This document shows positions 1 to 64,000 of a stretch of DNA of 64,000 nucleotides, in pieces. The notes beneath the pieces were generated by a model. The model worked only from the letters and a program-made list of their open reading frames with translations. It was not told the origin of the DNA and searched no databases. The stretch spans positions 43,081 to 107,080 of IMG/VR virus record IMGVR_UViG_3300047470_000212; one strand, given 5' to 3'. The stretch is from a virus. A program made the position numbers and the translations under genes. Every line of letters starts with the position of its first letter. The stretch's first letter is position 1.

Positions 1-170
1 GGGATCATCTTCTCCACGTCCGAGCACGGGATGATGTCCCAGAGCAGGCGCTTGGTGAGCATCTGCGGAGTGAAGAGGTCGACCTGCGGCTCTTCTTCCT
101 CGAAGTCCTCGTAGTCCTCGTAGTCCTCGTAGTCCCCGAAGTCCCTGTTCTTACGGTTGAAGAATCCCAT
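1..170 (-). CDS. Acidic DYE-repeat protein, N-terminal part (cut by window edge)
   Basis: The ATG overlaps the DNA polymerase stop codon (TAATG), so translation is probably coupled to it. The visible N-terminus begins MGFFNRKNRDFG. It continues into a repeated Asp-Tyr-Glu run and a poly-Glu stretch, then a Val-Asp-Leu-Phe-Thr-Pro segment. The rest lies outside the window. No family is recognised. Its position directly after the polymerase suggests a replication-associated role, which is inference from context only. Confidence 0.6.
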   Translation of the reverse strand, partial: MGFFNRKNRDFGDYEDYEDYEDFEEEEPQVDLFTPQMLTKRLLWDIIPCSDVEKMI

Positions 171-2149
171 TACTTAGCCTCACTCCAGCGGTCAACGATT
201 TTCACGTCCGACGACAGCGGCACCTTGAGCAGTTTCTGGATGTCCTCGCCGAGCATGGCTTCCCGAACAAGGTCGGCGGCCTCTTCGGCGCGGTCCTCCG
301 GAGCGAGGACGACGAGTTCGTCGTGCACCGAAAGGATCAGGCGGATTTCGTTCGGCAGGGAGTTGTTCAGCCGGATCATCGCCAACTTGATCAGGTCGGC
401 TGCGCTTCCCTGGATCAGGCTGTTGACTGCCTGGCGCTCGGCGCCCATTCGCAGGCCGTTGTTCTGCGAGAGCATGAGCGGCAGGCGACGCTTGCGGCCG
501 AGCAGCGTGCGGATGTACGGAGGTCGCCGCGACCGGCAGACCTGGATGACCCTTTCCTTGAAGGCGTAGATCTCCGGGAACAACTTCTGGTGCATCTCCA
601 TGAAGCGCTTGGCTTCCTTGACGGAGATCTTCGCCATGCTGGCGACCTTGTCCGGGCCAGCGCCGTAGACCACGGCAAAGTTGATGCCCTTTGCGACCTG
701 CCGGAAGTCGATACACGTACGGTCGCCGCTCTTTACCCGCGCCATGAATTCCTGCGGGTCCACGCCCATAAGCGCGGCAGCGGTGGCCGAGTGAGGGTCG
801 ACGCCGTTGTGGAATCCCTTGTAGAGATCGCCTCGACCGATGAAGTGCGCGAGCACCACGAGTTCGATCTGCCCGTAGTCCGCGACGACCAGTTTGTATC
901 CGGCCGGTGCGACGAACAGGCCACGGATTCGCTTACCGAGGTCCGTGTCCGGGCGCGGGATGTTCTGGAGGTTGGGTTCCCGGCAGGAGAATCGTCCGGT
1001 CACCGTTCCGTACTGGACGAAGTCGGCGTGGATCCTGCCGTCGAAGATGCGGCACGGCTTCTTCGGGTCGTCCTCGATACCGAGGTAGGACAGCGGGTAG
1101 TCGAGCAGCTTGCTGACTTCCGCGTACTCCAGCAGTTTCTTGACGACCGCGTTGTTCTCGTGCTTCTCCAGGCTGTCGGCGTCGGTGGAGTAGTCCTTCC
1201 ACTCCAGCTCCTGCCCTGCCTCGCGCTTCTTCTTTCCGCCGTCGGTCGGCTTGGTGGGGCGCAGGCCCTGGCCGCCGTCCTTCTTGGGGGCGTACAGGAC
1301 TGCGGCCTTCTGGGCCGGGGCGTTGAGGTTGAACTGCTGTCCGGCAGCGCGGTAGATGTCGGCCTCGATCTCGACCAGGCGGGCGCTCATGTCGCGCACC
1401 AGCTCCTGCATGGCCATCTGGTCGACAGGTGCTCCGGTGATGCCCATGTCGAGCAGCACGCCGAGGACGTCCTCTTCCAGGCGCCGGACGTTGATCAGGC
1501 CCTGGTCGTGGATGCGCTTCTGGAACTTTTTCCAGAGGAGCCAGGTGTACTTGGCGTCCATGTACGCGTAGTGCGCGACCTTGCCGAAGGGGTGGGCCTC
1601 GACGCACTTGCCGACGTTCTCGGTGTCGTAGTCGACCTTGTAGTACTTCTTGACGAGTTCCTTGAGGCCCTTCTGCTTGAGGTTTTCGTCGAGGAGCCAC
1701 TGGAGGACGATCGTGTCGCTGTACTGCGGGGGTGCGATCTCGCCCCAGTACTTCGCCGTGGAGATGAGGTCGAAGGTCGCGTTGTGCGCGATCTTGATCT
1801 TGTCCTCGGCGAAGAACAGCGGCTTGAGGATGGAGAACACCTCGCTCGGGAGCATCTGCTCCGGCGGGGCGTCGTAGACAGCCGGGATGGCGTCGAACTT
1901 CCCGGTGATCTTGTTCTTCTTCTTCGTGGCCTTGCTCAGCAGGACGTCGCCGTTGGGGTGGCCGAACGGGATGGCCACAGCCATGCCGTCGGTGGCAAGG
2001 CTCATCCAGTTGGCGACGTTCTGCGTCGGGACGTTCCGGTTGGGGCCGAAGGTCTCGATGTCGAAGGAGAAGGCCGGGCGCTCCATGAAGCGCTCGACCA
2101 CGGTATGAAGTCGGTCGGGGGTGAGGATGACGCTGTTCCTGATGGTCAC
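170..2149 (-). CDS. polA: DNA polymerase I (family A) with 3'-5' exonuclease domain
   Basis: This is the replicative phage DNA polymerase, 659 residues. The exonuclease motifs are visible: FSFDIETFG (Exo I), AHNATFDL (Exo II) and YAYMDAKYTW (Exo III). Polymerase motif A is VADYGQIEL, motif B is the RQVAKGINFAVVYG helix, and motif C is VHDELV. Motif A has Gly where Ser is usual (DYSQIEL). There is no 5'-3' exonuclease domain, as in most phage enzymes. The GTG start at 2149 is chosen because AGGAGG lies 8 bases upstream; the longer frame has no homology. A CTTCATAC motif lies near the N-terminus. The gene is downstream of an ssDNA-binding protein gene. Confidence 0.95.
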   Translation of the reverse strand: MTIRNSVILTPDRLHTVVERFMERPAFSFDIETFGPNRNVPTQNVANWMSLATDGMAVAIPFGHPNGDVLLSKATKKKNKITGKFDAIPAVYDAPPEQMLPSEVFSILKPLFFAEDKIKIAHNATFDLISTAKYWGEIAPPQYSDTIVLQWLLDENLKQKGLKELVKKYYKVDYDTENVGKCVEAHPFGKVAHYAYMDAKYTWLLWKKFQKRIHDQGLINVRRLEEDVLGVLLDMGITGAPVDQMAMQELVRDMSARLVEIEADIYRAAGQQFNLNAPAQKAAVLYAPKKDGGQGLRPTKPTDGGKKKREAGQELEWKDYSTDADSLEKHENNAVVKKLLEYAEVSKLLDYPLSYLGIEDDPKKPCRIFDGRIHADFVQYGTVTGRFSCREPNLQNIPRPDTDLGKRIRGLFVAPAGYKLVVADYGQIELVVLAHFIGRGDLYKGFHNGVDPHSATAAALMGVDPQEFMARVKSGDRTCIDFRQVAKGINFAVVYGAGPDKVASMAKISVKEAKRFMEMHQKLFPEIYAFKERVIQVCRSRRPPYIRTLLGRKRRLPLMLSQNNGLRMGAERQAVNSLIQGSAADLIKLAMIRLNNSLPNEIRLILSVHDELVVLAPEDRAEEAADLVREAMLGEDIQKLLKVPLSSDVKIVDRWSEAK

Positions 2150-2232
2150 GTGCGGTACCTCCTGGTGGTGTGGTGGGAAGCTGAGGGGGAGGCCCCGGCA
2201 GCTAGGTGCCAGAACCTCCCCCGGGAGGCTGA

Positions 2233-3042
2233 TCAGTCGTTCAGGATCTCGCGGGCGATCTGCTTGAGTTCGTTCCGCGTGTTGACGTGCAGGACGTCCT
2301 CGTCGTAGGCCTTGGAGTCGAACTCCTCCAGGTCCTCCTCGGTCAGCGGGTCGATGTCCCAGTCGTCGAGGAGGTCCCGCTCCTTGACCGGGGTGATGTA
2401 GTACGTGGTCTTGTTGTTCTTGCTCTGCTTGGAGACGCTGAAGTACAGGTCGTCCCGGTTGATCGGGGCGGTCTTCTTGTCCTTGGAGTAGTTCTTGAGG
2501 ATGTCGGCGACCATCGGACCGAACTGCCACACCTTGATGACCGGGTCCTCGGGGTCGGTGAAGTCGACGACGTTGAACGCAATCTGCTGGGACGGCTTGT
2601 CACCCGCGTCATCGCACAGCGGGCAGCGGCTCTCCAGGCACGTCCAGGACCGCTTGCCCTTGCGCTCGATCCAGTGCTGGAGGAAGACCAGGAACGGCTC
2701 CTCGTCCAGGATCTTCACCACCACGGCCTCGTTGGTGACCTTGAAGTTCTCCGGGAAGCCGGACGTGGCGGACTTGGTCTTCTCGTAGGAACCCCAGCCC
2801 TTGCCACCGACCTTCGGCGCAGGCTCGTTGTCCTCCTCGTCGTCCTCCTCGGAGGCGCGGCGCGAGCGGCGGGAGGCGGGGGCCTCCTCGGTATGAAGCG
2901 ACTCGCGGCGCGAGCGGCGAGAGCCCCGGGCCGGGCGCTCGGTCTCCTCCTCGGCGTAGCCGTGCTCCTCCTGCTCGTCGTCGGCGGGGGTGTAGGCCTC
3001 GGTCGCGGCAGCGGTACGGCGGCGGGTCAGAGTGCGGGGCAT
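2233..3042 (-). CDS. ssDNA-binding protein (gp32-like role)
   Basis: The protein has 269 residues. The first ~85 are low complexity, with Glu-rich stretches and RRSRR-type basic patches. A folded core follows with a Cys cluster (CLESRCPLCDD) that looks like a zinc site, and the C-terminus is acidic. This layout, directly upstream of the polymerase, fits the ssDNA-binding proteins of large actinophages. The basic/acidic N-terminal extension is unusual. The CTTCATAC motif falls inside the disordered segment (ESLHTEE). Function is inferred from the core and the neighbours, not from a definitive motif. Confidence 0.65.
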   Translation of the reverse strand: MPRTLTRRRTAAATEAYTPADDEQEEHGYAEEETERPARGSRRSRRESLHTEEAPASRRSRRASEEDDEEDNEPAPKVGGKGWGSYEKTKSATSGFPENFKVTNEAVVVKILDEEPFLVFLQHWIERKGKRSWTCLESRCPLCDDAGDKPSQQIAFNVVDFTDPEDPVIKVWQFGPMVADILKNYSKDKKTAPINRDDLYFSVSKQSKNNKTTYYITPVKERDLLDDWDIDPLTEEDLEEFDSKAYDEDVLHVNTRNELKQIAREILND

Positions 3043-3281
3043 CAGTTGTTCTCCTGCTGGTAGAGATGGATGTACGACTTGTCCTCGGCTGTGTTCAGCC
3101 GGGCCTCTTCGATGTCAGCGGCCAGCGCGTCGTGGATGTAGTCGACGGCGATCTTGTCGAGGTCCATGGGGGTGCGTGCCTTGGGGAAGTTGTCGGAGTC
3201 GATCTCCACGGAGGCGGAGAACTCGACCCACTCGAAGTTGCCCATGGACACGTGGTGGCTGGCGCTGCGGGTGATCTTCAC
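3042..3281 (-). CDS. Conserved small protein, unknown function
   Basis: This 79-residue protein (KITRSASHHVSMGNFEWVEF...) has a beta-rich N-terminus followed by an amphipathic helical tail with many Asp, Glu and Ala. The GTG start overlaps the TGA of the upstream MerR-like gene (GTGA), so the two are coupled. The ssDNA-binding gene follows immediately. No family is recognised, but the operon suggests a replication accessory role. Confidence 0.7.
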   Translation of the reverse strand: MKITRSASHHVSMGNFEWVEFSASVEIDSDNFPKARTPMDLDKIAVDYIHDALAADIEEARLNTAEDKSYIHLYQQENN

Positions 3282-3742
3282 TGCTCGGCCAGCCTCTTGA
3301 AGAGGTCGATGACGCGGGCGGTGAACTGGGTGCCCTTGATGGGCTTCTGGTGCGAGACCAGAACGCCCTCCTCGTGCGCGATGCGGACGATGCCCTCGAC
3401 CTGCTCGCGGGTGTAGAGGCGGCGACGGCCGCGCGGGTCGTCGTCCTTGCCCGGGGACTGGAAGGTGGACTTGGGAATGACTCCCTCCCTCTCCCACTTG
3501 CGGATGGTCACCGGCTGACGGCTCAGTGCCTTGGCGAGTTGACCGAGGGTGAAGAACTCAGTCTCCACACCGCCCACCGTGTACTTCCGGGGCTTGTGGT
3601 CCCAGTCGGCCGCCGACGTGGCGGCCTTGGTATGAAGCCCGTTGCGGTTGTGGTGGCGGACGATCGGCTTGGTGGACCCGGGGTAGAAGGCTTCCCCGAT
3701 CTCCGCGAAGTCCTGCTCGATGCTGGCGAGTGCAGTGCTCAT
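3278..3742 (-). CDS. MerR-like helix-turn-helix DNA-binding protein
   Basis: The protein has 154 residues. Residues ~63-115 form a MerR-type winged helix: FFTLGQLAKALSRQPVTIRKWEREGVIPK, then the wing and the RRRLYTREQVEGI helix. No effector domain is present, so it resembles excisionase-like or phage regulatory MerR proteins. It opens the gene group leading to ssDNA-binding protein and polymerase and could autoregulate it. A CTTCATAC motif lies in the N-terminal part (NGLHTK). Confidence 0.8.
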   Translation of the reverse strand: MSTALASIEQDFAEIGEAFYPGSTKPIVRHHNRNGLHTKAATSAADWDHKPRKYTVGGVETEFFTLGQLAKALSRQPVTIRKWEREGVIPKSTFQSPGKDDDPRGRRRLYTREQVEGIVRIAHEEGVLVSHQKPIKGTQFTARVIDLFKRLAEQ

Positions 3743-3757
3743 GTGGTGGTGCTCCGA

Positions 3758-4234
3758 TCAGCCGGTGAGCGGCTTGAAGGCGTACGAGATCTTCTCGGTG
3801 AACAGGGCGTCCAGTTCCTCGTCGGAGATGACGCCCTCCTGGTTGAGGACGTACAACTCGTCCTGGTCCAGGACGGTCGTGGTGACCTCCTTGAAGACGC
3901 GGTCGCGGATGCCCTTGGCGTTGACCAGGGTGTCGACGGCGTCCTCGTCCAGGCCGATCGAGGTGCGCTTCTCGCGCTTGATCTCGGTGAAGGTCTGGCC
4001 GTTGACCTCCATGGGGGCCGGGAGTTTCCAGAACTTCGAGCCCTTCTCGTCGACCTCGCCGTTCTCGTCCACGTAGGCGCTGATCTCGTCGCGCAGGTGG
4101 TTCTTGCGGGTCACGACCTGGGTTTCCTGGAACTTCAGGACCAGGAACTGGCGGACCTTCTCGACCGGGTTCTCGGGGTTGAGGCTGATGGGCTTCTCAA
4201 CGCGGCGGGTGGTGCGCCGGGGCACGGTAGCCAT
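3758..4234 (-). CDS. Conserved replication-region protein, unknown function
   Basis: A 158-residue charged protein with a basic N-terminus (PRRTTRRVEK) and a mixed alpha/beta body. It has its own promoter at 4282-4310 (TCGACA, 17 bases, TAGAGT). No domain is recognised. It lies between a DUF4258-like gene and the MerR-like gene, so it is probably an early gene. Confidence 0.7.
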   Translation of the reverse strand: MATVPRRTTRRVEKPISLNPENPVEKVRQFLVLKFQETQVVTRKNHLRDEISAYVDENGEVDEKGSKFWKLPAPMEVNGQTFTEIKREKRTSIGLDEDAVDTLVNAKGIRDRVFKEVTTTVLDQDELYVLNQEGVISDEELDALFTEKISYAFKPLTG

Positions 4235-4281
4235 AGAGCGGGGCTCTCTTTCTTCCGGGGTAGTTGGTGGATCGAGTAGTG

Positions 4282-4310
4282 ACTCTACACTACGGATTCG
4301 ATGTTGTCGA
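4282..4310 (-). promoter_or_regulatory. Sigma70-type promoter for the gene starting at 4234
   Basis: On the minus strand the -35 is TCGACA and the -10 is TAGAGT with a 17-base spacer, in an AT-richer intergenic stretch. Several other leftward promoters in the window share the TAGNNT -10. Confidence 0.6.
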
Positions 4311-4317
4311 TTCCTAA

Positions 4318-4671
4318 TTACGGCTTCTTCGGATCCATTCGAACCGTGCGCCGGGCCGCGTAGGCGCGGGCGTCGTCGTCCAACTGATCCATGCGGACTT
4401 CAGTCTCGGCCACGTCCTGGTAGACGGTGACCACGCGGTGGTCGGCCGGGTCGACGATGGCGACGATGTCCCCTCGTACGTGGCGCCACTGTCCGGGGAC
4501 GCGGGCCGAGGGGTAGGTATGAAGCGGCTTGTCGGCCGCGAGGAGAACATCCTCGCTGGTCCAGCCCTTGGCGGCGGCCTGCTTCTGCGCGTGGTAGGTC
4601 AGCCGGTACTCCGGCGACTCGGTGGCGGGAGCGGTCCAGGTGATGCCCAGAGCTTCGGCGATGGTGGCCAT
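4318..4671 (-). CDS. DUF4258-like small protein
   Basis: The protein has 117 residues. The core (YRLTYHAQKQAAAKGWTSEDV ... DIVAIVDPADHRVVTVY) matches the pattern of DUF4258/BrnT-like folds: a His-Ala helix, a [G/A]-W-[T/S]-x-E-D-V turn and a terminal beta hairpin. Members are often toxin-like or RNase-like, but no catalytic site is evident. The ATG at 4671 is preceded by GAGGAGACCGAG. It carries the CTTCATAC motif (KPLHTYP). Confidence 0.6.
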   Translation of the reverse strand: MATIAEALGITWTAPATESPEYRLTYHAQKQAAAKGWTSEDVLLAADKPLHTYPSARVPGQWRHVRGDIVAIVDPADHRVVTVYQDVAETEVRMDQLDDDARAYAARRTVRMDPKKP

Positions 4672-4717
4672 CTCGGTCTCCTCTGTTCGAGCCTCTGTTC
4701 GAGGCCTTGTGAGGACG

Positions 4718-4747
4718 ACTCTAAGATCACGCACCACCTCATGTCAA
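4718..4747 (-). promoter_or_regulatory. Sigma70-type promoter for the DUF4258-like gene
   Basis: Minus-strand -35 TTGACA and -10 TAGAGT with an 18-base spacer, about 45 bases upstream of the ATG at 4671. Confidence 0.7.
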
Positions 4748-4774
4748 CGACTTTCAGCCAATCGTTTGACAAGT

Positions 4775-4909
4775 TCACCAGCGGTCGGCGACAGCACCGC
4801 GCAGAGCCAGGCGGACGGGGGTCAGATCCCAGTCCTCCCGCTCCTCCGGGGGATAGATGACGTCCTCCAGCCCCTCACGGAGCAGGACATCGAGTGGTTC
4901 TTCTCGCAT
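4775..4909 (-). CDS. Small acidic hypothetical protein
   Basis: A 44-residue reading frame starting MREEPLDVLLREGLEDVIYP and rich in Glu, Leu and Arg. It sits between the helicase gene end and the DUF4258 promoter. The start region lies between the two arms of a 12-base inverted repeat (4890-4901 / 4940-4951). No family is recognised; coding is plausible but unproven. Confidence 0.4.
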   Translation of the reverse strand: MREEPLDVLLREGLEDVIYPPEEREDWDLTPVRLALRGAVADRW

Positions 4910-4951
4910 AGCTTGATACTGACATGCGATTACGTCTTTAGAACCACTCGA
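4890..4951. repeat. 12-bp inverted repeat flanking a start codon
   Basis: The arm TCGAGTGGTTCT (4890-4901) is perfectly complementary to AGAACCACTCGA (4940-4951). The spacer of 38 bases contains the ATG of the 44-residue frame. It could be a bipartite operator or an RNA hairpin over the start. Confidence 0.6.
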
Positions 4952-4974
4952 CGTCCTGCGTGAGATCCTGAAAG

Positions 4975-6618
4975 TTATGCCGCTTCCAGGCACTGCGTGA
5001 GGCTCACCAGGTCGTTCTCGATGCGGCCCTTGTCGTCCGCACCACGGCCGTCAGTGATGGCCGCTCCCACCCTGCGCTTGTGCGCGAGCATGGCGTACTT
5101 ACGGGGCTCGGTCGTGGCCTGGGTGATCGCGTTCAGCACGTAGATGTTCTTGAACAGGCTGGACGCCCGGTCGTGCCTCTTGTTGATCTGGTCCTGTTTA
5201 CCGCTGCTCCAGGCCAGGTCGTAGTTGATCAGGTAGTTCGCCATCCACAGGTCCGTGCCGAACGCTCCGGCGTGGCTGGACAGGAACACCCGGCAGCCCT
5301 CCTCCGTCTCGAACCGGGAGGCCGCGTACGCCTTGGCCCCGGCACTCATCCGACCCGTGTAGGTGACGGCCACACCCTCCGGCAGCCGGTCGGCCATCAG
5401 GTCGAGCATGTCGGGGTTGACCGAGAAGACGATGGCCTTGTTGCCAGGCACCGCGAGGATGTCCTCGATCGACTGCACCACGGCATCCAACTTCGGGGTC
5501 GCAGTGACGTCGTCCAGGAGCCCGGACTGCCACACCTCGTAGCAGTACTTCGAGCCCGGCCAGGTCTGCTTCTCCGCCCCGCCCTGCCGCGCCTGCTCGC
5601 TCTCCTCATACCGCTGCCCGGACGCGATGATCAGGTCCGGGTGGTTCAGCAGCATGTCGAGCGCCTGCATGCGAGACATGATCTTGCCCTGCTGGCTGTT
5701 CTCGTTCGGTGTCTCACCGCCGTGGTAGTGGGCGAACAGGTCGAAGTCCGAGGTGTTCGGGCCGAGGGCGTGCAGCTCAGCCAGCAGGTCGGCGGAGATG
5801 TGCTTGTACGCCTTGCGGGTCTTGGCGTCCAGGTTCACCGGGATGGTGCTCTCCTGGACCTTGGGCAGGTACGGCTTGACGTCCTCGTCCATGCGGGTCT
5901 TGCGCACCATGGCGTCGGCCAGTTTGGCGTGCAGGACAGGCAGGTTCTTGTAGTGCTGGACCCCGCCGAACTTGTTCCGCACGATGTAGGTCTTGTCGTA
6001 CAGGTCGAAGCGTCCCAGCACCTCGTCGTCGACCCACTGCATGATGCTGAACAACTCCTCCGGCCGCCCGTTCTCCACCGGGGTGCCGGTCAGTGCGTAG
6101 CGGTACGGCGCCGTCAGTCGCTTGATCTTCCGGGTGCGCTGCGCCTTGAAAGTCTTGATGGCGGTCGCCTCGTCCAGGACGATGCACTCCGGCTTGATCC
6201 TCCTGACGAAGTTCCAGTCGTTGACGACGTTCTCGTAGCCCATGATCACGTAGTCCGGCCGGTACGTCTTCACCTTGACGTACTGACCGGCCCGCTTCTT
6301 GGTGTCGCCGTCGATGAGGATGCAGTACTCCTCCGTCGGCACGGTGATCTCCTGGGTCTGCCCGTCCTCGCGCACCTTGATGACCCGCGTGGGAACGTCG
6401 GTGAGTTTGGCGATCTGTTTGGCCCACTGGTACTTGAGCGAGGCCGGGACCACGATGACGGCGGTCTCGACCTCGCTCTTCTCGATCAACTCCTCAATGG
6501 CGGCCAGGGCGATCGGTGTCTTGCCCAGGCCCATCTCGTAGGCGATGAGGAGGGAACCGCGCTCGACGGCGCGGTCCACTGCGGACTCCTGGTACGTGTG
6601 CAGGTCGATGGTCAGCAC
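4975..6618 (-). CDS. SNF2-like superfamily 2 DNA helicase/translocase
   Basis: The protein has 547 residues. Visible SF2 motifs are: EMGLGKTPIAL (I, Walker A), VVPASLKYQW (Ia), LDEATAIK (II, DEAx box), ALTGTPVENG (III), and C-terminal TYTGRMSA, HAGAFGTDLWMAN (V) and QDQINKRHDRAS (VI). This is the phage SNF2/DEAD-type helicase often found next to primase and DnaB genes. The GTG start at 6618 overlaps the end of the HNH gene, and the longer frame is unsupported. It has no CTTCATAC motif; its own LHT tripeptide uses CTG CAC ACG. Confidence 0.9.
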   Translation of the reverse strand: MLTIDLHTYQESAVDRAVERGSLLIAYEMGLGKTPIALAAIEELIEKSEVETAVIVVPASLKYQWAKQIAKLTDVPTRVIKVREDGQTQEITVPTEEYCILIDGDTKKRAGQYVKVKTYRPDYVIMGYENVVNDWNFVRRIKPECIVLDEATAIKTFKAQRTRKIKRLTAPYRYALTGTPVENGRPEELFSIMQWVDDEVLGRFDLYDKTYIVRNKFGGVQHYKNLPVLHAKLADAMVRKTRMDEDVKPYLPKVQESTIPVNLDAKTRKAYKHISADLLAELHALGPNTSDFDLFAHYHGGETPNENSQQGKIMSRMQALDMLLNHPDLIIASGQRYEESEQARQGGAEKQTWPGSKYCYEVWQSGLLDDVTATPKLDAVVQSIEDILAVPGNKAIVFSVNPDMLDLMADRLPEGVAVTYTGRMSAGAKAYAASRFETEEGCRVFLSSHAGAFGTDLWMANYLINYDLAWSSGKQDQINKRHDRASSLFKNIYVLNAITQATTEPRKYAMLAHKRRVGAAITDGRGADDKGRIENDLVSLTQCLEAA

Positions 6619-6905
6619 TGGGAGTACTGCCGATCGAACTGCCTGCTGGTGCGCGGGCGCCGGGCGAAGGGGACGCCGGGGGTGTAGTGCCCCTCCTGGA
6701 TGTGGTCCGGGTTGGCGCACATCCGTCGCGTGCACGCGCGGTGCTTCTGGCTGCCGCCTCCGGTGATGAAGGACAGCAGGCTCTGGCCCTTGTAGGTGGG
6801 CCGGGTCGCGGTGGACTGGAAGATCAGGCAGTCGGTGTCCGGGTCCGGCTGGACGCGGTCCCAGAAGGCCTGTCCCAGGTGTTCGTAGCCATCAGGCGGA
6901 AGCAT
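6612..6905 (-). CDS. HNH endonuclease-like protein
   Basis: A 97-residue protein whose centre reads HRACTRRMCANPDHIQEG. This is the phage HNH pattern with paired cysteines and the CxNPDHI core in place of a canonical HNH. The upstream His and central Asn-Pro-Asp-His support a beta-beta-alpha metal site. It is short for a homing endonuclease, so it may be a nicking or small DNA-processing enzyme. It overlaps the helicase start and the 19-codon micro-ORF. Confidence 0.65.
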   Translation of the reverse strand: MLPPDGYEHLGQAFWDRVQPDPDTDCLIFQSTATRPTYKGQSLLSFITGGGSQKHRACTRRMCANPDHIQEGHYTPGVPFARRPRTSRQFDRQYSQC

Positions 6906-6951
6906 TGGCGGCCTCCGCCCAGGTATGAAGCCGGTTGTTCATGGGGTGCAT
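6892..6951 (-). CDS. 19-residue micro-ORF carrying the CTTCATAC motif
   Basis: The frame encodes MHPMNNRLHTWAEAANASA. Its ATG overlaps the primase stop (TGATG), and its end overlaps the ATG of the HNH gene, so it exactly bridges two genes. Nearly all of it is the LHT motif and flanks. It resembles the 15- and 28-codon micro-ORFs at 11687 and 26661. It may be a real micropeptide, a translational coupler, or a carrier for the nucleotide motif. Confidence 0.45.
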   Translation of the reverse strand: MHPMNNRLHTWAEAANASA

Positions 6952-7919
6952 CAGAACCTCGCTATGACGGATGAGTAGGCGTTGCGGACGGCGTTCTTGA
7001 GGGCGTCGGCCCCCATGTCGCCGGGGTCCTTGCAGGGGGTGCCGGAGTAGTCCAGGAACTTCAGGGACAGGCCTCGGCCGGTCCACTCCTCGCGCAGCCG
7101 CTTGCACGTCTCGGCTCCTGCGGTGTCGTTGTCGAGCGCGATGATCACGGAGTCGAAGTGGTCCCGGATCAGGGACATCTGGGCGTCGGAGACTCCGGCG
7201 CCGAAGGAGGCGAGACCGGCCTTGAAACCGCAGGCCCGGAGCCGGACGACGTCCAGAGGAGACTCAACCAGGATGGCCGTGTCGTCCTCGTAGGTATGAA
7301 GTCCGAAGAGGGTCTTCGACTTGGCCATGCCCGGCGGCCGGTTGCGGAAATAGCGCTCGTTCTTCTCCTGCCAGCCCCACAGCATTCCCGTGTCGGGGTC
7401 GCGGACCGGGATGATCCACATCTCCCGCTCGGTGTCCCACAGCACGCCGCAGGCTTCCGCGTCCTCCGGCATGAAGAACCGCTCGGCGCAGGGGGTCAGC
7501 GGCGGGGTGACGTACAGGGCCAGGCTGGCCTCGTTGATCTGCTTGGTCGTGTCGACCGTCTTGGGGTCAGCCTTCTTCGCCAGGAACTTCTTGACCCGCT
7601 CGATCCCGCCCCGCTGCCGGACCCAGGCGACCGCGTCCCCGTACGGGAGGTCGAGCATGTCCTTTACGAGGACCACGAAAGGGCCCTGGTAGCGGCAGGA
7701 GAAGCAGTTGAAATACCCAGCGTCGTAGTTTATGGAAAAGGATGGGTGCTTGTCTTTCTTTCCGGTCCGCGCCTCATGCATCGGGCACGGCATGTGAATC
7801 TCGTCGCCGCTGACCTTGTAATCCAGGCCAATCTCATCCAGGCAGGCGGTGACGTTGCCGGGAACCGGAGTTCCTACTGCGTCCCAGCCGCGCGCCTTAG
7901 AACGAACCCTGGTAGCCAT
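6951..7919 (-). CDS. dnaG: DNA primase (zinc-binding and Toprim domains)
   Basis: The protein has 322 residues. The N-terminal zinc ribbon is CPMH...CFSC (residues ~45-80). The Toprim domain is at ~210-290, with LVESPLDVVRL and ALDNDTAGAETCKRL supplying the Glu and Asp-x-Asp metal ligands. It synthesises RNA primers for the adjacent DnaB-like helicase. Length is typical of short phage DnaG-like primases lacking a C-terminal helicase-binding domain. A CTTCATAC motif lies at FGLHTYED. Confidence 0.88.
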   Translation of the reverse strand: MATRVRSKARGWDAVGTPVPGNVTACLDEIGLDYKVSGDEIHMPCPMHEARTGKKDKHPSFSINYDAGYFNCFSCRYQGPFVVLVKDMLDLPYGDAVAWVRQRGGIERVKKFLAKKADPKTVDTTKQINEASLALYVTPPLTPCAERFFMPEDAEACGVLWDTEREMWIIPVRDPDTGMLWGWQEKNERYFRNRPPGMAKSKTLFGLHTYEDDTAILVESPLDVVRLRACGFKAGLASFGAGVSDAQMSLIRDHFDSVIIALDNDTAGAETCKRLREEWTGRGLSLKFLDYSGTPCKDPGDMGADALKNAVRNAYSSVIARF

Positions 7920-9162
7920 CAGTGTTCTCCTCCTCCATGGCGAAAGGATCCTCGTTCAGTTCCTCGAACTTTCCCGTCTCCCAATCCCACTGGCAGTAGG
8001 TCTCCAGAGGCGGGCAGTTACGGGCCAGGACGACCTTGATCTTGTTGATGTTCGAGTCATCCGTGGACTCGACACCGAGAATGACGTCGGAGTCCTGGGC
8101 GAAGGAGGACGAATATCCGATGGAGTCGGAGGTAATGCCCTTCTTCTTGTTCATCTTCCATTCCAGGACCTGCGTGGAAATGACGATCGGGAGTTGCAGG
8201 TTCTTCGCCATGCGCTTGAATCCTCGGGTGAGGTTGGTAAGCGCCTGGCTGGATCCCTGAGCCTCGCCGAGTTCGTCCTGCATCATGTAGATGCCGTCCA
8301 CGAATACGATCGTCGGCCGAATGGCATCGATCTTCGACTGCACACCGGTAAGCGTGGTCGCATTCATGGAGTCCGAGGAAAGGAAGAACGAGGGCATAGC
8401 CTCAAGTTCCCGAAGGGCCCTTTCGAGTTTGTCCCACTCGGTCTTCTTGAGCGTTCCGTTCCGCAGCCGGGCATGGGAAATCCCCGCGCGGATTGCGTCG
8501 AAGCGTTCCTCCTGCTCCTCGTTGCTCATCTCGAAGCCGATGAACAGCGGGCGCTCACCGTGCAGGTGGGCAGCCATGGCGGCCAGCAGAAGCAGCGTCG
8601 ACTTACCAGCCTTCGGAGGGCCGACGAAGGTGACCAACTGCTCCTTCTGGAGGCCCTGGGTGGCCCTGTCGATCGTGTTGAAGCCGGTGGGGATACCCCG
8701 GAGCCCGTCGGGCAGGTCCTTGAGCGTGAGGTACCGCGCAAGGCGTTCCTGGCCCGTCTCCGTCAGGTCGGTGTCGCGGGCGTTGGGTACCGCCGAGGCG
8801 ATGTTGGCCAGCGTGCGGGCCAACGCCTCCATCGCGGCGGTGGCGTTGCCCTCTTCGTGTGCGTCGACCGAGTCGGCCAGGCCCTGCTCCAGCAGGGCCA
8901 AAGTATGAAGTTCTCGCAGCCGGTCGGTCAGCACTTCCATGCTGTCCTCGACCTTGACGAACCGGTACGTGGGGAAGTCGGTCTTGATCGTGGTGAGGCT
9001 CGGGACCTCGCCGTAGTTCCCCTTGTGCCGCAGGATCGCCTTGAAGACGGACTTGTTGTCCGGGTCTCCGAAGAAGTCGGGGGTGATGCCCGCGTCCGCG
9101 ACGACAGCCAGGTCCTTGTCCTGGATGACGCGGGACACGAGCAAGCGCTCGAAGTCCGCCAC
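7897..9162 (-). CDS. dnaB: DnaB-like replicative helicase
   Basis: The protein has 421 residues. A RecA-type core carries VGPPKAGKSTLLLL (Walker A) and TIVFVDGIYMMQ (Walker B). It also has GFEMSNEEQEER, the helicase H1a Glu region, and a VISTQVLEWK sensor-type strand. The N-terminal ~120 residues are helical, like the DnaB N-domain. The GTG start at 9162 overlaps the upstream TAG. The 3' end overlaps the primase start by 23 bases. It carries one CTTCATAC (RELHTLAL). Confidence 0.88.
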   Translation of the reverse strand: MADFERLLVSRVIQDKDLAVVADAGITPDFFGDPDNKSVFKAILRHKGNYGEVPSLTTIKTDFPTYRFVKVEDSMEVLTDRLRELHTLALLEQGLADSVDAHEEGNATAAMEALARTLANIASAVPNARDTDLTETGQERLARYLTLKDLPDGLRGIPTGFNTIDRATQGLQKEQLVTFVGPPKAGKSTLLLLAAMAAHLHGERPLFIGFEMSNEEQEERFDAIRAGISHARLRNGTLKKTEWDKLERALRELEAMPSFFLSSDSMNATTLTGVQSKIDAIRPTIVFVDGIYMMQDELGEAQGSSQALTNLTRGFKRMAKNLQLPIVISTQVLEWKMNKKKGITSDSIGYSSSFAQDSDVILGVESTDDSNINKIKVVLARNCPPLETYCQWDWETGKFEELNEDPFAMEEENTDGYQGSF

Positions 9163-9605
9163 TACATTGCTCCGATCAGGGTGGTGGGTACGGCCGGGAG
9201 CATGCGTCCCTTGCTGCCGTAGATCAGGTGGTTCTCGTTGTCGAAGACGGCCGCTACGTCAGGCATGTGGGCCAGGCGGCGGGCCAGCTTCTTGGGGTCC
9301 TCGCACCACACGCGGCCGATGGGCAGGCCCTCGATGTCCAGGCGCCATTCCAGGGCCTCGGCGAACTCGTCACCCAGGTACGTGATGACGTCGACCGAGT
9401 AGCGGTAGCGCCAGACCGTGTCCCAGATGACGTGGGCCAGCGGCTCGTTGATCTCGTAGGCCTTCACAGCGCGCTTCCACTGGTGCGCCCGGCGGGCCAC
9501 TGCTTCACCAGCTCGGGCTCGCGCGGTGGGCAGGTTGCCCAGCAGTCCTTCGAAGACCAGGACCATGCGCGGGGAGACCTCGTTGCTTATGTCCCCGCCC
9601 TGCAT
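9162..9605 (-). CDS. Replication-module protein, unknown function
   Basis: A 147-residue mixed alpha/beta protein (MQGGDISNEVSPRMVLVFEG...) with a helical middle and a beta-rich C-terminus. The TGATG and TAG/GTG overlaps at both ends place it tightly between a small protein gene and DnaB. No family is recognised. Confidence 0.7.
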   Translation of the reverse strand: MQGGDISNEVSPRMVLVFEGLLGNLPTARARAGEAVARRAHQWKRAVKAYEINEPLAHVIWDTVWRYRYSVDVITYLGDEFAEALEWRLDIEGLPIGRVWCEDPKKLARRLAHMPDVAAVFDNENHLIYGSKGRMLPAVPTTLIGAM

Positions 9606-9850
9606 CAGGCTCGCTCCGCTTCGGCGCGGAGCCAGATATGAAGTCGTCCGTGCCGGAGTTCTGTGATCACACGGTGCTCGCGCACGCGGAATCCGAGGGC
9701 GGCAGCCTTGTAGACCGCGAGGAAGAGCAGCCGCTTGGCGGTCGCACGCTGCTCGGGGAACCGTCCGGTGATCGTCGCCGGGATCTCGTCCTTGTAGAGA
9801 ACCGACAAGACCTCGTCCTCGAAGGGGAGGACCATCTGCTCATGCGGCAC
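9605..9850 (-). CDS. Small protein of the replication operon
   Basis: An 81-residue protein. The GTG start at 9850 is preceded by GGAGGAGATCGCC and overlaps the end of the DnaC-like gene. The N-terminus MPHEQMVLPFEDEVLSVLY contains a QxxLxF-type segment (QMVLPF) reminiscent of sliding-clamp or SSB-tail binding peptides; that is inference. The C-terminus RLHIWLRAEAERA carries CTTCATAT. Confidence 0.6.
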   Translation of the reverse strand: MPHEQMVLPFEDEVLSVLYKDEIPATITGRFPEQRATAKRLLFLAVYKAAALGFRVREHRVITELRHGRLHIWLRAEAERA

Positions 9851-10499
9851 GGCGATCTCCTCCGACGACGGTGATGTGGGTGAAGGCGCCCTGGATGAAG
9901 GAGCCCATCGAGGGGTTGTATGTGTCCCCCCACTTGCTCGGCGGGACGTTGGAGGTGACGAGGGTCGGCCGGGCCTCGCGGTGTCGAAGGCGCAGCAGGT
10001 CGTCCAGCAGGCCTTCGGCGTAGCCGGACTTGGTCTTGTGCTCCTTGCCGACGTCGTCGAGGAGGAGGACGGGCGCCTTCTCGGCCGCGACGATCTTGTC
10101 CGTGATCTCCCACCAGCGGGCAACGGCCTCGGGCTCGTGCCGGTCCTGGAGACCCATCCGCTCGATGGACAACTTCACGTAGTCCGAGTAGGCCAGCCAC
10201 GCCACGGGCAGGCGGCGGCCGAAGTAGACCTCCAGCAGCGTGGACGTGGCGAGCGTGGTCTTGCCTGTGCCGGGCGGCCCTACGACCAGCAGCCCCTTGC
10301 CGATGGTGCTCCAGTCGGCCGGGTACTCGTTCAGGGGGCGCTTGTCCGTGACGTAGTGGTCCCGGAGGTTGTCCACGAACTCCTGGCAGACGGCCTTGTG
10401 CGGCGAGTCCGCCAACGTATGAAGACGCAGGTGCTTGTAGTGCGCCGGGATGCCGTACTCCTTGAGCCGCAAGGCGTGGACCCGGGGGTCAGTCGCCAT
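9840..10499 (-). CDS. DnaC-like AAA+ helicase loader
   Basis: The protein has 219 residues. The ATPase core shows VVGPPGTGKTTLAT (Walker A), VLLLDDVGKEHK (Walker B) and LVTSNVPPS (sensor 1). The length and N-terminal helical domain match DnaC/IstB-type loaders that place DnaB on DNA. The ATG at 10499 follows AGGAGGTATCCAC. Its promoter (10538-10566) carries a GGAAGCGATAAC box next to the -35. CTTCATAC encodes RLHTLADS near the N-terminus. Confidence 0.88.
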   Translation of the reverse strand: MATDPRVHALRLKEYGIPAHYKHLRLHTLADSPHKAVCQEFVDNLRDHYVTDKRPLNEYPADWSTIGKGLLVVGPPGTGKTTLATSTLLEVYFGRRLPVAWLAYSDYVKLSIERMGLQDRHEPEAVARWWEITDKIVAAEKAPVLLLDDVGKEHKTKSGYAEGLLDDLLRLRHREARPTLVTSNVPPSKWGDTYNPSMGSFIQGAFTHITVVGGDRRAA

Positions 10500-10537
10500 G
10501 TGGATACCTCCTGGTGGTGGTGGGTTCAACGTTCAGG

Positions 10538-10566
10538 AGGCTACCACAGTTATCGCTTCCTGGATA
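10538..10566 (-). promoter_or_regulatory. Promoter with GGAAGCGATAAC operator-like box
   Basis: Minus-strand -35-like TATCCA and -10 TAGCCT with a 17-base spacer. The first 12 spacer bases are GGAAGCGATAAC (10549-10560). The same arrangement recurs at 57780-57808. The position suggests an operator covering the promoter. Confidence 0.55.
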
Positions 10567-10583
10567 CGTCTTCGGAACGCGTA

Positions 10584-10613
10584 AGGGGCGGGCTGCCGAA
10601 GCAACCCGCCCCT
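10584..10613 (-). terminator. Terminator after the initiator gene
   Basis: GC-rich hairpin: AGGGGCGGG pairs with CCCGCCCCT around a short loop, 10 bases beyond the initiator stop and before the loader promoter. Confidence 0.7.
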
Positions 10614-10622
10614 GTGGGTCGG

Positions 10623-11690
10623 TCAGGACCAGTAGTCCTCGTTGAACCTGTTGTTCTCCACCTCGTCGACCTTGTCAGCCTTGCCCAGTCGCTGGGTCAG
10701 CAGCCCACGGGCGGCAAGGAAGTCCTTCCAGGCGACCACGTTGTCCGAGCGCTGCCAGGAGGTGGACCAGTAGGTGATGATCATCTGGCGTACCTCTTCG
10801 CGCCCAAGGCCCTGGGCCATCCACCGGCCGAAGGTCCCAGTCAGGGCTCCGAGGTTGGTGGAGCCGGGGACCGGGTGACCTACTTCCCCGGCCCGGTGGT
10901 CGAAGAATTCCGCCAGTTCCTCCGAAGGCCTCTTGGAGCGCTTCTTAGGAGTTCGCCGGGCCGGAGGGGCCAGGTCGCCATCCGAAGCCGGGAGACGGGC
11001 GGCCAGGGACTCTCCTGGATCACCGTCACCGATGGCCTGGGATACCACGTAGGCCGGATCGAGTTCCCGCTCGGCCTGCTCCTGCTCCAAGGCCTCCTGC
11101 TTCCGGGACTTCCTCTTGCCGCCAGGACCCCGGAGGGGGCGTACCGCATTCCAGCCCTTGGCTCCCGGCCTGGGAGTCTCCTCGGCATCGTAGAGATCCG
11201 ACCGCGCCGACTGGCGCGGTGGAAGAGACGTAGTCTCTTCTATTTCTCTAGTAGTACTAGTTAGGTAGTTAGGGGTTGGGTGCACTCCAGTGCAGGGTGC
11301 AATATTTGCAGGGTCCTCTGGAGTTGTTATGTCACAACTACCTTCGTCGACCCCTGCATTATTTGCAGGTGTAGTTCTTGCACCCTTCTCGGGCTCCGGA
11401 ATCCACTCTTCGATGGGGAGAATCCGGCGCACAGCGGACTTGTACCGCAGGGACTCCAGAGGCCTCTCCTCGTCGGAAACGGACTCGATGATGCGACGCT
11501 CCTCCAGGTCCCGCAGGACGTTGTAGGTCTGCCGCTCCTTGATGTTGGCCTTGCTGGCGATGGTTGGTACTGAAAGCCAGCACATCCGGAAGTCGTCATC
11601 CGCTGCGTCGGCCATGGCCAGCAGGACCAGTCGGGATGCAAGTCGGGTGTGCTTGCTCCGCATCACCTCGCCCATGATGATTACGCTCAC
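10623..11690 (-). CDS. Replication initiator-like winged-helix protein
   Basis: The protein has 355 residues. A winged helix lies at the N-terminus (residues ~5-75: SVPTIASKANIKERQTYNVLRDLEERRII), followed by a long disordered basic/acidic linker. A C-terminal helical domain (GTFGRWMAQGLGREEVRQMI...) resembles DnaD/initiator C-domains. It sits directly upstream of the helicase loader. The linker-coding DNA (11230-11390) is AT-rich with iteron-like repeats, as in lambda O. The GTG start at 11690 overlaps the TGA of a 15-codon micro-ORF. Confidence 0.7.
   Translation of the reverse strand: MSVIIMGEVMRSKHTRLASRLVLLAMADAADDDFRMCWLSVPTIASKANIKERQTYNVLRDLEERRIIESVSDEERPLESLRYKSAVRRILPIEEWIPEPEKGARTTPANNAGVDEGSCDITTPEDPANIAPCTGVHPTPNYLTSTTREIEETTSLPPRQSARSDLYDAEETPRPGAKGWNAVRPLRGPGGKRKSRKQEALEQEQAERELDPAYVVSQAIGDGDPGESLAARLPASDGDLAPPARRTPKKRSKRPSEELAEFFDHRAGEVGHPVPGSTNLGALTGTFGRWMAQGLGREEVRQMIITYWSTSWQRSDNVVAWKDFLAARGLLTQRLGKADKVDEVENNRFNEDYWS
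11230..11390. other. Candidate replication origin: AT-rich iteron region inside the initiator gene
   Basis: TGCAATATTTGCAGGG (11298-11313) and TGCATTATTTGCAGGT (11355-11370) are near-identical direct repeats. GGGTGCA recurs at 11278 and 11295, and inverted at 11378-11385. An AT-rich tract with CTAGTAGTACTAG precedes them. Such composition is exceptional for this genome and matches an intragenic origin in an initiator gene. No functional proof is available. Confidence 0.5.
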
Positions 11691-11734
11691 TCGGCGACTC
11701 CGAGGAAGCGATAAGTATGAAGCGATAGCGTCAT
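11687..11734 (-). CDS. 15-residue micro-ORF carrying the CTTCATAC motif
   Basis: The frame encodes MTLSLHTYRFLGVAE. Its stop overlaps the initiator GTG (GTGA), a classic coupling arrangement. The same DNA contains two direct copies of TATCGCTTC flanking the octamer. A leader peptide regulating the initiator gene is possible. Confidence 0.45.
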   Translation of the reverse strand: MTLSLHTYRFLGVAE

Positions 11735-11785
11735 GGTAATGTGCTCTCTATCTCGGGGTTTGTGGTGGGCCTCGGGGTGTGGTGG

Positions 11786-11845
11786 GCAAAGGCCCCCGGC
11801 AGTGGCTTGAAGGTCTTGAACCTCGCCAGCGCCGGGGGCCTTTGC
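11786..11845. terminator. Strong terminator after the AT-hook protein gene
   Basis: Perfect 15-bp arms (GCAAAGGCCCCCGGC at 11786-11800 and its complement at 11831-11845), starting 6 bases beyond the stop of the leftward gene. Confidence 0.8.
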
Positions 11846-11850
11846 GTTAC

Positions 11851-13080
11851 TCACTCCGAGTCGAGTTCGAGGCCCTTCTCCTCGATCTCCGCCCGGGTCA
11901 ACTGCACGACGGTCTGTCCGGCCGGGATGCGGCCACGGCCGCGACGGGTGTAGTTGCCCTCGTCGTCGACCAGGTAGGCGAACGTCTTGTTCTCGTCACG
12001 CGGGCGACCACGACGCCGACGGGGAGAGGACTGCTCCTCCTGGTCACCCTCCGGCTCCTGGTCACCCTCCGGCTCCTCGGCCGCCTCCGGCGCCTTCTGC
12101 TTCTGCTCGCCGGTCTCCGGCAGCGTATGAAGCGCCTTGCGCAGCAGTTCGGTCAGCGGTCGCTCGCGCACGTCGGCCTGGTTGATGATCGCGTTGCGCT
12201 CGTCCTCCAGACGGAAGGAGTTGTAGGCACCCTCCAAAGCGGCGCGTATCAGGAGCAGGTCGATCTCGGCGTCCGGGACCGGCTTGTCGGTCTCCTTCTG
12301 CTGCGCCTTGTGCTGCGCGCGGGCGATCGTCTCCTGCAAGGACTCCTTCTCCTCCTCGACAGGCGCCTCTTCCTCGACCGGCTCGGCGGCCTTGCGACCA
12401 CGACGGCGGGGCTCCGGCTTCGGCTCCTCCTCCGGCTTGTCCTCGGTCAGCGGCTCCTCTTCCGGCTCGGCCGTCTCCGGCTCGGCGCGACGGCCACGGC
12501 GACCGCGACGGCGGGGCTCCTCCGGCTCGGGCTCCGGCTCGGGCTCCGGCTCGGGCTCCGGCTCCGCCTCGGGCTCGGCGTGGGTCTCGGCAGCGAAGGA
12601 GATGTCGTCGAGTCCGGCCGTCAGGTCCTTGGCCGTGATCCCAGCGGCCTCGGCCGCGTCCAGGAGGAGTTCGGCCTCCTCGCTGCCCTCGGAACCCCAC
12701 AGCAGGATCACGTGGGCGTCGCCCTGACTGTCGGCGTTCTTGAGGAGTTCGACGATCCCGGCGGTGACGTTGGCAGTCTTCACGACCTCCTCGGCGTCCT
12801 TGAGGATCTTGTCGACGGCCCGGCTCTTCTCGCCGTCGGTGACCGCGACGAACGGGATGTCGGCCCACTCGGACCACTCCAGGACGGTCTCCAGTCCGTC
12901 GGACAGGTGCTTCTTGGTGATCGGGAGGATGAGCGTGATCTCGCGCTCGGAGGGCTCGGGGTAGCCGTCCTTGTCTTCCTCGCCGAGGCCCACGAAGTCG
13001 TTCAGGAGGGCCTTGACGTTGTCCAGGTCGGTGGCGGCGTCGCCAGCGAAGGCGAGTGCGATGGGCTGAGTGCTGCTCAA
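11851..13080 (-). CDS. AT-hook, Pro-Glu-rich DNA-binding protein
   Basis: The protein has 409 residues. The N-terminal ~165 residues look folded (alpha/beta, ...ITLILPITKKHLSDGLE...HVILLWGSEGS). A Pro-Glu repeat tract follows, then basic AT-hook-like motifs (RRRGRRGRR, RRRGRKA, RRRRGRPRD) and a C-terminal domain with GRGRIPAG, reminiscent of the Lsr2 RGR-I-P signature. It may bind AT-rich DNA and act as a phage nucleoid-type protein. The TTG start at 13080 is chosen for its GGGAGCA site. It carries CTTCATAC (KALHTLPE). Confidence 0.6.
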   Translation of the reverse strand: MSSTQPIALAFAGDAATDLDNVKALLNDFVGLGEEDKDGYPEPSEREITLILPITKKHLSDGLETVLEWSEWADIPFVAVTDGEKSRAVDKILKDAEEVVKTANVTAGIVELLKNADSQGDAHVILLWGSEGSEEAELLLDAAEAAGITAKDLTAGLDDISFAAETHAEPEAEPEPEPEPEPEPEPEEPRRRGRRGRRAEPETAEPEEEPLTEDKPEEEPKPEPRRRGRKAAEPVEEEAPVEEEKESLQETIARAQHKAQQKETDKPVPDAEIDLLLIRAALEGAYNSFRLEDERNAIINQADVRERPLTELLRKALHTLPETGEQKQKAPEAAEEPEGDQEPEGDQEEQSSPRRRRGRPRDENKTFAYLVDDEGNYTRRGRGRIPAGQTVVQLTRAEIEEKGLELDSE

Positions 13081-13158
13081 GTCTGCTCCCGATGTGGTGT
13101 GTTTGCCGCCCTTCCGGCGACAGGAGAAGACGTTACCGGTTACGGCTTCTAAAAGCAA

Positions 13159-13187
13159 GAAACCCCCGCTTCGCAAGCGAGGGTTTC
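13159..13187 (-). terminator. Terminator after the holin-like genes
   Basis: A stem of about 13 bp with one mismatch (GAAACCCCCGCTT / AAGCGAGGGTTTC). On the minus strand it is followed by the T-rich tail TTGCTTTTAG. It separates the late block from the replication block. Confidence 0.75.
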
Positions 13188-13201
13188 AAAGCGTTTGACA
13201 A

Positions 13202-13486
13202 CTAGGGCAGGTCAGGAACCCTGCGACCGGTGGCCGGATGCCTACGAGGAAGCCGCAGCGCCGGGGCCACCGAACCACCCCGGACAGGGATGTGCAGCAG
13301 GGCCACCACTCCGGCCGCAGCCGCAGCAGTCAGCCAGGGGACGGGAACACGCTGCGCCTCGTAGGCCAGGCCGACAACCACGAGGGGCTGGAGCCAGGCC
13401 GGGAGGGTGAACGGGAGCACGACGACCAGCCACTCCCACGCGGTGAACGTGGCGAATGCGATCAGCAGGAGCCGGAACCAGTCCAT
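13202..13486 (-). CDS. Small membrane protein (holin/lysis accessory candidate)
   Basis: A 94-residue protein with hydrophobic segments at ~5-25, ~28-42 and ~52-66, and a basic proline-rich C-terminus. It lies directly downstream of another membrane protein at the end of the tail genes, a usual site for lysis functions. The fold is not diagnostic. Confidence 0.55.
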   Translation of the reverse strand: MDWFRLLLIAFATFTAWEWLVVVLPFTLPAWLQPLVVVGLAYEAQRVPVPWLTAAAAAGVVALLHIPVRGGSVAPALRLPRRHPATGRRVPDLP

Positions 13487-13489
13487 AGG

Positions 13490-14020
13490 TCAGACCGACC
13501 TCGGGCCGAGGGGAGACTGCGGGAGCGCCTGGGTGGTGATGGTCTCCTGGGCGACCAGGGCTGGCTTGACCGCACGCTGGAGCGCAGCGTGCAGGGCGAC
13601 GGCGATCTGCTCGATGGCCTCGGGACTCAGGGTGGCGCCGCTGACCTGCGCCGGGGGCTCGACTGCCTCCGTCTCCTCGACGTACTTGGCCAAGGTGGCG
13701 GGCGATATATGAAGCCGGTTCTCGGTCTCGGTGATCAGGGCGTTCTGGAGCCAGCCGAACCACGCGTACTTCTTGAGCAGCGAGTGGTAGAAGGCGGTGC
13801 CGGTCACCCAGGCGAGGAAGGACGCGACGACGGCCGGGGCCCAGTAGAAGTGCTGGGGGTGGGCCTGGTAGACGGCCCAGAAGCCCGTGGCGACCGCGAG
13901 GACGGCATGCGCGGCACCCTTGACCGTGGCGTTGGTCGACGGCCGGGTGAACAGCGCGACGATGGCTGGCAGGGCCAGGCCGACGACGAGGGAAGCCGCG
14001 TCGGCGTAGTTGGTGAGCAT
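13490..14020 (-). CDS. Holin-like multi-spanning membrane protein
   Basis: A 176-residue protein with hydrophobic segments at ~8-27, ~33-52 and ~60-80, and a soluble C-terminal half. The size, the topology and the position after the last tail fibre gene suggest a holin. CTTCATAT encodes NRLHISPA just after the membrane domain. Confidence 0.55.
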   Translation of the reverse strand: MLTNYADAASLVVGLALPAIVALFTRPSTNATVKGAAHAVLAVATGFWAVYQAHPQHFYWAPAVVASFLAWVTGTAFYHSLLKKYAWFGWLQNALITETENRLHISPATLAKYVEETEAVEPPAQVSGATLSPEAIEQIAVALHAALQRAVKPALVAQETITTQALPQSPLGPRSV

Positions 14021-14043
14021 GCGTGTCCTTTACGGGTTCGTGG

Positions 14044-15258
14044 TTACTGGGTCGGGAGTACGGCATATTGGGGAACCGCTGAAGTGATTCCCAAAGGAGT
14101 ATTCTCGTCGAGCAACGTGCGGATGAGGTAACTCCGCTCGGTGTAGTTCTCGTAGTAGTAGGAGCGGGTCAGGTTCGCGGTGCCGCTGGCTTCCCAGAGG
14201 TAGTCGGCGCCCATTGAGCCGTCGAAGTACGGGCGTACCGCTGCGCCTTCTTCGACCAGGACTCCGTCGAACCAGAAGATGCTCGACTGCCCGGCGGCCA
14301 TGGTGGTCCGATCAACGAACAGCCCCAAGGTCGTCGTTGATGCGCTCACGTCGAAGGTGACCCACACTGTGCGCCAGCGCTTGTTGCTCGGGTCCGGCTT
14401 GGCGCTGCGGAAGGAGACGCGGTTGACCAGGGTTGCGTTGTTCGACGCGTACGGAATGACATCCCCGCAGCCCTGCGCGACGGCGACACGTACGCTCGCC
14501 GTGTAGCGGCGCCCCGGGATGAGCCCGTTCAGCGTCCAGTGGCTTCCGCCGTTGAGGGTTCCGGCAGATGGCACTGTGACCACGCACGAGGAGGTGCCTC
14601 GCCAACACAGGGAGTCCTGCGCCACGGTGGCGCTATTGAATCCGGTGACCCCTGTAATCCCACTCTCGAAGTTTGGGTTGGCGGCGTAGTTCAACCGTGT
14701 TGGCTTGATGACGACGCGCAGTTCCCTTGCGTTCTGGTAGGCGCTCGGTCCGGCCGAGCCCAGGGACAGCGGCTCGAACTGCACGGCGTCCAGGATCTGG
14801 TGTTTGTTCGCTGACATGCTGGCGAACTTGAAGCCGACGGAGGCGTACGTTGCCCGCTTCCAGGCGTACCCACCGCCGGATACGGGGTAGTCGACCGGGC
14901 CGGTGAACGCGGCGTACGGGCGGCTGTAGGAGCCTGCTACTCCTGACTTGAGCGTGCCGGAGGTGATGCCCATCCATGCCTGCGCCGGGTCGACACCTTG
15001 GTAGGGGTAGTGGGAGAAGTCCTTGAAGGCAGCCGCCGGGGCCTTCACTCCGGCCGAGAGCGCACCGTCCACGGAGAACTGTCCCGCCAGCGGCGCCAGT
15101 GGCTTGCCGCGTGGCACCTTGATGGCCAGGCCACCGTTGATGGTGACCAGGCCGAACAGGTCCGGGGAGTACGTGGTGAACTTCCGCGCGACGATGGTGC
15201 CGCTGACGGAGAACTGGTTGAAGTACTCCGTGGTGTTGCTGAAGGTCAGGTTCGGCAT
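14044..15258 (-). CDS. Minor tail/receptor-binding protein with carbohydrate-binding module
   Basis: The protein has 404 residues. Residues ~185-340 form a jelly-roll of the CBM4/9 type (NPNFESGITG... WRTVWVTFDVSASTTTLGLFVD ... FWFDGVLVEEGAAVRPYFDG). The SIFWFDGVLVEEG...RPYFDG ending is common in actinophage tail fibres. The TGATG overlap couples it to the upstream tail gene. It probably contacts the cell-wall glycan. Confidence 0.75.
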   Translation of the reverse strand: MPNLTFSNTTEYFNQFSVSGTIVARKFTTYSPDLFGLVTINGGLAIKVPRGKPLAPLAGQFSVDGALSAGVKAPAAAFKDFSHYPYQGVDPAQAWMGITSGTLKSGVAGSYSRPYAAFTGPVDYPVSGGGYAWKRATYASVGFKFASMSANKHQILDAVQFEPLSLGSAGPSAYQNARELRVVIKPTRLNYAANPNFESGITGVTGFNSATVAQDSLCWRGTSSCVVTVPSAGTLNGGSHWTLNGLIPGRRYTASVRVAVAQGCGDVIPYASNNATLVNRVSFRSAKPDPSNKRWRTVWVTFDVSASTTTLGLFVDRTTMAAGQSSIFWFDGVLVEEGAAVRPYFDGSMGADYLWEASGTANLTRSYYYENYTERSYLIRTLLDENTPLGITSAVPQYAVLPTQ

Positions 15259-17240
15259 CAGGTGACCGCCATTCCCACGCGGGTGGCAGTGCTGAGCGTC
15301 GAGTTGGTAGTCGTGAGCACCTGAGATCCGTTCCGGTAGACCGTGATGTTGCTCCCGGAGTAGGCCACCGTGATGCGGTCGCCGTCCGAGAACGCCGTGG
15401 AGTAGTTGAGGGTCGTGGTCGCCACGCCCGCCTGGATGAGGTGGAGTGCCGTCCTCCCGGCCCGCCAGTAGTTGCTGGAGTCCTGGAGCCGGAAGACCAC
15501 ACCCTGCTTGAGGGTGTTGCCGGGGTTGGTCAGGAGGGTCCCCGCCACCGTGCCGTCAGCGTGGCCCGGGATCGTGGCGATCGACGCCGTTGCACCAACT
15601 GGGTACGCGCAGCCGCCCCCGTAGCCGCCGGAGGTCCACTGCCCAAGGGTCTCGGCCCAGGACGCGGCCCCGATGTCCGAGGTGCGGGTCGTCCAGTTCA
15701 CCCATCCCTGGGTGAAGGAGTCGAGCACGTTGTACGCGGGCAGGGCGTCGCTGTACAGCGAGGTGATCAGAGTTCCGTGGTTGTCGTAGTACTCGACGAA
15801 CGGGTACACGTTCACCTGCTCGCCGGAGTACGCCTGCGCGTAGCCGGACAGGCACATCTGCACGCGCTCGTCGTATCCCAGCGGCGTCCACTGTGCGTTC
15901 GCGGTAGGTGTGTCCGGCGGGGCGACGTTGATGCTCGCGGTGAGCGCCTGGTAGACGCGGCCGTGGAAGATGACGGAGTCGCCGGGCTGGTAGTAGGTGT
16001 CGTCGTCCCAGGACTGCCAGGTGTACGGCAGCGGGACGCCGAACAGGACCGGCTGCTGCGGGTCCATCGTCGCCTGCCCGGAGACGCGGCCGACGGAGCG
16101 CACGCCCATGGTGGCGACCGACCCACCGGAGTTGGTGTTACGCACCCACAGCGCGTTGCCCGCCTTGTCATCAGGGTTGGTTGGGTTCTGCACGCCGATG
16201 CCCACCAGGACGCCGTTGGTGCCCGGGGTGACGCCTGCGGTGAAGGAGATCTCTTCCCATCCGGCGACGTGTCCGTTGGCGTCGACCAGCGTGGAGTCTG
16301 TGCCGTACTGAACCACCGTCCAGTAGGCATTGGAGGAGTTGGTACCCGTAGGGATCTGGGAGGCACCGTAGGCGCCGCTGCTGCCCGCCTGGTAGAGGTA
16401 GGAGCCGAACTCAGCCTTGTCTCCGGCCGCATAGTTCACGCTCGCGTCCCACTGCGGGAAGGACGGGTGGTCGAAGTCCGCCTGGTCGTCGGAGAGCATG
16501 AGGTTGTAGCCGATGGACAGGTCGGCGTCGTAGCCGGTCGTCTCGGAGATGATGGACCTGATCTGCTCCAGGGTGCCCTTCTGGCGGCCGAGGGTCGCAG
16601 CGTCACGCACCCGCTGCCGGAAGAGGTAGGCCGGAGTGGACGCCTCGTACTCGATACCGAACTGCGTAGCCAACTGGGAGATGTTGTCGAAGCGGGTGCG
16701 CATCGCATCGTTGGTGTACCGGTTGGAGTCGTAGTACGACCTCACCATGTCGAAGCCGAACCCGAAGATCGACAGGAACGGATGCAGGAACGGGTTCAAG
16801 GTGTTGGAGTCGTCGGTGACGTTGTTGCCCGGCGCGATGTCGACCTTGTAGTGCTCGGGAACGAGCCCGTACAGGAGGTCGGTGTACCCGTTGTCCTTCG
16901 GCATGAGGCAGGACACTGTGCCCGCGCGGGACCACTGGCCGGACGCCTTGATGAAGATCGTGTAGTACAGCCAGTGCCCCCCGACCACGCCCCTGTCGAC
17001 GAACGACGTCGACTTGGATGTCTGGTCGAGCAGGACCTCTCCGTCGTTCTCGTTGACGGCCCAGCCGAACCTGTTGCGCAGTAGGCGCAGGTTGGTCCAC
17101 GAACCGGCTGGGGACGCCCAGTCGAGCAGCACGGTGGAGTAGTCGGCGGGCGTGGCTGTGAACGGGCTGACGTCGAACTCGGCCCGGATGTCCGTGCCGT
17201 ACTTCGAGAGCCCGTATTTGGAGACGCCGTATGTACCCAA
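15258..17240 (-). CDS. Tail tip/baseplate-fibre protein (P2 gpI-like middle domain)
   Basis: The protein has 660 residues. The N-terminal ~120 residues look FN3-like. The region ~135-250 (PEHYKVDIAPG ... LRQRVRDAATLGRQKGTLEQIRSIISETTGYDADL in outline) resembles phage tail protein I, which joins wedge and fibre. The C-terminal ~350 residues are beta-rich with a lectin-like ending. The TTG start (17240) lies 6 bases beyond the upstream stop. Confidence 0.7.
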   Translation of the reverse strand: MGTYGVSKYGLSKYGTDIRAEFDVSPFTATPADYSTVLLDWASPAGSWTNLRLLRNRFGWAVNENDGEVLLDQTSKSTSFVDRGVVGGHWLYYTIFIKASGQWSRAGTVSCLMPKDNGYTDLLYGLVPEHYKVDIAPGNNVTDDSNTLNPFLHPFLSIFGFGFDMVRSYYDSNRYTNDAMRTRFDNISQLATQFGIEYEASTPAYLFRQRVRDAATLGRQKGTLEQIRSIISETTGYDADLSIGYNLMLSDDQADFDHPSFPQWDASVNYAAGDKAEFGSYLYQAGSSGAYGASQIPTGTNSSNAYWTVVQYGTDSTLVDANGHVAGWEEISFTAGVTPGTNGVLVGIGVQNPTNPDDKAGNALWVRNTNSGGSVATMGVRSVGRVSGQATMDPQQPVLFGVPLPYTWQSWDDDTYYQPGDSVIFHGRVYQALTASINVAPPDTPTANAQWTPLGYDERVQMCLSGYAQAYSGEQVNVYPFVEYYDNHGTLITSLYSDALPAYNVLDSFTQGWVNWTTRTSDIGAASWAETLGQWTSGGYGGGCAYPVGATASIATIPGHADGTVAGTLLTNPGNTLKQGVVFRLQDSSNYWRAGRTALHLIQAGVATTTLNYSTAFSDGDRITVAYSGSNITVYRNGSQVLTTTNSTLSTATRVGMAVT

Positions 17241-17246
17241 GGCGGA

Positions 17247-17894
17247 TCACATCTCCCGGAGCATGGAGACGGAGAAATTGATCTCGTCCAGGGTGTAGGT
17301 CTTGCCACCGAAGGGGTTGCGCTCGATCATCTCGATCTTCTTGCCCGCGCTCACGGGGCCCTGCCAGAACGCCGTCGTGTGGCTGTAGCCGTTGAAGTTG
17401 TGCGTGACGGTGTGGCAGACGACGCGGCTACCGCCGACGGCGATGCCCAGCCAGCGCTCGGGGTCTTCGAGCAGGATCGTGCCTCGGCAGTACGCGGAGG
17501 CTAGCCACCAGCCGGTGCGGTTGGCGGTGACCGAGGAGCCGTTGAAGATGCCCTCGGGGTCGTTGGTCGCCGACGGCCTGGGGAACGGGATCGGCACGCG
17601 CTCGGCAGCGGCGGAGATGTGCGTCTTCACAGGCTTGAAGGTGTGCGAGGTCTTGGTCATGTAGCAGACGGGTATGCCCTTGCCGCGCTGGATGGAGTCG
17701 AGACGATCGGCGACCGAGGCCCACTTGTTCGTCTTCATCTTCAGCGTGGTGTCCTGGTGCGGGTTGATGCCCAGGGTCTGCTGCATGGCCAGCACTTCGT
17801 CTTGCAGGTTGTTCACGTGGGAGGCGTCGATATCCTCGACGAGGTTCTTGTGCGTCGTGAACGTCTTGTACTGGTGTGGGTAGACAGCGGCCAT
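17247..17894 (-). CDS. Minor tail protein, unknown fold
   Basis: A 215-residue protein. The N-terminal coiled segment (DIDASHVNNLQDEVLAMQQTLG) is typical of a fibre attachment helix, followed by a beta-rich domain. It is coupled by TAATG to the baseplate J gene. It is probably a fibre or fibre connector. Confidence 0.65.
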   Translation of the reverse strand: MAAVYPHQYKTFTTHKNLVEDIDASHVNNLQDEVLAMQQTLGINPHQDTTLKMKTNKWASVADRLDSIQRGKGIPVCYMTKTSHTFKPVKTHISAAAERVPIPFPRPSATNDPEGIFNGSSVTANRTGWWLASAYCRGTILLEDPERWLGIAVGGSRVVCHTVTHNFNGYSHTTAFWQGPVSAGKKIEMIERNPFGGKTYTLDEINFSVSMLREM

Positions 17895-19366
17895 TAGCCG
17901 ATCCCTCCGGTCATGGTGATGTTGGAGATGTTTCCGACCTTCGGGATCTCCCAGGCGCGGAAGACAACGTCGGCTGTGCCGGTCTGCGCGGCGTCCGCGC
18001 GGGCGATCATGGGGATGTCGACGTAGCGCACGCCGTCCACCGCGAGCAGGGCCTTGTAGAAGTCGCTGAGGGTCATCCGCATACCGAAGTCGACGTTGGC
18101 GAATCCGAGCATGTTCTTCAGGGCCTGCTGCACGTCGTAGAGGACCGAGGCCCTGGAGTAGCGGGGCCAGCACTCGACGGTGATGGGCTTGGTGGACGAG
18201 CCGACGTTCACGCTGACCACGGATGGGCCTGCCACGGTGACTGTGGAGCCCGCCAGGGCCTTGGCCTGGAGGGTGGCCTGCACGTTGTTCAGGGTCGTTG
18301 TGTTGGGCTGTCCGCCGTCCGCTCCGATGACGTACACGGAGACGCTGGTGTAGGTCGAGGCGACGGCGTTGGCCCGGACGATGCCGGGAAGGGTCAGTGC
18401 CAGGTCGGAGAAGTCCCGGAGGGTGACGCAGCGGTCCTGACTGCGGAAGATTCGCGGCGCGTTGGCCCTGATCTGATCGTTGGTCTCGGGGTCTGCACCG
18501 CCGGACATGGCCGAGGAGATCGCCGTGCCGCTGGAGTTCTGGGCGATGGTGACGCCGGGCAGGTTCGAGGAGGCGAGGGCGTTGACCACGCCCGCGTTGA
18601 CGTTTCCGATCGTGCCGCCACCGACGCGGTAGGTCGCGTAGATGGTCAACTGACTGTTGGGGATGGCGCCGTTGATGTTGTCGCCGAAGCGGATCCACGC
18701 TGCGCCGGAGTCGTCCAGGAACGTCGTGAACACCTTGTCTTCGGGGTCGGCGTCCACCAGGTAGTTGATGTAGGTCCACTCGGTCGCGGCGTTGACGTCG
18801 TCCACGAAGACCTGCACGGTGCCGTTGATGACGGGCACGTCCGGCAGCCGGAACTCCTGCACGGGCAGGCCCGAGCTGGTGCCAACGTTGACCTGGCTGC
18901 GGGTGACTCCCTGGGTGACCGGGACTGTGGCCTTGCCACCGTTGACCGGCACCAGGATGTCGGAGTCGGTCTCGTAGGTGACCGGGCTGTCGATGGTGTC
19001 GATGTAGTCGGTGACGACCTGAGTGCCCGCAGGCACCAGGACAGCCGGTCCGGGGTTGGACGTCTGGAAGGTGACCGTGCCAGTGGCCGGGACACCGTTG
19101 CTCGGGGTGTAGCCGAGCAGGTCCGCAATCTGGAGCAGGGACAGGCGCTGGGTCGCGGTCGGCAGGAAGGCCTCCTGCTGGAGCCGGTCACCGTAGTAGG
19201 AGAGGCTGTCCCCGAGGTAGGAGAACAGCTCGACCATGAGCACGCCGAAGTCGCCCTCCGAGCCAGGTACCCACTGCGGGAAGGCTCGGGCGGCGTAGTC
19301 CAGCAGGGAGGCCTTGAAGCCCTCGTAATCCCGACTGGTGTAGTCGATAGCCGGTACGTCAGCCAC
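17894..19366 (-). CDS. Baseplate J-like protein (gp47/gpJ family)
   Basis: The protein has 490 residues. The N-terminus (IDYTSRDYEGFKASLLDYA...GSEGDFGVLMVELFSYLGDSLSYYGDRLQQEAFLPTA in outline) and the later GGADPETNDQIRANAPR region are hallmarks of baseplate wedge proteins of the gpJ/gp47 family. It forms the wedge ring with the gp25-like protein encoded just upstream. Confidence 0.92.
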   Translation of the reverse strand: MADVPAIDYTSRDYEGFKASLLDYAARAFPQWVPGSEGDFGVLMVELFSYLGDSLSYYGDRLQQEAFLPTATQRLSLLQIADLLGYTPSNGVPATGTVTFQTSNPGPAVLVPAGTQVVTDYIDTIDSPVTYETDSDILVPVNGGKATVPVTQGVTRSQVNVGTSSGLPVQEFRLPDVPVINGTVQVFVDDVNAATEWTYINYLVDADPEDKVFTTFLDDSGAAWIRFGDNINGAIPNSQLTIYATYRVGGGTIGNVNAGVVNALASSNLPGVTIAQNSSGTAISSAMSGGADPETNDQIRANAPRIFRSQDRCVTLRDFSDLALTLPGIVRANAVASTYTSVSVYVIGADGGQPNTTTLNNVQATLQAKALAGSTVTVAGPSVVSVNVGSSTKPITVECWPRYSRASVLYDVQQALKNMLGFANVDFGMRMTLSDFYKALLAVDGVRYVDIPMIARADAAQTGTADVVFRAWEIPKVGNISNITMTGGIG

Positions 19367-19778
19367 TGATGACCTCGCTTACGGTGCCGCCCACACGCAC
19401 CACAGCGGTGTTGGTCTGGAGCGACAGGCTGGATGGGGACGCCCCGGCCTCGCGGCGCATGTAGTCGACCTCGATACGGGCGAGCGACATCTGGGAGGCA
19501 TCAGGGATAGGGGTGGCCCTCTGGAGGAGCACACCGGGCTCGTACCGGTCGAATGCAGAGGTCACGGCACGGCTGATTTCCTGCGCGACAAAGGTCGCGT
19601 CAGGGTCGAAAAGCAGATCGGCCACCGGGACTCCATAGTCCGGGAGCATGACCCGCTCCCCCGGCTGCGTGCCGACGAGCGCATTGACATGCTGGGCGAT
19701 CTGCCTGTCGGGATTCGTCTCGACGGCGATTTTCCCGTCGGACGCAAGTCGAAATGGAACTGCAATCTCGGTAGGCAT
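19359..19778 (-). CDS. Baseplate wedge protein, GPW/gp25 family
   Basis: A 139-residue protein of normal family size. It has the family core: IAQHVNALVGTQPGERVMLPDYG followed by a helix and IEVDY strand. It is the sheath-nucleating wedge component, partner of the J-like protein. Its start codon lies in one arm of a perfect 23-bp inverted repeat, with the likely ribosome site GGGAG in the loop. This is highly unusual and may control translation. Confidence 0.88.
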   Translation of the reverse strand: MPTEIAVPFRLASDGKIAVETNPDRQIAQHVNALVGTQPGERVMLPDYGVPVADLLFDPDATFVAQEISRAVTSAFDRYEPGVLLQRATPIPDASQMSLARIEVDYMRREAGASPSSLSLQTNTAVVRVGGTVSEVISG

Positions 19779-19819
19779 GCTTGCATTCTCCCAGGAATGC
19801 CTACCGAGATTGCAGTTCC
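19756..19819. repeat. Perfect 23-bp inverted repeat over the gp25-like start
   Basis: Arms at 19756-19778 and 19797-19819 are perfect complements with an 18-base loop. The left arm is the first codons of the gp25-like gene, and the right arm is an inverted copy of them. In the minus-strand RNA the loop presents TCCTGGGAGAATGCAAGC, containing the Shine-Dalgarno, while the ATG is at the stem. It looks like an inverted duplication. Confidence 0.9.
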
Positions 19820-19828
19820 GTTCTCAGA

Positions 19829-20128
19829 TCAGAAGCCGGGGAACGCTACCTGCCCGTCGGCCAGCACCTGGTCGTTCTGTGCGGCGACGTCTACGTCTAT
19901 CTGGTGCCTGGCGGCGTTGTAGTCCTGGGCGGCCTGGTTGTAGAGCGGCGAGGCAGCGTTCTGGTTCACGTTCTGCTCCCACGACAGCCAGTTGTCCCTG
20001 ACGTAGGACTTGAACGCGTACTCCAGGAGTTCCTGGTCGCCCAACTGAGAGTCGACGTAGATGCCGTGGAAGGACGCTGCTACTCGGGGCCAGAATTCGT
20101 CGGGAATAGAGATCGTGATGTCGGTCAT
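19829..20128 (-). CDS. Small baseplate-region protein
   Basis: A 99-residue helical protein (MTDITISIPDEFWPRVAASFHG...). The opening resembles small phage proteins with an IPDE(F/Y) amphipathic start. Gln-, Asn- and Ala-rich helices follow. It lies between the fibre fusion and gp25. Function unknown. Confidence 0.65.
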   Translation of the reverse strand: MTDITISIPDEFWPRVAASFHGIYVDSQLGDQELLEYAFKSYVRDNWLSWEQNVNQNAASPLYNQAAQDYNAARHQIDVDVAAQNDQVLADGQVAFPGF

Positions 20129-20144
20129 TAAAGGGACGTCCTCA

Positions 20145-23100
20145 CTACTTTGTGTACGTGATTTTGAGTTGCGGCGGGTGGCTGTCTCCGACACCGCTGA
20201 AGATGCCGTAGTAAGTCTTGTCGGTGCTGGAGCCGAGATCTCCACCGAGCGTGATTCCACGATACGGGGTAGCGGAGTTCCAACCTGAATTCCAGGACGA
20301 CGGCAAAGTAACCCACTTGCCTGCACCAACCGGCCACGATGAAACGGTCAGGTTGTTGCTGGAGGCCATTCCGGACGCAACGCCAGTCTGGGTGTGCACA
20401 CCGATATGCGCGGTACCGCCACCGTTGTAATACCAGTGGCTGGCGTAGAGGTAGATCTCGACCTTGGAGACCTTCGCCGTGGAGCCCATGTCTGTGAACG
20501 GCTGGGTACCGAATCCGACCATCGACTTCTGGGTGCCCCAGGTTCCGGAGTAGTAGCCCTGGTACATCGTGCCGTCGGTGTTACCTGCGTTACCGAATCG
20601 CCGGGACCACACCGCGTTGTAGGTCTTGGTGTACGTCTTCGTCGCGGTGACCGCAGCGCCGCCCGTGTTGTAGACGCCGCCCTCGGGTACGGCCGGGCCG
20701 ATGTCCTCGACGTAGAAGTCCGAGGACTGCGCGGGGCTGTAGTTGCGCAGACCCCAGCCGGTGGCATTGCCCGAGTGGATGGCCCCTACCCACAGGATCC
20801 GGTGATCGCCTGGAGCCAGGGCCGTGTTCGACGCGTAGAGACCGCCTGCGTCGGACGAGCACACGATGATGCCCTCGACCACGCACGTGCCATCCGAGCC
20901 CGCGCCGTCGTAGAACATGCCCATGTTTCGAGCAATGGTCGTGTCAGTGACCTTCGGGCTTACCCCGTTTGGGTTGATGGTCGTGCATCCGTTAAGAACC
21001 GTCGTCGTGCCGGAGGCGTTCACGTACGTCTCCAACTCCTGCACACCGGTCCCGCCGTTGAGGTCGAACTGCGACCGGGCGACGATGCGGTACATCCGTC
21101 CCTCGACGGCCGTGAAGGCCAGCTCGATGATGCCCGTGTCGGTGGTGTAGTAGGTCGTGGCTGTGGGTCTTCCCGTCCACCCTCGCTCGTAGGTGACCAT
21201 TCCCCATGGCAGGTTCCACAGCAGGTCGGAGAGTTCCTTGCCCTGGTACCAAATCTGACCGATGGGGTCGTCGCTGGCCGTGCCGACAGGTCGCTGCGGG
21301 GTCCATAGGGAGTTGAAGGTGCCGACACCGTTGGAGTCGATGGCCGCCGCACCGCCTGCGAATGTCGCGTGGGCGTTGTCCGTGGTCATCTCGGTGGCCA
21401 GCGTGCCGTCCGGCCCGTACAGGCGCAGGCCGCCAGCGGAGATGTCGGTGGCGCCGTAGCCCTCGCGCATGACGATGACGTCGTCCACGCAGATGTACGA
21501 GAACGCGGTGGTCGAGAGACCGTAGGAGCCTGGGTTCAACTGCTGGAAGGAGACGCGGCCCCACACCGCACCGGTCGGGATGGTGACCTCGAAGATGTCC
21601 TCGGTGTACGAGGCGGCGTTGTACGTGATGTCGTTGACGCCCGCCATCTGGTCGGTCCAGGTGACGTTGTCCGGGCTGGTCTCAAAGGTGACGTGTAGGT
21701 GGCCGATGCCGTAGTACCAGTACCGGAGCATGTAGGTCTCGGCCGCGACGACCGGGAAGGCGTTGCTGGTGACGGTCGCGGTGCCGGTGTTCTTCACTCC
21801 CAGGGCCGCCTTGCCCTGGCCGGAGCGCGCGGGGTAACCGCCCTGGGCAATCTCAATCTTGGCCGCTGTGGTGGCCAGAGTGCTGTCGCTCTGGGTGAGG
21901 GTCCAGCCGGTGCGGGAGGTGTCCTCGAAGCCGCCGTTGGTCACCAGGTTGCCGGAGACCGCACCGAGGGAGATGTGCTGGGCGTTGACGTTGCCCAGGT
22001 TGATGTTGCTGGAGCCCACCTGCCCCGTCTCGACGACCTCGATGGTGAAGATGTCGAGTTCGGCGGTGCCTGTGCCACCCGAGTAGTTGAGGTACAGGCA
22101 GGGGCTGATGTACTTCACGTTCTGGTGAAGCCTCATGGGCGAGGTCGGGTTGGGGTTGGGACCAGCGTCTCCGGTCGCGGCCGTGCCCTTGATATATCCG
22201 GTGTACGTAATCCACCCGGAGCCTGTGGTCAGGGGTGTGGCCCTCACGGCTGCGTAGGCCTGGCTGCCGGTGCTGTTGGCGCCGGAGATGTTGACGAGGG
22301 TCACACCGTCGGCTGCGATGCCTGTGACACCTGCGTAGACGGTCTGGTTGGTGCCTGGGGTGGAGTTGTCGACGGTCTGCCGCACCCGGGCGGTAACGCG
22401 GTAGGTCACCCCCGGGTCGAAGGGTATGAGCAGGTCCGGCCGACGGGCGCCCTGGATGTATCCGACGCAACGCATGACAGTCCCGCCGGAGGCTGCGTCG
22501 CTGACGCTGACGGTGGTCATGGTGCCGGTACCGGATGGGCCGTTGACCCACTTGCTCGCCGAGTTGCCGAAGTCGTAGAACTTCTGGCCGACGGTGCCCT
22601 GGAGTCCGGCACTGAGTTTATCGACGGTCAGCGTCCCGGCCTTGATGCTTGCGGCGTCCAGGTTGGTCACGCTGACCAGGCTGGCGTCGATGGTGCCGGT
22701 CTTGATCGAGCCGCCGCTGATCGTGGTCGTGGTCGGGATGGTTCCGTTGCTCAACTGCCCGGCGGGTACGCTGACCCCCGCGCCAATGGAGCCGGTGACT
22801 GTGCCCGCGTTCGTGGCGGTGGTCGCGGAGGTAGCCGAGGTGGCGGCCGGTACGGTGCCGGTGACCTGGGTGCCTGGGACGGCGACTCCGGCGCCGAGAG
22901 ATCCCGTGACGGTCCCTGCGCTGGTTGCCGAGGTAGCCGTGCCTGCCGTGGTCGCACTGGCGACCGGGCCGCTTACGTTCCCACCACCGATGACGAGGTT
23001 GGTCGCGTCGATCTGGGTAGCCGTCAACTTACCGACGGTGATCTTGCTGGCGTCGATGCTGGCGATGACACCGCTCTGGGCCGTGATCGTTCCGGCCGCC

Positions 23101-24503
23101 ATCTGGTTGGCCGTGATCGTGTTCGCCGCGATCTGGTTGGCCGTGATGGTGTTGGCTGCCAGCCGGTCGCCCGTGATGGACCCGGCCAGGATCTGCGTGG
23201 CGGTGAGCGTCCCCGAGGTGATCTTCGAGGCGTCCAGCGATCCGGTCGCGATGCGTGCAGCGTTGAGCGTGCCAGCGTTGATCTTGCCTGCGTCAAGGTT
23301 GGCGATCTTGGCGTTGTTGATGGCGGCGTCGGCGATCTGAGCGGTGCCGACTGCGAGGTTGGCGATCTTCGCCGTGCCGATCGTGGCGTCGGCGATCTGC
23401 GCGCCGGTTACGGCGTTGTTGGCGATGTTGATCGTGCCGACGGCCAGGGCGGCCAGCTTCCCGGCTTCGATCGCACCGTTGGCAACGGCCTGCGCTGTCA
23501 CCGCGTTGGCGGCCAGCTTGGTGTCGTCGATGGCGCCGACCGCGATCTTCGCTGCGGTCAGTTGGCCGTCGAGGATGTCCTGTGCGACGGCCTGCTTGGG
23601 GGTGTCCGAGGCGTATCCGGACGGTGCCGAGGCGACGCCCACCTTGGAGTAGGCGACCAGCCGGTAGTAGTAGGCGTTGCCGTAGTTCTGTATGGAGTCG
23701 TAGGTGAAGTCAGCGCCGCGCAGTGTGGCGACGGTGACCGGGTTGGAAAACGCCGTGACGGTGTCCCGCTGCACCTGGACGCGGTCGAAGATGGCGGGCA
23801 TGGCTGTACCGGTGGTGTCCAGGCCGTTCCACGTGACGCGCAGGCCTCCGAGCACGCCGACGACAGTCGGAGTGGACGGGACCGGAGGAGGCGTCGTCGA
23901 GGATGCGGTGACGATGTTCGCGGTCGCCCAGAGAGAGGCGTTACCGCTGGTGTCGATGGCCTGGGCGCGGACGTAAAGAGTCCGCCCGGTATGAAGTCCG
24001 TCGTAGACGATGAGGGTGTCTTCGGTGGCTGACCCGCCAGCCCAGTTCGTGCCGTCGTAGGAGGTCTGCACGAGGTAGTGCGACATGTCGGTGAGGGTGG
24101 TGCCGTCCTGGTTCTCCGTCGGTGCGGTCCACATCGCCGTCACGCTGGCCGAGGTGTCGCCCTCGGCGGTGACGTGCTGAACGGTGGTCAGGGAGAGGGC
24201 GGTCGGTTCCTTGGGAGGGAGGACGTCGGTGCCGTCGGTCGGCAGTTCGTCGACCTGGTCCTGGACCTCCTTGATGCCCAGCGGTGCATAGACCGGCCTG
24301 GTGATGTCACCGCCGGAGAACTGCACCCACACCGACTGGCCGACGGGCGGCACGGTATTGGTGGGCGAGGACGGAACCGACCAGGCGCTCTCCGCATTGC
24401 CCAGAACCTGCGGGATCAGCAGAGTGACCCGGGCCTCGTTCAGAGGGTCCTGGTTATTGGCGACGCTCGCCCGGTACATGCCCAAAATGGGCTCAGCCGA
24501 CAT
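20145..24503 (-). CDS. Spike-fibre fusion: OB-fold baseplate spike, FN3, repeat shaft, glycan-binding domains
   Basis: The protein has 1452 residues. Residues ~5-90 (GMYRASVANNQDP...VTLLIPQVLG ... GQSVWVQFSGGD) look like the gpV/gp5 OB-fold of a central spike. Residues ~105-310 contain two FN3-like domains. Residues ~315-620 are a long imperfect repeat (GTINIANNAVTGAQIADATI, GSLDASKITSGTLTATQILA) expected to form a beta-helical or trimeric shaft. Carbohydrate-binding jelly-rolls follow (~850-1010), then a beta-rich C-terminal domain. It fuses functions usually split between spike and fibre. One CTTCATAC lies in FN3 (DGLHTGRT). Confidence 0.75.
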   Translation of the reverse strand: MSAEPILGMYRASVANNQDPLNEARVTLLIPQVLGNAESAWSVPSSPTNTVPPVGQSVWVQFSGGDITRPVYAPLGIKEVQDQVDELPTDGTDVLPPKEPTALSLTTVQHVTAEGDTSASVTAMWTAPTENQDGTTLTDMSHYLVQTSYDGTNWAGGSATEDTLIVYDGLHTGRTLYVRAQAIDTSGNASLWATANIVTASSTTPPPVPSTPTVVGVLGGLRVTWNGLDTTGTAMPAIFDRVQVQRDTVTAFSNPVTVATLRGADFTYDSIQNYGNAYYYRLVAYSKVGVASAPSGYASDTPKQAVAQDILDGQLTAAKIAVGAIDDTKLAANAVTAQAVANGAIEAGKLAALAVGTINIANNAVTGAQIADATIGTAKIANLAVGTAQIADAAINNAKIANLDAGKINAGTLNAARIATGSLDASKITSGTLTATQILAGSITGDRLAANTITANQIAANTITANQMAAGTITAQSGVIASIDASKITVGKLTATQIDATNLVIGGGNVSGPVASATTAGTATSATSAGTVTGSLGAGVAVPGTQVTGTVPAATSATSATTATNAGTVTGSIGAGVSVPAGQLSNGTIPTTTTISGGSIKTGTIDASLVSVTNLDAASIKAGTLTVDKLSAGLQGTVGQKFYDFGNSASKWVNGPSGTGTMTTVSVSDAASGGTVMRCVGYIQGARRPDLLIPFDPGVTYRVTARVRQTVDNSTPGTNQTVYAGVTGIAADGVTLVNISGANSTGSQAYAAVRATPLTTGSGWITYTGYIKGTAATGDAGPNPNPTSPMRLHQNVKYISPCLYLNYSGGTGTAELDIFTIEVVETGQVGSSNINLGNVNAQHISLGAVSGNLVTNGGFEDTSRTGWTLTQSDSTLATTAAKIEIAQGGYPARSGQGKAALGVKNTGTATVTSNAFPVVAAETYMLRYWYYGIGHLHVTFETSPDNVTWTDQMAGVNDITYNAASYTEDIFEVTIPTGAVWGRVSFQQLNPGSYGLSTTAFSYICVDDVIVMREGYGATDISAGGLRLYGPDGTLATEMTTDNAHATFAGGAAAIDSNGVGTFNSLWTPQRPVGTASDDPIGQIWYQGKELSDLLWNLPWGMVTYERGWTGRPTATTYYTTDTGIIELAFTAVEGRMYRIVARSQFDLNGGTGVQELETYVNASGTTTVLNGCTTINPNGVSPKVTDTTIARNMGMFYDGAGSDGTCVVEGIIVCSSDAGGLYASNTALAPGDHRILWVGAIHSGNATGWGLRNYSPAQSSDFYVEDIGPAVPEGGVYNTGGAAVTATKTYTKTYNAVWSRRFGNAGNTDGTMYQGYYSGTWGTQKSMVGFGTQPFTDMGSTAKVSKVEIYLYASHWYYNGGGTAHIGVHTQTGVASGMASSNNLTVSSWPVGAGKWVTLPSSWNSGWNSATPYRGITLGGDLGSSTDKTYYGIFSGVGDSHPPQLKITYTK

Positions 24504-25641
24504 TGATATCCTCCAGAAGACTCGACTCCCAGAACTGCCGATTTCTCAGGACAGCCGGGACGGTGTCGAATTTGAAACGCTTGTTCGCGTCGCTTCGAAA
24601 TGTTACCGAGTAAGGTTGGTCTCTTTCTGCATCGACGGTTGTGGTGAACACCCATCCCGAGTTGCTCTTGTCCCGGTTGATGATGTGTTTGGTGCCGGTA
24701 ACCATCCATCGACCCGTGCGATCTGAGGAAATGGAGTTCCCTGTGACAGCGACCAGAGATCCCGGGACGATCTTTGCCGTCCCATACAGCGTGGCCTGCA
24801 TGGTGATCCAGCCACGGGAAGCCAGCGTGCGGGCCTCCATAAGGGCCTGCGCGTCCGCGTAGTTGTCGACGGCCCTGGCGGTCGATATGGAATTGAGGAA
24901 TGCAGACGCCCCGGTATTCGACGAAGACGAAGCCTTGATCACCCGCCCGGTCTTCGCGTCCAGTCCGGAAATGCTGCTGGTGCCCGTCGTCCCGTTCTCG
25001 CGGGGAACCATGGTGCCCGTCAGGATCGACATCTCCCGCAAGGTGTCCATAACCCCGGGCTGCTGATTCTTGGAGAACACAGGGATGTTCTGCGCGTTCT
25101 GCCCCACAAGGAGAATGCGCGGGTCGAGGAAGTAGAGCGTCGTCCCCTCCACCCAGAAACGGAATCCGACTTCGTGCGCCAGGTCCTGGAGGAGTTTGAA
25201 ATCGCTCTGCCCGCTCTGCGCCCAGTAGGTAAGGCGCCGAGAGGACGGGGAGATGACTGTGCGCAGCCCGTTCTGTCGGCCCACCTGGCGGGCGATGGAG
25301 GTGGGGCTGACGTTCTTCCAGGACCGGGTCCGCTGGATGTTCAGCGGGAGGGTGGTGCCGATACACACGTACCGCGTGGTGACCGTCTGGGCACCGCCGC
25401 TGGCCAGGACGCTGGAGTGGTGCACGTAGCCGTACCAGCGGACCATGTCGTTGGGGCTGCGGCCGTAGTCGAGAACCACCGGAGCCAGCTCGGGGTAGGC
25501 CGAGCTGTTGGCGCTGGTCGTGACGTCCACGAGCGCCATGGAGTGCACGCCGTATCCCTCGCGGACTTCGACGCGCTTGATGAGGTTGTTGATGCGGTTG
25601 CCGGAGATGGTCAGGTTGGTTACTGGCGTCGACTCAGGCAT
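24493..25641 (-). CDS. Baseplate hub protein, gpD/gp27-like
   Basis: The protein has 382 residues. The pattern DFKLLQDLAHEVGFRFWVEGTTLYFLDPR is the signature of late-control gpD/VgrG hub proteins. NVSPTSIARQVGRQNGLRT precedes it. The ATG at 25641 overlaps the LysM-like gene stop by 8 bases; the longer frame is not favoured. It holds the spike encoded just downstream. Confidence 0.82.
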   Translation of the reverse strand: MPESTPVTNLTISGNRINNLIKRVEVREGYGVHSMALVDVTTSANSSAYPELAPVVLDYGRSPNDMVRWYGYVHHSSVLASGGAQTVTTRYVCIGTTLPLNIQRTRSWKNVSPTSIARQVGRQNGLRTVISPSSRRLTYWAQSGQSDFKLLQDLAHEVGFRFWVEGTTLYFLDPRILLVGQNAQNIPVFSKNQQPGVMDTLREMSILTGTMVPRENGTTGTSSISGLDAKTGRVIKASSSSNTGASAFLNSISTARAVDNYADAQALMEARTLASRGWITMQATLYGTAKIVPGSLVAVTGNSISSDRTGRWMVTGTKHIINRDKSNSGWVFTTTVDAERDQPYSVTFRSDANKRFKFDTVPAVLRNRQFWESSLLEDINVG

Positions 25642-25906
25642 TCGGGATCCTGACAATCTGGCCCGGCGTAAGGACCGTCCAGTCCAAGATCTCGGGATTG
25701 GCGTCGGCGATGTGCCACCACATCCGGGCGTCGCCGAAGTACTGCACGGCGAGCAGGTCGATACGGTCGGAGCCGTTCAACTGGTGGTAGGTGAAGTTGA
25801 ATGCCCACTCCCGCTGCTGGGATGGCACGAGGGTGAGGTTCGTCCCGCGTCCGGAGGCGACCAGCGTGAGCGTGGATTCTGCATACCGGGAAGTAGCGGA
25901 GATCAT
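25634..25906 (-). CDS. LysM-like tail protein X (baseplate/tube linker)
   Basis: A 90-residue protein. The ending (FGDARMWWHIADANPEILDWTVLTPGQIVRIPNA in outline) is the LysM-like fold of gpX/gp53 proteins that clamp tube and hub. It sits directly between the CIS-tube-like gene and the hub gene. Confidence 0.8.
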   Translation of the reverse strand: MISATSRYAESTLTLVASGRGTNLTLVPSQQREWAFNFTYHQLNGSDRIDLLAVQYFGDARMWWHIADANPEILDWTVLTPGQIVRIPNA

Positions 25907-26661
25907 CGTCCGGCCTTTCCGTTCGCGCCCTTGGCGAATTCGTCCGGCGTCAGTCCGGCCGGGAGCCTGCCGAAGGACACGAACTCCCCGCCGCCCTTTG
26001 GCTTCGGAAGCAACTGCATGGTGATGCCGACTTGGCAGCGGGACGGGATCATCTGCTGGGTCCAGTGGGTGTACTGGATTTCCAGGTCCTGGATGACCCC
26101 GTAGTAGTTCAGGGTGTCGCCGACGATGAGGTAGACCGGGACGTAGAGCATGGGTCCGGCCGCATCGAAACTGAACTGACCCTTTCGGAAGGACTTCGTG
26201 GAGTCGCCCTTGGCGTCCTCCCCCTCACCGGTTACCGCTACCGACGCGGAAATACCGGTGATCTTGTAGAGCAGGGAGATGTCCCAGCCCACGCCGAGAG
26301 CAGGCACGAATACGTTCTCGGCGCCGGACACCCGGGAGGAGTCCCACATCTCGTAGGTGCGGTCGAACAGCAGGTTGAACTGGACCGTCTGCTGCAACGG
26401 CATCAGGAAGTCCTTTGCCGTCACGTCGTTCGGGTTCAGTGCGTTGTCGTCTGCCTGGACCGCCGAGTTCACGGAGTGGGAAACGTTCAGGACGCTTGGG
26501 TTGTAGAGGAAGTTGCACCGGTAGCGCACTCCGTCGACCGGCTTTTCCTGGATGATGAAGCCACGGCTCAACTTCTTCCCGCCGCCCACAAGGGACTGGA
26601 GGCCGGGGAGTTTCGTTATCCGTGGGTCGAAGGAGCCGTTGTCCTGGATCCGCGTAGCCAT
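25903..26661 (-). CDS. Tube-end/baseplate protein resembling contractile injection system tube proteins
   Basis: The protein has 252 residues. The start (FIIQEKPVDGVRYRCNFLYNPSVLNVSHSV in outline) matches the N-terminal pattern of CIS tube-initiator proteins of the Afp7/Pvc7 type (x-F-x-F/Y-N-P-S-x-L). A beta-rich core and a disordered tail follow. Its ATG overlaps the 28-codon micro-ORF stop. The assignment is from pattern and neighbours. Confidence 0.6.
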   Translation of the reverse strand: MATRIQDNGSFDPRITKLPGLQSLVGGGKKLSRGFIIQEKPVDGVRYRCNFLYNPSVLNVSHSVNSAVQADDNALNPNDVTAKDFLMPLQQTVQFNLLFDRTYEMWDSSRVSGAENVFVPALGVGWDISLLYKITGISASVAVTGEGEDAKGDSTKSFRKGQFSFDAAGPMLYVPVYLIVGDTLNYYGVIQDLEIQYTHWTQQMIPSRCQVGITMQLLPKPKGGGEFVSFGRLPAGLTPDEFAKGANGKAGR

Positions 26662-26747
26662 CAGACACCCACCGCAAAGTCGAAGCGGCGAGTGTTCCGG
26701 AGGCGGGGCCCAGGGCCCCAGGTATGAAGTCGGTCAGTGAAAGCCAT
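26661..26747 (-). CDS. 28-residue micro-ORF carrying the CTTCATAC motif
   Basis: The frame starts MAFTDRLHTWGPGPRLRNTR and is basic. Its ATG overlaps the tape-measure stop (TAATG), and its TGA overlaps the ATG of the next baseplate gene (TGATG). It therefore fills the gap exactly, as at 6892 and 11687. It may be a coupler or a micropeptide. Confidence 0.5.
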   Translation of the reverse strand: MAFTDRLHTWGPGPRLRNTRRFDFAVGV

Positions 26748-29740
26748 TAGTTACCTGCCGCGATGAGATTGATCCGGTTGTCCTCGGCGATGGCCTGCAT
26801 GAACTGCTGGGCTGCATCCCGGGCCGAGCGCTGGTCCATGACGCCCTGTACCTGCACGGTGATCGCACCGGTGTGGAAGTTCAGGGTGGGCGAGGCGCCC
26901 TTGGTATGAAGCCCGCCGACGCTGGCCATGGCGTTGTTCCCGGCCAGGACGTTACGGATGGCCTCGGCCTGGTAGGCGGGGATGATCATCTCGCCCTTGT
27001 GGATGCGTGCCGTCTGGTCGACGTCCACGTTGGTCGAGCCGACCGCGTATCCCTTGTAGCCACCGCCGTTGTTCATGCTCTTGATGCCGGGGGTATTTCC
27101 CAGCGAGCCGTAGCGGGAGTCCGCGTAACGCACACCAGCGATGATGTTGTCGACCGGGTTCCAAATGTCTTTATGGCCCTTGATCGAGTAGTGATTGAAC
27201 GTCGAATCGATGGTCTGCATAATGCCCTTGGACGGGTGACCGGCCTTGGCATTGCTGTCCGTCAGGTTGATGGCTCGGGGGTTACCACCGGACTCGTGCA
27301 TGATCATCGTGTTGACGATCCGCTCGTTGGCCTTCGAGTCCTGCTTGATGATTCCGAGCGCAGACTTGATCCACTTCGCGACGTTCCCCTTCGGCATAGG
27401 GCCGGTAGGAACGCCGTTGTCGCTCTTCTCCTTCTTGTCCCCGGCACCTCCGCTGGAGCCGACGCTCGCCGAACCGATGGCGGAGATACCGGCCGCGATG
27501 GCGTCGGCCTCCTCGGTGGACCCGTAACTGCCGACGTCCCCGCCGAAGCCCATGGTGGACAGGCGGTTGTCGGAGGAACCGGCGGTGTCGGTGCTGTCGT
27601 CGGACGGGTCGCCCATGTTGCCGACCGAGCCCAGGATCCGGCGTGCGTTGGTGAACTCGCTTGGCCGGTAGGAGCGGACGCGGACCACGGCGCCCGTGTG
27701 CGGCGCCTCGATGATCTTGCCGTTGCCTATGCACATCACGACGTGATGGGCGGGGTTCCCGTTGAAGAGAAGGTCGCCTGCACGGACCTCGGAGAGTTTC
27801 ACTGCCGAGCCGGTCTTCTGCTGCTGCGCAGCCGTGCGGGGAATCGACACACCGATCTGCCGGAACGAGTACTGAAGCAGGCCGGAGCAGTCGAAGCCCT
27901 TGGGAGTACTGCCACCCCACACGTACTTCACGCCGAGGTACTTCATGGCGACCTTGATGACCGCAGCGGCCGTCTTGCCTGCGCCCTGCGTACCGGTGGC
28001 CTTCGACCCGGACTTACCCGAGCCTCCCGTGGCGGCCGAGGCGTTGCTCTCCCCGGCGCCACCGAAGATGCCGATACCGGCGCCGATCGCACCACCGACC
28101 ACAGCACCGACACCGGTACCGATGACCGGGACGATGGAACCGATCGCAGCACCGGTCAGTGCACCCGTGGCGGTGTCCACGCCGACATGGCCCCACTTGT
28201 TGCCAGTCGAGCCCTTCTTGCTGACCTTGTCGACCAACTGACCACCGAAGTGGTGCGTGCCCAACGCGGCCAGACCGAAGCCACCTGCCGCGCCCAGGGC
28301 GGCACCGGACAGGTCCAGCGCTCCGGCCGCAGTGGCGGAACCTATTGCGCCTCGGGCGGCACCCAGGATGCCTCCCCCACTACTTCCGCCCATGCCAGCG
28401 AGACGGCCCACGCTGGCCAGGCCACGCGCAGCGCCGTAGGCGCCGATACCGCTGCCGATGCTGGAGCCCAGCAGGGAGCCAGCGCCACCACCCCAGCCCA
28501 GGAGTGTGTCCGCGCCAGACGACTTGAGAACGCTCTGGAGCGCGGTGGAGAACTTGTCCAGGTAGTCCGTAGCGGTCTTGAGACCTTCGGTGAACGCGTC
28601 GTTGGTGTTCACGTCTTGGTTTCGCAGGGTGCCCGCACGAGTCATCAGGGTGTTGGCCGACGAACCGCCGATACCCATCTTCCCGAGCGCGCTCTGAGCG
28701 GCGTTCTTCTTCTCCTGCGTGGAGCCGCTGTCGCGCTGGTTGGCGAGGCTGGTGTACGTCTGCGCGGAGCCTCCGTGGATCTGCGCGAGCATCATGCCCT
28801 TGAGTTCACCCTTGACCAGTTGCAGGGTGTTCGCGTCCAGGCCCCAGGAGTTCAACGACTGGTTCAGACCCGAGCCCGGGTCGTCGAGGGTCGCCGACAA
28901 CTGTGCGTTCGACTTGACCCGCTTGAGTTCCGGGAACCGCTGGAAGATCTGCTGGGCGATCTGGCGAGGGCTCTGCTTCTGGCCGCTCTTGATCGTCTGA
29001 ATGCCCATGCCGCGCAGCGTGTTGTACGTCGGCGCACTCCACGCGGCGACTGTGCCCTGGGCTCGCTGCGCCTCGGTCATGCCCGGGTTCATGTACCCCG
29101 AGGTGCCCTTGACGTAGTTCCAGTTCGTGTTGAAGTTCGCAGAGCCGGGCGACATGCCCACCTGCGAAATCGTGCCGTAGGCCTGCCCGGCATCCTGGGT
29201 GGACGCGGCGGTGAAGTTGTTCTTGAAGGCCTGGTCCCGCAGGGTGTGCCAGGACTGAGACGAGTACTGCGCCGCCTGGTAGGCGGTCGTCTGCATCAGG
29301 ACCTGGTCGGGCAACTGCTTCTGGCCCCAGGCGACAGCAGCGGTGAGACCACCCTTGAGGGTGTGCGGGCTCCTCCGGCCACCGTTGTTGGCTGCGCCAC
29401 CGCCCTGACGGGTAGTGCCCGAGCCACCGGATCCGCCGGAACTACCGGAGCCGCCGTTGTTGGCCGCACCGCCGCCCTGCGAGCCGTTGTTGGAGAAGCG
29501 GACGCCGCCACCGTTGCCGGTGCCACCGTTCCGCGACATGTGGTAGTTGCTGGTGCCGTTCCATACGTCACCGAGCGCCATACCGAGGCCTCGGCTGCGG
29601 GACATCTGCCCGACACCGGAACTCACACCCTGGAGACCCCTGTTGAGGTCCGTCACGGTACGCGCGAGGGCAGAGATCGCGTCCTGGGCCTTGTTCCATC
29701 CCAAGAGCGGTCCCTGCCCCGCCACAGTACTCTCAGCCAT
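26747..29740 (-). CDS. Tape measure protein with NlpC/P60 and lytic transglycosylase domains
   Basis: The protein has 997 residues. The N-terminal part is Gly/Ser/Asn-rich. Residues ~100-400 are helical, and ~420-580 are a Gly/Ala-rich membrane-like stretch. Residues ~585-710 are NlpC/P60: YVWGGSTPKGFDCSGLLQYS (Cys), HHVVMCIG (His). Residues ~790-905 are an SLT-like domain: MIMHESGGNPRAIN (catalytic Glu) and SKGIMQTIDSTFNHYS. The C-terminus has the KGEMIIPAYQAEAIRN ending common in actinophage tape measures. It sets tail length and cuts peptidoglycan on entry. CTTCATAC lies near the end (GGLHTKGA). Confidence 0.9.
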   Translation of the reverse strand: MAESTVAGQGPLLGWNKAQDAISALARTVTDLNRGLQGVSSGVGQMSRSRGLGMALGDVWNGTSNYHMSRNGGTGNGGGVRFSNNGSQGGGAANNGGSGSSGGSGGSGTTRQGGGAANNGGRRSPHTLKGGLTAAVAWGQKQLPDQVLMQTTAYQAAQYSSQSWHTLRDQAFKNNFTAASTQDAGQAYGTISQVGMSPGSANFNTNWNYVKGTSGYMNPGMTEAQRAQGTVAAWSAPTYNTLRGMGIQTIKSGQKQSPRQIAQQIFQRFPELKRVKSNAQLSATLDDPGSGLNQSLNSWGLDANTLQLVKGELKGMMLAQIHGGSAQTYTSLANQRDSGSTQEKKNAAQSALGKMGIGGSSANTLMTRAGTLRNQDVNTNDAFTEGLKTATDYLDKFSTALQSVLKSSGADTLLGWGGGAGSLLGSSIGSGIGAYGAARGLASVGRLAGMGGSSGGGILGAARGAIGSATAAGALDLSGAALGAAGGFGLAALGTHHFGGQLVDKVSKKGSTGNKWGHVGVDTATGALTGAAIGSIVPVIGTGVGAVVGGAIGAGIGIFGGAGESNASAATGGSGKSGSKATGTQGAGKTAAAVIKVAMKYLGVKYVWGGSTPKGFDCSGLLQYSFRQIGVSIPRTAAQQQKTGSAVKLSEVRAGDLLFNGNPAHHVVMCIGNGKIIEAPHTGAVVRVRSYRPSEFTNARRILGSVGNMGDPSDDSTDTAGSSDNRLSTMGFGGDVGSYGSTEEADAIAAGISAIGSASVGSSGGAGDKKEKSDNGVPTGPMPKGNVAKWIKSALGIIKQDSKANERIVNTMIMHESGGNPRAINLTDSNAKAGHPSKGIMQTIDSTFNHYSIKGHKDIWNPVDNIIAGVRYADSRYGSLGNTPGIKSMNNGGGYKGYAVGSTNVDVDQTARIHKGEMIIPAYQAEAIRNVLAGNNAMASVGGLHTKGASPTLNFHTGAITVQVQGVMDQRSARDAAQQFMQAIAEDNRINLIAAGN

Positions 29741-29917
29741 TTTCTGCCTCAGCCATTCGCCTATGTCGCTGCGCCTTGAACCACTTCACCCAGTGAAGAC
29801 GCTCGCGCACGGTCAACCGGCGAATCTCGCTGAGGCTCCATGCCGGACTTAGTTCAACTAGTTGCTCGTATTCAAAGTACGTGTCGTGGTAATTACAGGC
29901 CCTGAAACAGATCCCCC
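29733..29917 (-). CDS. Frameshift extension of the tail assembly chaperone (gpT-like part)
   Basis: The second reading frame encodes about 59 residues (CNYHDTYFEYEQLVELSPAW...LTVRERLHWVKWFKAQRHRR in outline) but has no well-placed start. It overlaps the end of the upstream gene in the +1 frame. A run of five G (29913-29917) lets a Gly tRNA on GGG slip forward one base to GGG and then read ATC. This would give a fusion of about 340 residues, as in the G/GT chaperones of other tailed phages. It ends just inside the tape measure start. Confidence 0.6.
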
Positions 29918-30756
29918 GCACTGATAAAGAGGGGGACCTCCTTTCCACACACATCGTGTGTGAACTTGACATCATTGTACTGAGGGCCAGGTTGCTTTTC
30001 CTCAATCGCGTCGAGGATGCGCTTCCGGTCGATGATGCCCATGGAACGCGCGAACTCGGGATTACCGGTGACGGCATTCTCGGAGCCGTCTGCCTCCACC
30101 ACGGAAATGAGGCAGCGCGAAAGCAGGAGGGTGTTCTGCTCGGACTCGGTGGTGCGCTCGACAACGGCGAGGATCGCGTCCTGGTCGGAGCCGACGGGCA
30201 GCCGGACGAAAGCCTTCCGGCCCCGGCGGAGTTCGACTTCGAAGATGCGCTGGGACGGGTCGTCCAGGCGCCGGACGGGGATCTCGTCGAGGGTGACGGA
30301 GAGACGGAACTCCTCGCCGCAGTGCGGGCAGGAGAAGCGCTCCCACACGATCTCGTCGCCGTAGGTAGCGCGCCGGATCTCCATCAGCAGCGCGTCGCGG
30401 TCGCCGAGCAGGAGGTTGCCCAGGAGAGCGGGGCCTGCCTTCTCGTCGCCCACCGAGATGGTGCCGGAGGTGAGCAGGGTGGAGATGAACTTGGCGATGC
30501 CGCCCTGGCGGGCCTTGGTGATGGCCTCTTCGTCCGCGCCGGTCAGTTCTCGTACCTCGGCGTCGTAACGAGTGCTGGCGAAGTCGTTGCCCAGAACATA
30601 GCCGCCCGGCAGGCTGAAATTGCCACCTGCCGGGAAGGCTATGTCGGGCTTCTTGACCTCGGTACCCTCGGAGAGCAAAGCCGCAATGGCAGAGTTTGCT
30701 GCACCAGGGTTCGCAAGGGGGTTGGAGTACCCCTCGGTATGAAGGTCGTTAGCCAC
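29893..30756 (-). CDS. Tail assembly chaperone (gpG-like), zinc-finger bearing
   Basis: The protein has 287 residues. It includes a CPHCGEEF zinc-knuckle-like pair (residues ~143-147) and a later Cys, resembling the T4-baseplate/tail-chaperone family found before tape measure genes in myophages. The GTG start at 30756 follows TAGGAGCACAACCA. The N-terminus reads MANDLHTEGY, with the CTTCATAC motif at codons 5-7. A +1 shift near codon 281 would append the downstream frame. Confidence 0.7.
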   Translation of the reverse strand: MANDLHTEGYSNPLANPGAANSAIAALLSEGTEVKKPDIAFPAGGNFSLPGGYVLGNDFASTRYDAEVRELTGADEEAITKARQGGIAKFISTLLTSGTISVGDEKAGPALLGNLLLGDRDALLMEIRRATYGDEIVWERFSCPHCGEEFRLSVTLDEIPVRRLDDPSQRIFEVELRRGRKAFVRLPVGSDQDAILAVVERTTESEQNTLLLSRCLISVVEADGSENAVTGNPEFARSMGIIDRKRILDAIEEKQPGPQYNDVKFTHDVCGKEVPLFISAGDLFQGL

Positions 30757-30792
30757 TGGTTGTGCTCCTAGTCGAGTTTCGGGAATCCGCTA

Positions 30793-31344
30793 TTAGAAAC
30801 TAACGGAAGAGGAGCCAGTACTGTTAGCCAACTTGAACTCGAAACCCTCATGGGCGAGGGTCATCTGCTGGACGATGATCGCGTTGGCACCCGCGTCCAG
30901 GTCGGAGAAGGCCACTGCCGTCGGCCACGCGTTGTAGACGCGGAATGCCGCCTTGGCGGGAGTGGAGCCGGAAGTCACCGGGTGGTCGAGCACCTTGATG
31001 TCGACCATGTGCCGGAATTCCGCACCGGCCTTTCCGTTGCCGGTGCCCTGGAGGACAGTGAACAACTGCCGCATCCAGTCCATCATCTGGCTGTCGCCGA
31101 CCGCGAGGCCCTTGGACAGCGTGATGGGGGCGAAGTCGCTCTGCCCTGGCATTTTCTGGGTCGTAGTGTTCATTCCGCCCTCACGGTACGGAATCACCTC
31201 AGTCGTTACGTTCAGCCCCGAAACGGACATGAAGCCCATGCGGGCGAAGCCCTTGATGCCGGGGTGCTGGATCTGCACCTGGAACTTGAAGTTCCTCAAG
31301 GGATCGGTGGCGATGTGCCCGATGGTGGGCGAAGTCGTAGCCAT
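30793..31344 (-). CDS. Tail tube protein (T4 gp19-like)
   Basis: A 183-residue protein. PLRNFKFQVQIQ...GFMSVSGLNVTTEVIPYREGG and the C-terminal VQQMTLAHEGFEF strand are characteristic of gp19-type tube proteins. It is encoded immediately after the sheath gene, as in most myoviruses. It polymerises as the inner tube. Confidence 0.93.
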   Translation of the reverse strand: MATTSPTIGHIATDPLRNFKFQVQIQHPGIKGFARMGFMSVSGLNVTTEVIPYREGGMNTTTQKMPGQSDFAPITLSKGLAVGDSQMMDWMRQLFTVLQGTGNGKAGAEFRHMVDIKVLDHPVTSGSTPAKAAFRVYNAWPTAVAFSDLDAGANAIIVQQMTLAHEGFEFKLANSTGSSSVSF

Positions 31345-31358
31345 CAGTGGGTTACCTC

Positions 31359-32903
31359 TCAGGAAGTGGTCGTGCTGTCGTTGACGGTGGCCCCGCCGCT
31401 GGACTGACCGATCTCGATGACGATGAACTCGGCAGGGGTCTGAAGAGCGACACCGACGGAGATGTTCACCGCACCGTTCGCCACCGACGCGGGGGTGTTG
31501 TTGGTCGAGTCGCAGACGACGAAGAACGACTGGTCCGGAGTGGATCCGGCCAGCACGCCGGTCTGCATCAGCGTCAGCAGGTACTGCGAGATGACGGCGT
31601 TGACCTGGTCCCACAGGATCTGGTCGTTGGGCTCGAACACCGCGAAGCGGGTGGCGTCGAGGATGCCCTTCTTGATCAGCATCAGCGACCGGCGAACGGA
31701 GACGTAACGGTCCGGCATGCCGAGGCTCAGCGTGCGAGCCCCGTAGATGACGAAGCCGGTGCCCGGCATGGACTTGAGCACGTTGACGCCCGCCACGTTC
31801 AGCGTGTCCTGGTCGGCGTTGGAGAACCGGAACTGCACATCGAGCACGCCCTTGAGGACCGTGTCGATACCGGCCGGGGGCTTCTGCACACCGCGCGAGG
31901 CGTCGGTGCGGCTGTACTGACCGAGGACCGCGCCGCCAGGAGGCAGCAGACGGGCCGAGCCGGACGACGAGGTGGCCGGGTCGTTGACGATCAGCCACGG
32001 CCCGTAGATCGCCGCGTACGAGGACGCACGGATCGCCGAGCCGCCCGAGGACATGCCCTGGAGGCTCAGTGCGTACGAGTGCGCGTTGTCGGCGCTGGTG
32101 GCCTTCTGGCCGTCCACGACGACGAAGACCGTGCCCTGCCCTTCGGCCCACGTGATGATGGGGTTCAGGACGGTGGAGGAGGTGACACCGGGAACGTTCA
32201 GGACCAGGTTCTCCTCGACGACCTCCAGCCGCTGGGCAGCGGTGGCCAAGTCAGCCGCAGCCACGCCGTCCGAACCGCCCGCCAGTGGGACGCCCGCCTG
32301 GAGCACCGGGGCGTGGTTGGCCGCCCACGCGGTCTGAAGCAGGCTCTCGACCTGAATGAACGCGGAGCCCGTGACCGGGGAGTTGATCAGGGCCGTCGCG
32401 TTGCGGGAGTCGGCAGGGTCCAGGGAGACGTCGGTGAAGCGCTCCTTGAGGAACGCAGCCGTGGCGCCGCCCACGTAGACGTACAGGTCGAACCGACCGG
32501 CGCCGGAGGAGGCCGCCGTGACGTCGAGGTAAACGCCGTTGCCCCACCCGCCCGGGGATATCGCCTTGACCTTGAGGGTGTCCTTCGCGGTCGTCTCGGT
32601 GTCCTGAAGGGTGACGGACGCCGTGACCGCGTCGGAGGCGGCAGCGCGCACGATGTAGGCGCTGTTGCCACCGTTGTTGAAGAACTGGTAGACGGCGAAC
32701 GGGAGCATGTCCGAGGTGTCGCCGAAGCCGCCGTAGGTGGCGACGTACTGCGAGAAGGACGAGACCAGCGTCGGGGCGAGCGGGCCGCCCTGCTTGGACG
32801 TGCCGACGAAGGCCGCGACGGACTCGCCGGGAGTCGTTGCGGTCTGCGCGAGCGGGGTCAGCGTCTCGTTGATGTAGACACCAGGCCGCTTGTAGACAGT
32901 CAT
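31359..32903 (-). CDS. Contractile tail sheath protein
   Basis: The protein has 514 residues. The start MTVYKRPGVYINETLTPLAQ, the VAAFVGTSKQGGPL strand and the C-terminal QVNAVISQYLLTLMQTGVLAG ... INISVGVALQTPAEFIVIEIGQ strands (in outline) are typical of phage sheath subunits. It defines the phage as a myovirus. The length is normal. Confidence 0.95.
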   Translation of the reverse strand: MTVYKRPGVYINETLTPLAQTATTPGESVAAFVGTSKQGGPLAPTLVSSFSQYVATYGGFGDTSDMLPFAVYQFFNNGGNSAYIVRAAASDAVTASVTLQDTETTAKDTLKVKAISPGGWGNGVYLDVTAASSGAGRFDLYVYVGGATAAFLKERFTDVSLDPADSRNATALINSPVTGSAFIQVESLLQTAWAANHAPVLQAGVPLAGGSDGVAAADLATAAQRLEVVEENLVLNVPGVTSSTVLNPIITWAEGQGTVFVVVDGQKATSADNAHSYALSLQGMSSGGSAIRASSYAAIYGPWLIVNDPATSSSGSARLLPPGGAVLGQYSRTDASRGVQKPPAGIDTVLKGVLDVQFRFSNADQDTLNVAGVNVLKSMPGTGFVIYGARTLSLGMPDRYVSVRRSLMLIKKGILDATRFAVFEPNDQILWDQVNAVISQYLLTLMQTGVLAGSTPDQSFFVVCDSTNNTPASVANGAVNISVGVALQTPAEFIVIEIGQSSGGATVNDSTTTS

Positions 32904-32943
32904 CTGTTATCTCCTGTTAGGGGTTATTTCCTGGGGCTCCGAA

Positions 32944-33594
32944 TTACTGATCCGGTGTCTGTGGTGCGGTTACGTCTTCCAGGTAGTACTCGAAGTCCAG
33001 TGCCACGGTCTGTGCCTTCACGTACTGCAAGGCCGTTGCCGGAAGCATTTCGCTGGAAACAGAGATCAGGTATTCGCGGCGGAACAGCCGCTTTCCGTCC
33101 TCGTCTCGGGTGTCGACCAGCTCGGGCCCCCCAAGCAGATCCAGTCGGCGCACCGTTCCGTCTTCGGGAATCGCGAGGAATCCGAAGCGGGAAGGAATCC
33201 GGTCGTGCTGGGCAAGGGCCGCAGCAAGCGCCATGTCGTGCCAGTAGGTGCGGGAGAAGACGACAATCCGGTACCGCAGGTCGTACGGGATGGGGTACTC
33301 GACGATGTACGGGGACTTGGTGACGTCGTACGACGGGGAGTCCGGGTTCCACCACGGCTCGGAGCCCTCGGGTGCGTACGGGAGCCGTACCTGACCTCGG
33401 TGCTCGCGCTCGTCGGCCTTGTCGATCCCCGCGTGCTCGATGACGATCAGGGGGAACGTCTGCTTGGCCATCTCGCTTTCCGGCACGCGATAGCGCACCG
33501 GGACATCACGGCCATCCGGTGCGTTCACGTCAGTGACGGTGAGGCCCTGGAGTTTCGCCTTTACGGCGCGGTCCTCATTAATGAGCCATGGCAA
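32944..33594 (-). CDS. Neck/tail terminator-like protein
   Basis: A 216-residue protein with an N-terminal domain rich in Asp, Arg and Pro, then alternating strands (YRIVVFSRTYWHDMALAAALAQHD). Its position between the neck genes and the sheath fits a tail terminator/completion role, but no diagnostic motif is seen. The TTG start at 33594 is chosen because AGAGG lies 6 bases upstream, partly in a hairpin (33603-33650). Confidence 0.5.
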   Translation of the reverse strand: MPWLINEDRAVKAKLQGLTVTDVNAPDGRDVPVRYRVPESEMAKQTFPLIVIEHAGIDKADEREHRGQVRLPYAPEGSEPWWNPDSPSYDVTKSPYIVEYPIPYDLRYRIVVFSRTYWHDMALAAALAQHDRIPSRFGFLAIPEDGTVRRLDLLGGPELVDTRDEDGKRLFRREYLISVSSEMLPATALQYVKAQTVALDFEYYLEDVTAPQTPDQ

Positions 33595-33602
33595 AGCGGG
33601 CC

Positions 33603-33650
33603 TCTTGAGATCTCGGAAAGCGGAAGTCCTCCGGCATTCAGGATCTCAAG
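33603..33650 (-). promoter_or_regulatory. Hairpin just upstream of a TTG start
   Basis: CTTGAGATC and GATCTCAAG are complementary and flank ~28 bases in the gap between two neck genes. In the minus-strand RNA the stem ends at the AGAGG ribosome site of the gene starting at 33594. It may tune its translation. Confidence 0.45.
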
Positions 33651-33670
33651 AAGCCCGTCGAAGTTTGTAG

Positions 33671-34189
33671 TCAGGCCTTCTGGGACCAGCGCGCGAACTG
33701 CGCGTCGTTCACCAGCTCGTCCGGTTTCATCTGGACACATTCCATGCCGACGATGATGTCTCGGTTCTGGATCTGTCCCAGAACGGAAATCGACGAGACC
33801 CGAAATACCGTGTCGTCGTAGACGATCCGGTCGGTCAGGTACTTCTCGTGGTCGATGTCCTGGTCGGTGAAGCCCATTTTCCGCAGCGCGTCGAACGAGG
33901 CGGTGATGTGCAGGTTGTCCACCGTGTAGAGACCCTGGGTCGTGTCCTGCGCAGGGCCCTGGTTGTGGACGATGTGCAGCGCAGGGATCCGGTACGGGCC
34001 GACGAAGATCTTCCCCTGGCCCGTGCCCTCGTCGTACAGGTCGTCTCCGGCCGAGTCGGCGTGGGAGAAGCGGTAGTACTCCGCCCGTTCGCCGACCTCT
34101 GTCTGGCGCCCTCGAAGGACCCCCATGATGTCGGTGGTCTCGTAGGTGGCGTTGAATCTTCCGTGGGTCTTCCAGTCGAGTCGGCCCAT
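33671..34189 (-). CDS. Head-tail joining protein
   Basis: A 172-residue alpha/beta protein (MGRLDWKTHGRFNATYETTD...). Its position between a connector-like gene and a terminator-like gene suggests a neck or head-completion component. No motif is recognised. Its LHI tripeptides use CTG CAC, not the rare octamer. Confidence 0.5.
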   Translation of the reverse strand: MGRLDWKTHGRFNATYETTDIMGVLRGRQTEVGERAEYYRFSHADSAGDDLYDEGTGQGKIFVGPYRIPALHIVHNQGPAQDTTQGLYTVDNLHITASFDALRKMGFTDQDIDHEKYLTDRIVYDDTVFRVSSISVLGQIQNRDIIVGMECVQMKPDELVNDAQFARWSQKA

Positions 34190-35004
34190 CAGTAGCCCCA
34201 GGATCCGAAGACGCTGGAAGGCACGCCGGACTCGTCGTCGTTCTGGTGGCCCGGCCCGATTGGCGGGAGGATCCGCTGCGGCAGGGAGTGGTCGTCGTAC
34301 TCGCGCTCACGGAAGATGGGCACCAGGCGGCCGGTCGTACGGGAGACCCGGCGCAGGTTGGTGACCTCGATCGAGTACAGGCCGACGCCCATCTTTTCGC
34401 AGAGCGTCTTGTACCTATCGGTGAGCATGCCGATCTGCGTCTGGATCTGGGCGAACCTCTGGCCACGGTCCACCGAAGTGCCGTCCGAGGTCTGCACGTT
34501 GATGTCAGTCGCCGCGTCCGTGGACAGCGCCCACATGGCCTCAATGGCGGCCAGCATGACCACCATGACGTCCTCCTCCGGCGGGAGGGTGGAGACATCG
34601 ACAGCGACCTCGTCGTACTTGATGAAGCCGTGGCTGTCCTTGTAGCGGGTCGTGATGGTGCGTCCCCGGTTGTGCTGGGCCAGCGCGTCGTTCAGGTAGT
34701 TGTCCAACTCGTCGTCGGCGAACAGTCCGTACGAGGACCCGGACACCAGCAGCAGGGCATCGAGCGCCAGCGGCTGGGTCAGGTCGAGGATGCCGTTGAG
34801 TGCGTCGAGGACGTAGTCGGCGGGGGTGCTCAGCGTGGTCTGCGAGCCCCCCGAGATATGAAGCACTTCCAGGCCGGTGACGTTGTTCGCACTCAGTTCG
34901 TACTGAGCGACGTCACCTGTGCCCCGGATGGTGTCGCGGAACGGCTGGAGCCGGTCGCCCAGCTCGGAGCGCACCCGGATACGCAGTTCATCGAGAGTTG
35001 CCAT
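34189..35004 (-). CDS. Head-tail connector/adaptor-like protein
   Basis: A 271-residue protein. Helices such as MATLDELRIRVRSELGD and LFADDELDNYLNDALAQHN resemble phage connector (gp6/gp15-like) proteins binding under the portal. ATG 35004 follows AGGAGGAGTCGCGGA. CTTCATAT encodes EVLHISGG in the N-terminal third. Confidence 0.6.
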   Translation of the reverse strand: MATLDELRIRVRSELGDRLQPFRDTIRGTGDVAQYELSANNVTGLEVLHISGGSQTTLSTPADYVLDALNGILDLTQPLALDALLLVSGSSYGLFADDELDNYLNDALAQHNRGRTITTRYKDSHGFIKYDEVAVDVSTLPPEEDVMVVMLAAIEAMWALSTDAATDINVQTSDGTSVDRGQRFAQIQTQIGMLTDRYKTLCEKMGVGLYSIEVTNLRRVSRTTGRLVPIFREREYDDHSLPQRILPPIGPGHQNDDESGVPSSVFGSWGY

Positions 35005-35020
35005 TCCGCGACTCCTCCTG

Positions 35021-35443
35021 TCAGGCGTTCAGCGTCAGAGCGCCAGCGGCGATCTGGAGCGATTCGTTGGTGACGGCCAGCAGCGGGTCGTCGATGGGCC
35101 ACACGTAGATGCACGTGCCGCCCGTACCCGAGACCGTGGTGACCAGGGCCGCGAAGGAGGCCGCGTCGACCATGTCGGCAGTGAACGGGCCGTAGAACAG
35201 CAGCGCGTTGTTGGCTGTGGTCATCGGGGCTCCGGACGGCGCCGTCCACGCCACCTGCTGCCGCGCGTAGCCGGGGGTCGTGATCTCCGCCAGCGTGGTC
35301 ATGTCGACGGGGGTGCCGTCATCGTTGCTCGGGTCGGCGGTGAGCAGAGCCAGGTAGGTGTTGCGGGGAGCGGTGTAGGCCACCGCCCGGCCGGTGAGGA
35401 AGTCCAGGGCGTTGCCCGCCCAGGTGGGGACAGTACCGGCCAT
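35021..35443 (-). CDS. Small virion protein (head/neck decoration candidate)
   Basis: A 140-residue protein with pattern NALDFLTGRAVAYTAPRNTYLALLT...PGYARQQVAW...NNALLFYGPF seen in a family of actinophage structural proteins. The fold is beta-rich. The exact position in the virion is not known from sequence. Confidence 0.6.
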   Translation of the reverse strand: MAGTVPTWAGNALDFLTGRAVAYTAPRNTYLALLTADPSNDDGTPVDMTTLAEITTPGYARQQVAWTAPSGAPMTTANNALLFYGPFTADMVDAASFAALVTTVSGTGGTCIYVWPIDDPLLAVTNESLQIAAGALTLNA

Positions 35444-35742
35444 CAGGCATCACTCTTCTTGAACAGGCGCAGGAAGTCGGACAGGTGCAGGGAGAAGTGC
35501 CGTACGGCCGTGCCCGGCGCGTGAGCGCCTGCATCGGTGATCACGTGGGTGTCGTGCTCGTAGGCGAGGAGGACTGAGTCCTCACCCGCGTGGCCAACGC
35601 CAGCGGTGCCTGCCGGGTGGACGTCGACCACGGACACCACGGAGCCGGAGGGAACGTGTCCCAGCCCGGCCCCGAAGCCCTCGGCGTTCTCCAGCACGAA
35701 CGTCTCCCCAGCAGTGGGGGTGACAGGAGCGGGAGTCTTCAT
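35443..35742 (-). CDS. Small virion-region protein
   Basis: A 99-residue, Val/Gly/His-rich beta protein (VSVVDVHPAGTAGVGHAGEDSVLLAYEHD in outline). It is coupled to the downstream decoration-like gene by adjacent stop and start. It could be a capsid accessory protein. No family is recognised. Confidence 0.6.
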   Translation of the reverse strand: MKTPAPVTPTAGETFVLENAEGFGAGLGHVPSGSVVSVVDVHPAGTAGVGHAGEDSVLLAYEHDTHVITDAGAHAPGTAVRHFSLHLSDFLRLFKKSDA

Positions 35743-35763
35743 GGGATAGGTCTCCTTGGACCG

Positions 35764-36144
35764 TCAGTGCCAGATGTAGCCGAGGCCGTCAAGGTGGTCG
35801 TAGAGCGCCTTGGGCGCCTTGTACCGGACACCCTCTTCGAAATCGAAGTGGTTGCCGTGGCCGAAGGTCATGTTCTCCAGCGAGGTGTTCACACGGAACT
35901 CACGCATGGGGGTCTCGACCTCGACAGCCTCCGACACCTCGATCGGCGCCGGGGCCGGAGGGGCACTCATGTCCCTCGGTACGACCTCATGGACGGTGTC
36001 GTCGCGCTCGGCAGCGGCCTGGGCGTTGATGAGCGAGATCTCGTGCTCGCGAGCCTTCAACTCCTCGGCGTGCTCCTTGGCGAGAGCGGCCTTGTTGCGG
36101 CCGGTCAGATCACCGGGGCGAGCGACGTTGCGTGCAGTAGGCAT
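35764..36144 (-). CDS. Coiled-coil virion-region protein
   Basis: A 126-residue protein. The N-terminal helix (KAALAKEHAEELKAREHEIS) is a probable coiled coil, followed by a Pro/Ala linker and a small C-terminal domain ending YDHLDGLGYIWH. It follows the capsid gene after a terminator. Function unknown. Confidence 0.6.
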   Translation of the reverse strand: MPTARNVARPGDLTGRNKAALAKEHAEELKAREHEISLINAQAAAERDDTVHEVVPRDMSAPPAPAPIEVSEAVEVETPMREFRVNTSLENMTFGHGNHFDFEEGVRYKAPKALYDHLDGLGYIWH

Positions 36145-36201
36145 TTCAATTCTCCGGGTTCGGGACTCGTTTATCGTGAAGCGGTACTACTCTAACGAGG
36201 A

Positions 36202-36238
36202 AGGGGAGCGGTCCTGGTAATCCAGAACCCGCTCCCCT
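36202..36238 (-). terminator. Terminator after the major capsid gene
   Basis: AGGGGAGCGG (36202-36211) pairs with CCGCTCCCCT (36229-36238). It lies ~65 bases beyond the capsid stop, a usual arrangement to boost capsid transcripts. Confidence 0.75.
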
Positions 36239-36303
36239 AACTTGTGGACTAGCCGGTTACCGCGAATACCAACTCAACTAGGATTCCTTGCGGAATCGCT
36301 GGC

Positions 36304-37296
36304 TCAGTTGGTCTCCGCGATGAGGACCGCCTGGTCGGTGATGAGGCCAAGACCCCAAATCGCGTACCAGGCCAGGGCGTGCTCTCGTCCGAAGTCGAGA
36401 ATGCCGCCGTCACGCAGTTCGACCGGCAGCGAGATCGCGTGGCCGAACGCGTTGTCGCCCAGGAAGATCGACTGGTAGACGGTCTTGCCACCAGCGAAGT
36501 TGTTGGTGAACTGCTTGACCTGAGTCGTCTCAATGAAAACGACATCGTTCAGGCGGCCAATCTCACCGAGCATGAAGTTGCCCGGCGCGGCATACTTCGT
36601 GACCTCGATGAATTCCGGGTCATCACGCAGACGGCGGCTCTGGTGCGGGTGGATGAAGCAGACGTAGGTCTCGCCCAAGCGGGGGACGTTCTTCGTCGCC
36701 AAGGTCTCCACGGCGTCCTTGACGAGCGCGGCGGTGAAGTTGTGGGTGCCGTCCAGAAGGTCGGTCCCAGCAGCGGCGGTACCCGGGGCGTAGACACCCA
36801 TGCCGGTCTGGGCCGACGCGGTCGCGTACTTGTTGTAACCCCAGATCTTCGAGGACGCCTGGAGCAGGGTGTCTCGGGCAGACTGGTCGAGGTAGAGAGC
36901 CATGTTGCGGCCCAGGAGACGCGAGGCCGAGGCCATGACGTCGTCGAACGAGGCGTTCAGCAGCAGTTCGGAGACCGCGACCGCGTAGCCGTGCTCCGCG
37001 ACGGTGATGGAGAACTGGCTGGCGGACAGGGCGTTGGTCTGCATGCGCACACCTTCGACCAACTGCCCGGCGGAGCCGAGGTTGTTGTACCTCATGAAGT
37101 TGATCGTGAGGCCGGGCTGAACGCCCAATTCGGTCTTCTTCACCGCGAACTGCTCGAAGCGGAGAATCGGCATGGACTGGAACAAAATCTCCTTGCTCCA
37201 GATGGTCTGAATGGCCGCACCGAGAGTGCTGTTGGCGCCCGAGTAGTTCGTCGGAGAAGCCGACAGGTTCGGGGTACCAGTGATCGCGCTTGGCAT
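36304..37296 (-). CDS. Major capsid protein, N4 gp56-like
   Basis: The protein has 330 residues. The sequence KKTELGVQPGLTINFMRYNNL...QLVEGVRMQTNALSASQFSITVAEHGYAVAVSELLLNAS (in outline) and HPHQSRRLRDDPEFIEVTKYAAPGNFMLGEIGRLNDVVFIET match the N4-gp56 family of HK97-fold capsid proteins. The neighbours scaffold and portal agree. It has no CTTCATAC motif. Confidence 0.93.
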   Translation of the reverse strand: MPSAITGTPNLSASPTNYSGANSTLGAAIQTIWSKEILFQSMPILRFEQFAVKKTELGVQPGLTINFMRYNNLGSAGQLVEGVRMQTNALSASQFSITVAEHGYAVAVSELLLNASFDDVMASASRLLGRNMALYLDQSARDTLLQASSKIWGYNKYATASAQTGMGVYAPGTAAAGTDLLDGTHNFTAALVKDAVETLATKNVPRLGETYVCFIHPHQSRRLRDDPEFIEVTKYAAPGNFMLGEIGRLNDVVFIETTQVKQFTNNFAGGKTVYQSIFLGDNAFGHAISLPVELRDGGILDFGREHALAWYAIWGLGLITDQAVLIAETN

Positions 37297-37331
37297 ACTG
37301 TGAATTCCTTAGTTACGGGTACTCGACCGAA

Positions 37332-38192
37332 TTACGAGTACAGTCCACGCTGGTTCTGGGCGGCATTACCGACGCCCAACTGGCCCCGAATCTTGGCGTA
37401 CTCGGACATAGGCATGGCCTGGAGGTCCTGGAGGGAGTACGACTTGTGCCCCGGATCAGTGTCCATAGGTCCGGTGGTGGAATAGCCCGTGGGGCTCACA
37501 CCACGCATGGTGGCTCGCTGCTGAATAGCGGCCTGCTGGACCGACTCCAGGATAGCCTGGGTCTTTGCCTTGACTGTATTGATGCTTGCCTCTACCTCGT
37601 CCGGCGAATTACCACCGACGAAGTCGAGAAGTTCCGGAGCGATGTTCTCGGACTCCTCGCCCACACGCTTCTGAATGTAGGTCTGGAGGTTGTTGAACTC
37701 CTGCTCCTTGGCGAACAGGGTGCGCTCCTGCTCACGCTCGCGCTCGAACTGCTCGAAGCGGGAAGTCCACTCCTGCTCCTTCTGCGCCAGCAAGTCCTTC
37801 GCGGACATGTCCTGCTCCGCCAGCGACTTGGCCTGAGTCTCGGCGTCCTTGCGACGCTTCTCCTCGTCGGCCTGCGCGGCCTCACGGGCCTTGCGCTGGT
37901 CCTCGATCTCCTTGAGGAACTTGTTGTTCTGCTCCTCGATCTTGGAGATCCGGCCGTACAACTTGTCCTTCTCCTCCTGCCGCGCCTTGGCGATGTCCTC
38001 GGCGGTGAAGCGAGGTTCGGCAGGCGTGGCGGCGGGCGGCTCGACGACAGCGGCCGGTACGACGATGACAGGGTCGCCACCTTCACCGGGCTGCGGAGCC
38101 CCACCCGCGATGGGGTGGATCGGACGGCCATCCTTGCGGTAGCCAAGTACGGTCTGAGCGGGCACGGAAATGCCCTGGGTATGAAGCGACAT
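37332..38192 (-). CDS. Capsid scaffolding protein
   Basis: A 286-residue protein. After ~60 residues of Pro-rich sequence it is almost entirely charged coiled coil (~65-190: QEEKDKLYGRISKIEEQNNK...). A short C-terminal capsid-binding-like end follows. It lies directly upstream of the capsid gene. The CTTCATAC motif sits at codons 3-5 (MSLHTQG). Confidence 0.88.
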   Translation of the reverse strand: MSLHTQGISVPAQTVLGYRKDGRPIHPIAGGAPQPGEGGDPVIVVPAAVVEPPAATPAEPRFTAEDIAKARQEEKDKLYGRISKIEEQNNKFLKEIEDQRKAREAAQADEEKRRKDAETQAKSLAEQDMSAKDLLAQKEQEWTSRFEQFEREREQERTLFAKEQEFNNLQTYIQKRVGEESENIAPELLDFVGGNSPDEVEASINTVKAKTQAILESVQQAAIQQRATMRGVSPTGYSTTGPMDTDPGHKSYSLQDLQAMPMSEYAKIRGQLGVGNAAQNQRGLYS

Positions 38193-38205
38193 GCGCTCTC
38201 GACTC

Positions 38206-39924
38206 CTAGTCGGTCTGGGTGTCCGGGTCTCGGCGAAGTCCGGCCCGTGGGCCGTACGCCTGTGTCACGATTTCAGTAGTCATTTTCTGAATCTCGGGAG
38301 CCGTGATGTTGCCGAGTTCGACACCACCGGGAAGCGTCACCGGATTCGGACCCGCAGGCTGATTGATGGGGTTGCCATCCGCATCAGTTTGCGGTGCAGG
38401 CGCATCCACCCCATCAGGTGGCAATCCCGTCAGTTGCAGAATAGTCGAATCGATCTGTGCCTTTAGCATTCGCAGAGCGCCCTGTTGCTTGGCGTCCTCG
38501 ATCTGCTCCTCGAAGATCTCGCGGACCTTCTCGTCCGGGAACTCCTCGCCCAAGTCGTGGAGGGCTCCGCGCATGGACTCAAGGCCCATGGACATCTTCG
38601 CCTGGATCTCGTTCAACTTGATGAGGGTGTCGACCGGCAGAGGGGCAGGCCATTCGCACTCGGTGAAGTAGGCCATAGGGTCGAGCACATCGACCATAGG
38701 CGGCTGATCGTCCTTCATGATGCCCTCGGTTGCAGGGTCATACAGCCGGGATTCCGGCTCGAAGGTGAACAGCGTCTTGAGGATGAGTTCGTTGACCTTC
38801 TGGAGGCCGACGGAGTACTGCATCTTCTTCTGGTCGTAGCGGGACATCATGGGTCGATACATGATGGCCAATGCCACACCCGATGTATTGCTCGCGGGTT
38901 GCATCTGCCCGAGCGCCGTTTCCGGAACGCCCGTTATCTCGTGCATGGAACGCTTGATCATCTCCAGGTACTGGAGCGGTCCCGCGATGTCGACGCCATT
39001 CTCCAAGTTGAACACGTTCGCGTCTTTGGGGAGTCCGCCCCACACCTTGCGAGGACCCTTCTCAAGGTTGCTCGCTTTCGCGCCCGTGATGATCGTTACG
39101 GGGGCGGCGTGGTAATTGATGATGTCGCTGATGTCGGTGGCCTTCTCGTTGTACTCACGATTCAGGCTGATGATGTCGGCGATATCGGAGAGACCCCAGG
39201 GTGAGCCGCTGACCTGCGAGTTGGCGATGTGGACCACGGGTATGAGGCCCAGCGGGTTCGGCCGGGAGTCTATGAGTTCGTCATTCAGATACTCTTCGAT
39301 CGTCGAGTCCGTGAGCACTTCGACGTAGGTGTAGACGGATCGCGTCCCATCTTCGCCGGTAGCCCAAAAACGGTACTTGAGTTTGAAGCGGATCAGGCGG
39401 TCCCTGTCATGGGGGTGCCACTCTGGAAAGCAGAAAGCAGAGTTGAGCGGGAGGATCCTTACGCGGCCGGGCTGTTCTTGTCCCAGATCATCTACGTATG
39501 CCGGTGCGTAGGCCACCTTCACAAAGCAGTCGCCACCGACGCCGCCTTGCTGGCCCATCTCCCAGAGCAACTGCTCCTTGCGGTTGTCCACCTCCCAGGC
39601 CCTCTTGAGGAGGGAGGGGACGATGTGTTCGTACTGCTTGACGGACTTGAAGTGAACTCCGCGCCCGAAGGTGAAATTGTTGATGTAGTCGGCGAAGGCT
39701 TTCACGTAGTTGAACGTGATCTGGCTCTCTCCAGCCTCACGGCGGTACCCCCAGTGGTGTCCCAAGTAGTATGCAAAGTTCTGGGAATAACGGTTGAGGC
39801 GCGGGCCATGCACTTCGAACTCCTCGTCGGCCAATTCGACTAGGCCGAGAGGAGAGATCGACACAGTAAGGTCTGATCCCGAGGCCCGCATAGACGGGCT
39901 GGCGAATGAGATGGCACCGCTCAT
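38206..39924 (-). CDS. Portal protein
   Basis: The protein has 572 residues. Portal features include GYRREAGESQITFNYVKAFADYINNFTFG, the NREYNEKATDISDIINYHAAPVTIITGAKA helix region (in outline) and ITGVPETALGQMQPASNTSGVALAIMYRPM. It is followed by a scaffold-interacting helical tail. It forms the DNA-packaging ring in the capsid vertex. Confidence 0.92.
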   Translation of the reverse strand: MSGAISFASPSMRASGSDLTVSISPLGLVELADEEFEVHGPRLNRYSQNFAYYLGHHWGYRREAGESQITFNYVKAFADYINNFTFGRGVHFKSVKQYEHIVPSLLKRAWEVDNRKEQLLWEMGQQGGVGGDCFVKVAYAPAYVDDLGQEQPGRVRILPLNSAFCFPEWHPHDRDRLIRFKLKYRFWATGEDGTRSVYTYVEVLTDSTIEEYLNDELIDSRPNPLGLIPVVHIANSQVSGSPWGLSDIADIISLNREYNEKATDISDIINYHAAPVTIITGAKASNLEKGPRKVWGGLPKDANVFNLENGVDIAGPLQYLEMIKRSMHEITGVPETALGQMQPASNTSGVALAIMYRPMMSRYDQKKMQYSVGLQKVNELILKTLFTFEPESRLYDPATEGIMKDDQPPMVDVLDPMAYFTECEWPAPLPVDTLIKLNEIQAKMSMGLESMRGALHDLGEEFPDEKVREIFEEQIEDAKQQGALRMLKAQIDSTILQLTGLPPDGVDAPAPQTDADGNPINQPAGPNPVTLPGGVELGNITAPEIQKMTTEIVTQAYGPRAGLRRDPDTQTD

Positions 39925-39940
39925 GGAAAGGTTCTCCGAC

Positions 39941-40231
39941 TCAGATTTCGATGACGCGAGTGGGCTTCATCTGCCGCGTCTCGCGCTTGGCCTTGGCACG
40001 GCTCTCGAAAGGCTCTCCGCGCTCGATAACGTCACCGCTGGGAAGCACCTCATGCAGGACGTACTGTCGCGTCTTGGCGCCTTCCTCGTCCTCTACGGGA
40101 ACTCCGCGAACGAGGTAGCGTCCCCCGATGAGGCTCTTCCCGACCGTCTCGCCCTTTTGGAGCGGGAGGCGCGGAAGAACCTCATCGAAGGAGGCTCGTG
40201 GGGACCTGCGACGGTCGTTGAAGGCGACCAC
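39941..40231 (-). CDS. Small basic virion-region protein
   Basis: A 96-residue basic beta protein with GTG start (VAFNDRRRSPRASFDEVLPRLP). It lies between terminase and portal genes. No family is recognised. Confidence 0.6.
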   Translation of the reverse strand: MVAFNDRRRSPRASFDEVLPRLPLQKGETVGKSLIGGRYLVRGVPVEDEEGAKTRQYVLHEVLPSGDVIERGEPFESRAKAKRETRQMKPTRVIEI

Positions 40232-40236
40232 GTGAA

Positions 40237-40635
40237 TCAGTCCTCGACGACAGCCGGGGACTGGCGCTCGTACCGGCTGCCGTTACGAACGACCTCCTCG
40301 TAGCGCACCGCCGCGTAGTCGGAGAAGGAGCCCTGGGCGAACTCACCGAGGTAGGTGGGAGCCTCGACCCAGGAGGCGGAACCGACGTGGACACGCTCGG
40401 CCATGGTCTCCTGCGGCGACTTCTCGTAGACGTTGGCGTTGTGGTTCGGGCGGCCCGGGGCCGTTATGTAGCCCTGGAGAGCGCCCTTGGTGAACTCGTT
40501 CGGCACGTCTGTGTCTGTGGCGACACCCTCCTCGAACCGAAGAGGACCGCGCCGTACAGCGTTGTCAGCGAGCTTGCGCTCATAGACCGTGCCGACGCGC
40601 TCCTGAAACTGCGGGTCGGGTGCGAGATTAGTCAT
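40237..40635 (-). CDS. Virion-region protein, unknown
   Basis: A 132-residue protein with low-complexity polar sequence (MTNLAPDPQFQERVGTVYER...). It is probably virion-associated given its position before the portal. No family is recognised. Confidence 0.6.
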   Translation of the reverse strand: MTNLAPDPQFQERVGTVYERKLADNAVRRGPLRFEEGVATDTDVPNEFTKGALQGYITAPGRPNHNANVYEKSPQETMAERVHVGSASWVEAPTYLGEFAQGSFSDYAAVRYEEVVRNGSRYERQSPAVVED

Positions 40636-40698
40636 TCCGTAATCCTCTTCTGATAGCGAGGTAGCGATACCAGGGTATGAGGAATCAGAAAGGCGTTG

Positions 40699-41109
40699 TT
40701 AACTAGCGATAGTCCGAAGCGAGAAAAGGCTCACCGGGGAAGTCGTAGCGGCGGGAACCGTGATGTCGTACTCCTCGCCCCCGGGGAAGCACTCCTTCAC
40801 GCGCCAGGTGAATGCAGGCGTCACTCCGGCGACGTCGGTGGCCAGCAGGCTGATGGTGAGCAGGCCCCTTTCGACCCGCTCGTGCACCTCGTGCAGCCAC
40901 ACCACGGTGTCCCCGTCGGTCACCCGGCGCACCGACGGCGTGAACCTGACCATGGAGCCGTTGAGCGCGTTGCCCTGGTCGTCCACGTATTTGGCCGTGA
41001 CGGTGACGGCCGTGAAGTTGGGCGGAAGAGTAAGGGGCGGAGTATCAGGGCCTGCCACGGTGGAGGGCTTCTGAGCCGTCCACCCGGGGGCATTCCATTC
41101 GTCGGCCAT
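40699..41109 (-). CDS. Beta-rich Ig-like virion-region protein
   Basis: A 136-residue protein. FTAVTVTAKYVDDQGNALNGSMVRFTPSV and the following strands look like a bacterial Ig/carboxypeptidase-regulatory-like fold, which is frequent in capsid decoration proteins. ATG 41109 is preceded by AAGGACC. It is immediately downstream of the terminase. Confidence 0.6.
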   Translation of the reverse strand: MADEWNAPGWTAQKPSTVAGPDTPPLTLPPNFTAVTVTAKYVDDQGNALNGSMVRFTPSVRRVTDGDTVVWLHEVHERVERGLLTISLLATDVAGVTPAFTWRVKECFPGGEEYDITVPAATTSPVSLFSLRTIAS

Positions 41110-41118
41110 CAAAGGTCC

Positions 41119-42693
41119 TTAGCGCTGGAAGGGAGAATTGGAAACTTCGACCTCGGGCATCGTGTAGTCCTTGGTCAGAACGCAGGCGAGCGCCAGGGAA
41201 TCCGCGTAGTCGTCGTGGGCGTCGGCCGCGCGAGGGGCCTCAGCCAATACGTACGGGCCCTCGAATTTCTTCTCCAGGTCTTCCATCTGCTGACGGAAAC
41301 GCTTGTAACTCTTGAGACGCCGGGTGTAAGCGTGGGCGGGCCAGGAGATGAGTCCCCGGTTCATCAATTCCATGAGGTGCTTCCACCGCTTGGACTGCTC
41401 GGGGCGCTGGGATCCCAGGGCCACGATGTCGATATCCGGCATGAGGACGCGCAGCCGGGATATGACGACGTCACCGACACCGCCCTCGTCGACCGCGATA
41501 GCCATCACGTTATAGTTCCGTGCGAATTCGACGATGCGGAAGTACTGGTTCTCCCAGTCCATTCCGCCGAGGTCCATCCAGTTGAGGATGCGGTGCTCGA
41601 AGTTGCCGAACTCGTCGGGTGCGTCCCAGCGGACCCACACGGCCGTGACGATCGTGGAGTCCTGCTTGCGAGCAGGGTCGATGCCGATGACGACGGGGCT
41701 CTTGTGGTAGGCCGGGACGACCTGCATGGAGACGTCGCCGAGTTCGTCCAGCCGCTCGGTCGTGGTGAACATACCCTTGTCGAGCAGCCACATGAGGCGG
41801 TACGACAATTTGAATTCGTCGGAGTCCTCGCCGATGCGCAGGAGTTCCTTCTTGACGAATTTCGCATAGTTCTCGTTCCACTTCGAGACTTCTTTCCAGT
41901 CCGCATCGAAATGGTTCTGCCGGGCGCCACGCTTTGTCGCGGTACGCCGGTTGATCTGGATCTGGTTGTAGAAGACGCCCTTCTCGTACGTGGGCGTTCC
42001 TGTGAAAACCATCGTTGCATTGGTCGAGGCACCCATCGGGCCGATCGACTTGTTGACCATTTTCTCGTCGGCGCCCTGGCACTCGTCGATAAGGATCAGG
42101 TGATAGGTGCGGCCTTCAATGGTGGCGCGAGGGTGACAGGTCTGCTTTCGCACGAGGCTGCCGGACCGCTTCAGGGATATCGAGCGTCCCTTGCCCGCCA
42201 CGGTGTCGTCGATTTCCGGGTCGGCCATGATTTCCAGGGCGTGGTCACTGGTAAGGCGGGCCACGATTCGGCCGTACAAGTTGTCGGCCTGCTCCTCGAC
42301 GGGAGCAAATGCGCCGACCCAAAGGCCTTCCTTGAATTTGCCCATCAGGTCGGGGAAGATTTTCGCCAGCCTGGGGAACATGATCATGCAGGCGGCGACG
42401 CAGTTGGCCACGGTCTCAGACTTGCCGGACTGCCGGGAGAAGAGCGCGGTAAGGGTGGCGCCATCATTGATGATCAGCGACTCGATCAGACGAGCCGCGA
42501 AAGGGCGCTGGTACCCGTACAGGGGGTGTCCGGAGACCTCATCGACGATGAGGAGCATCTTGGCGACGATCTGGTCGACGAATGCCTGCGAGGTCTGGTC
42601 CAGGACCACCTCGGTGTCGATCCTTGCCTGACGCTCTTCGTCAGTTTCGTCGCTGATGAACTCGTCGTACTCGACGTCCTCCGTTACAGACAC
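41119..42693 (-). CDS. terL: Terminase large subunit
   Basis: The protein has 524 residues. ATPase motifs: LFSRQSGKSETVANC (Walker A) and YHLILIDECQGADE (Walker B). Nuclease motifs: VIGIDPARKQDSTIV, AIAVDEGGVGDVVI and DAHDDYADSLALA supply the metal-binding acidic residues. It packages DNA through the portal. GTG at 42693 is favoured for its GGGG site; a TTG 12 bases upstream is possible. Confidence 0.93.
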   Translation of the reverse strand: MSVTEDVEYDEFISDETDEERQARIDTEVVLDQTSQAFVDQIVAKMLLIVDEVSGHPLYGYQRPFAARLIESLIINDGATLTALFSRQSGKSETVANCVAACMIMFPRLAKIFPDLMGKFKEGLWVGAFAPVEEQADNLYGRIVARLTSDHALEIMADPEIDDTVAGKGRSISLKRSGSLVRKQTCHPRATIEGRTYHLILIDECQGADEKMVNKSIGPMGASTNATMVFTGTPTYEKGVFYNQIQINRRTATKRGARQNHFDADWKEVSKWNENYAKFVKKELLRIGEDSDEFKLSYRLMWLLDKGMFTTTERLDELGDVSMQVVPAYHKSPVVIGIDPARKQDSTIVTAVWVRWDAPDEFGNFEHRILNWMDLGGMDWENQYFRIVEFARNYNVMAIAVDEGGVGDVVISRLRVLMPDIDIVALGSQRPEQSKRWKHLMELMNRGLISWPAHAYTRRLKSYKRFRQQMEDLEKKFEGPYVLAEAPRAADAHDDYADSLALACVLTKDYTMPEVEVSNSPFQR

Positions 42694-42777
42694 AACTAAC
42701 CCCAATCCCGTTTCTTGCTACGGAATTGAGGTTAGGCGTTTTCTGCTATCGGTTTGTAATTACGGCTTCCGAAGGGT

Positions 42778-43038
42778 TCAGGCGTCCCTTCGGATGTCCC
42801 TGTTCGCGATGATCTGCTGGGCGCGCTGCCGCGTGAAGCCGAACATCCTGCCCAGGTTCTCGTAGGTGTAGCGGCCCTTTGCGTAGACCGCCTCCACCAG
42901 AGCGTCCCGGGCCTCGGTCGACACGGCCGGGTAGTCCTCGAAGCACATCTGGTCGCAGAAGATGGGGGCGTCCTTCTTGGCCACACCCAGCAGCCTGCGG
43001 CAGCCTCGGCACCGAAGATCAACCAGCATGTCAGGCAT
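42778..43038 (-). CDS. Zinc-ribbon plus HTH protein (small terminase or regulator candidate)
   Basis: An 86-residue protein. Cys pairs CRGC and CDQMC form a probable zinc site. The C-terminal YENLGRMFGFTRQRAQQIIANRD is a sigma-region-4-type HTH. Its place directly upstream of the terminase suggests either a small terminase DNA-binding subunit or a transcription factor for the late genes. Confidence 0.55.
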   Translation of the reverse strand: MPDMLVDLRCRGCRRLLGVAKKDAPIFCDQMCFEDYPAVSTEARDALVEAVYAKGRYTYENLGRMFGFTRQRAQQIIANRDIRRDA

Positions 43039-43315
43039 CGATCTTCGCCTCCCCCGTCATGCGGTCATCGGTCTCGTCGTCCACAGACCCGCCACCGTTC
43101 TCGTGCCAGGCACTCTCCACACCCTGGAGCAACTGGTCGAGCAGCCCCAGTGGAAGGGTCAGGCCGCGCCCGTAGGTCTCCAGGGACGGGATGTACTCGC
43201 GCAGGTCGACGAACAGCCCGTCGTGGGGGCTCTGAACTGTGGAGACGTGAATCTCCTTGTCGTGCACGTACGCGACCCGGGCGTGGATCGTCCGTCCCTC
43301 AGCAAGTTCGTCCAT
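43031..43315 (-). CDS. PC4/p15-like transcriptional coactivator candidate
   Basis: A 94-residue protein. The segment VDLREYIPSLETYGRGLTLPLGLLDQLLQGV fits the PC4-type pattern: a DxREY strand, then a [K/R]G-[I/L]-[S/T]-L turn and a helix. Such proteins bind ssDNA. It is first in the late operon, behind promoter 43342-43370, so a regulatory role is reasonable. Confidence 0.5.
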   Translation of the reverse strand: MDELAEGRTIHARVAYVHDKEIHVSTVQSPHDGLFVDLREYIPSLETYGRGLTLPLGLLDQLLQGVESAWHENGGGSVDDETDDRMTGEAKIDA

Positions 43316-43341
43316 GACTCCTCCATCGCTCTATGTGTCCG

Positions 43342-43370
43342 AGACTACACCGCGCAAGCGGTCTCGACAA
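43342..43370 (-). promoter_or_regulatory. Promoter for the leftward packaging/structural operon
   Basis: Minus-strand -35 TTGTCG and -10 TAGTCT with a 17-base spacer, ~25 bases upstream of the first gene of the late block. Confidence 0.65.
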
Positions 43371-43425
43371 CCCGCTTGACGAGCGAGTACAGTGAGTCTG
43401 TTGACAAGAGATAGAGGAGCACACG

Positions 43426-43644
43426 ATGGGCATGTACCCGATGAACGACCCGGAGAAGTGCCCGAAGTGCGGGCGGGTCCTCTCCGAGGCACCTGCACCT
43501 GAGCGGGTAAAGGTCGAAAACTTCCCCGCCGGGGTAACCTACGGACTTGATCCGGTCTGTGGGGGGCGCTGGCACGTGTGGGATCGCACCTCTCCGCTGC
43601 GGAAGAAGGCACAACCCTTCGTGGACGGAGAGAACGATGGATGA
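43426..43644 (+). CDS. Small zinc-ribbon protein
   Basis: A 72-residue rightward protein with CPKCGRVL and a later Cys (DPVCGGRWHVWDR). The ribosome site AGAGGAGCACACG precedes it. The upstream sequence TTGACAAGAGATAGAGG resembles that before the rightward gene at 45108. It is translationally overlapped by the next gene. Confidence 0.65.
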   Translation: MGMYPMNDPEKCPKCGRVLSEAPAPERVKVENFPAGVTYGLDPVCGGRWHVWDRTSPLRKKAQPFVDGENDG

Positions 43645-43867
43645 CTTCAACCTCCAGAACGGCATACAGCGCGCCACAGGCTCCGAGGAGCTGGACGCCC
43701 TCCAGCAGCGCGAGCTGCGGTCCGAGCAGATGCAGTACTACAAGAACGCCAACACCGAGCCCTTCGAGGGCTTCGGCGGGTTGCAGGGACTCAAGGAGGC
43801 TGCGATCGGTGTGGCGATCTTCCTGGGCGTGGCCCTGTTCATCAAGTACGTCCTCGGCATTGGCTAG
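43637..43867 (+). CDS. Small C-terminally membrane-anchored protein
   Basis: A 76-residue protein with a polar Gln/Glu-rich N-terminus and a C-terminal hydrophobic helix (KEAAIGVAIFLGVALFIKYVLGIG in outline). It overlaps the zinc-ribbon gene. It may be a superinfection-exclusion or membrane-targeted factor; this is speculation based on the integrase neighbourhood. Confidence 0.6.
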   Translation: MDDFNLQNGIQRATGSEELDALQQRELRSEQMQYYKNANTEPFEGFGGLQGLKEAAIGVAIFLGVALFIKYVLGIG

Positions 43868-43877
43868 CCCGCACAGC

Positions 43878-43915
43878 AGAAGGCCCCCGCTCCGGTCTGG
43901 AGTCGGGGGCCTTCT
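43878..43915. terminator. Bidirectional terminator between convergent genes
   Basis: AGAAGGCCCCC pairs with GGGGGCCTTCT, with an inner CTCC/GGAG stem. T-rich tails lie on both sides, between the rightward small genes and the leftward integrase. Confidence 0.88.
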
Positions 43916-43921
43916 TCTTGC

Positions 43922-44998
43922 CTACTGCGCCCGCCGCAGTGGTACGACGTTCTCCTGGCTGACCATGGCGGTCAGGAACGGCTTGCCCTTCATGGTCTCG
44001 TCACGGCGCCTGCGCTCCGAGGACAGGCCCAGGTACCGCTCGGTGGTTGCCATGTTCGAGTGGTGCAGCAGGGCCGAGACCGTACGGAGCGCAGCGTCGT
44101 ATCCGACCTCCGTGGACAGCGCGTCGAAGTAGGCACGGGCCACCGCCCGGCGGATGGTGTGGGTGCCCTCGTAGCGGGTCGGCAGGCCCACGGCGGCCAG
44201 CGCGTGCTTGACGATCTTCTCCGTGCGCTGCACCGGCCGGTCCGGGTGCCACATGAACGGCGTGCGGACGTAGACCCGCTGGCCGGTCTCCTTGTCCAGG
44301 TAGTGCGTGGCGATGGTGTTGCCGGTACGGGCCGGGAAGAGGTAGTCGTCCGCGCGTAGGGGTCGGCCCAGCAGCTCGGCGTACTCGACCAGCCATACGC
44401 GCAGCTCGCGCTCCAGGTCGGCGGTCAGGGGCATCTCGTCCTCCTCCCTGGTCTTGATCACGGTCACGAAGACCTCGGACCGCGCGAAGTCGATGTCGCC
44501 GACGCGCATGTTCGTGATCTCCGAGGCACGGCACGCGGTGTTCACGGCCGTGGCCAAGTAGGCCCGGTGCATGGCGCACTCAGCCTGGTCCAGGAGCTGG
44601 AGCAGGATGGACGGGGCGGGCTGCTGGCGGCGCCTCTTCGGTTCCGGCAGGGGGTCGACGCCGGTCAGGTAGTTGTCCAGCGGGGTGAAGCCGCTGTTCT
44701 TGCAGAAGGAGAAGAACACCTTCAGCCGGGCGCGGTAGTTGTTGTGGGTGCCGGGGCCGACGGCCTCCCGAACCGGCTGTCCCTTGATGCGGGTGGAGTG
44801 GGTGTCCATGATCCCGCCGGGCCCGTAGAAGAAGTCCCGGACCTCCACGGCGCTCAGCTTGTCGAACTCCAGGTTGCCCAGGTGCTCGACGAACCGGGGC
44901 AGCAGAGTCTCGTCGACCCTCATCGTGTTGTCGGCCTTGCCGGAGCGCTTACGGATGTCCAGGTACTCCTCGACGGCGCTGCGCAGTGCGATGGTCAC
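43922..44998 (-). CDS. int: Tyrosine-family integrase
   Basis: The protein has 358 residues. An N-terminal SAM-like/core-binding domain (~1-165) is followed by the catalytic domain. The active site is visible: TACRASEITNM (Arg I), HTIRRAVARAY (His-x-x-Arg), LLHHSNMATTERYLG (His and nucleophile Tyr). It catalyses site-specific integration/excision. The GTG start at 44998 follows GGAGGAAGC. The promoter is at 45033-45061. Confidence 0.93.
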   Translation of the reverse strand: MTIALRSAVEEYLDIRKRSGKADNTMRVDETLLPRFVEHLGNLEFDKLSAVEVRDFFYGPGGIMDTHSTRIKGQPVREAVGPGTHNNYRARLKVFFSFCKNSGFTPLDNYLTGVDPLPEPKRRRQQPAPSILLQLLDQAECAMHRAYLATAVNTACRASEITNMRVGDIDFARSEVFVTVIKTREEDEMPLTADLERELRVWLVEYAELLGRPLRADDYLFPARTGNTIATHYLDKETGQRVYVRTPFMWHPDRPVQRTEKIVKHALAAVGLPTRYEGTHTIRRAVARAYFDALSTEVGYDAALRTVSALLHHSNMATTERYLGLSSERRRRDETMKGKPFLTAMVSQENVVPLRRAQ

Positions 44999-45032
44999 GC
45001 TTCCTCCTGGTGCGGGGTTGGCTGCGTGTCCG

Positions 45033-45061
45033 ACTCTACAGACGTCAAGCACATTCATCAA
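45033..45061 (-). promoter_or_regulatory. Promoter of the tyrosine integrase
   Basis: Minus-strand -35 TTGATG and -10 TAGAGT, 17-base spacer. The region up to the divergent gene at 45108 holds short palindromes (CTTCTTGAGAAG, CATCAAGATG) that could be operators. Confidence 0.6.
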
Positions 45062-45107
45062 GATGATTGCGTAGCACTTCTTGAGAAGCGATAGTAGGGT
45101 GTGCGTC

Positions 45108-45266
45108 ATGGAAACCAACGCGCTTCATACCTCGGGGCTCACCGAGCCCCAGAGCAACATGACCGTCAGCCTGACGAACAACCGCATGGAGGACAGCCGC
45201 TGGAACCGACTCCTCACCATCCTCTTCACCCCGCAGGACGAGGACGCCCAGGCAGCCACCGCCTAG
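45108..45266 (+). CDS. 52-residue protein with the only rightward CTTCATAC motif
   Basis: It starts METNALHTSGLTEPQSNMTV; the rest is charged and ends in Asp/Glu/Ala. It is preceded by TTGAGAAGCGATAGTAGGG. It carries the octamer on the plus strand, still on its own coding strand and in the same frame as all others, which shows the motif follows the gene and not genome polarity. Function unknown. Confidence 0.6.
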   Translation: METNALHTSGLTEPQSNMTVSLTNNRMEDSRWNRLLTILFTPQDEDAQAATA

Positions 45267-45307
45267 AACAACTACCCTTCCCAACAGGGACGTTCCCCAT
45301 ATACTGC

Positions 45308-45369
45308 ACTGATCAACACAACGGGCCTGTCACCGCGAGTCTAGGCGCGGCGACAGGCCCTTGATCAGT
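45308..45369. repeat. Large bulged hairpin between the two integrase genes
   Basis: Three arms pair in register: ACTGATCAA (45308-45316)/TTGATCAGT (45361-45369), GGGCCTGTC/GACAGGCCC, and CCGCG/CGCGG. There is a 6-base bulge on one side. It lies between a short gene and the serine recombinase. It may be a terminator, part of an attachment site, or a leader structure. Confidence 0.8.
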
Positions 45370-45388
45370 CTGTAAAGGAGACTGAACC

Positions 45389-47473
45389 ATGGCCAGCATA
45401 GCGGCCGAGCGGGCCCGTGTACGCGCGCAGAAGGTCAACGGCACCCGCCCCGGAACCCCCGGAACCTTCCAGTCCAGCACCGCCCTCGCACGCATCGTCA
45501 AGCGTGTCGGCGCCTACCTCCGTGTGTCCACCAAGGACCAGATCGTCGGCTACGGCCTCGACGTCCAGCTCAAGGGCATCCAGGACAACATCGACCTCAA
45601 GAACGCGACGGAAGAGCGCAACGGCACCAACATCGTCTGGGAACTCTCCGACGTCTACGAAGACGCGGGCGAGTCCGGCGCCAAGCAGGACCGGCCCGAG
45701 ATGATGCGCCTGGAGCGCGACGTCCTCGCCAAGAAGATCGACGTCGTCGCCGTCCACAAGTTCGACCGCATCGGCCGCACCGGCCGCGCCTTCTGGCACT
45801 GGGTCTGGGCCCTCGAAGATGCCGGAACCTCGATCATCTCCGTCACCCAGGAGATCGACACCACCACCACCCACGGCGTCACCGCGCTCCAGCAGCTCGC
45901 ATCCTTCTCCGAGATGGAATGGCGCACCATCCTGGAGCGCACCCAGAACGGCCTCAACATGAAGGCCGCCTCCGGAGGCTGGACCGGTGGCCCCCCGCCC
46001 TTCGGCTACTACATCGAGAACCAGGGCAAGCGCGACTCCAAGCTGGGCCTCGATACCGAAGAGTGCCGCACCCTCGAACTCGCCGCCCAGTTCATCGTCG
46101 AAGGCGGCTACACCGTCGACCGCGCCGCCCACATGCTCAACCTCATCGGCCGACTCACCCGCAAGGGCGTGGAGTGGACCGGATCCAACCTCCGGCACAA
46201 ATTCTTCAACACCGCCCTGGACGGATTCGTCGTCTACCGAAACACCGACGAAGTCGTCAACAAGCGCCGTAAGCGCGCCACCCGGATGAACCCTGACGGC
46301 ACCCCCAAGCACGGCCCCATGGTGATCATCGACACCCCGATGGTCTTCGAACTCGACCGGCTCATCTCCATCCGCCACGCCCTCAAGCGAAACGGCTGGA
46401 ACCTCACCGGCCCGTACAAGTACCACCCCCTCAGCACCCGCGTGATCGGTGAATGCGGCGCCCACTACACCGGAGTCTGGGTAAAGGCCGAGAACCGCCG
46501 CACCTACCGCTGCACCGGAAACAAGTGCGGCGACTCCGTGATCGACGCCGTGGCGCTCGAAGAAGTCGTCTGGGACAGCCTGAAGAACTTCCTCGGCGAC
46601 AAGGAGAAGCTGCGCGAGATCGCCAAGGACTGGGTGACCACCGCACCGGATCACCGCAAGATGTACGAGGCTCGTATTGAAGAACTCACGCGGGAAATCG
46701 CAGGTCTGCGTGAGCTGACCACCACCACGCTGGTCAACCTCGCGAAGGCGGGCGTCGATGCGCTGGCCATCAATTCAGCAGTGGCGAAGCTGAACGAGGA
46801 GATCAACAACAAGCAGGCGATGCTGGACGACGCCGTGTCGATGCTGGCGGAGGCGGAAGAGTCCGCTACTCGCGCCGAGGATTTCCAGCGCCTGGTCGAG
46901 ATCGCCACCTTCAACCTGGAGTTCATCACCGACCGGCAGAAGGCCGAAGTGATGGACCTGCTGGAGATTCAGGTGACGCTCATCGGGCCGGTTCCGCTGG
47001 ACGGCCGCTTCGGGCCGGACTCCGACATCGAGCAGTGGTTCGGAAAGCGCAGTGTTCAGCCGGTCGAGATGACCGATGCGCTGTGGGAGGAGATCCGTCC
47101 TCGGATCAGCTTCCGGGCCTCGAAGAAGAGCCACGATCTGCGGGGGCTGGTGGAGGGTCTGCTCTACAAGGCCCGCACGGGTTGCCCGTGGTCTGAGATG
47201 CCGGAGCACTTCCCGCCGAAGGAGGCTCTGAGGGCCCGCTGGAGGGCCTGGAAGGACGGGGCGTGGGAGAACATCGTCGAGCCTCTTCTGGAGCCCGCTC
47301 CGCCGCGTAAGCCGCCGCTGCCGCCCATGAAGGTGACGGGGAACATCGACCCCCGTCTGGTCGAGTTCACCAACGGTCAGGCGACGAGCCAGGTTCCGCA
47401 CTCTGCTGGACGAACTTCCAGGGGATTGTTCACGTACGTCATCAACCTGGAAAAATGGCGATTGGCCGCCTGA
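45389..47473 (+). CDS. Large serine recombinase with C-terminal IS5-type (DUF4096-like) domain
   Basis: The protein has 694 residues. The resolvase domain (~35-185) begins RVGAYLRVSTKDQ with the nucleophile Ser. A recombinase domain follows (~205-320). The zinc ribbon is GECGAHYTG...RCTGNKCGD, then a coiled coil (~425-500). Residues ~555-640 (MTDALWEEIRPRIS ... LVEGLLYKARTGCPWSEMPEHF ... WKDGAWENIVEPLL) match the N-terminal HTH region of IS5-family transposases. That extension is unusual in serine integrases. It opposes the tyrosine integrase in the same locus. Confidence 0.9.
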   Translation: MASIAAERARVRAQKVNGTRPGTPGTFQSSTALARIVKRVGAYLRVSTKDQIVGYGLDVQLKGIQDNIDLKNATEERNGTNIVWELSDVYEDAGESGAKQDRPEMMRLERDVLAKKIDVVAVHKFDRIGRTGRAFWHWVWALEDAGTSIISVTQEIDTTTTHGVTALQQLASFSEMEWRTILERTQNGLNMKAASGGWTGGPPPFGYYIENQGKRDSKLGLDTEECRTLELAAQFIVEGGYTVDRAAHMLNLIGRLTRKGVEWTGSNLRHKFFNTALDGFVVYRNTDEVVNKRRKRATRMNPDGTPKHGPMVIIDTPMVFELDRLISIRHALKRNGWNLTGPYKYHPLSTRVIGECGAHYTGVWVKAENRRTYRCTGNKCGDSVIDAVALEEVVWDSLKNFLGDKEKLREIAKDWVTTAPDHRKMYEARIEELTREIAGLRELTTTTLVNLAKAGVDALAINSAVAKLNEEINNKQAMLDDAVSMLAEAEESATRAEDFQRLVEIATFNLEFITDRQKAEVMDLLEIQVTLIGPVPLDGRFGPDSDIEQWFGKRSVQPVEMTDALWEEIRPRISFRASKKSHDLRGLVEGLLYKARTGCPWSEMPEHFPPKEALRARWRAWKDGAWENIVEPLLEPAPPRKPPLPPMKVTGNIDPRLVEFTNGQATSQVPHSAGRTSRGLFTYVINLEKWRLAA

Positions 47474-47488
47474 CCTGGGAAAACACCG

Positions 47489-47520
47489 AAGGCCCCTACC
47501 CGATCGGGGGTGGGGGCCTT
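47489..47520. terminator. Terminator after the serine recombinase
   Basis: AAGGCCCC...GGGGCCTT stem with a CCGATCGG core followed by TCTC, between convergent genes. Confidence 0.82.
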
Positions 47521-47522
47521 TC

Positions 47523-47765
47523 TCATGCCTCGCGCTTGGAGAGCACATCCAGGACTCCGAGGAGACTCTGCGCCCCCTGGTGGGCCTCCAGCAGACTCTC
47601 CGGCGTCGACTGCTTGCGGTAGTCGTCCAGGGCCTTGGCCAGCCCACTGCCGACCGCATCCGCCCAGTCGAGCACGTCCCCCGTGGCGAGCCGGTCCAGC
47701 CTCTTGGCCGCCTTCGCGCGGATGGGGTCGATCGTTCCTTCGCCGCCCCGAAGGGCTCGCTTCAC
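47523..47765 (-). CDS. Small helical protein, unknown
   Basis: An 80-residue helical, charged protein (KRALRGGEGTIDPIRAKAAK...). The GTG start overlaps the upstream TGA. It is the last gene of a three-gene coupled group converging on the recombinase. No family is recognised. Confidence 0.6.
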   Translation of the reverse strand: MKRALRGGEGTIDPIRAKAAKRLDRLATGDVLDWADAVGSGLAKALDDYRKQSTPESLLEAHQGAQSLLGVLDVLSKREA

Positions 47766-47881
47766 ATCAGCCCAAGAGCGCACAGGACCTCGTGCTCCAT
47801 TTCCATGTCGTCGTTCTTCTTGGCTACGAGTCGGCGGGCCGCCGCCTTCTCTTCCTCGGTGTTCTCAGACGACGAGTTCAT
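47762..47881 (-). CDS. 39-residue acidic helical protein
   Basis: The frame starts MNSSSENTEEEKAAARRLVA. It overlaps genes on both sides (17 bases upstream, GTGA-type downstream). A GAGGTG site is placed before the ATG. The tight overlaps support it as a real small gene. Confidence 0.55.
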   Translation of the reverse strand: MNSSSENTEEEKAAARRLVAKKNDDMEMEHEVLCALGLM

Positions 47882-48164
47882 CAGGCACCTCGTCGAATCT
47901 GTGGGCGTTGTCGCGGATCGAGTCCGTGGTGAGCGCGTCCTCTGTTCCCCGGACGGCTTCCAGCAGGGCTTCTCTTTCACTGCGCCCGGTATGCCGCCAG
48001 CGGCCGAACACGAGGCCCTTTCGCCATATCCGGATAATCCAGGAGTGGGACCGGCGGTACGGCGGGTCCAGTTCATCGGTAGGCGCGGTATGAAGCAACG
48101 GTGTCTTTGGGGCCAGGTCGATGAACTGAACGAAGAAAGGCCCCACGTCATGGGTTCTAGGCAT
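47865..48164 (-). CDS. Hypothetical protein with CTTCATAC motif
   Basis: A 99-residue protein. The middle (YRRSHSWIIRIWRKGLVFGRW) is aromatic and basic. CTTCATAC encodes PLLHTAPT. The ribosome site before ATG 48164 is weak. The divergent HTH gene starts within a few bases on the other strand, so the two may share control. Confidence 0.55.
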   Translation of the reverse strand: MPRTHDVGPFFVQFIDLAPKTPLLHTAPTDELDPPYRRSHSWIIRIWRKGLVFGRWRHTGRSEREALLEAVRGTEDALTTDSIRDNAHRFDEVPDELVV

Positions 48165-48167
48165 GAC

Positions 48168-48413
48168 ATGGAGCCTATTCTTCGGACGCTCAGGACTGGT
48201 AACTTGGCGGCTATGACTGCCGATGAAGGACTGAACCTCTCCCCCGCCGAGGCTGCTGTACTCGCGTGGTTCGTTATCGACGAGCCCAGGATGACCTATG
48301 TCGACGCGGCTAAGAAACTTGGAGTCGCAGAAGACTTCGTCCGAATTATCGAGTCGCGAGCAAAGAGCAAGCTGCGCCGGTTCACCGGCGAGCGTTGGCC
48401 TTTGGACCAATGA
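48168..48413 (+). CDS. Small HTH (sigma-region-4-like) protein
   Basis: 81 residues if the ATG at 48168 is used, or 66 from the ATG at 48213. The body (LSPAEAAVLAWFVIDEPRMTYVDAAKKLGVAEDFVRIIESRAKSKLRRF in outline) is a sigma70 region 4/LuxR-type HTH. It is divergent from a leftward gene and could regulate this accessory/lysogeny region. Confidence 0.55.
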   Translation: MEPILRTLRTGNLAAMTADEGLNLSPAEAAVLAWFVIDEPRMTYVDAAKKLGVAEDFVRIIESRAKSKLRRFTGERWPLDQ

Positions 48414-48414
48414 T

Positions 48415-48873
48415 TCAGTTCACTCCGGTCGGCTCGTCGAGATCGTGCTCCGGCGCATAGGCGAAGTTGTTCAGCGTTCGGTTGATAGCACGGCCCGGAG
48501 ACTTCACTCGCTTGAAGTTCCGCCACACATTCGGCGGGACGTTGTAGTAGCCGTAGACCTGACCGTTCCGGAATCGAACCCGTAGCGTCTGAGAATCCCT
48601 GTCGTAACCAGCGGCAAGAGTTCTCGGGCGCGGCGGATTGATAGAGGGGGTCGGCTGATACGGGAGAAGGTCGAAGTCGTCGCCGTCCTTGGCCAACTGG
48701 ATTGCGTCGGCCAGCTCCTGGGACATGACCCTGCGGGATCCCGCTCGGGCGGCTGGGTTGGGTATCGAGATCGGGGGCTCGGGCTTGTTCAGGTCACCGA
48801 AGTCGAAGGACAACTGCTCGTAGGCGTTCGCGCGGTTGTTCCTCCCCCCGCGCTTGGGGTTGCGTGGTGCCAC
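48415..48873 (-). CDS. KTSC-domain protein
   Basis: A 152-residue protein. The C-terminal half (AAGYDRDSQTLRVRFRNGQVYGYYNVPPNVWRNFKRVKSPGRAIN in outline) matches the KTSC domain (short beta sheet with a YxYxxVP turn). The N-terminal half is disordered and basic. The KTSC role is unknown; it may bind nucleic acid. Confidence 0.75.
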   Translation of the reverse strand: MAPRNPKRGGRNNRANAYEQLSFDFGDLNKPEPPISIPNPAARAGSRRVMSQELADAIQLAKDGDDFDLLPYQPTPSINPPRPRTLAAGYDRDSQTLRVRFRNGQVYGYYNVPPNVWRNFKRVKSPGRAINRTLNNFAYAPEHDLDEPTGVN

Positions 48874-48890
48874 TGTGTCTCCTTACAAAA

Positions 48891-48920
48891 ACAGCCCCGA
48901 CCCGGGTGGGACGAGGCTGT
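48891..48920 (-). terminator. Terminator between two leftward genes
   Basis: ACAGCC...GGCTGT stem with a GC-rich interior, followed on the minus strand by TTTTTG, just upstream of the KTSC gene ribosome site. Confidence 0.75.
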
Positions 48921-48947
48921 CAGTCCAGGCGATCAACCCCGGATGGA

Positions 48948-49376
48948 TCAGGCGGGAACGTTGTCGACCGTGGAGGCGGTGGCCGGGCCCTCCGTGGCGC
49001 CTGGAGCGGTGCTGGCGCCTGCGTTGGTCGTGCCCGCGTAGACGGCGGTGCCCGCGAGCAGGTCGTGCGGCTCCGGGCCGCCCGGGTGGGCCTTGGCCTC
49101 GTCGTGAGTCAGGACGACCAGACCGGCGTTCGAGGTGGCCGGGTGGATGCCCGCAGCGGCCTGCGCCTTGGGGTCCGGCAACTGCTTGGCGACGAAGACC
49201 TGGCCGGGGATCGGGTCGGTGTTCTCGTACTTCGTGCCGTGCTGGACGGTCCAGCCCAGGTTCGGGTGGTCCCAGTCGGACGCGCGGCCGGGGACGATCT
49301 CCTGGACGGCAGCAGGGGTCTCGCCGACGGGAGCAGGTGTCTCGGCGACGGGAGCGCTCTTGGATGCAGCAGCCAC
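48948..49376 (-). CDS. Ala/Pro-rich protein with GWTVQ motif
   Basis: A 142-residue protein. Disordered Ala/Pro/Thr-rich ends flank a core WDHPNLGWTVQHGTKYEN...GQVFVAKQLPDP. The GWTVQ pentapeptide also occurs in the 43-residue protein just upstream, suggesting a shared fold or duplication. Function unknown. Confidence 0.6.
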   Translation of the reverse strand: MAAASKSAPVAETPAPVGETPAAVQEIVPGRASDWDHPNLGWTVQHGTKYENTDPIPGQVFVAKQLPDPKAQAAAGIHPATSNAGLVVLTHDEAKAHPGGPEPHDLLAGTAVYAGTTNAGASTAPGATEGPATASTVDNVPA

Positions 49377-49397
49377 TGGCTTCTTCTTTCGTAAGGG

Positions 49398-49529
49398 TTA
49401 CCGGTTTTGCTGGACGGTCCAGCCTGGTTCTTTGACCGGGCCCTCTTCGTCCTCTGTTTGATTATGAGGGCAATCGGGGCCGGAATAGACATGCTGGCCC
49501 TCTTGGAAGATGCAACTCGTTACGTACAT
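49398..49529 (-). CDS. 43-residue Cys/His protein with GWTVQ ending
   Basis: It starts MYVTSCIFQEGQHVYSGPDC, continues CPHNQTEDEEG and ends GWTVQQNR. Two Cys and nearby His could bind zinc. GTAGGAGCACACCT supplies a good ribosome site. It lies between two leftward small genes. A real small gene is likely. Confidence 0.6.
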   Translation of the reverse strand: MYVTSCIFQEGQHVYSGPDCPHNQTEDEEGPVKEPGWTVQQNR

Positions 49530-49539
49530 AGGTGTGCTC

Positions 49540-49728
49540 CTACAGGGAACTGCCTGCCTCGGCATTCGAGCCTACCGGCATTCCCCCGTCGGTTTCCCAT
49601 GGCTGGGATCCGGCGAATTGGTCTGCGGAAAGGAGAGCGCCGCGCAGGGGTGCCCCGTTGACGGTGAATGCGTAGCCGCCTGCGTAGGCGTCGCCGGTCG
49701 CGGGGATCGGTTCAGGTGTCTTCGGCAT
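49540..49728 (-). CDS. 62-residue hypothetical protein
   Basis: MPKTPEPIPATGDAYAGGYA...: short, Gly/Ala/Pro-rich, possibly a beta-hairpin (YAFTVNGAPLRGALL). It overlaps the coiled-coil gene upstream. No family is recognised. Confidence 0.5.
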   Translation of the reverse strand: MPKTPEPIPATGDAYAGGYAFTVNGAPLRGALLSADQFAGSQPWETDGGMPVGSNAEAGSSL

Positions 49729-49918
49729 GGGAGCCCTCCCGGGCGGCCTCGAAGCCGGAGCGGAGCCGGGTCATCTTGACCTTGTAGGTGCGGAGCCGGG
49801 ACATGTGCTCGCAGGCTGACTCGACTATGGCGCCTACCTCTTCGAGGCAGCGGTCGAGCAGGTCTTCGATGTCGGCGATGTCGTCGCGCGTCTCGCGCGT
49901 CTGGGGCAGCAGTGGCAT
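49712..49918 (-). CDS. Small coiled-coil protein
   Basis: A 68-residue protein, mostly helix (DDIADIEDLLDRCLEEVGAIVESACEHMSRL in outline). It starts 1 base beyond the stop of the membrane-coiled-coil gene. The two may be partners. Confidence 0.55.
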   Translation of the reverse strand: MPLLPQTRETRDDIADIEDLLDRCLEEVGAIVESACEHMSRLRTYKVKMTRLRSGFEAAREGSHAEDT

Positions 49919-49919
49919 C

Positions 49920-50225
49920 TCAGGAACTCCTCCGTCGGCGCGGCCGGGGAGTCTGGTCGCTCTGGAACAGGTCCAGCACGTCTTCGAGGACGTCGGTGAC
50001 GGTGGCCTGCGCGGCGACGCTGTCCTGGGTGGCCTGCACCAGGTCTCGGGCGGCGGTGACCATCTGCTCGGCGAGGGGGACCACTTTCTCCGTAAGCGCG
50101 CGGAGCCTCTTGTTCTCTTCCACCTCGCGGCGGTAGGCCTTGCCAGAGACGACGACTTCAGTGACGAAGACCGCGAAGATGAAAGCCGCGATCGGGCCGA
50201 GGACGAGGGGGTTGTCAACGGACAA
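49920..50225 (-). CDS. Membrane-anchored coiled-coil protein
   Basis: A 101-residue protein. One transmembrane helix (PLVLGPIAAFIFAVFVTEVVV) is followed by a long charged helix and a basic end. The TTG start at 50225 follows GGGGGCGGAGGC; the ATG at 50264 lies in a terminator stem and is not favoured. Topology resembles holin/spanin-like or tail-associated small phage proteins. Confidence 0.55.
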   Translation of the reverse strand: MSVDNPLVLGPIAAFIFAVFVTEVVVSGKAYRREVEENKRLRALTEKVVPLAEQMVTAARDLVQATQDSVAAQATVTDVLEDVLDLFQSDQTPRPRRRRSS

Positions 50226-50261
50226 GCCTCCGCCCCCTGAGTCCGAAGCGAGAAAAACAAA

Positions 50262-50319
50262 CATCCCGGGTACCGCCCGTCGCTTAATTGTGCTTGCGAC
50301 TTAAGGATACCCGGGATGC
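50262..50319 (-). terminator. Long-arm hairpin with T-tract after the HicA-like gene
   Basis: CATCCCGGGTA and TACCCGGGATG (11 bp, perfect) flank ~36 bases. On the minus strand TTTGTTTTTCTCGC follows at once. It is best read as a factor-independent terminator with an unusually long loop. Confidence 0.7.
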
Positions 50320-50330
50320 CGTAATTGCTT

Positions 50331-50573
50331 TTAGATATGAAGACCGGCCTTCTTAAGCTGATTCTTGGCCTTGATCCAGCCAGGGGTCGCTCCGGTTAGC
50401 CCGCTGATGCAGACCGTGTTCCCCTTTGGGTCGACCCACCGGATGTGGTTTCCTCCGGTGACTGTCACCGTCCATTTGTCCTTTCGCGCCTTCTTTACGA
50501 CCTTCTCGATCTCCTTGTCGGCTCCGAGTCGGCCAGAGCTGCTGCTGGCCACTGGTGCACCCTTGCGGGCCAT
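50331..50573 (-). CDS. HicA-like (dsRBD-fold) toxin-type protein
   Basis: An 80-residue protein. KKARKDKWTVTVTGGNHIRWVDPKGNTVCISG...WIKAKNQLKKAGL follows the HicA mRNA-interferase layout: GGNHIRW replaces the usual G-S-H catalytic strand, with the His kept. The predicted partner HicB is not seen next to it. ATG 50573 follows GGAGGCGGACCC. The last sense codons are the motif CTT CAT ATC, ending ...GLHI. Confidence 0.6.
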   Translation of the reverse strand: MARKGAPVASSSSGRLGADKEIEKVVKKARKDKWTVTVTGGNHIRWVDPKGNTVCISGLTGATPGWIKAKNQLKKAGLHI

Positions 50574-50621
50574 GGGTCCGCCTCCTTGTTCAATTTGGCT
50601 GTGCTGTTGTTTGTTAGCTAC

Positions 50622-50651
50622 AGACTAGGGTGACGGATTATCAGTTAGCAA
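50622..50651 (-). promoter_or_regulatory. Promoter of the HicA-like gene
   Basis: Minus-strand -35 TTGCTA and -10 TAGTCT with an 18-base spacer, ~50 bases upstream of the ATG. The rest of the 50574-50813 gap holds only this promoter, a GGCATATGCC palindrome and the terminator at 50769. Confidence 0.6.
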
Positions 50652-50768
50652 GCGGTTAGGGGGATTTACTTGACGTGACCCGGACCACAAACCACTGGTA
50701 ACCCCTTGACCTGCGGAAACTTGCCTCCCTGGCATATGCCAACCTCTGAGCGGTCCTGCACAGCACGA

Positions 50769-50799
50769 AGCCCCGACTGCCAGTGTGGCAGCCGGGGCT
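50769..50799 (-). terminator. Terminator after the 172-residue hypothetical gene
   Basis: AGCCCCG...CGGGGCT with inner CTGCCA/TGGCAG, 15 bases beyond the stop. Confidence 0.8.
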
Positions 50800-50813
50800 C
50801 GGCAGGGCGCGGA

Positions 50814-51332
50814 TCAGGCCTTGGTCCGGAGGGCTTCCAGGGTCTTGGCCAGCAGCGCGGAGTACTCCTCCTGGTGGGCGGCGATCAGGGCGGCCACGGC
50901 CATCTCTGTGGCCTTTTCGAACCGCTCCCTGTCCCGCTTCTCGTCTCCGCGAGCCGTGATGGCCGCGTTGCTCTCGGCGCAGGCGTAGTACAGGCCGTTA
51001 GCCGCCAGGCCTGCGGATGGCAGCCCGATCGCGTACCACTCGGGGCCGTTGTGGGCGAACACCTGGCCGTCCTTGAACATCTTCTCCAGCAGCCGCTCGG
51101 CGGCCGGGACGTCGATGACACGACGAGCCCAGGTGATCTCCGGGACGTTCCAGTCCCGGTCGGCGGTCACCGCTTGAGCGCACGCTACGAAGATGTCCTT
51201 CTTGCTCATGACGGCGTTGCCGAGGCGTTGCGGATCCCACTTGCCGAGGACGGCGAGGATGTCCTCCTTGGTGACCTCGACCTTCTCGACCACGGGGTCT
51301 CCGCCTACGGGGTAGCGACGGGGTCGGCTCAT
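50814..51332 (-). CDS. Hypothetical protein, 172 residues
   Basis: Mostly helical, with an N-terminal segment VTKEDILAVLGKWDPQRLGNAVMSKKDIFVACAQAV (in outline) and a C-terminal long helix. It is coupled to the larger upstream gene. No family is recognised. Confidence 0.65.
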   Translation of the reverse strand: MSRPRRYPVGGDPVVEKVEVTKEDILAVLGKWDPQRLGNAVMSKKDIFVACAQAVTADRDWNVPEITWARRVIDVPAAERLLEKMFKDGQVFAHNGPEWYAIGLPSAGLAANGLYYACAESNAAITARGDEKRDRERFEKATEMAVAALIAAHQEEYSALLAKTLEALRTKA

Positions 51333-51345
51333 AACGCTCTCCTGC

Positions 51346-52488
51346 CTACTTTCCTATCGTCTTCCTGCGGCGCAGCGGATCCTTGCGCTGGGGGTCCACG
51401 GGGACAATCTGCGTGGGCGCGTCCGTCCCTTCCGGCAGGTCCTCCAGCTTGGTCCAGTAGGGCTCGATCCAGGTGGTGGTGGACTGCGTGCGCTGGCCGG
51501 ACTTCCCGGGCCCGATCCAGACCGTCTTGAAGTGGCCCGCTCTGTGCTGCGGCCCGTACTCGACGCCCGACGGGATGGAGATGCCGGAGCGGTTCAGTGC
51601 GGCAGCCCGCTGACGGGCGGTGTGCAGTTGAGGACCGACGTACCAACCGACACGGACCCAGAACGGGTCACGTTCCTTGGGCCTTCGCCCCTTGCCGGTC
51701 TTCTTCCTGCCCTGCGCCGTCGTCCACTCCGGGGGTTCCTTGACGTCCCGGTTGTCGGTGCACAGGTAGGTGAGGACCGCGAAGGCCTTCTGGAGGATGG
51801 GCCGGAAGGTCTTGACCGCGTCGCTGCGGTCCTTCCCGTCGGCGCTTCCGCCCTGCCACTCCTCGGCGAACCGGATGGCCTCTGCGGCCGTGAATGTCTT
51901 CCGGTCCATCGGGAGGGGGATGAGGTCTCGGTGACCTCCGGGAAGGATCTCCCCGGTGTCCTCGTCGACCACGTCGTAGCAGAAGAGGAGCGCCAGTCCG
52001 TCGCGGTCCGGGTCGTTGGAGTTGCACAGGCCCATTCCGGAGAAGCCGGTGATGAAGAAGCACCGCACGTAACCCTCTGCCAGGCCGCCACGGCCCTTGC
52101 CAGCAGGCCAAGGGTCGGGGATGACGACCATGGGGTTGATGTGCGGCAGCTTGTTGAACAGCTCGCCGGGAACCTTGTCCATCTTGGAGCGGTACAGGGC
52201 GTCGGCCAGCTCCTGGTGGAGGTCGTAGACGACCCGACCGTTGCGCTTCCACAGCTCGCTGGCGGCGATCTCCCCCATGAGGTCCCCGGTCCGCTCCAGA
52301 GTCGCCTGGTCGAACTGGACACGGTCCTGGGCGTCCCAGCCGGGAGCGATCCCGCGCATCATCGAGTCGATCCGTCGCGCGATCTTCGGGATGCTGCGTA
52401 GCTCCCGAGAAGCCTCGGTCAGCATGTCCACATGAGCCATGGCGGCCTTGTGCGCCTCGGCGGCCCTGCGGGTTCGGTCTTGTGCCAT
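51346..52488 (-). CDS. Hypothetical protein, 380 residues
   Basis: The N-terminal third is helical (RTRRAAEAHKAAMAHVDMLTEASREL). The middle carries strands with FFITGFSGMGLCNSND and LLFCYDVVDEDTGEIL. The C-terminal part is basic and Trp-rich. It has a strong promoter (52524-52552). An orphan accessory gene; no function is assigned. Its LHT tripeptide uses CTG CAC ACC. Confidence 0.65.
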   Translation of the reverse strand: MAQDRTRRAAEAHKAAMAHVDMLTEASRELRSIPKIARRIDSMMRGIAPGWDAQDRVQFDQATLERTGDLMGEIAASELWKRNGRVVYDLHQELADALYRSKMDKVPGELFNKLPHINPMVVIPDPWPAGKGRGGLAEGYVRCFFITGFSGMGLCNSNDPDRDGLALLFCYDVVDEDTGEILPGGHRDLIPLPMDRKTFTAAEAIRFAEEWQGGSADGKDRSDAVKTFRPILQKAFAVLTYLCTDNRDVKEPPEWTTAQGRKKTGKGRRPKERDPFWVRVGWYVGPQLHTARQRAAALNRSGISIPSGVEYGPQHRAGHFKTVWIGPGKSGQRTQSTTTWIEPYWTKLEDLPEGTDAPTQIVPVDPQRKDPLRRRKTIGK

Positions 52489-52523
52489 CGATCCCTCCCT
52501 GACGTGCAAATCCTACGGGCAGA

Positions 52524-52552
52524 AATCTACCCAGCACGCTACGCACTGTCAA
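52524..52552 (-). promoter_or_regulatory. Strong sigma70-type promoter
   Basis: Minus-strand -35 TTGACA (consensus) and -10 TAGATT with a 17-base spacer, 36 bases upstream of the 380-residue gene. Confidence 0.8.
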
Positions 52553-52593
52553 GCGGTCTCATTAATCAGCTTGACTAAAGATTCCGGGAAGCA

Positions 52594-52642
52594 CGAAACC
52601 CCGGCCACTGCCACGGGGGGAGCAGTACAGACCGGGGTTTCG
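52594..52642 (-). terminator. Terminator after the small Cys/His gene
   Basis: CGAAACCCCGG (52594-52604) pairs perfectly with CCGGGGTTTCG (52632-52642), downstream of the leftward gene ending at 52701. Confidence 0.75.
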
Positions 52643-52700
52643 CTGATCCTCCTCCAGCCGCTCGACCTGTCCAAGGGTGGGGCCGACCGAAGGAGGACTC

Positions 52701-52943
52701 TTATGGGTTGGGCAGTGGCTCTTCGTGCCGCGTCACGCGGTAGTAGTTGGTGGTCTGGAGCCGGAAGCCGGTGTGCTTGGTTCGGCCGGTGTGCTTCATG
52801 GCCCAGTCGCGGGCGTCATCGAGAGAAACGCACCCGGACTGCTCGGGGCAGCTCGTGCAGAACATCTCCTCCATGTCCCGCTCGGCCGCCGGGTCCAGGT
52901 CGATCGAGTGCATCACGTACTTCCAAACAGACTTGAGGCTCAC
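52701..52943 (-). CDS. Streptomyces-type small Cys/His protein
   Basis: An 80-residue protein. FCTSCPEQSGCVSLDDARDWAMKHTGRTKHTGFRL (in outline) has Cys-x2-Cys and His ligands for zinc. It matches a type of small protein common in Streptomyces chromosomes (DUF7848-like), often near Scr1/DUF397 genes. Probably acquired from a host. Confidence 0.6.
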   Translation of the reverse strand: MSLKSVWKYVMHSIDLDPAAERDMEEMFCTSCPEQSGCVSLDDARDWAMKHTGRTKHTGFRLQTTNYYRVTRHEEPLPNP

Positions 52944-53167
52944 AGCTCGCCCCTACTCCTGGCGTTGGCCGCAGCCACGCCGGGGCTCAACTCCTCGGAC
53001 ACCGTCGGCTTCCGCAGGACCTCCCGGTCCGCCCACCACTCCGTACCACCACCGACCGGCCGGAGCGCGATGTTCTTGGGCCAGATCTCCATGACCAGCC
53101 CCAGACGCTGCCTTTGGGTGTCGAAGGCCAGCTTGCCTTCCTCGGGCGAGAACGCCTCCTCAGCCAC
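52940..53167 (-). CDS. Streptomyces-type small protein
   Basis: A 75-residue protein (AEEAFSPEEGKLAFDTQRQRLG...WWADREVLRKPT). It overlaps neighbours on both sides. The WWADR...LR pattern is seen in small Streptomyces proteins adjacent to regulator pairs. No biochemical role is known to me. Confidence 0.55.
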   Translation of the reverse strand: MAEEAFSPEEGKLAFDTQRQRLGLVMEIWPKNIALRPVGGGTEWWADREVLRKPTVSEELSPGVAAANARSRGEL

Positions 53168-53420
53168 GGGACAGCACCCCTCTCCTGATGATCTCCGCCA
53201 GGTCCTCGATGACGTCCGGCCGGGCCCGCCCGAGGTCGACCAGCGGGCTGGTGAACCCCGGACCCCCCTGGCCGCGTGCGATCTCCACGCTCGGCAGGGT
53301 GATCTCCGCTGCCCGCAGAGCCTCCTGTAACGCCCCCATTGCCTTCCGGGCCTCCCCCTCCGTCCAATTCACCGGAGGGGCGGGACTGCTGGCCTTCGTG
53401 GAGTTCTGGTCTTCCTGCAT
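53160..53420 (-). CDS. Small host-type hypothetical protein
   Basis: An 86-residue helical protein (WTEGEARKAMGALQEALRAAEITLPSVE). First gene of a three-gene leftward group divergent from the Scr1-family regulator. The 230-base gap between them probably holds the divergent promoters. Confidence 0.55.
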   Translation of the reverse strand: MQEDQNSTKASSPAPPVNWTEGEARKAMGALQEALRAAEITLPSVEIARGQGGPGFTSPLVDLGRARPDVIEDLAEIIRRGVLSRG

Positions 53421-53649
53421 CCGCCCACTCCTCGCATCCACCGTGCGGCCCTAACCCAACGGCCGCCTTGGGTCACGCAGTTGTCAAGCCGAGTGACCGC
53501 TTCGCCACCCTGCGCTAGTAGCATGCTCCCCAATTCGCCATGGTGCAAGTGCATGAGCCGGGCAAGTGCACGAAGGGGTGAAGGCTGTTGCGTGATAAGA
53601 GGGGGTGGCAGACTGTGGGGCGATACCCGCAACCAGGGAGGGAGCGCAG

Positions 53650-54504
53650 GTGGACAGTCCAACCGTGCTGAGACGACGACTCGGCACCGAGCTGCGCAAC
53701 ATGCGCGTGGCCAAGGGACTGACCGGGGCGGCAGTTGCGCAGCAGTTTGGTTGGTCCGAATCCAAGGTCAGCCGGATCGAGTCCGGGAAGTCTCCGCTAT
53801 CCGACAAGGATGCCAAAGACCTGCTGGGCTTGTACGGCGTAGCTGAGCAACGGGAGGTCCAGCAGTTCGTCGGGCTGGTCCGGAGGAGTCGTCAGCCTGG
53901 CTGGTGGCACTCCTACGGTGACGCGCTTCCCGAGTGGTTCAAGGCCTACGTGGGCTTCGAGTCGGACGCCTCGGTGATCCGCACTTACCAGACCGAGCTG
54001 ATCCCTGGACTTCTCCAGTCGGAGGAGTACGCGCGGGCTGTCATCAGGGCGATGAACACTGATGACTCCGTCGAGGAGGTTGAGCGCAGGGCGTCACTGC
54101 GCATCCAGCGGCAGGAGATTTTCGATCGTCCTTCGCCGCCGAAGTTCTGGACCGTCCTCAACGAGGCGGTGCTACGACGTGTGGTGGGCTCGCCGAAGGT
54201 CATGGCTGAACAACTCGACCACCTGGCGGCCCTCGTGGACGCTCACCCGAGCGTCACTGTCCAGATCCTGCCTTTTGATGCCGGGGCCCACGCCAGCATG
54301 GGGTACAGCTTCTCGCTCATGTCCTTCGAGGACGTGCCCGGGAGCATCGCTTACTCCGAGGCGCTGACCAGTGCCACGTACATGGAGAAGCCAGCGGATG
54401 TGGACCAGCATGACGAGATCTTCCAGCGACTCCTGGCGGCATCCACTCGGCCAAACCGTTCCATCGACTGGCTAAGAGAAACAGCAAGGGAGTACAAGGC
54501 GTGA
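53650..54504 (+). CDS. XRE-family regulator, Scr1/DUF5753 type
   Basis: The protein has 284 residues. The N-terminal HTH (LRNMRVAKGLTGAAVAQQFGWSESKVSRIESGKSPLS in outline) is followed by a DUF5753 ligand-binding-like domain (WFKAYVGFESDASVIRTYQTELIPGLLQ... MGYSFSLMSFEDVPGSIAYSE). This is the WhiJ-like family abundant in Streptomyces, encoded with DUF397 proteins. GTG 53650 follows GGGAGGGAGCGCAG. Cargo from a host is likely. Confidence 0.9.
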   Translation: MDSPTVLRRRLGTELRNMRVAKGLTGAAVAQQFGWSESKVSRIESGKSPLSDKDAKDLLGLYGVAEQREVQQFVGLVRRSRQPGWWHSYGDALPEWFKAYVGFESDASVIRTYQTELIPGLLQSEEYARAVIRAMNTDDSVEEVERRASLRIQRQEIFDRPSPPKFWTVLNEAVLRRVVGSPKVMAEQLDHLAALVDAHPSVTVQILPFDAGAHASMGYSFSLMSFEDVPGSIAYSEALTSATYMEKPADVDQHDEIFQRLLAASTRPNRSIDWLRETAREYKA

Positions 54505-54698
54505 ACACCGACGAGCTGGTCTTCCGCAAGAGCAGCTACAGCAACGGTCAGGGAGACTGCGTGGAGGTGGCGGTCACGCGTGACGGCGGCCGGGCTGTGC
54601 GTGACTCCAAGAACCCCGCCGGGGGCCTCCACTTCTTCAATCCGTCGGAGTGGGCTGCCTTCGTGGCGGGAGTGAAGGATGGCGAGTTCGACAACTGA
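54501..54698 (+). CDS. DUF397 protein, partner of the Scr1-type regulator
   Basis: A 65-residue protein. FRKSSYSNGQGDCVEVAV...VRDSKNPAGGLHFFNPSEWAAFVAGVKDGEF (in outline) is the complete DUF397 fold. The GTG overlaps the regulator stop. In Streptomyces such pairs act in developmental control and have been proposed as toxin-antitoxin-like systems; here they may influence lysogeny or the host. Confidence 0.93.
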   Translation: MNTDELVFRKSSYSNGQGDCVEVAVTRDGGRAVRDSKNPAGGLHFFNPSEWAAFVAGVKDGEFDN

Positions 54699-54709
54699 GT
54701 TACGACACA

Positions 54710-54749
54710 GAGAAGCCCCCGACCTCGTACTGAGGTTCGGGGGCTTCTC
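54710..54749. terminator. Bidirectional terminator
   Basis: GAGAAGCCCCCGA...TCGGGGGCTTCTC with an inner CCTC/GAGG stem, between convergent DUF397 and MazG-like genes. Confidence 0.9.
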
Positions 54750-54756
54750 GTTGGAA

Positions 54757-55263
54757 CTACAGCCACTCTCCGGTCAGGGCGCCGTGGACGTCGGCTTCCC
54801 GGTAGGTATCCGGCTTGAGGATCTTGCCGTCCTCGCGGCGGATGACCTGGCCGTCGACCACCTTGCTCATGTTCGAGCGGTGGACCTCTCTGAAGACGGC
54901 CTCCAGGGGGATCTCCAGGAGGTCGGCGGTGCCGTAGACGACGTACAGGACGTCGGCCAGTTCCTTGGCCAGGGCCGCGTACCGGTACGGCGCCTCAACG
55001 GTGTGCAGGCCGGTGATGGTGGCGGCCGGGTTGGCCTCGAAGTAGTCGTCCATGATCTGCGTCTTGCGGTAGTTCAGAAGGGCCTCCAGGGCCTCCTGGA
55101 CCTCCTCGGCGATGAGGGTGGACCGCAGGGAAATCAGGTCGTCCCGGGCGGCCTCGTCACGCTCGATGAAGGGCTTCTCCCCCACCGCCTGGTGCCACTG
55201 TCTGACGGCTTCCATGGGGCGGTGGGGCTGGGTATGAAGCAGGGTGCGCGGGGTGTTCGTCAC
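54757..55263 (-). CDS. MazG-like nucleotide pyrophosphohydrolase
   Basis: A 168-residue protein. LIAEEVQEALEAL...ALAKELADVLYVVYGTADLLEIPLEAVFREVHRSNMSKV (in outline) shows the ExxE...ExxD metal-binding helices of all-alpha NTP pyrophosphatases, with the HRSNMSK end typical of phage MazG-like/PRA-PH-type enzymes. It may alter nucleotide or (p)ppGpp pools. GTG 55263 follows GGAGAACCT. CTTCATAC is at codons 9-11 (LLHTQP). Confidence 0.85.
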   Translation of the reverse strand: MTNTPRTLLHTQPHRPMEAVRQWHQAVGEKPFIERDEAARDDLISLRSTLIAEEVQEALEALLNYRKTQIMDDYFEANPAATITGLHTVEAPYRYAALAKELADVLYVVYGTADLLEIPLEAVFREVHRSNMSKVVDGQVIRREDGKILKPDTYREADVHGALTGEWL

Positions 55264-55274
55264 AGGTTCTCCAG

Positions 55275-55751
55275 TCACGCGGGGAGGATGAGGTCCAGGT
55301 CCACCGGCCGGACGTTCTGCGGCAGGCGGTTGTCGTCGAAGAGGTGGACTCCGGCGCGCTCGTAGGCCAGGTCGACCAACTGCGAGCAGATGAGCCGGTC
55401 CTGCCGCTGGATGCGACGGTCCACCCACCCGATGGAGATGTGGAACCGCTTGAGGGCCAGCGCCAGGATGTCCAGCCAGCCGTACGGAGTACCTACCAGG
55501 GAAACCGCGTTCGCCCAGATCTGCTCCCGGGTGGCTTCCGGGAGCGAGGTATGAAGGTTGAAGCGGGCGTTGGGGTACTGCCTGATGTCGCCGAAGGCCG
55601 CGCCCGAGGGGTTGGCCTCGACGATGAGCCCGCCGGGGCCGACGATGAAGGCGTGGTTCACGCGACCGCCGGTGAACTTGCGTATGACCCAGCCCGCGAA
55701 GCCGCCGGTCGCGGTGACGCCGAAGGAGCCGATCGGAGGAGTGTCAGGCAT
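55275..55751 (-). CDS. Permuted papain-like (YiiX/NlpC-type) cysteine hydrolase
   Basis: A 158-residue protein. VNHAFIVGPGGLIVEA holds the conserved His, and YGWLDILAL...RLICSQLVDLAYERAG holds the Cys; this His-before-Cys order marks the permuted NlpC/P60-like group. No signal peptide is seen. Targets may be peptidoglycan or acylated substrates. CTTCATAC encodes NLHTSLPE. Confidence 0.75.
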   Translation of the reverse strand: MPDTPPIGSFGVTATGGFAGWVIRKFTGGRVNHAFIVGPGGLIVEANPSGAAFGDIRQYPNARFNLHTSLPEATREQIWANAVSLVGTPYGWLDILALALKRFHISIGWVDRRIQRQDRLICSQLVDLAYERAGVHLFDDNRLPQNVRPVDLDLILPA

Positions 55752-56010
55752 TCTGGCCGTCCTCCTTGTCCTTCTTGTCCTTCTTGGCCGACCAGGCGCT
55801 CAGTTCGTCGTACCAGGCGAGGTAGTCGCCGTAGCCGCCCTTGCGTCCGCCGAAGGAGAACGGGTTCAGGCCGTAGCGGATCGGGCCGTAGGGCCAGCCC
55901 TCGTCGTCCCGCTCGACCACGGTGGTGACGGTCTTGGAGAACTCGCTCCAGTTGCCGTCCTTGTCCTTCTCGCTGTGGACCACGGTGGTCGTTGTCGTCC
56001 TACGCGACAC
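55744..56010 (-). CDS. Hypothetical protein, 88 residues
   Basis: A Thr-rich beta N-terminus (RRTTTTTVVHSEKD), a Tyr/Gly-rich middle and a Lys/Asp-rich tail (KKDKKDKEDG). GTG start; it overlaps the genes on both sides. No family is recognised. Confidence 0.55.
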   Translation of the reverse strand: MSRRTTTTTVVHSEKDKDGNWSEFSKTVTTVVERDDEGWPYGPIRYGLNPFSFGGRKGGYGDYLAWYDELSAWSAKKDKKDKEDGQNA

Positions 56011-56194
56011 TGTCTTCCTCCAGGTTGTACTTGCCGTAGAAGTCGATGTGCAGGGAGTCGTTGTTCTCCGCGCGGTCCAGCCAGCGTTTGGCGAAGACCT
56101 CGCGGGAGTAGAAGAGAGTCCTGGCGGCCCAGGTGCCGTCCTTGTTGATCAGCACCCGGACCTTCCAGAGGTGGTTGTCCCTAGCCGTCCGCAC
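56000..56194 (-). CDS. Hypothetical protein, 64 residues
   Basis: A compact alpha/beta protein with many Arg, Trp and Phe (WKVRVLINKDGTWAARTLFYSREVF). GTG start, overlapping neighbours. No family is recognised. Confidence 0.55.
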   Translation of the reverse strand: MRTARDNHLWKVRVLINKDGTWAARTLFYSREVFAKRWLDRAENNDSLHIDFYGKYNLEEDSVA

Positions 56195-56501
56195 GCGCAG
56201 CCCCTCCGGGCAAGATATGAAGCGCGCCGGGCTGGCCGAGGTCCATGAACGGCTCGGCGATCTGGACGGCGACCTGCGTGAAGGCTTCGCCGATCTGCTC
56301 CTGCAAGCCGCCCAGTCCCTGCAACTGGTCGGCCAACTCCAGCAGGGTGCCGACGATGTCCTTGATCGCGACGTAGTACTCGCCGCTGTCGTCGTCCCGC
56401 ATGAAGCGGTAGGTGGCCTCGTGCTCGGACGTGGTCTCGGTGAGGATGCTCAAGGGGTTCTCCAGGGTGGTGGTGCCATCAGAGCCAGATGCGGTGCTCA
56501 C
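56181..56501 (-). CDS. Hypothetical protein, 106 residues
   Basis: An N-terminal beta segment (EATYRFMRDDDSGEYYVAI), then helices (LLELADQLQGLGGLQEQIGEAFTQVAVQIAEPF). CTTCATAT encodes GALHILPG near the C-terminus. It overlaps the phosphoesterase end. Confidence 0.55.
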   Translation of the reverse strand: MSTASGSDGTTTLENPLSILTETTSEHEATYRFMRDDDSGEYYVAIKDIVGTLLELADQLQGLGGLQEQIGEAFTQVAVQIAEPFMDLGQPGALHILPGGAARADG

Positions 56502-57720
56502 TGGTAACGCGTCCCTTCTCGGGGTGGATGAAGTGCAGGCGCTGGGAGGGGTCTCCCGTGGCCGCGACGAACTCGTGGGCGTAGATGTTGTCCGACTCCG
56601 GCGAGCCGGTCATGAAGACCGAGCCGCCGTTGGCCATCTGCAACTGCATGGCCTGGTGGTAGTGGCCGATGTACAGGTCGCGGAAGGAAGGCAGGACGCC
56701 GGAGGCCCACTGGTTGGCCTTGCGGAGGATGCCGTAGGCCGGGATGTTGCCGCCGAAACTCTTGATCTCGTCGCCGTGGATCGCCATCGCGGAGTAGTTG
56801 CCGATGGTGAAATGCTGGTACCAGTCCCCCGACGTCTGGAACTTCGTCAGCCGGGGCTCGTGGGCCAGGCGCTGCTTCACGATGTTGTAGACCATGCGGT
56901 CCACGTTGTCCGAGGCCTTGATGCCGTCGCCCTTGCGGCCGAGCCTGCCATGGTTGCCGTACTCGGCGACAACCTCGACCGTCTCGTAGGTATGAAGCGC
57001 CTGCGTGATCGTCCAGATCATCAGGTCGGCGACGTCAAACATCTGCTCGTACAACGTGCCATCCAACTCCCAGACCTGGCCGGGGAAGATGGAGACGCCT
57101 TCGACCATGTCTCCGGTGAACAGCAGCACGCCGTGCTTGACCGGGTGGTCGGCCCGCTGGATGTCGGTGATCTCGGCGGCCTTCTCGACGTACTTCTCGA
57201 TCCGCCTGTGCATGATCTCGCGGTCGTACGTCTCGGTCCGCTTGCCGCCCTGCCAGTCGGTGAGGTGCCACAGGGCTACCTCGGTCGGCTTCATGCGGGT
57301 GTCAGCGATGGGCGGAGTGACGTCGCGCTGGCCGACGTACTGGGCGGCATCCGTGGCCGCGCGGTAGACGGCTTCGATGTACTCGTCGCCGCGCGCCTTG
57401 GCCTTCTTGTAGGCCGCGAACAGACGGCGGTTGTCAGCCTCCAGGGAAGCGATGCGCTCCTCCTGGCCGACCTCCTCCGTGTCCTCGGCCACTGCCTCCG
57501 GATCGCCCTGCTCGGGCTCGGTATGAAGCGTCTTGCGGCCGGGCTCGACCAGGATGGCCCGCTTGTACTCGTTGGCCTTGCGCCAGCGCCGGACGGCGGT
57601 CTCGGACGTCTCGACGCCGTTGAAGACGAGGTCGTCGGCAGCGGCCTGGTGGCCGACGTTCGGGTCCATGAGGATCTGCTGGACCCACTCGACGTCGATC
57701 ATGTCCTGAAGCGTGCTCAA
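56479..57720 (-). CDS. Metallophosphoesterase with N-terminal HTH
   Basis: The protein has 413 residues. The N-terminal ~60 residues look like a DNA-binding HTH (HQAAADDLVFNGVETSETAVRRW). The calcineurin-like core shows LTDWQGG, FTGDMVEG, AEYGNHGR, AIHGDE and GHYHQ, supplying the two-metal ligands. Such proteins occur in actinophages near MazG or nuclease genes and may process DNA. It is unique in the window in having two CTTCATAC motifs (TLHTEP, ALHTYE). The TTG start follows AGAGGAACACCC. Confidence 0.85.
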   Translation of the reverse strand: MSTLQDMIDVEWVQQILMDPNVGHQAAADDLVFNGVETSETAVRRWRKANEYKRAILVEPGRKTLHTEPEQGDPEAVAEDTEEVGQEERIASLEADNRRLFAAYKKAKARGDEYIEAVYRAATDAAQYVGQRDVTPPIADTRMKPTEVALWHLTDWQGGKRTETYDREIMHRRIEKYVEKAAEITDIQRADHPVKHGVLLFTGDMVEGVSIFPGQVWELDGTLYEQMFDVADLMIWTITQALHTYETVEVVAEYGNHGRLGRKGDGIKASDNVDRMVYNIVKQRLAHEPRLTKFQTSGDWYQHFTIGNYSAMAIHGDEIKSFGGNIPAYGILRKANQWASGVLPSFRDLYIGHYHQAMQLQMANGGSVFMTGSPESDNIYAHEFVAATGDPSQRLHFIHPEKGRVTSEHRIWL

Positions 57721-57779
57721 GGGTGTTCCTCTCACAGGGGATGAGGTGGTGTCAGCCCGTCTCCGGGCCAACGACGGTT

Positions 57780-57808
57780 ACGCTATCAGGGTTATTGCTT
57801 CCTAGCAA
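57780..57808 (-). promoter_or_regulatory. Promoter with GGAAGCAATAAC box
   Basis: Minus-strand -35 TTGCTA and -10 TAGCGT, 17-base spacer. GGAAGCAATAAC (57791-57802) directly follows the -35, exactly as at 10538-10566. It drives the phosphoesterase group. Confidence 0.7.
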
Positions 57809-57922
57809 CACTTCACTTCGGGAGTGAGCCGGTTTCACCACAAGGGTGAGCAGCGACTACAACCGTCTGACCTGCACATCCTAGACTTGTTATCGGATCC
57901 AAAGCGATAACTAGGAGTCTCC

Positions 57923-58297
57923 ATGAGTGAAATCGGTGGCAATCTCTTCGTCGTAACCGCGACGGACGCTGCCCAGCCTGTCCTCCCGCTGCCGTTCGCG
58001 GCCGACCTGACCAAGGTCTACGTCAACCTGGCTACGGCTGGCTCGACCAACACCGTGGTCAACGTCAAGAAGAACGGCACCAACGTCACGGGCGCGGCCG
58101 TCACCCTCGCCAACACCGTGACGAAGGCCAACGTGGGCATCGTCAACCCATACATCGGCCAGAACATCGTGACCCCGGCCGTCAACAACGTCGCCCCGCT
58201 GGCGTCCTTCGCGGCCGGTGACACCGTCCAGGTCTCGACTGCCCTGGGTACGTCGGCTGTCGGCGCGGGCGTCGTGCTGGTCTTCGAGCAGCGCTGA
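57923..58297 (+). CDS. Rightward beta-rich protein (virion decoration candidate)
   Basis: A 124-residue, Thr/Val/Ala/Asn-rich protein with alternating strands (LTKVYVNLATAGSTNTVVNVKKNGTNVTG in outline). It looks like a secreted or virion beta sandwich. It has its own promoter region with TTATCG...CGATAA inverted repeat, a strong GGAG site and a terminator, so it is a monocistronic, possibly highly expressed gene. Confidence 0.65.
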   Translation: MSEIGGNLFVVTATDAAQPVLPLPFAADLTKVYVNLATAGSTNTVVNVKKNGTNVTGAAVTLANTVTKANVGIVNPYIGQNIVTPAVNNVAPLASFAAGDTVQVSTALGTSAVGAGVVLVFEQR

Positions 58298-58306
58298 CCC
58301 AACCAC

Positions 58307-58348
58307 AAAGCCCCTGGACTGCCACTGTTTCGGCGGTCCGGGGGCTTT
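58307..58348 (+). terminator. Terminator after the beta-rich gene
   Basis: AAAGCCCC...GGGGCTTT with inner TGGACTGCC/GGCGGTCC pairing and a TCTGCT tail. Confidence 0.85.
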
Positions 58349-58368
58349 CTGCTACCCAAGGAGGGACC

Positions 58369-58662
58369 ATGTTCTGGTCCTGCGAGATCTGCAACGACTG
58401 GGGGGTCGCCGACAACGAGGTCGACCTCGTGGTGGACCGCCAACGGCACAAGGACACCCACGAGTTCCCGGGCACGACAGAGCCCCAGCAGGAGTCCGTG
58501 GAGGAGGATGAGGACACTGTCCTCGGCGCCAATTACCTGGCGTGGGGTATCACGGCCCTGCTGGGGCTACTGTCTGCTCACTGGCACGCGCTGGTGGGGG
58601 TAGTCCCCCTGGCGGGCCTGCTCGCCTTCGTCCTGACCTTCCGGCCGAACGACAAAGGGTGA
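58369..58662 (+). CDS. Zinc-finger membrane protein
   Basis: A 97-residue protein. WSCEICNDW plus RQRHKDTHEF give a Cys2-His2-like N-terminal site, then an acidic linker and two hydrophobic helices. AAGGAGGGACC precedes the ATG. The 3' end overlaps the tRNA-His gene on the other strand by a few bases. Function unknown. Confidence 0.65.
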   Translation: MFWSCEICNDWGVADNEVDLVVDRQRHKDTHEFPGTTEPQQESVEEDEDTVLGANYLAWGITALLGLLSAHWHALVGVVPLAGLLAFVLTFRPNDKG

Positions 58663-58743
58663 ACGAAGGGGGTCGAACCCTCACGCCCCTCTCGGGACAC
58701 CGGGGTCACAGCCCGGCGCGGCTACCTTTTCGCCACGTTCACC
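58658..58743 (-). tRNA. tRNA-His (GTG) with long variable arm
   Basis: Acceptor GTGAACG/CGTTCAC with an added G(-1) opposite C73, the His identity pair. The anticodon loop is CTGTGAC (GTG) on a CCGGG/CCCGG stem. The T-arm is GAGGG-TTCGACC-CCCTT. The variable region is 17 bases with a GTCCC/GGGGC stem, which is class II-like and not expected for His. No CCA is encoded. Confidence 0.88.
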
Positions 58744-58782
58744 ATGCCCGGCCTTCAAGCGGTACCGGGAAACGCAGTTGAA

Positions 58783-59100
58783 CTAGGCGATCTTGCGCAC
58801 CGAAGCCCTGAAGATTGCGTTGACGGTACCGCCCGAGACGTGCAGCCGGATGTACCGGGCAGCCGGGTTGACCACAGCGTTGTTCTGGAGGCTGTTCATC
58901 GGAGTGATGGGACCGCTGGGGTACATCGGGGCGGCGCCGTCGAGCGACTCCTCGAAGCCGACCGAGCCACCGCCGAAGATGAAGTACGAGAGACGGGCGG
59001 ACAGCATGCTGCTGGTATCCACCCACTCCCCGATGTAGGTACCCGTGCTGTCGAGCGTGGTGTCGACCTCGATGGGGAGGTCAGGACGCTTGAATGACAT
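58783..59100 (-). CDS. Small beta-rich virion-type protein
   Basis: A 105-residue protein: LPIEVDTTLDSTGTYIGEWVDTSSMLSARLSYFIFGGGSVGFEES and RYIRLHVSGGTVNAIFRASV (in outline) suggest a jelly-roll or Ig-type fold of a decoration or tail accessory protein. It stands alone among tRNA genes. Confidence 0.6.
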   Translation of the reverse strand: MSFKRPDLPIEVDTTLDSTGTYIGEWVDTSSMLSARLSYFIFGGGSVGFEESLDGAAPMYPSGPITPMNSLQNNAVVNPAARYIRLHVSGGTVNAIFRASVRKIA

Positions 59101-59204
59101 TCTGTGCCCTTCTTGCTGAACGTTAACCCGGCTGGTTATCGCGGAGCCGGAAGCGCGGGCGGATGAGTTTATACGGATGGACTAAGTACGCCATTCAGTC
59201 CGCG

Positions 59205-59277
59205 CTCCCCGACCTGGACTCGAACCAGGAACCAACGGATTAACAGTCCGTTGCTCTGCCAATTGAGCTATCGGGGA
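59205..59277 (-). tRNA. tRNA-Asn (GTT)
   Basis: Cloverleaf with acceptor TCCCCGA/TCGGGGA, D-arm GCTC...GAGC with TTGGC, anticodon loop CTGTTAA, and T-loop TTCGAGT. All canonical features are present. Confidence 0.95.
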
Positions 59278-59282
59278 TTGCG

Positions 59283-59363
59283 TACCCAAGGTGGGACTTG
59301 AACCCACACGCCTTTCGGCGCCGCTTTTGAGGCGGCTGACTGTGCCAATTCGTCTACTCGGGC
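59283..59363 (-). tRNA. tRNA-Leu (CAA)
   Basis: Class II tRNA: acceptor GCCCGAG/CTTGGGT, anticodon stem GCCGC/GCGGC with loop CTCAAAA (CAA, reads TTG), variable arm GCCGAAAGGC, T-loop TTCAAGT. It supports reading of TTG codons, which are rare in a GC-rich host. Confidence 0.92.
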
Positions 59364-59367
59364 TGGC

Positions 59368-59406
59368 GCCGGACGGCTCCCGGTCTGCCCCAGGTCACCG
59401 TCCGGC
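59368..59406 (-). terminator. Hairpin between the lysin gene and tRNA-Leu
   Basis: GCCGGACGG (59368-59376) pairs with CCGTCCGGC (59398-59406). It ends 5 bases before the tRNA 5' end, so it could be a terminator or a processing signal. Confidence 0.6.
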
Positions 59407-59422
59407 CTTTCCTACGTGAATC

Positions 59423-59914
59423 CTACTTCACGGTGTAGCGACCGTAGTAAACGGACTTCGTCCAGGGCTTGTAGTAGTTGACTCCCTTACCGGGCCGCTC
59501 GGTTTCCAGCCAGGTGTGGGAATTGACGTAGATACCGACGTGGTAGACGTAGCCGTGGGAGTCGTGCGCGAAGACGAGGTCCCCGGTCTTGGGGGTCTTG
59601 ACGTGCACGCTCTTGCGGTACTGGTCGTTGGCGACCCGGGGGATGCTCTTCCCGAGGCGCTTGAATGTGTACTGGGTGAATCCAGAGCAGTCGAAACCTC
59701 TGGACGGTGAGGAACCTCCCCACACGTACCGGACGCCTATGTATTTGGCGCCCTGCTTCACGATTTTCGTTCCGGACGACGTCGTGGTGGTGGCGTGGGC
59801 CGGGGCCGAGACGTTCGTGGAGGCGGCCGGGGTATTTGCCTGCGCGCTTGATGTAGCGAGCGGGGAAATAGCCAGGGCGCCAGCGAGCAGAAGTCCAGCG
59901 ATGCTCTTATTCAT
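59423..59914 (-). CDS. Secreted NlpC/P60 endopeptidase (endolysin candidate)
   Basis: A 163-residue protein. Signal peptide MNKSIAGLLLAGALAISPLA with likely cleavage after the following TSSAQA, a Thr/Ala linker, then NlpC/P60: YVWGGSSPSRGFDCSGFTQYT (Cys), YVYHVGIYV (His). It closely resembles the NlpC domain of the tape measure. A Sec-exported lysin or a host-wall modifying enzyme. ATG 59914 follows GGAGTGCTGTC. Confidence 0.88.
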   Translation of the reverse strand: MNKSIAGLLLAGALAISPLATSSAQANTPAASTNVSAPAHATTTTSSGTKIVKQGAKYIGVRYVWGGSSPSRGFDCSGFTQYTFKRLGKSIPRVANDQYRKSVHVKTPKTGDLVFAHDSHGYVYHVGIYVNSHTWLETERPGKGVNYYKPWTKSVYYGRYTVK

Positions 59915-60079
59915 GACAGCACTCCGCACGCCTGCGAGATTAGGTGACGGGCTCGGGATAAGTGCCTTTCCCTACCACAAATGACTCTGCGGATTCGCCC
60001 CAAAAGATTCGGTCTCCCGCCCCTGTTCAGGGTTGAGTTCAGGATTTGTCCAGGAACAGGGCTAAGCGTCTGGACAAAG

Positions 60080-60152
60080 TGGCCCCCCTTGGAATCGCAC
60101 CAAGATCTCCCGCTTTTCAGGCGGGCGCATTAACTGTCTCTGCCAAAGGGCC
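60080..60152 (-). tRNA. tRNA-Phe (GAA), degenerate elbow
   Basis: Acceptor GGCCCTT/GGGGGCC, anticodon stem CCCGC/GCGGG with loop CTGAAAA (GAA), T-stem CTTGG/CCAAG. The T-loop reads TGCGATT, with G in place of T55, and the D-loop lacks the usual GG. The normal G18-Psi55 contact is thus lost. It may be decaying or specialised. Confidence 0.8.
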
Positions 60153-60157
60153 GGGAG

Positions 60158-60231
60158 TCTGGACGGCAGGATTCGAACCTGCGACCCCTCGCATCCAAAG
60201 CGAGCGCGCTACCGGGCTGCGCTACGTCCAG
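60158..60231 (-). tRNA. tRNA-Pro (TGG)
   Basis: Acceptor CTGGACG/CGTCCAG, D-arm GCGCAGCCCGGTAGCGC, anticodon stem CTCGC/GCGAG with loop TTTGGAT (TGG), T-loop TTCGAAT. Canonical. Confidence 0.94.
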
Positions 60232-60246
60232 AAGTTGATGTCTTCG

Positions 60247-60277
60247 ACACTACTGTATCAGGGGTACGGCATGTCAA
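60247..60277 (-). promoter_or_regulatory. Possible promoter of the tRNA-Pro/Phe pair
   Basis: Minus-strand TTGACA and TAGTGT with a long 19-base spacer, ~15 bases upstream of tRNA-Pro. Confidence 0.4.
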
Positions 60278-60366
60278 CCCTTAACCGCAAACTGCTTGCG
60301 CCACGAGGGAGAAGGGTTCCCCGCCGGGTCTTACGCGGTCGCGCTCAGATGGCGACGGCAGCCCGG

Positions 60367-60486
60367 TTAGGCGGGGAACGGGAAGCGGCCGAGGCGGAAC
60401 GCCTGCGAGGCCGTGACGAACGCGGGCATGCCAGCCAGCGGGAGGTGGTTCCCCCGGCTCGGCAGTCGCTCGCTCGTCGTGTTCAT
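60367..60486 (-). CDS. 39-residue small ORF
   Basis: The frame starts MNTTSERLPSRGNHLPLAGM and is basic and Phe/Pro-rich at the end. AAGGATCT is placed before the ATG. Upstream lies GGAAGCGATTAC (60520-60531), the same box as in two other leftward promoters. Real coding is plausible but unproven. I see nothing else in 60287-60366. Confidence 0.4.
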   Translation of the reverse strand: MNTTSERLPSRGNHLPLAGMPAFVTASQAFRLGRFPFPA

Positions 60487-60589
60487 AGATCCTTTGTACC
60501 GGATCCCGACTACGGCTTTGTAATCGCTTCCGGCCACTGCCTGGAAGCCTCGTGCGGGGGTGGGGGGTAGGACACTGTCCGGGAACGCC

Positions 60590-60625
60590 GAAGGGGCCGG
60601 GGGGATGTTATCCCTCGGCCCCTTC
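60590..60625 (-). terminator. Terminator after the Lsr2-like gene
   Basis: GAAGGGGCCGGGGGGA pairs with TCCCTCGGCCCCTTC around a short loop, ~30 bases beyond the stop. Confidence 0.8.
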
Positions 60626-60651
60626 TCGGGTGCAGGTCAGCTCACGTCAGC

Positions 60652-61017
60652 TCACTTGTGCGCGTCCTCAAACTCGCGGAGCAGGTCCTCCGGCAGTCGG
60701 CCGGTGTGGGACACGTCGCGCCCCTGCTCCTGCAACCACTTGCGGACGTCCGCCGTGGTGAAGGCGCCCCTCTTGCCCTTGATCGCCCTGCGCACCTGCG
60801 TACCCGTGCGCTTCTGCGTGTCGCTTGCGATCGAGGTGAAGGGCTCCAGCACCTCATGCATGTGGTCGATGTGCTCCTGGCACAGGTCCATCAGGTAGCG
60901 GGTGGTCCCGACGGTGATCGGGGTGGCCTCGTTGTTCGGCACATCCTGCCCGCAAGCTACCTTTTCGCGCTTCCGAGTGACCTTGAAGTCGCACTTCTTC
61001 ATCACTACGTCTGCCAT
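60652..61017 (-). CDS. Lsr2-like DNA-binding protein
   Basis: A 121-residue protein. The C-terminal ADVRKWLQEQGRDVSHTGRLPEDLLREFEDAHK (in outline) matches the Lsr2 AT-rich-DNA-binding domain (VRxWAxxxGxxVSxRGRIP), with TGR in place of RGR. The N-terminal half has Cys residues (KKCDF, VACGQD, DLCQEH) and may bind zinc instead of the usual dimerisation fold. It may counter host Lsr2 silencing or regulate phage AT-rich sites. AAGGAG precedes ATG 61017. Confidence 0.8.
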   Translation of the reverse strand: MADVVMKKCDFKVTRKREKVACGQDVPNNEATPITVGTTRYLMDLCQEHIDHMHEVLEPFTSIASDTQKRTGTQVRRAIKGKRGAFTTADVRKWLQEQGRDVSHTGRLPEDLLREFEDAHK

Positions 61018-61138
61018 CGATAACTCCTTAACAACGCGACCCCCGTAGTGCGCCGCACAGCTTTCATTTGACGTCAACCATACTGCTAGTGCAGTACGGC
61101 ATCTGTCAAGCGATTCCAGTGTGGCGCTCGACAAGCCG

Positions 61139-62062
61139 TTACCTGAAGGTCCTACCCAGAAGAGACTCAACCGGCTGGAAAACCCCACCCAAGAGGCTCT
61201 CCGTGTCGCGTCGGCCCGCGTTCACCGGAGGACGGGTCGTAGCAGTAGGACTGGGCGTCACCATAGGGCGAGTCAGCGTCGTAACCGGGGCGGTAGAGGG
61301 GGTGGGAGGGGTGTCTTCCCTGCGGTGCCTTCCCCTGTAGTGGTGCCCCTTGTGCTCCTCCGCGAGGTGGTGGCGCTTGTGCCGGGGGTGGTCAGGCTTC
61401 TTGTGGTTCTGGGCGTCCGGAATACCGCCCCGGGCGCTGTTGGGGTTCACAGTGGGGAGCTGAGCGGGCGCTTGGACGACCGTCGGCGTGGTGACTGGGG
61501 CCGGAGTCTGAGACGGCGACTCCTCGGCGGCGAGGTCCGTCTGCTCCACCGTGGGCTTGCGATGTTCCCTGGCCTCATCGACGGCGTACGCCGCGACGCC
61601 GATGGCGAACGGAGTCGCCACAGCAGCCACCACGGTGACCATGGCCCGAGACATCACGCGCTGCCGGGCCGTGGGTGCACGACGGTGGGAGACCCTCTTC
61701 CTCTCAGGTTCCGGCGCAGGTTCCGGCGTGGGGCAGCAGGACTGCGCGTCGTCGCAGCGCCAGAAGCCCATCTCCTGCCGTTCCTCGATCCAGCCGAAGC
61801 ACAGCTCGCCTTCGTCGACCATCTTGAGGAGTACGGCTTCTATCTGTCCTTCCGCAGTGTCTTCGAAGGGATCTGCCAGGCCGTAGAAGTCGGGGATGGA
61901 CCCCTCGTGAGGCACGTCCTCCTTGTCTCGAAGGTGCGGTGCCCCCGCTTCTTCTTTGGGCTTCTCCTGGGAGGCGCCGTTGCCCCCCAGGAACTGACGA
62001 CGCAGTCCTCGGACGTCCTGATTCCCTGTGTCGTCCGCACCGTCGCGCCTGATCGTGTTCAT
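61139..62062 (-). CDS. Single-pass membrane protein with Pro/Thr-rich exterior
   Basis: The protein has 307 residues. The N-terminal ~110 residues are cytoplasmic, with a Cys-containing segment (FWRCDDAQSCCP). A transmembrane helix follows (~138-160, MVTVVAAVATPFAIGVAAYAV), then a disordered Pro/Thr/His-rich tail. Possibly a host-surface or exclusion protein. Its leader (62063-62230) is highly structured. Confidence 0.65.
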   Translation of the reverse strand: MNTIRRDGADDTGNQDVRGLRRQFLGGNGASQEKPKEEAGAPHLRDKEDVPHEGSIPDFYGLADPFEDTAEGQIEAVLLKMVDEGELCFGWIEERQEMGFWRCDDAQSCCPTPEPAPEPERKRVSHRRAPTARQRVMSRAMVTVVAAVATPFAIGVAAYAVDEAREHRKPTVEQTDLAAEESPSQTPAPVTTPTVVQAPAQLPTVNPNSARGGIPDAQNHKKPDHPRHKRHHLAEEHKGHHYRGRHRREDTPPTPSTAPVTTLTRPMVTPSPTATTRPPVNAGRRDTESLLGGVFQPVESLLGRTFR

Positions 62063-62088
62063 TGTCGTTACGTAACCCCTCCTACCGG

Positions 62089-62130
62089 ACGCACGCAGGC
62101 CGATGTAGCTGGGGACGCGCCTGCGTGCGT
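62089..62130. repeat. 11-bp inverted repeat in the leader of the membrane protein gene
   Basis: ACGCACGCAGG (62089-62099) and CCTGCGTGCGT (62120-62130) are perfect complements with a 20-base loop. Confidence 0.75.
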
Positions 62131-62159
62131 GATCTTCACGTGAGGCTGGTGTTTCAGCG

Positions 62160-62222
62160 GATCACACAGGCGCAGATAGGCCGAAACCCGTACGAGCAGC
62201 AGGGCTGCACGGGTGTGTGATC
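62160..62222. ncRNA. Candidate structured RNA/leader element
   Basis: Three stems stack on one side without gaps: GATCACAC/GTGTGATC, ACCCGT/ACGGGT and GCAGC/GCTGC with an AGG loop. Bulges of 18 and 4 bases lie only on the other side. It lies ~100 bases upstream of the membrane protein start. No known riboswitch is recognised. The rest of the 62063-62556 gap has no convincing gene. Confidence 0.45.
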
Positions 62223-62490
62223 TGTGGGGAACCAGTGAACGGAACGTATCACCGAGGGGTCGTTTCGACTACGGCTGTCCAGGCTTCCGCAACGCGGTTG
62301 CTTTACTTTTCAAGGGCCCACATGGGCATCTCTTTGCCTTACGGAGCACAACTCATGACCATTACCGCTGGTTACCGCCGGGTGGCCAGAGTGTGAAGGT
62401 TTCGTCAAGGTGGCGTAAGTCACAGCCACGTTTCTGTCGCTTGACCGAAATCTGGACGCCAGTTGTCAAGCTATCACCGTGCAGAACTTG

Positions 62491-62520
62491 ACCCCGCCAC
62501 GGGATGCCGTAACGGGGTCG
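62491..62520 (-). terminator. Terminator after the polynucleotide kinase gene
   Basis: GACCCCG...CGGGGTC with partial inner pairing, ~40 bases beyond the stop. There is no clear T-tract. Confidence 0.55.
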
Positions 62521-62556
62521 TATGTCAATTACTTTGCCTATGAGGCAAGTATGAGG

Positions 62557-63429
62557 TTAGAAGTCGCCCGGGGCAACCTGAAGGCAGGTCAGGCCGAGGT
62601 TGTTCCGCCACATATCGACGACCTGGTTGCGGTCGTCGAGCACGAAGCGGACGTTGTAGAACGGCTCGACCTTCCCTCGGTAGATCTCTTCCTTCACGAT
62701 GGCGTCCCTGCGGTTGTCACCGGCCGCCCGCATGTACAGGAACGCCTCCCGGGTCCACTTCCCCACGTGACGCTCCAGCCAGGCGCGCGTCTGCTCGTAG
62801 CAGGAGCCATCCCGGCCGGACAGGAACACGATCTCCACGCCCGAGTCGTCGAGGGTGTTTACCAGGTTCACGACATCCCTGATCGGCTCGTCCTCGCCGA
62901 CCTTGTCCCAGTCGAAGGGACCGCGCGAGACCATCTTGGCCAGCGTGCCGTCGATGTCGACCAGGACCGCGTCCTTAAGGGACGGGTCGTACTCAGGAGG
63001 CGCCACACGAGGCCGCAGGTACGTGTCGTACATCCGCTGGATGACCTTCTCTCCCACGCTCCGCTCGCGCAGCAGGTCGCGCTTGATGCAGGTCCGCAGC
63101 GGCACGTCAGTGAAGTCCTTGACGACGAACTGCACCCCGTAGTGCTCCGCGATGTCCCGCAGGTTCTTCTCGTGGACCGGGTTGAAGTTGGTGTCGTCCA
63201 CGATCACGCTGATGCCACGCACCAGCCAGGTATGAAGCAGCGCGTCCCGAGTCCGTACGACCTGCCGCTCGTTCTTTCCGTGCCAGCGCTCCGCGTGCAG
63301 CATCGCCCGCAGGTCGTCCTTGTTGATGCGGATCAGGGTGCCGGGGGCGGCCTTGAGGACCTGCTCCTTGGCCCAGGTGCTCTTGCCCGAGCCGGGCAGG
63401 CCCTTGGTCATGGTCAGGGTGGTGGTCAC
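62557..63429 (-). CDS. Polynucleotide kinase-phosphatase
   Basis: The protein has 290 residues. The kinase domain shows KGLPGSGKSTWAKE (P-loop), RINKDDLRAML and VDDTNFNP. The C-terminal HAD phosphatase shows LVDIDGTLAKM, FLSGRDG and FVLDDRNQVVDMWR. This is the T4 Pnkp arrangement, which repairs broken RNA or DNA ends. No RNA ligase is seen in the window. GTG 63429 has a strong AAGGAG site; an in-frame ATG at 63474, coupled to the previous gene, would add 15 residues with a Cys pair. CTTCATAC encodes LLHTWLVR. Confidence 0.9.
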   Translation of the reverse strand: MTTTLTMTKGLPGSGKSTWAKEQVLKAAPGTLIRINKDDLRAMLHAERWHGKNERQVVRTRDALLHTWLVRGISVIVDDTNFNPVHEKNLRDIAEHYGVQFVVKDFTDVPLRTCIKRDLLRERSVGEKVIQRMYDTYLRPRVAPPEYDPSLKDAVLVDIDGTLAKMVSRGPFDWDKVGEDEPIRDVVNLVNTLDDSGVEIVFLSGRDGSCYEQTRAWLERHVGKWTREAFLYMRAAGDNRRDAIVKEEIYRGKVEPFYNVRFVLDDRNQVVDMWRNNLGLTCLQVAPGDF

Positions 63430-63470
63430 AGGCTTCTCCTTGGGTCCGCAGCGGTTGCACTTGAGGTAGG

Positions 63471-63770
63471 TCATCGACAGCACCCGTCGCAGCCGTGGAC
63501 GCTCTCCCAGGCCGCCGCCTCGTCGCCGAGGAACAGCCGCTTGTATTCGAGGTCGTCCGGGTCGGGGTGGCCGATGCCGTGGGGGCAGGTCCGCTCCATC
63601 AGCGCCCGGTCGAACCGGAAGTGCTGGGGGAAGTCCTGCATGGTGTGGGAGGAGGGGTTGTGCACGGCGCAGTGGCGGCCGATGCAGTCCTTGCGAGGGT
63701 GGGCGAGGATCTCCTCCCCGCCCACCAGCTCGGCCCGCTCGAACCACCCTCCGAAGTCGAAGGGCACCAT
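63471..63770 (-). CDS. Cys/His-rich hypothetical protein
   Basis: A 99-residue protein. DCIGRHCAVHNPSSHTM, RTCPHGIGHPDPDD and GCDGCC suggest two zinc sites. The TGATG start overlap and ATGA end couple it to its neighbours. It resembles small Streptomyces and actinophage proteins of unknown role. Confidence 0.65.
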   Translation of the reverse strand: MVPFDFGGWFERAELVGGEEILAHPRKDCIGRHCAVHNPSSHTMQDFPQHFRFDRALMERTCPHGIGHPDPDDLEYKRLFLGDEAAAWESVHGCDGCCR

Positions 63771-63982
63771 CAGGCCACGTCCTCCGAGACCGCGTAGAAC
63801 GGCTTCTCGAACTCCGGCCGGACCCGCTTCCACAGCCGCGTCGAGACGTCCTTGCCGTCGTACAGACCGAACAGGACGTCCTTGTACGGGCTCGTCTGGG
63901 CCAGCAGGGCGAACTCCTTGCGGGCGTCCTTGTCCCACTCCGGCCGCCGCACGCGCTTCTTGATCCACTCGAACTCGTCCAC
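63770..63982 (-). CDS. Small charged protein at the window edge
   Basis: 70 residues from a GTG at 63982 (DEFEWIKKRVRRPEWDKDARK). The frame stays open to the window end, so the real start may lie outside. No family is recognised. Confidence 0.5.
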   Translation of the reverse strand: MDEFEWIKKRVRRPEWDKDARKEFALLAQTSPYKDVLFGLYDGKDVSTRLWKRVRPEFEKPFYAVSEDVA

Positions 63983-64000
63983 GGCGTCGGCCTTGACCCG

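Follow-up and report, generated by a model that had tools for sequence, protein, structure and literature searches.

The window analyzed here comprises 64,000 bp of the 107,080-bp phage record IMGVR_UViG_3300047470_000212 and contains replication, accessory and virion genes together with a divergently transcribed integrase operon (Table 1). Dispersed among these genes are 27 copies of the octamer CTTCATAY; the minus strand carries 26 of them and the plus strand a single one. A preliminary description of the window had reported 27 copies, none of them antisense to a gene, and all of them were recovered. The whole record contains 46 copies (45 minus, 1 plus), and approximately one-third of the phage genes bear the octamer. 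All copies are located on the sense strand in frame 0 and are read as CTT CAT AYN.

Table 1. CTTCATAY sites and associated genes, in window coordinates.
Feature	Coordinates	Strand	Gene or ORF	Reading or remark
Site 1	2103..2110	-	DNA polymerase	DRLHTVVE
Site 2	2891..2898	-	269-aa protein	ESLHTEEA
Site 3	3630..3637	-	MerR-type HTH protein	NGLHTKAA
Site 4	4517..4524	-	117-aa protein	KPLHTYPS
Site 5	6923..6930	-	small ORF	MNNRLHTWAEA
Site 6	7294..7301	-	Toprim primase	FGLHTYED
Site 7	8903..8910	-	DnaB-like helicase	RELHTLAL (QHT in A-type)
Site 8	9636..9643	-	81-aa protein	GRLHIWLR
Site 9	10417..10424	-	219-aa protein	LRLHTLAD
Site 10	11715..11722	-	tiny ORF	MTLSLHTYRFLGVAE*
Site 11	12125..12132	-	409-aa protein	KALHTLPE
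Site 12	13707..13714	-	176-aa protein	NRLHISPA
Site 13	23989..23996	-	1452-aa tail protein	DGLHTGRT
Site 14	26722..26729	-	small ORF	MAFTDRLHTWGP
Site 15	26904..26911	-	minor tail protein	GGLHTKGA
Site 16	30737..30744	-	287-aa protein	NDLHTEGY
Site 17	34856..34863	-	271-aa protein	EVLHISGG
Site 18	38179..38186	-	286-aa protein	MSLHTQGI
Leader ORF	45108..45266	+	52-aa leader of the serine-integrase operon	carries the only site on this strand
Site 19	45123..45130	+	small ORF upstream of serine integrase	METNALHTSG; sole plus-strand copy
Integrase	45389..47473	+	large serine recombinase	divergently transcribed
Site 20	48088..48095	-	gene with miscalled start	PLLHTAPTDE, frame 0
HicA-like gene	50331..50552	-	73-aa HicA-like protein, candidate reader	conserved TGGNH[ILV][KR]W histidine motif
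Site 21	50335..50342	-	last codons of HicA-like gene	KKAGLHI*
Site 22	55232..55239	-	168-aa protein	TLLHTQPH
Site 23	55549..55556	-	158-aa protein	FNLHTSLP
Site 24	56215..56222	-	106-aa protein	GALHILPG
Site 25	56990..56997	-	407-aa protein	QALHTYET
Site 26	57521..57528	-	same 407-aa protein as site 25	KTLHTEPE
Site 27	63230..63237	-	305-aa protein	LLHTWLVR

Although the genome is 65% GC, the top-ranked octamer of the coding strand is CTTCATAC, with 39 occurrences against approximately 0.45 expected from the dinucleotide content. Within called genes, CTTCATAY is found 39 times in sense frame 0 and never in frames 1 and 2 or in the three antisense frames, while a synonymous-codon shuffle preserving every protein yields 0.35, 0.01, and 0.20 copies in the sense frames and 0.33, 0, and 0.11 in the antisense ones. 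The codon-aware count proposed in the preliminary description thus reveals a signal stronger than first noted. The home-made gene caller misses low-GC3 and tiny genes; for doubtful sites, the frame was assigned manually. None of the one-mismatch neighbors of the octamer is enriched in frame 0. The site itself is nine or more bases long (CTT-MAT-AYC); G at position -1 and T/G-A-G-G after the word are less strongly preferred. Sites concentrate at gene ends (90 in the first 20 codons and 67 in the last 20, vs. 36 expected in each) and are clustered rather than evenly spaced; a block of about 15–18 kb devoid of sites recurs in relatives.

The orientation of sites follows transcription, as had been claimed: the plus-strand copy lies in a plus-strand ORF, and each of the related genomes likewise has one site on the opposite strand (minus in the genome comparison), located in the integrase region of that strand within small ORFs that vary from genome to genome. 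The integrase ORFs themselves are indeed site-free, as reported, but this copy lies close by, among the first codons of the small ORF that immediately precedes the serine integrase.

Comparison of 12 long genomes (this phage and 11 relatives) revealed two types, C-type genomes with CTTCATAY and A-type genomes with CTTAATAY. Only two of the 437 words of either type are strays of the other type's word, and essentially all own-type words are in sense frame 0, tiny ORFs included; two calls that seem off-frame or antisense (G004:95051 and G003:85918, oriented coordinates) overlap a competing ORF in which the word is in frame 0. The conservation of sites among relatives, raised as a question in the preliminary description, is evident from the A and C words often occupying identical codons of orthologous genes. 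In orthologs lacking a site, the corresponding codons are retained but carry point substitutions (CTGCACACC, CAGCACACC, CTGAACACC). No insertions at sites were found in the ortholog comparison. Hence, sites are gained and lost not as a unit but via point changes, often synonymous. Some frame-0 gains are private to single C-type genomes, and on the DnaB tree the type has changed three or more times.

The frame lock persists when the proteins are held constant. In the six C-type genomes, the exact word occupies 201 of the 230 in-frame LH[T/I/M] positions, whereas at equally encodable off-frame sense positions it is found once in 109 cases (0/57 and 1/52; p about 1e-59), this lone call probably reflecting a miscalled gene. 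Off-frame conversion is often only one or two synonymous changes away, yet it is absent. The A-type genomes carry their own word at 170 of 196 encodable in-frame positions and the C word at just 1 of 22. For the A word, as for CTTCTAG in the distant phage G023 (see below), stop or very rare codons bar much of the off-frame space; the C-type frame lock alone escapes this objection.

The gene with the deepest divergence between types encodes the HicA-like protein: 45% of its alignment columns are fixed between types, the highest value among 108 gene families (next best, 31%). Its allele agrees with the word type in all contigs where it was found, and the C-type gene terminates with the word in every contig examined. 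Perfect separation by type was observed for 27 of 66 testable families including this one, and hence segregation by itself fails to single it out; the case is based on the depth of divergence, the biology of the family, and one distant phage. The latter, G023, is a distant carrier of a HicA-like gene and has its own frame-locked word, NWT-CTA-GVC, with 43 copies in frame 0 and one elsewhere (1.5 expected in frame 0). In five distant relatives without a detected HicA-like homolog (G014, G015, G016, G030, G032), no frame-locked word was found, the gene caller marking merely 54–58% of G030 and G032 as coding. Avoidance of CAGCTG accounts for another word, CAGTTG, that at first seemed frame-locked.

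The predicted structure (pLDDT 75) has the alpha-beta-beta-beta-alpha order and is consistent with a dsRBD-like fold bearing an active-site histidine; His36 is invariant in the family. The top Foldseek hits include the HicA structures 1whz, 6g26, and 5yrz, with weak E-values (best 0.07). Eight of 13 family members match Pfam HicA (PF07927) at E ≤ 1 (best 3.9e-5). The protein resembles HicA mRNA interferases in size, predicted fold, the conserved histidine in G-G-N-H, and a C-terminal helix ending in GL. On the other hand, the window protein scores 18.1 bits, under the curated cut-off of 27, and no match to a HicB partner was detected in the neighboring genes (50814-51293 and 49920-50225); cleavage by known HicA enzymes is weak and broad, whereas here an 8–9-nt word is enriched in the phage's own genes. 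Searches for relatives yielded only unconvincing matches in named phages (E of 3 or more) and none in 84,980 bacterial and archaeal genomes. HicA was originally described as translation-independent, and specificity for eight or nine bases is atypical of these enzymes. Cleavage by E. coli HicA is in phase with the codons, the cuts strongly favoring the point just ahead of the first codon base (PMC8546651).

Orientation with transcription, the frame lock at constant protein, retention of the exact codons, and the genome-wide letter switch between relatives argue for a signal at the level of mRNA or translation, the first alternative of the preliminary description. Our leading interpretation, held with about as much confidence as doubt, is that CTTMATAY(C) is a translation-coupled mRNA signal whose type-specific reader is most likely the solo HicA-like protein. 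The word would be recognized only when in frame inside a translated ORF, with allelic reader specificity for C or A at word position 4. Acting with translating ribosomes, the HicA-like protein may bind phage messages, or cleave them, at the three codons CTT-MAT-AYC. About 40 sites in replication, accessory, and some virion genes, together with the one early in the integrase operon, would then allow silencing of lytic and integrase messages, e.g., in a prophage or upon superinfection by a phage of the same type, and the word in the last codons of the HicA-like gene itself could provide feedback. We infer the identity of the reader, cleavage by it, and this role in lysogeny or immunity.

Alternatively, the in-frame signal and its type-specific reading may be as proposed, while the reader is another phage protein, such as one of the small proteins encoded at 56000-56194 or 9605-9850, or a factor that works with the ribosome; instead of HicA-type cleavage, the word may then cause pausing, protection, or timed decay. 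We consider this somewhat unlikely. Besides the HicA-like family, there are 26 type-perfect families. That of 56000-56194 has 31% fixed columns and perfect type segregation, and that of 9605-9850 has 31% and a segregation of 0.95; neither protein has a recognizable domain. The structured leader of the DUF2637/HTH gene has the word in a hairpin stem, where a C-G to A-U change tracks the type. However, no other family matches the HicA-like one in depth of split or in known codon-phase biology, and the G023 result tracks the presence of the HicA-like gene. A link to phage tRNAs and a guide RNA were also rejected. All tRNA-bearing genomes have tRNA-Asn, whereas tRNA-His was found in just three, all C-type. 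As for a guide RNA, sense transcripts contain the reverse complement of the word solely opposite the copy in the integrase leader, and a comparison of the two types reveals no prominent k-mer with reciprocal complementarity.

The closest known parallel is the DNA stoperators of cluster A mycobacteriophages (L5/Bxb1 repressors; PMC6550527), i.e., about 25–40 short, asymmetric, transcription-oriented sites dispersed over the genome of a temperate phage, with variant words in related phages and a matching regulator, known there and merely proposed here. The phage studied here shares these features and temperate genes, and a repressor binding the DNA word could block transcription in one direction, the frame lock being a by-product of coding constraints. 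Indeed, an off-frame A word needs TAA or TTA-ATA, so that an A-type ancestor could have fixed the frame. This explanation seems improbable for several reasons. Firstly, the C-type genomes offer 109 nearby off-frame options, and the private C-type gains are also in frame 0; together with the repeated type changes in the DnaB tree, these gains weaken inheritance of the frame from an A-type ancestor. Secondly, binding irrespective of frame would not explain why words in tiny ORFs are in frame. Finally, the helix-turn-helix shows no type-fixed change in any of the three HTH proteins compared (MerR-type, 3278-3742; XRE-DUF5753, 53701-54504; DUF2637/HTH), although a repressor of unrecognized fold might still co-vary with the word. 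Cluster A stoperators are DNA sites for a transcription-stopping repressor with no frame lock described, whereas the sites reported here lie within ORFs in frame 0. Thus, the contrast drawn with stoperators in the preliminary description was fair on frame and intragenic placement but missed the parallels in dispersion, polarity, and allelic word types.

A mobile coding micro-element, a recombination joint, or a Chi-like or replication polarity signal might account for the exact octamer and the strong strand bias, but is very improbable, as sites come and go by substitution, the copy in the integrase operon is oriented with transcription rather than with one genome strand, and none of these requires a reading frame. 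A Leu-His/Asn-Thr motif read in the protein, suggested by the constant tripeptide, is for practical purposes refuted, since 87% of the tripeptides use exactly CTT and CAT/AAT, which are minor codons, as the preliminary description had argued, and synonymous codings (scarce in this phage for Leu-His-Thr/Ile) are rare in the own type and the rule in the other. The contrast between in-frame and off-frame positions in C-type genomes and the gains by point changes eliminate the peptide motif and the mobile micro-element and disfavor a frame-blind DNA site.

Other phages offer partial parallels. T4 RegB is an endoribonuclease that controls timing by cleaving T4 messages at a short sequence, but its target is GGAG in ribosome-binding sites rather than in-frame codons, and it is not known to have word types. 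The C1 operators of phage P1 are dispersed repeats of a large temperate phage, but serve as DNA operators for a transcription repressor; for these, as for the repeats read by MrpR in SPbeta, we know of no codon-frame dependence. More generally, no system is known to us in which a long exact word counts only in the translated frame. The SPbeta elements are likewise dispersed operator-like repeats in a large temperate phage, but are DNA operators for a transcription repressor (PMC10516654).

A broader formulation, advanced tentatively, is that of translation-level stoperators: a solo HicA-like RNase would read an 8–9-nt word in the ribosome frame and silence dozens of the phage's own messages, with the form of the word (C, A, or CTA-GVC) defining the immunity group. 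If true, this would be the first regulator known to us with genome-wide codon-phase gating of sequence-specific recognition. The frame-lock scan is simple and applicable to all phage genomes. Confirmation would allow a direct test of HicA action on translating ribosomes, and would establish a natural type-specific marking of messages for ribosome-coupled control and a new form of phage immunity.

The preliminary description listed 27 copies of the octamer CTTCATAY in the window, which spans bases 43,081–107,080 of the viral record, and all were recovered (26 on the minus strand and one on the plus strand); the whole 107,080-bp record contains 46. CTTCATAC is the commonest octamer of the coding strand despite a GC content of 65% (39 copies against approximately 0.45 expected). 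Within called genes, the word occurs 39 times in sense frame 0, i.e., read as CTT CAT AYN, and never in the two other sense frames or the three antisense frames. The codon-aware null that had been called for, a synonymous-codon shuffle retaining the proteins, yields 0.35 copies in frame 0 (maximum 2), far below the 39 observed. Since one-mismatch neighbours show no frame-0 enrichment, the word is all or none.

Relatives from IMG/VR split into two groups of equal word density, one carrying CTTCATAY (C-type) and the other CTTAATAY (A-type), the latter being nearly devoid of CTTCATAY. CTT CAT ACC and CTT AAT ACC replace each other at orthologous positions within otherwise ordinary alignments. The comparison of types took in this phage and 11 long relatives; in these 12 genomes, 437 words form 90 orthologous groups, with 35 present in both types, 33 in C-type genomes only, 21 in A-type genomes only, and one stray. 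The A-type counterpart of C-only sites is often CTGCACACC, and the C-type counterpart of A-only sites is often CTGAACACC; hence, sites are gained and lost by point changes. These changes are often silent, with H/N changes where the protein permits, which does not bear out the earlier idea of gain and loss as a unit. Only two wrong-type words were found, both CTTCATAY in long A-type relatives (off-frame in G007, in frame in G011). Separately, the coding strand of A-type genomes shows an enrichment of CGTAATG (39 vs. 1 in C-type genomes).

To take the protein out as a cause of the frame lock, all positions at which the peptide allows a synonymous spelling of the word were counted by frame. In C-type genomes, the word occupies 201 of 230 (87%) encodable positions in frame, and 0/57 and 1/52 in the off-frame sense registers (Fisher p = 6e-60). 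The single exception is probably a miscalled gene, where a competing ORF reads LLHTKGLQ in frame. Off-frame copies would mostly be at most two silent changes away. In A-type genomes, the A word is present at 170/196 in-frame encodable positions; its off-frame space is narrowed by the need for a TAA stop or for TTA-ATA, a limit from which the C word is free. The C word itself occupies 1/22 encodable positions in A-type genomes. Frame 0 is also kept by C-type sites private to single genomes, in tiny ORFs of approximately 8–15 codons, and directly ahead of stop codons.

The polarity of the word tracks transcription and not replication, in line with the original proposal. Genomes that include the integrase end usually have one opposite-strand site, located in the early part of a small ORF that, where the sequence extends to the integrase, lies directly upstream of the serine integrase gene; these ORFs differ from genome to genome. 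The integrase operon has one site close to its start. Replication and accessory genes carry a high density of sites. No copy occurs in the XRE-DUF397 genes or in a recurring block of approximately 15–18 kb, whose small accessory genes are encoded by the main coding strand; the matching blocks of relatives are also site-free.

The ninth position is C in 89% of words, and the core, CTT-MAT-AYC, comprises three codons. Numbered with 0 as the first base of the word, flanking positions −1 (G), 9 (T/G), 10 (A), 11 (G), and 12 (G) stand out against the codon-phase background. At a conserved place, the 5' leader of a DUF2637/HTH gene, the word forms part of a hairpin stem, which reads CATACC/GGTATG in C-type and AATACC/GGTATT in A-type genomes. 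Further hairpins showing compensatory changes come after it, a G+C-rich one and one ahead of the start codon, immediately following an in-frame TAG/TAA. At this site at least, an RNA-level constraint acts.

Coordinates of the features discussed
Feature	Position	Strand
Structured leader (L009), octamer in first hairpin, upstream of DUF2637/HTH gene	record ~4086-4250	minus
Site-free block (outside the window)	record ~5,160-23,330	
Tyrosine integrase	window 43922-44998	minus
Serine integrase	window 45389-47473	plus
XRE-DUF5753 + DUF397 gene pair	window 53701-54698	plus
NlpC/P60 peptidase gene	window 59423-59929	minus
c-di-AMP riboswitch (RF00379, 71.9 bits), directly 5' of the peptidase gene	window 59915-60049	minus
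Protein with C-terminal Lsr2-type DNA-binding domain	window 60652-61188	minus

Several further features were observed. The phage has two integrases, one of the tyrosine and one of the serine type, the latter with a DUF4096 match near its C-terminus. The XRE-DUF5753/DUF397 pair, encoded on the opposite strand and typical of actinobacteria, suggests an actinobacterial host. Together, this record and the 11 relatives amount to approximately 1 Mb of 65% GC phage DNA, which contains no CAGCTG or CTCGAG and a single GAGCTC. CTGCAG, CCGCGG, and GCCGGC are almost missing from most of the 12 genomes, each being abundant in one or two. This looks like restriction avoidance; Gln-Leu is spelled CAG TTG, apparently from avoidance of CAGCTG.

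As the letter switch is genome-wide, a trans-acting reader with two alleles is needed. A HicA-like protein (73–97 aa) ranks first of 108 families in the 12 genomes for type-fixed columns (45%; runner-up 31%), with a 14-residue insertion in the A-type. Its gene neighbours lack such a split (5% fixed in the next gene downstream), and no type-fixed helix-turn-helix change was found in the MerR-type, XRE-DUF5753, or DUF2637/HTH proteins. The HicA-like allele agrees with word type in every contig found, a case limited by equally perfect separation by nearest allele in 27/66 testable families. Matches to the HicA_toxin profile are below cut-off (best family member 3.9e-5). The predicted fold is alpha-beta-beta-beta-alpha, and the top Foldseek match is Thermus 1whz, a HicA protein; the hits also include the HicAB complexes 6g26 and 5yrz, and the E-values of all three are weak. 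The TGGNH histidine is invariant; no HicB match was found in adjoining genes. The C-type gene ends with the word in every contig seen; the ending of A-type genes is CTTAATACC or CTTAATCTC.

Among distant relatives, G023 encodes a HicA-like protein 49% identical, and its genes lack CTTMATAY words. When this genome was scanned blind for words locked to a reading frame, CTTCTAG emerged in frame 0 (26 vs. 0.7 expected), resolved as N-W-T-CTA-G-V-C (43 in frame 0 against 1.5 expected, 1 in frame 1, 0 elsewhere). Five others without a detected HicA-like gene (G014, G015, G016, G030, G032) have no frame-locked word above background. This comparison supports the HicA-like link, not conclusively, because one positive stands against five negatives and stop codons partly limit the off-frame space of CTTCTAG.

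The dependence on codon phase implies that the ribosome is involved. HicA has long been regarded as translation-independent, and RNA-seq work on E. coli toxins found that it strongly favours cutting just ahead of a codon's first base (PMC8546651). A HicA relative may read the three-codon word on translating ribosomes, which would account for the word's polarity and frame, its exact codons and type switch, and its absence from the antisense strand. The main alternative as to function is timed decay of messages in the lysis phase. We infer instead that the benefit would be to keep lytic and integrase messages silent in the prophage and to confer immunity to same-type superinfection, which fits the density of sites in replication and accessory genes and near the integrase-operon start and their absence from the XRE-DUF397 genes and the 15–18 kb block. 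Dispersion, polarity, and word types are shared with the stoperators of cluster A mycobacteriophages (PMC6550527); those, in contrast, are DNA sites with no frame lock described. Since searches of a limited literature collection also turned up no account of a phage word locked to a reading frame, we rate the finding as new in kind, with a proposed mechanism resembling stoperators moved to translation.

Follow-up and report, generated by a model that had tools for sequence, protein, structure and literature searches.

Micro-ORFs at three gene junctions

The window analyzed here is a 64,000-nucleotide stretch of the 107,080-bp IMG/VR virus record IMGVR_UViG_3300047470_000212, and Table 1 lists the features described in it. 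Three of its gene junctions hold a copy of the octamer CTTCATAC on the coding (-) strand, at the positions given by the first-pass annotation, which had also claimed that micro-ORFs of 15, 19, and 28 codons exist around these copies. All three micro-ORFs were confirmed, with stop/start overlaps (TGATG, GTGA) at the three loci. At site 6930, the micro-ORF begins with an ATG (6951) that shares bases with the stop before it (TGATG), and its own TGA overlaps the next ATG; an inner ATG at 6942 gives a 16-codon version.

TABLE 1 Element copies, stem-loops, micro-ORFs, and candidate factor genes in the window
Feature	Position	Strand	Remark
Site	2102..2110	-	In frame, DNA polymerase gene
Site	2890..2898	-	In frame; stem-loop
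Site	3629..3637	-	In frame; stem-loop
Site	4516..4524	-	In frame
Micro-ORF, 19 codons	6892..6951	-	MHPMNNRLHTWAEAANASA-stop; between primase and next gene
Stem-loop, 9 bp	6895..6919	-	Site 6930; 2 nt past third codon
Site CTTCATACC (6930)	6922..6930	-	In 19-codon micro-ORF
Site	7293..7301	-	In frame, primase gene
Site	8902..8910	-	In frame, DnaB-like helicase gene; 8-bp stem
Site	9635..9643	-	In frame, 12 codons ahead of stop overlapping next ATG
Site	10416..10424	-	In frame, AAA-ATPase gene
Stem-loop, bulged stem	11684..11710	-	After site 11722; orthologs have simpler stems
Micro-ORF, 15 codons	11687..11734	-	MTLSLHTYRFLGVAE-stop; TGA overlaps GTG of HTH_36 gene
Site CTTCATACT (11722)	11714..11722	-	In 15-codon micro-ORF
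Site	12124..12132	-	In frame
Site CTTCATATA	13706..13714	-	In frame; ninth base A
Site	23988..23996	-	In frame, tail protein gene; conserved in 11 genomes
Micro-ORF, 28 codons	26661..26747	-	MAFTDRLHTWGPGPRLRNTRRFDFAVGV-stop; TGATG with next gene
Stem-loop, 7 bp	26704..26720	-	Site 26729; immediately past third codon
Site CTTCATACC (26729)	26721..26729	-	In 28-codon micro-ORF
Site	26903..26911	-	In frame, tail protein gene; stem-loop
Site	30736..30744	-	Codon 5, baseplate-hub gene; CAT or AAT per phage class
Site CTTCATATC	34855..34863	-	In frame
Site	38178..38186	-	Codon 3; stem-loop
Site	45123..45131	+	Codon 6 of METNALHT..., + strand gene; sole + strand copy; stem-loop
Site	48087..48095	-	In frame
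HicA-like gene	50331..50573	-	80 aa; candidate cognate factor (RNase)
Site CTTCATATC	50334..50342	-	Last three codons of HicA-like gene
Site	55231..55239	-	In frame
Site	55548..55556	-	In frame; stem-loop
66-aa family gene	56000..56194	-	64 aa here; candidate cognate factor
Site	56214..56222	-	In frame, 13 codons ahead of stop, just upstream of 66-aa gene
Site	56989..56997	-	In frame
Site	57520..57528	-	In frame
Site	63229..63237	-	In frame, polynucleotide kinase gene

Among related phages these micro-ORFs are conserved, or have re-evolved at the same junction from unrelated sequence. The micro-ORF of site 11722 occurs in 9 genomes spanning both motif classes described below, with an ATG four codons ahead of the site and a TGA that overlaps the gene after it. 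At the 26729 junction, six genomes have micro-ORFs of 9 to 28 codons with unrelated peptides, the same site, and the same stop/start overlap. The site at the primase junction (6930) is carried in eight other genomes by other micro-ORFs or short genes, several of them unrelated in sequence, and is missing from two phages, G003 and G013. ATG-x-LHT at a RecA-like gene forms a micro-ORF in phages with CAT, and in phages with AAT it is fused to the gene as its N terminus. The earlier claim that even copies between genes are translated, and in the same frame as the others, is supported by the relatives, as an inference from sequence alone without ribosome occupancy or expression data, and so is the translational role proposed with it, for which no effect on expression has been shown. 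The refutation suggested at the time, relatives lacking the micro-ORFs, was only half fulfilled: individual copies can be lost, but the rule that copies lie in frame still holds.

A frame-locked composite element

The octamer forms one arm of a larger element made up of an in-frame CUU-MAU-AYN (M is C or A) and a stem-loop beginning about 2 nt later. The core CTT[C/A]ATA is fixed among stem-bearing copies, bar two single variants, while base 8 is Y and base 9 is C, T, or G. The stem-loop, the AAT class in relatives, and the ninth conserved base had all been missed by the first-pass annotation. Phages with the element are uncultured soil phages related to Streptomyces phages, each carrying about 30 to 47 copies per ~70- to 110-kb genome on the coding strand only; in the cultured Borockvirus relatives BRock, GiJojo, and pSt2308, the motif is at background level only. 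Within the window CTTCATAC occurs 21 times on one strand versus once on the other, where 0.75 is expected (about 28-fold above expectation), and in the whole record 39 times versus once, the lone opposite-strand copy falling within an oppositely oriented gene. Rfam families at the gathering threshold did not match at the sites or at the conserved leader described below, and elsewhere only tRNAs and a c-di-AMP riboswitch were found.

The element is bound to one reading frame. Altogether, 383 of 418 distinct copies lie in the frame of a gene (GC3 frame). Of the 35 remaining copies, which fall outside the main coding frame, 28 have a micro-ORF around them in the same frame, defined by an in-frame ATG or GTG within 7 codons and no stop, compared to 1 and 0 in the other two frames and 15% in shifted controls. 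Copies in CAT genomes are distributed by phase as 183:3:3, where codon composition predicts 0.29:0.21:1.23. Chance origin is excluded by the strand bias, the phase skew, and the enrichment of micro-ORFs around copies outside the main coding frame.

A stem of at least 5 bp beginning exactly 11 nt from the first C follows 40% of copies versus 3% of controls. The hairpins survive sequence divergence: a stem is kept in 59 to 67% of orthologs with at least 8 of 24 nt changed, compared to 0 to 30% for controls. In about 40% of copies, no simple stem occurs at the expected position. Compensatory changes counted at fixed geometry within ortholog groups showed no excess over controls, because stems are rebuilt rather than preserved pair by pair; a conservation test permitting any geometry was positive. 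The element, its hairpin, its frame lock, and its micro-ORFs are established by these sequence comparisons.

Two motif classes and their candidate factors

Each genome uses exclusively CAT or exclusively AAT, genome-wide, and AAT phages with a conserved LHT avoid the CTTCATAC spelling there. This split is established by sequence, as is the pair of genes that follow it. Two phages, G003 (323 ORFs) and G013 (257 ORFs), are equidistant from both motif classes (median bias, <2 points); in both, the gene that best tracks class is the HicA-like gene and the second best is the 66-aa family member. The HicA-like gene has a short, CAT-type allele and a long, AAT-type allele with a 14-aa insertion. Many independent class switches were considered and rejected, since the baseplate-hub gene tree requires only 2 to 3 changes; for the same reason, the link to a factor rests on two contrasts and may reflect linked history.

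Like the HicA of HicAB toxin-antitoxin systems, the HicA-like protein has a predicted alpha-beta-beta-beta-alpha fold and the conserved GNH motif, here within an invariant GGNH. Its AlphaFold2 model is of moderate confidence, the nearest structures being 1whz and other HicA chains, weak by E-value, and it matches PHROG 353 "toxin" with an E-value of 7e-4. The HicA profile (PF07927) scores only 18.3 bits, below the Pfam cutoff of 27. No HicB was found beside the gene, which lies by itself, with its leader on one side and a terminator-like hairpin on the other. Searches for relatives in phage records and host genomes returned nothing useful. The distant phage L128 has a HicA-like gene without the motif, and its C-terminal GLNV is spelled CTGAACGTC; the C-terminal L(H/N)x was accordingly rejected as a pure motif, being partly a feature of the protein. 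The 66-aa family has a predicted beta-beta-alpha-beta fold similar to ribosomal protein LX, weak by E-value, and could be a partner of the HicA-like protein.

One conserved leader has the site at the end of whichever ORF precedes it, giving L(H/N)T-stop; the site pairs there with GGTATK, whose partner base switches with the motif class in 9 of 9 cases. A hairpin containing this site lies ahead of a regulator-like gene.

Proposed reading of the signal during translation

That ribosomes read the element, which factor is involved, whether RNA is cut, and what purpose this serves are matters of inference, without expression, ribosome, or cleavage data. We propose that a phage factor reads the signal on the ribosome during translation and that this factor is probably a HicA-like endonuclease that limits the use of phage mRNA, a proposal that in our judgment falls a little short of an even chance. 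The octamer would be the sequence half of an mRNA element read during translation, and the stem-loop, spaced like frameshift-stimulating hairpins, would meet the ribosome with CUU in the P site and CAU or AAU in the A site. A phage-encoded factor would recognize the paused A site, with the HicA-like RNase as prime candidate, perhaps together with the 66-aa protein. The likely outcome would be A-site cleavage or arrest that limits the use of phage mRNA; the mRNA of the factor, with a site at its end, would be limited too. The micro-ORFs would put a translated copy at gene junctions with proteins unaltered, and their stop/start overlaps would maintain coupling of the next gene. Several observations count against this mechanism: the HicA profile match below the cutoff, the weak HicA and LX fold matches, the copies without a simple stem, the lack of excess compensatory changes at fixed geometry, the two contrasts on which the factor link rests, and the HicA-like gene of L128 without the motif. 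In addition, canonical HicA is reported to be translation independent, for Escherichia coli HicA according to a reference title cited in PMC10865869, and such an enzyme would not by itself explain the frame lock.

A bolder reading is possible though rather unlikely, in which the system is a translational counterpart of stoperators. A HicA-type ribosome-associated nuclease with an LX-like docking partner would read the in-frame codon-plus-hairpin signal across the genome, silencing own and incoming kin mRNAs during translation; CAT and AAT would then mark immunity classes, with the micro-ORFs built only to make transcripts readable by the system.

Alternative explanations

The alternative that survives best is a translated pause or coupling element at which a phage factor binds on the ribosome without cutting, for example to protect, license, or time phage mRNAs, with the HicA-like protein as an RNA binder. 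This remains possible: the frame, hairpin, and micro-ORF evidence fits it as well, and the conserved-leader hairpin resembles a translation-dependent switch. Against it, the best-tracking gene has an RNase-family fold and a conserved His.

Stoperator-like DNA sites, at which a prophage repressor stops transcription and for which CAT and AAT would be immunity groups, are unlikely, although no binding data exist. The stoperators of Cluster A mycobacteriophages are similar in several respects: they are short, dispersed sites that number in the tens, are near-identical within a phage, and share an orientation with respect to transcription, and related phages have distinct variants to which their factors are matched (PMC6550527, PMC9283540). 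This phage also encodes integrase and recombinase genes. Multiple near-identical sites in one orientation, a hallmark of stoperators, are present here, but dependence on frame contradicts the criterion that stoperators have none. Stoperators span 13 bp and are bound as double-stranded DNA by an HTH immunity repressor; such sites require no reading frame, stem-loop, or micro-ORF, whereas the phage element is codon phased, has an RNA stem-loop after it, frequently lies within genes, and also occurs in micro-ORFs. Furthermore, the class-tracking genes encode RNase-like and LX-like proteins and no HTH repressor.

A tRNA-limited pause, in which CUU, CAU, and AAU are rare codons and a phage tRNA-His or tRNA-Asn controls or senses translation, is very unlikely. 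The phages do have tRNA-Asn, and some CAT phages have an unusual long tRNA-His, but tRNA-His was rejected as the factor because it is missing from three CAT phages (G003, G013, and G016), and fixed bases beyond codon identity would be unexplained.

Programmed recoding by frameshift or bypass is strongly disfavored. In its favor, the hairpin spacing matches -1 frameshift stimulators; CUU is also the +1 slip codon of prfB. In dnaX-type frameshift stimulators and byp/gene 60 bypass elements, a stem-loop likewise stands where mRNA enters a ribosome that has paused on a defined codon, but the phage element involves no frame change or skipped sequence, and frame 0 runs on through most sites. Frameshifting was rejected, as an immediate -1 stop exists only in AAT phages (a trivial TAA) and +1-frame stops are not unusual. 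Bypass or insertion was also rejected: copies substitute residues without a change of length, so nothing is skipped by the ribosome, as in the polynucleotide kinase gene, where a phage-specific copy replaces the VEAFL of relatives. A conserved LHT/LNT peptide motif, mobile insertion, or chance is disfavored at least as strongly: the L-H/N-T residues are constant but wobble bases are fixed, flanking residues are free, and AAT phages avoid one spelling of a conserved LHT, while copies arise by substitution and their counts far exceed expectation.

Relation to known systems and significance

Reading by a HicA-like nuclease on the ribosome, our proposed mechanism, has partial precedents. T4 RegB is a phage-encoded RNase that resembles RelE/YoeB in structure; it is proposed to work inside the ribosome and cuts its own transcript (PMC3014915). 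The HicA-like gene likewise ends in a site. RegB differs in not being HicA-like and in that its GGAG sites are mainly Shine-Dalgarno sequences, follow no reading-frame rule, and are inhibited by structure. Bacillus subtilis Rae1/YacP is a ribosome-dependent mRNA endonuclease with S1025 as a substrate (Leroy 2017, as cited in PMC11780869); this substrate is a short ORF and is cut in a frame-dependent manner. Rae1/YacP belongs to another nuclease family, has few sites, and is not known to have genome-wide dispersal or a hairpin rule.

To our knowledge, no other system has a genome-wide sequence signal that is bound to one reading frame and that, outside genes, resides in micro-ORFs whose peptides vary while the signal stays. 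Very short junction ORFs, usually ignored, may function for reasons other than their peptide, and the existence of two motif classes would allow specificity to be tested by a clean swap. If the proposed mechanism is true, the element would represent a new layer of phage gene control and a natural sensor of translation itself, and it would give an orphan HicA-type protein a probable role.

Element, copies and classes

The element (in-frame CUU-MAU-AYN, where M is C or A, plus a stem-loop), its phase, hairpin and micro-ORFs, the split into two phage classes and the genes tracking that split are shown by sequence. The octamer reads CTTCATAC on the coding strand, where it occurs 21 times in the window versus once on the other strand (0.75 expected), and 39 versus 1 times across the full virus record (107,080 bp); the lone opposite-strand copy lies inside a gene of opposite orientation. 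Another 5 copies in the window read CTTCATAT. The structural genes of this record are distant relatives of Streptomyces phages of the BRock/GiJojo group.

At the hub gene, relatives differ in the site (the sequence part of the element), which is either CTTCATAC or CTTAATAC; each whole record holds a single class, CTTCAT (CAT phages) or CTTAAT (AAT phages). The hub tree requires only 2 to 3 class changes, so switches have been few. Records of 65 to 110 kb carry 24 to 37 copies of CTTMATAC and three of 47 to 67 kb carry 10 to 19; in cultured Borockvirus-like phages, motif counts were at background only.

Alignment of 411 copies (323 distinct) from 12 genomes gave the core CTT(C/A)ATA, followed by Y at the eighth base and C (89%), T or G at the ninth; in stem-bearing copies the first seven bases are nearly invariant, with two single variants as exceptions. 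In 40% of copies, versus 3% of shifted controls, a stem of 5 bp or more begins exactly 11 nt from the first C; starts at 9 to 11 nt are also clearly in excess. Orthologous copies retain the stem in 67% of cases with 8 to 11 of 24 bases changed and in 59% with 12 or more changed (controls, 0 to 30%). If CUU occupied the P site and MAU the A site, the stem would begin at +12, which is the geometry of frameshift-stimulating hairpins. No Rfam family matched the element or the leader described below.

Reading frame and micro-ORFs

Counts by phase within called genes of CAT phages are 183, 3 and 3; from codon composition, 0.29, 0.21 and 1.23 would be expected. The AAT count is 110:0:0, but in that class other phases would create a stop or TTA codon, which leaves the CAT class as the sole independent evidence of frame. 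Third-position GC, a test without ORF calls, assigns frame 0 to 383 of the 418 distinct copies. For 28 of the remaining 35, an ATG or GTG lies within 7 codons in frame 0 with no intervening stop, versus 1 and 0 in the other two frames and 15% at shifted positions. These copies define micro-ORFs of 6 to 28 codons (for example VVRLNT, MTAALHT, MKTIRLHT, MRLHTRAVA and MTRLNTCPRKGDHR, each followed by a stop). The stem is absent from all four off-phase copies without an in-frame start, in line with chance matches.

The first-pass annotation had placed three intergenic octamers in same-frame micro-ORFs with overlapping stops and starts, and inferred a translational role; its description of the micro-ORFs held on re-examination (see the table). 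In nine genomes, representing both classes, the 11722 unit retains its ATG, spacing, site and stop overlap but varies in peptide and hairpin; in six genomes, the 26729 unit combines a single architecture with several versions of the peptide. Some CAT phages share this phage's micro-ORF at the 6930 junction and others have a different short gene that carries a site near its start, and AAT phages have VTLNTCPREGDPR or MTRLNTCPRKGDHR; no site-bearing ORF is present there in the CAT phages G003 and G013. Outside the window, upstream of a gene which we take to be RecA-like from reading its protein sequence, CAT phages encode MRLHTYGGPC with its stop overlapping the gene start, and AAT phages have ATG-x-LNT as a fused N terminus. 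Constant architecture with changing peptides suggests, from sequence alone, that selection maintains translation of the site rather than any particular peptide.

Features of the window and of the leader outside it (window coordinates unless marked)
Feature	Position	Strand	Remarks
Micro-ORF	6930		MHPMNNRLHTWAEAANASA; starts within upstream stop (TGATG), ends within next start
Micro-ORF	11722		MTLSLHTYRFLGVAE; ends within next GTG
Micro-ORF	26729		MAFTDRLHTWGPGPRLRNTRRFDFAVGV; ends within next ATG
Hub gene site	30744		
Tyrosine integrase	43922-45118	-	adjoins serine recombinase
Large serine recombinase	45389-47473	+	additional DUF4096-like segment
Conserved hairpin	50230-50331	-	long; CATCCCGGGTACC...GGTACCCGGGATGTTT; directly downstream of HicA-like gene; relatives of both classes
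HicA-like gene	50331-50573	-	
66-aa protein gene	56000-56194	-	
tRNA-His(gtg)	58657-58742	-	86 nt; long variable arm, C73, G at -1
c-di-AMP riboswitch	59915-60049	-	RF00379, 71.9 bits; upstream of NlpC/P60 hydrolase gene (59423-59929)
Lsr2-type protein	60652-61188	-	DNA-binding domain at C terminus
Structured leader	L053 (G000:1-20000), 3454-4241	-	upstream of DUF2637-like/HTH gene; conserved in nine genomes
Leader site	G000:4241		

Alternative readings

Frameshifting at the site is unlikely, because frame 0 continues past most sites, +1-frame stops show nothing out of the ordinary and TAA is met in the -1 frame in the AAT class only. Bypass or insertion is ruled out, since copies replace residues without changing length, as in the PNK gene (RDALLHTWLVRG versus RNALVEAFLGDG).

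A conserved leader

In nine genomes, whichever ORF lies upstream, be it a long gene or a micro-ORF, has the leader site as its final three codons, directly followed by the stop. The site also serves as the 5' arm of a hairpin whose other arm is AGGTATK; the paired base is G in the six CAT phages and T in the three AAT ones. Between this hairpin and the DUF2637-like/HTH protein start lie two further hairpins. The three hairpins covary, with 9 pairs changed on both sides (shuffled mean, 3.4; 0 of 500 shuffles reached 9; slid controls, 0 to 2).

Candidate factor genes

G003 (323 ORFs) and G013 (257 ORFs) are nearly equidistant from the two classes, with median differences of 1.6 and 1.8 points, respectively. 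The HicA-like gene is the most CAT-biased ORF of each (32 and 28 points), followed by the 66-aa protein gene (29 and 18 points). An HicA-like allele with a 14-aa insertion occurs in all AAT phages with coverage and in no covered CAT phage. The HicA-like protein is predicted to fold as alpha-beta-beta-beta-alpha (mean pLDDT, 72), and the nearest structures, 1whz and further HicA chains, match at weak E values; its Pfam profile score was under the cut-off. The 66-aa model is confident (pLDDT, 84), and its nearest solved folds include archaeal ribosomal protein LX chains (probability, ≤0.97; E, 0.19 to 0.49), a weak hint that the protein might bind ribosomes. A site forms the end of the HicA-like gene, and the 66-aa gene begins right after one.

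A conserved leader also precedes the HicA-like gene. A distant 100-kb phage (IMGVR_UViG_3300012942_000038) has an HicA-like gene of about 50% identity; the motif is absent from its 20-kb locus, and that phage may use a different signal. The odd class II tRNA-His, found in some CAT phages only, is related in sequence to phage tRNA-Leu(caa).

Proposed mechanism and its implications

In the simplest reading, the stem would hold a translating ribosome while CUU-MAU occupies its P and A sites, a state that a phage factor would recognize; cutting as the outcome is suggested by the HicA-type RNase. Pause, recognition, cutting and purpose are possible, inferred steps, and the mechanism is a hypothesis. 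A precedent for such an enzyme is the phage RNase T4 RegB, which belongs to a ribosome-linked family and has its own mRNA among its targets (PMC3014915). Rae1 is a ribosome-dependent nuclease with the short ORF S1025 as its substrate, a precedent for short ORFs as targets. Stoperators share the dispersal, orientation and factor-matched classes of the element but lack its frame rule, RNA hairpin and micro-ORFs. The phenomenon appears categorically new, although only open-licence literature was consulted and prior description is not excluded.

The paired tyrosine integrase and large serine recombinase could indicate a temperate phage with two recombinases. The purpose of the element may be to limit or time phage expression and, because the phage carries both enzymes, immunity in lysogens is also possible.
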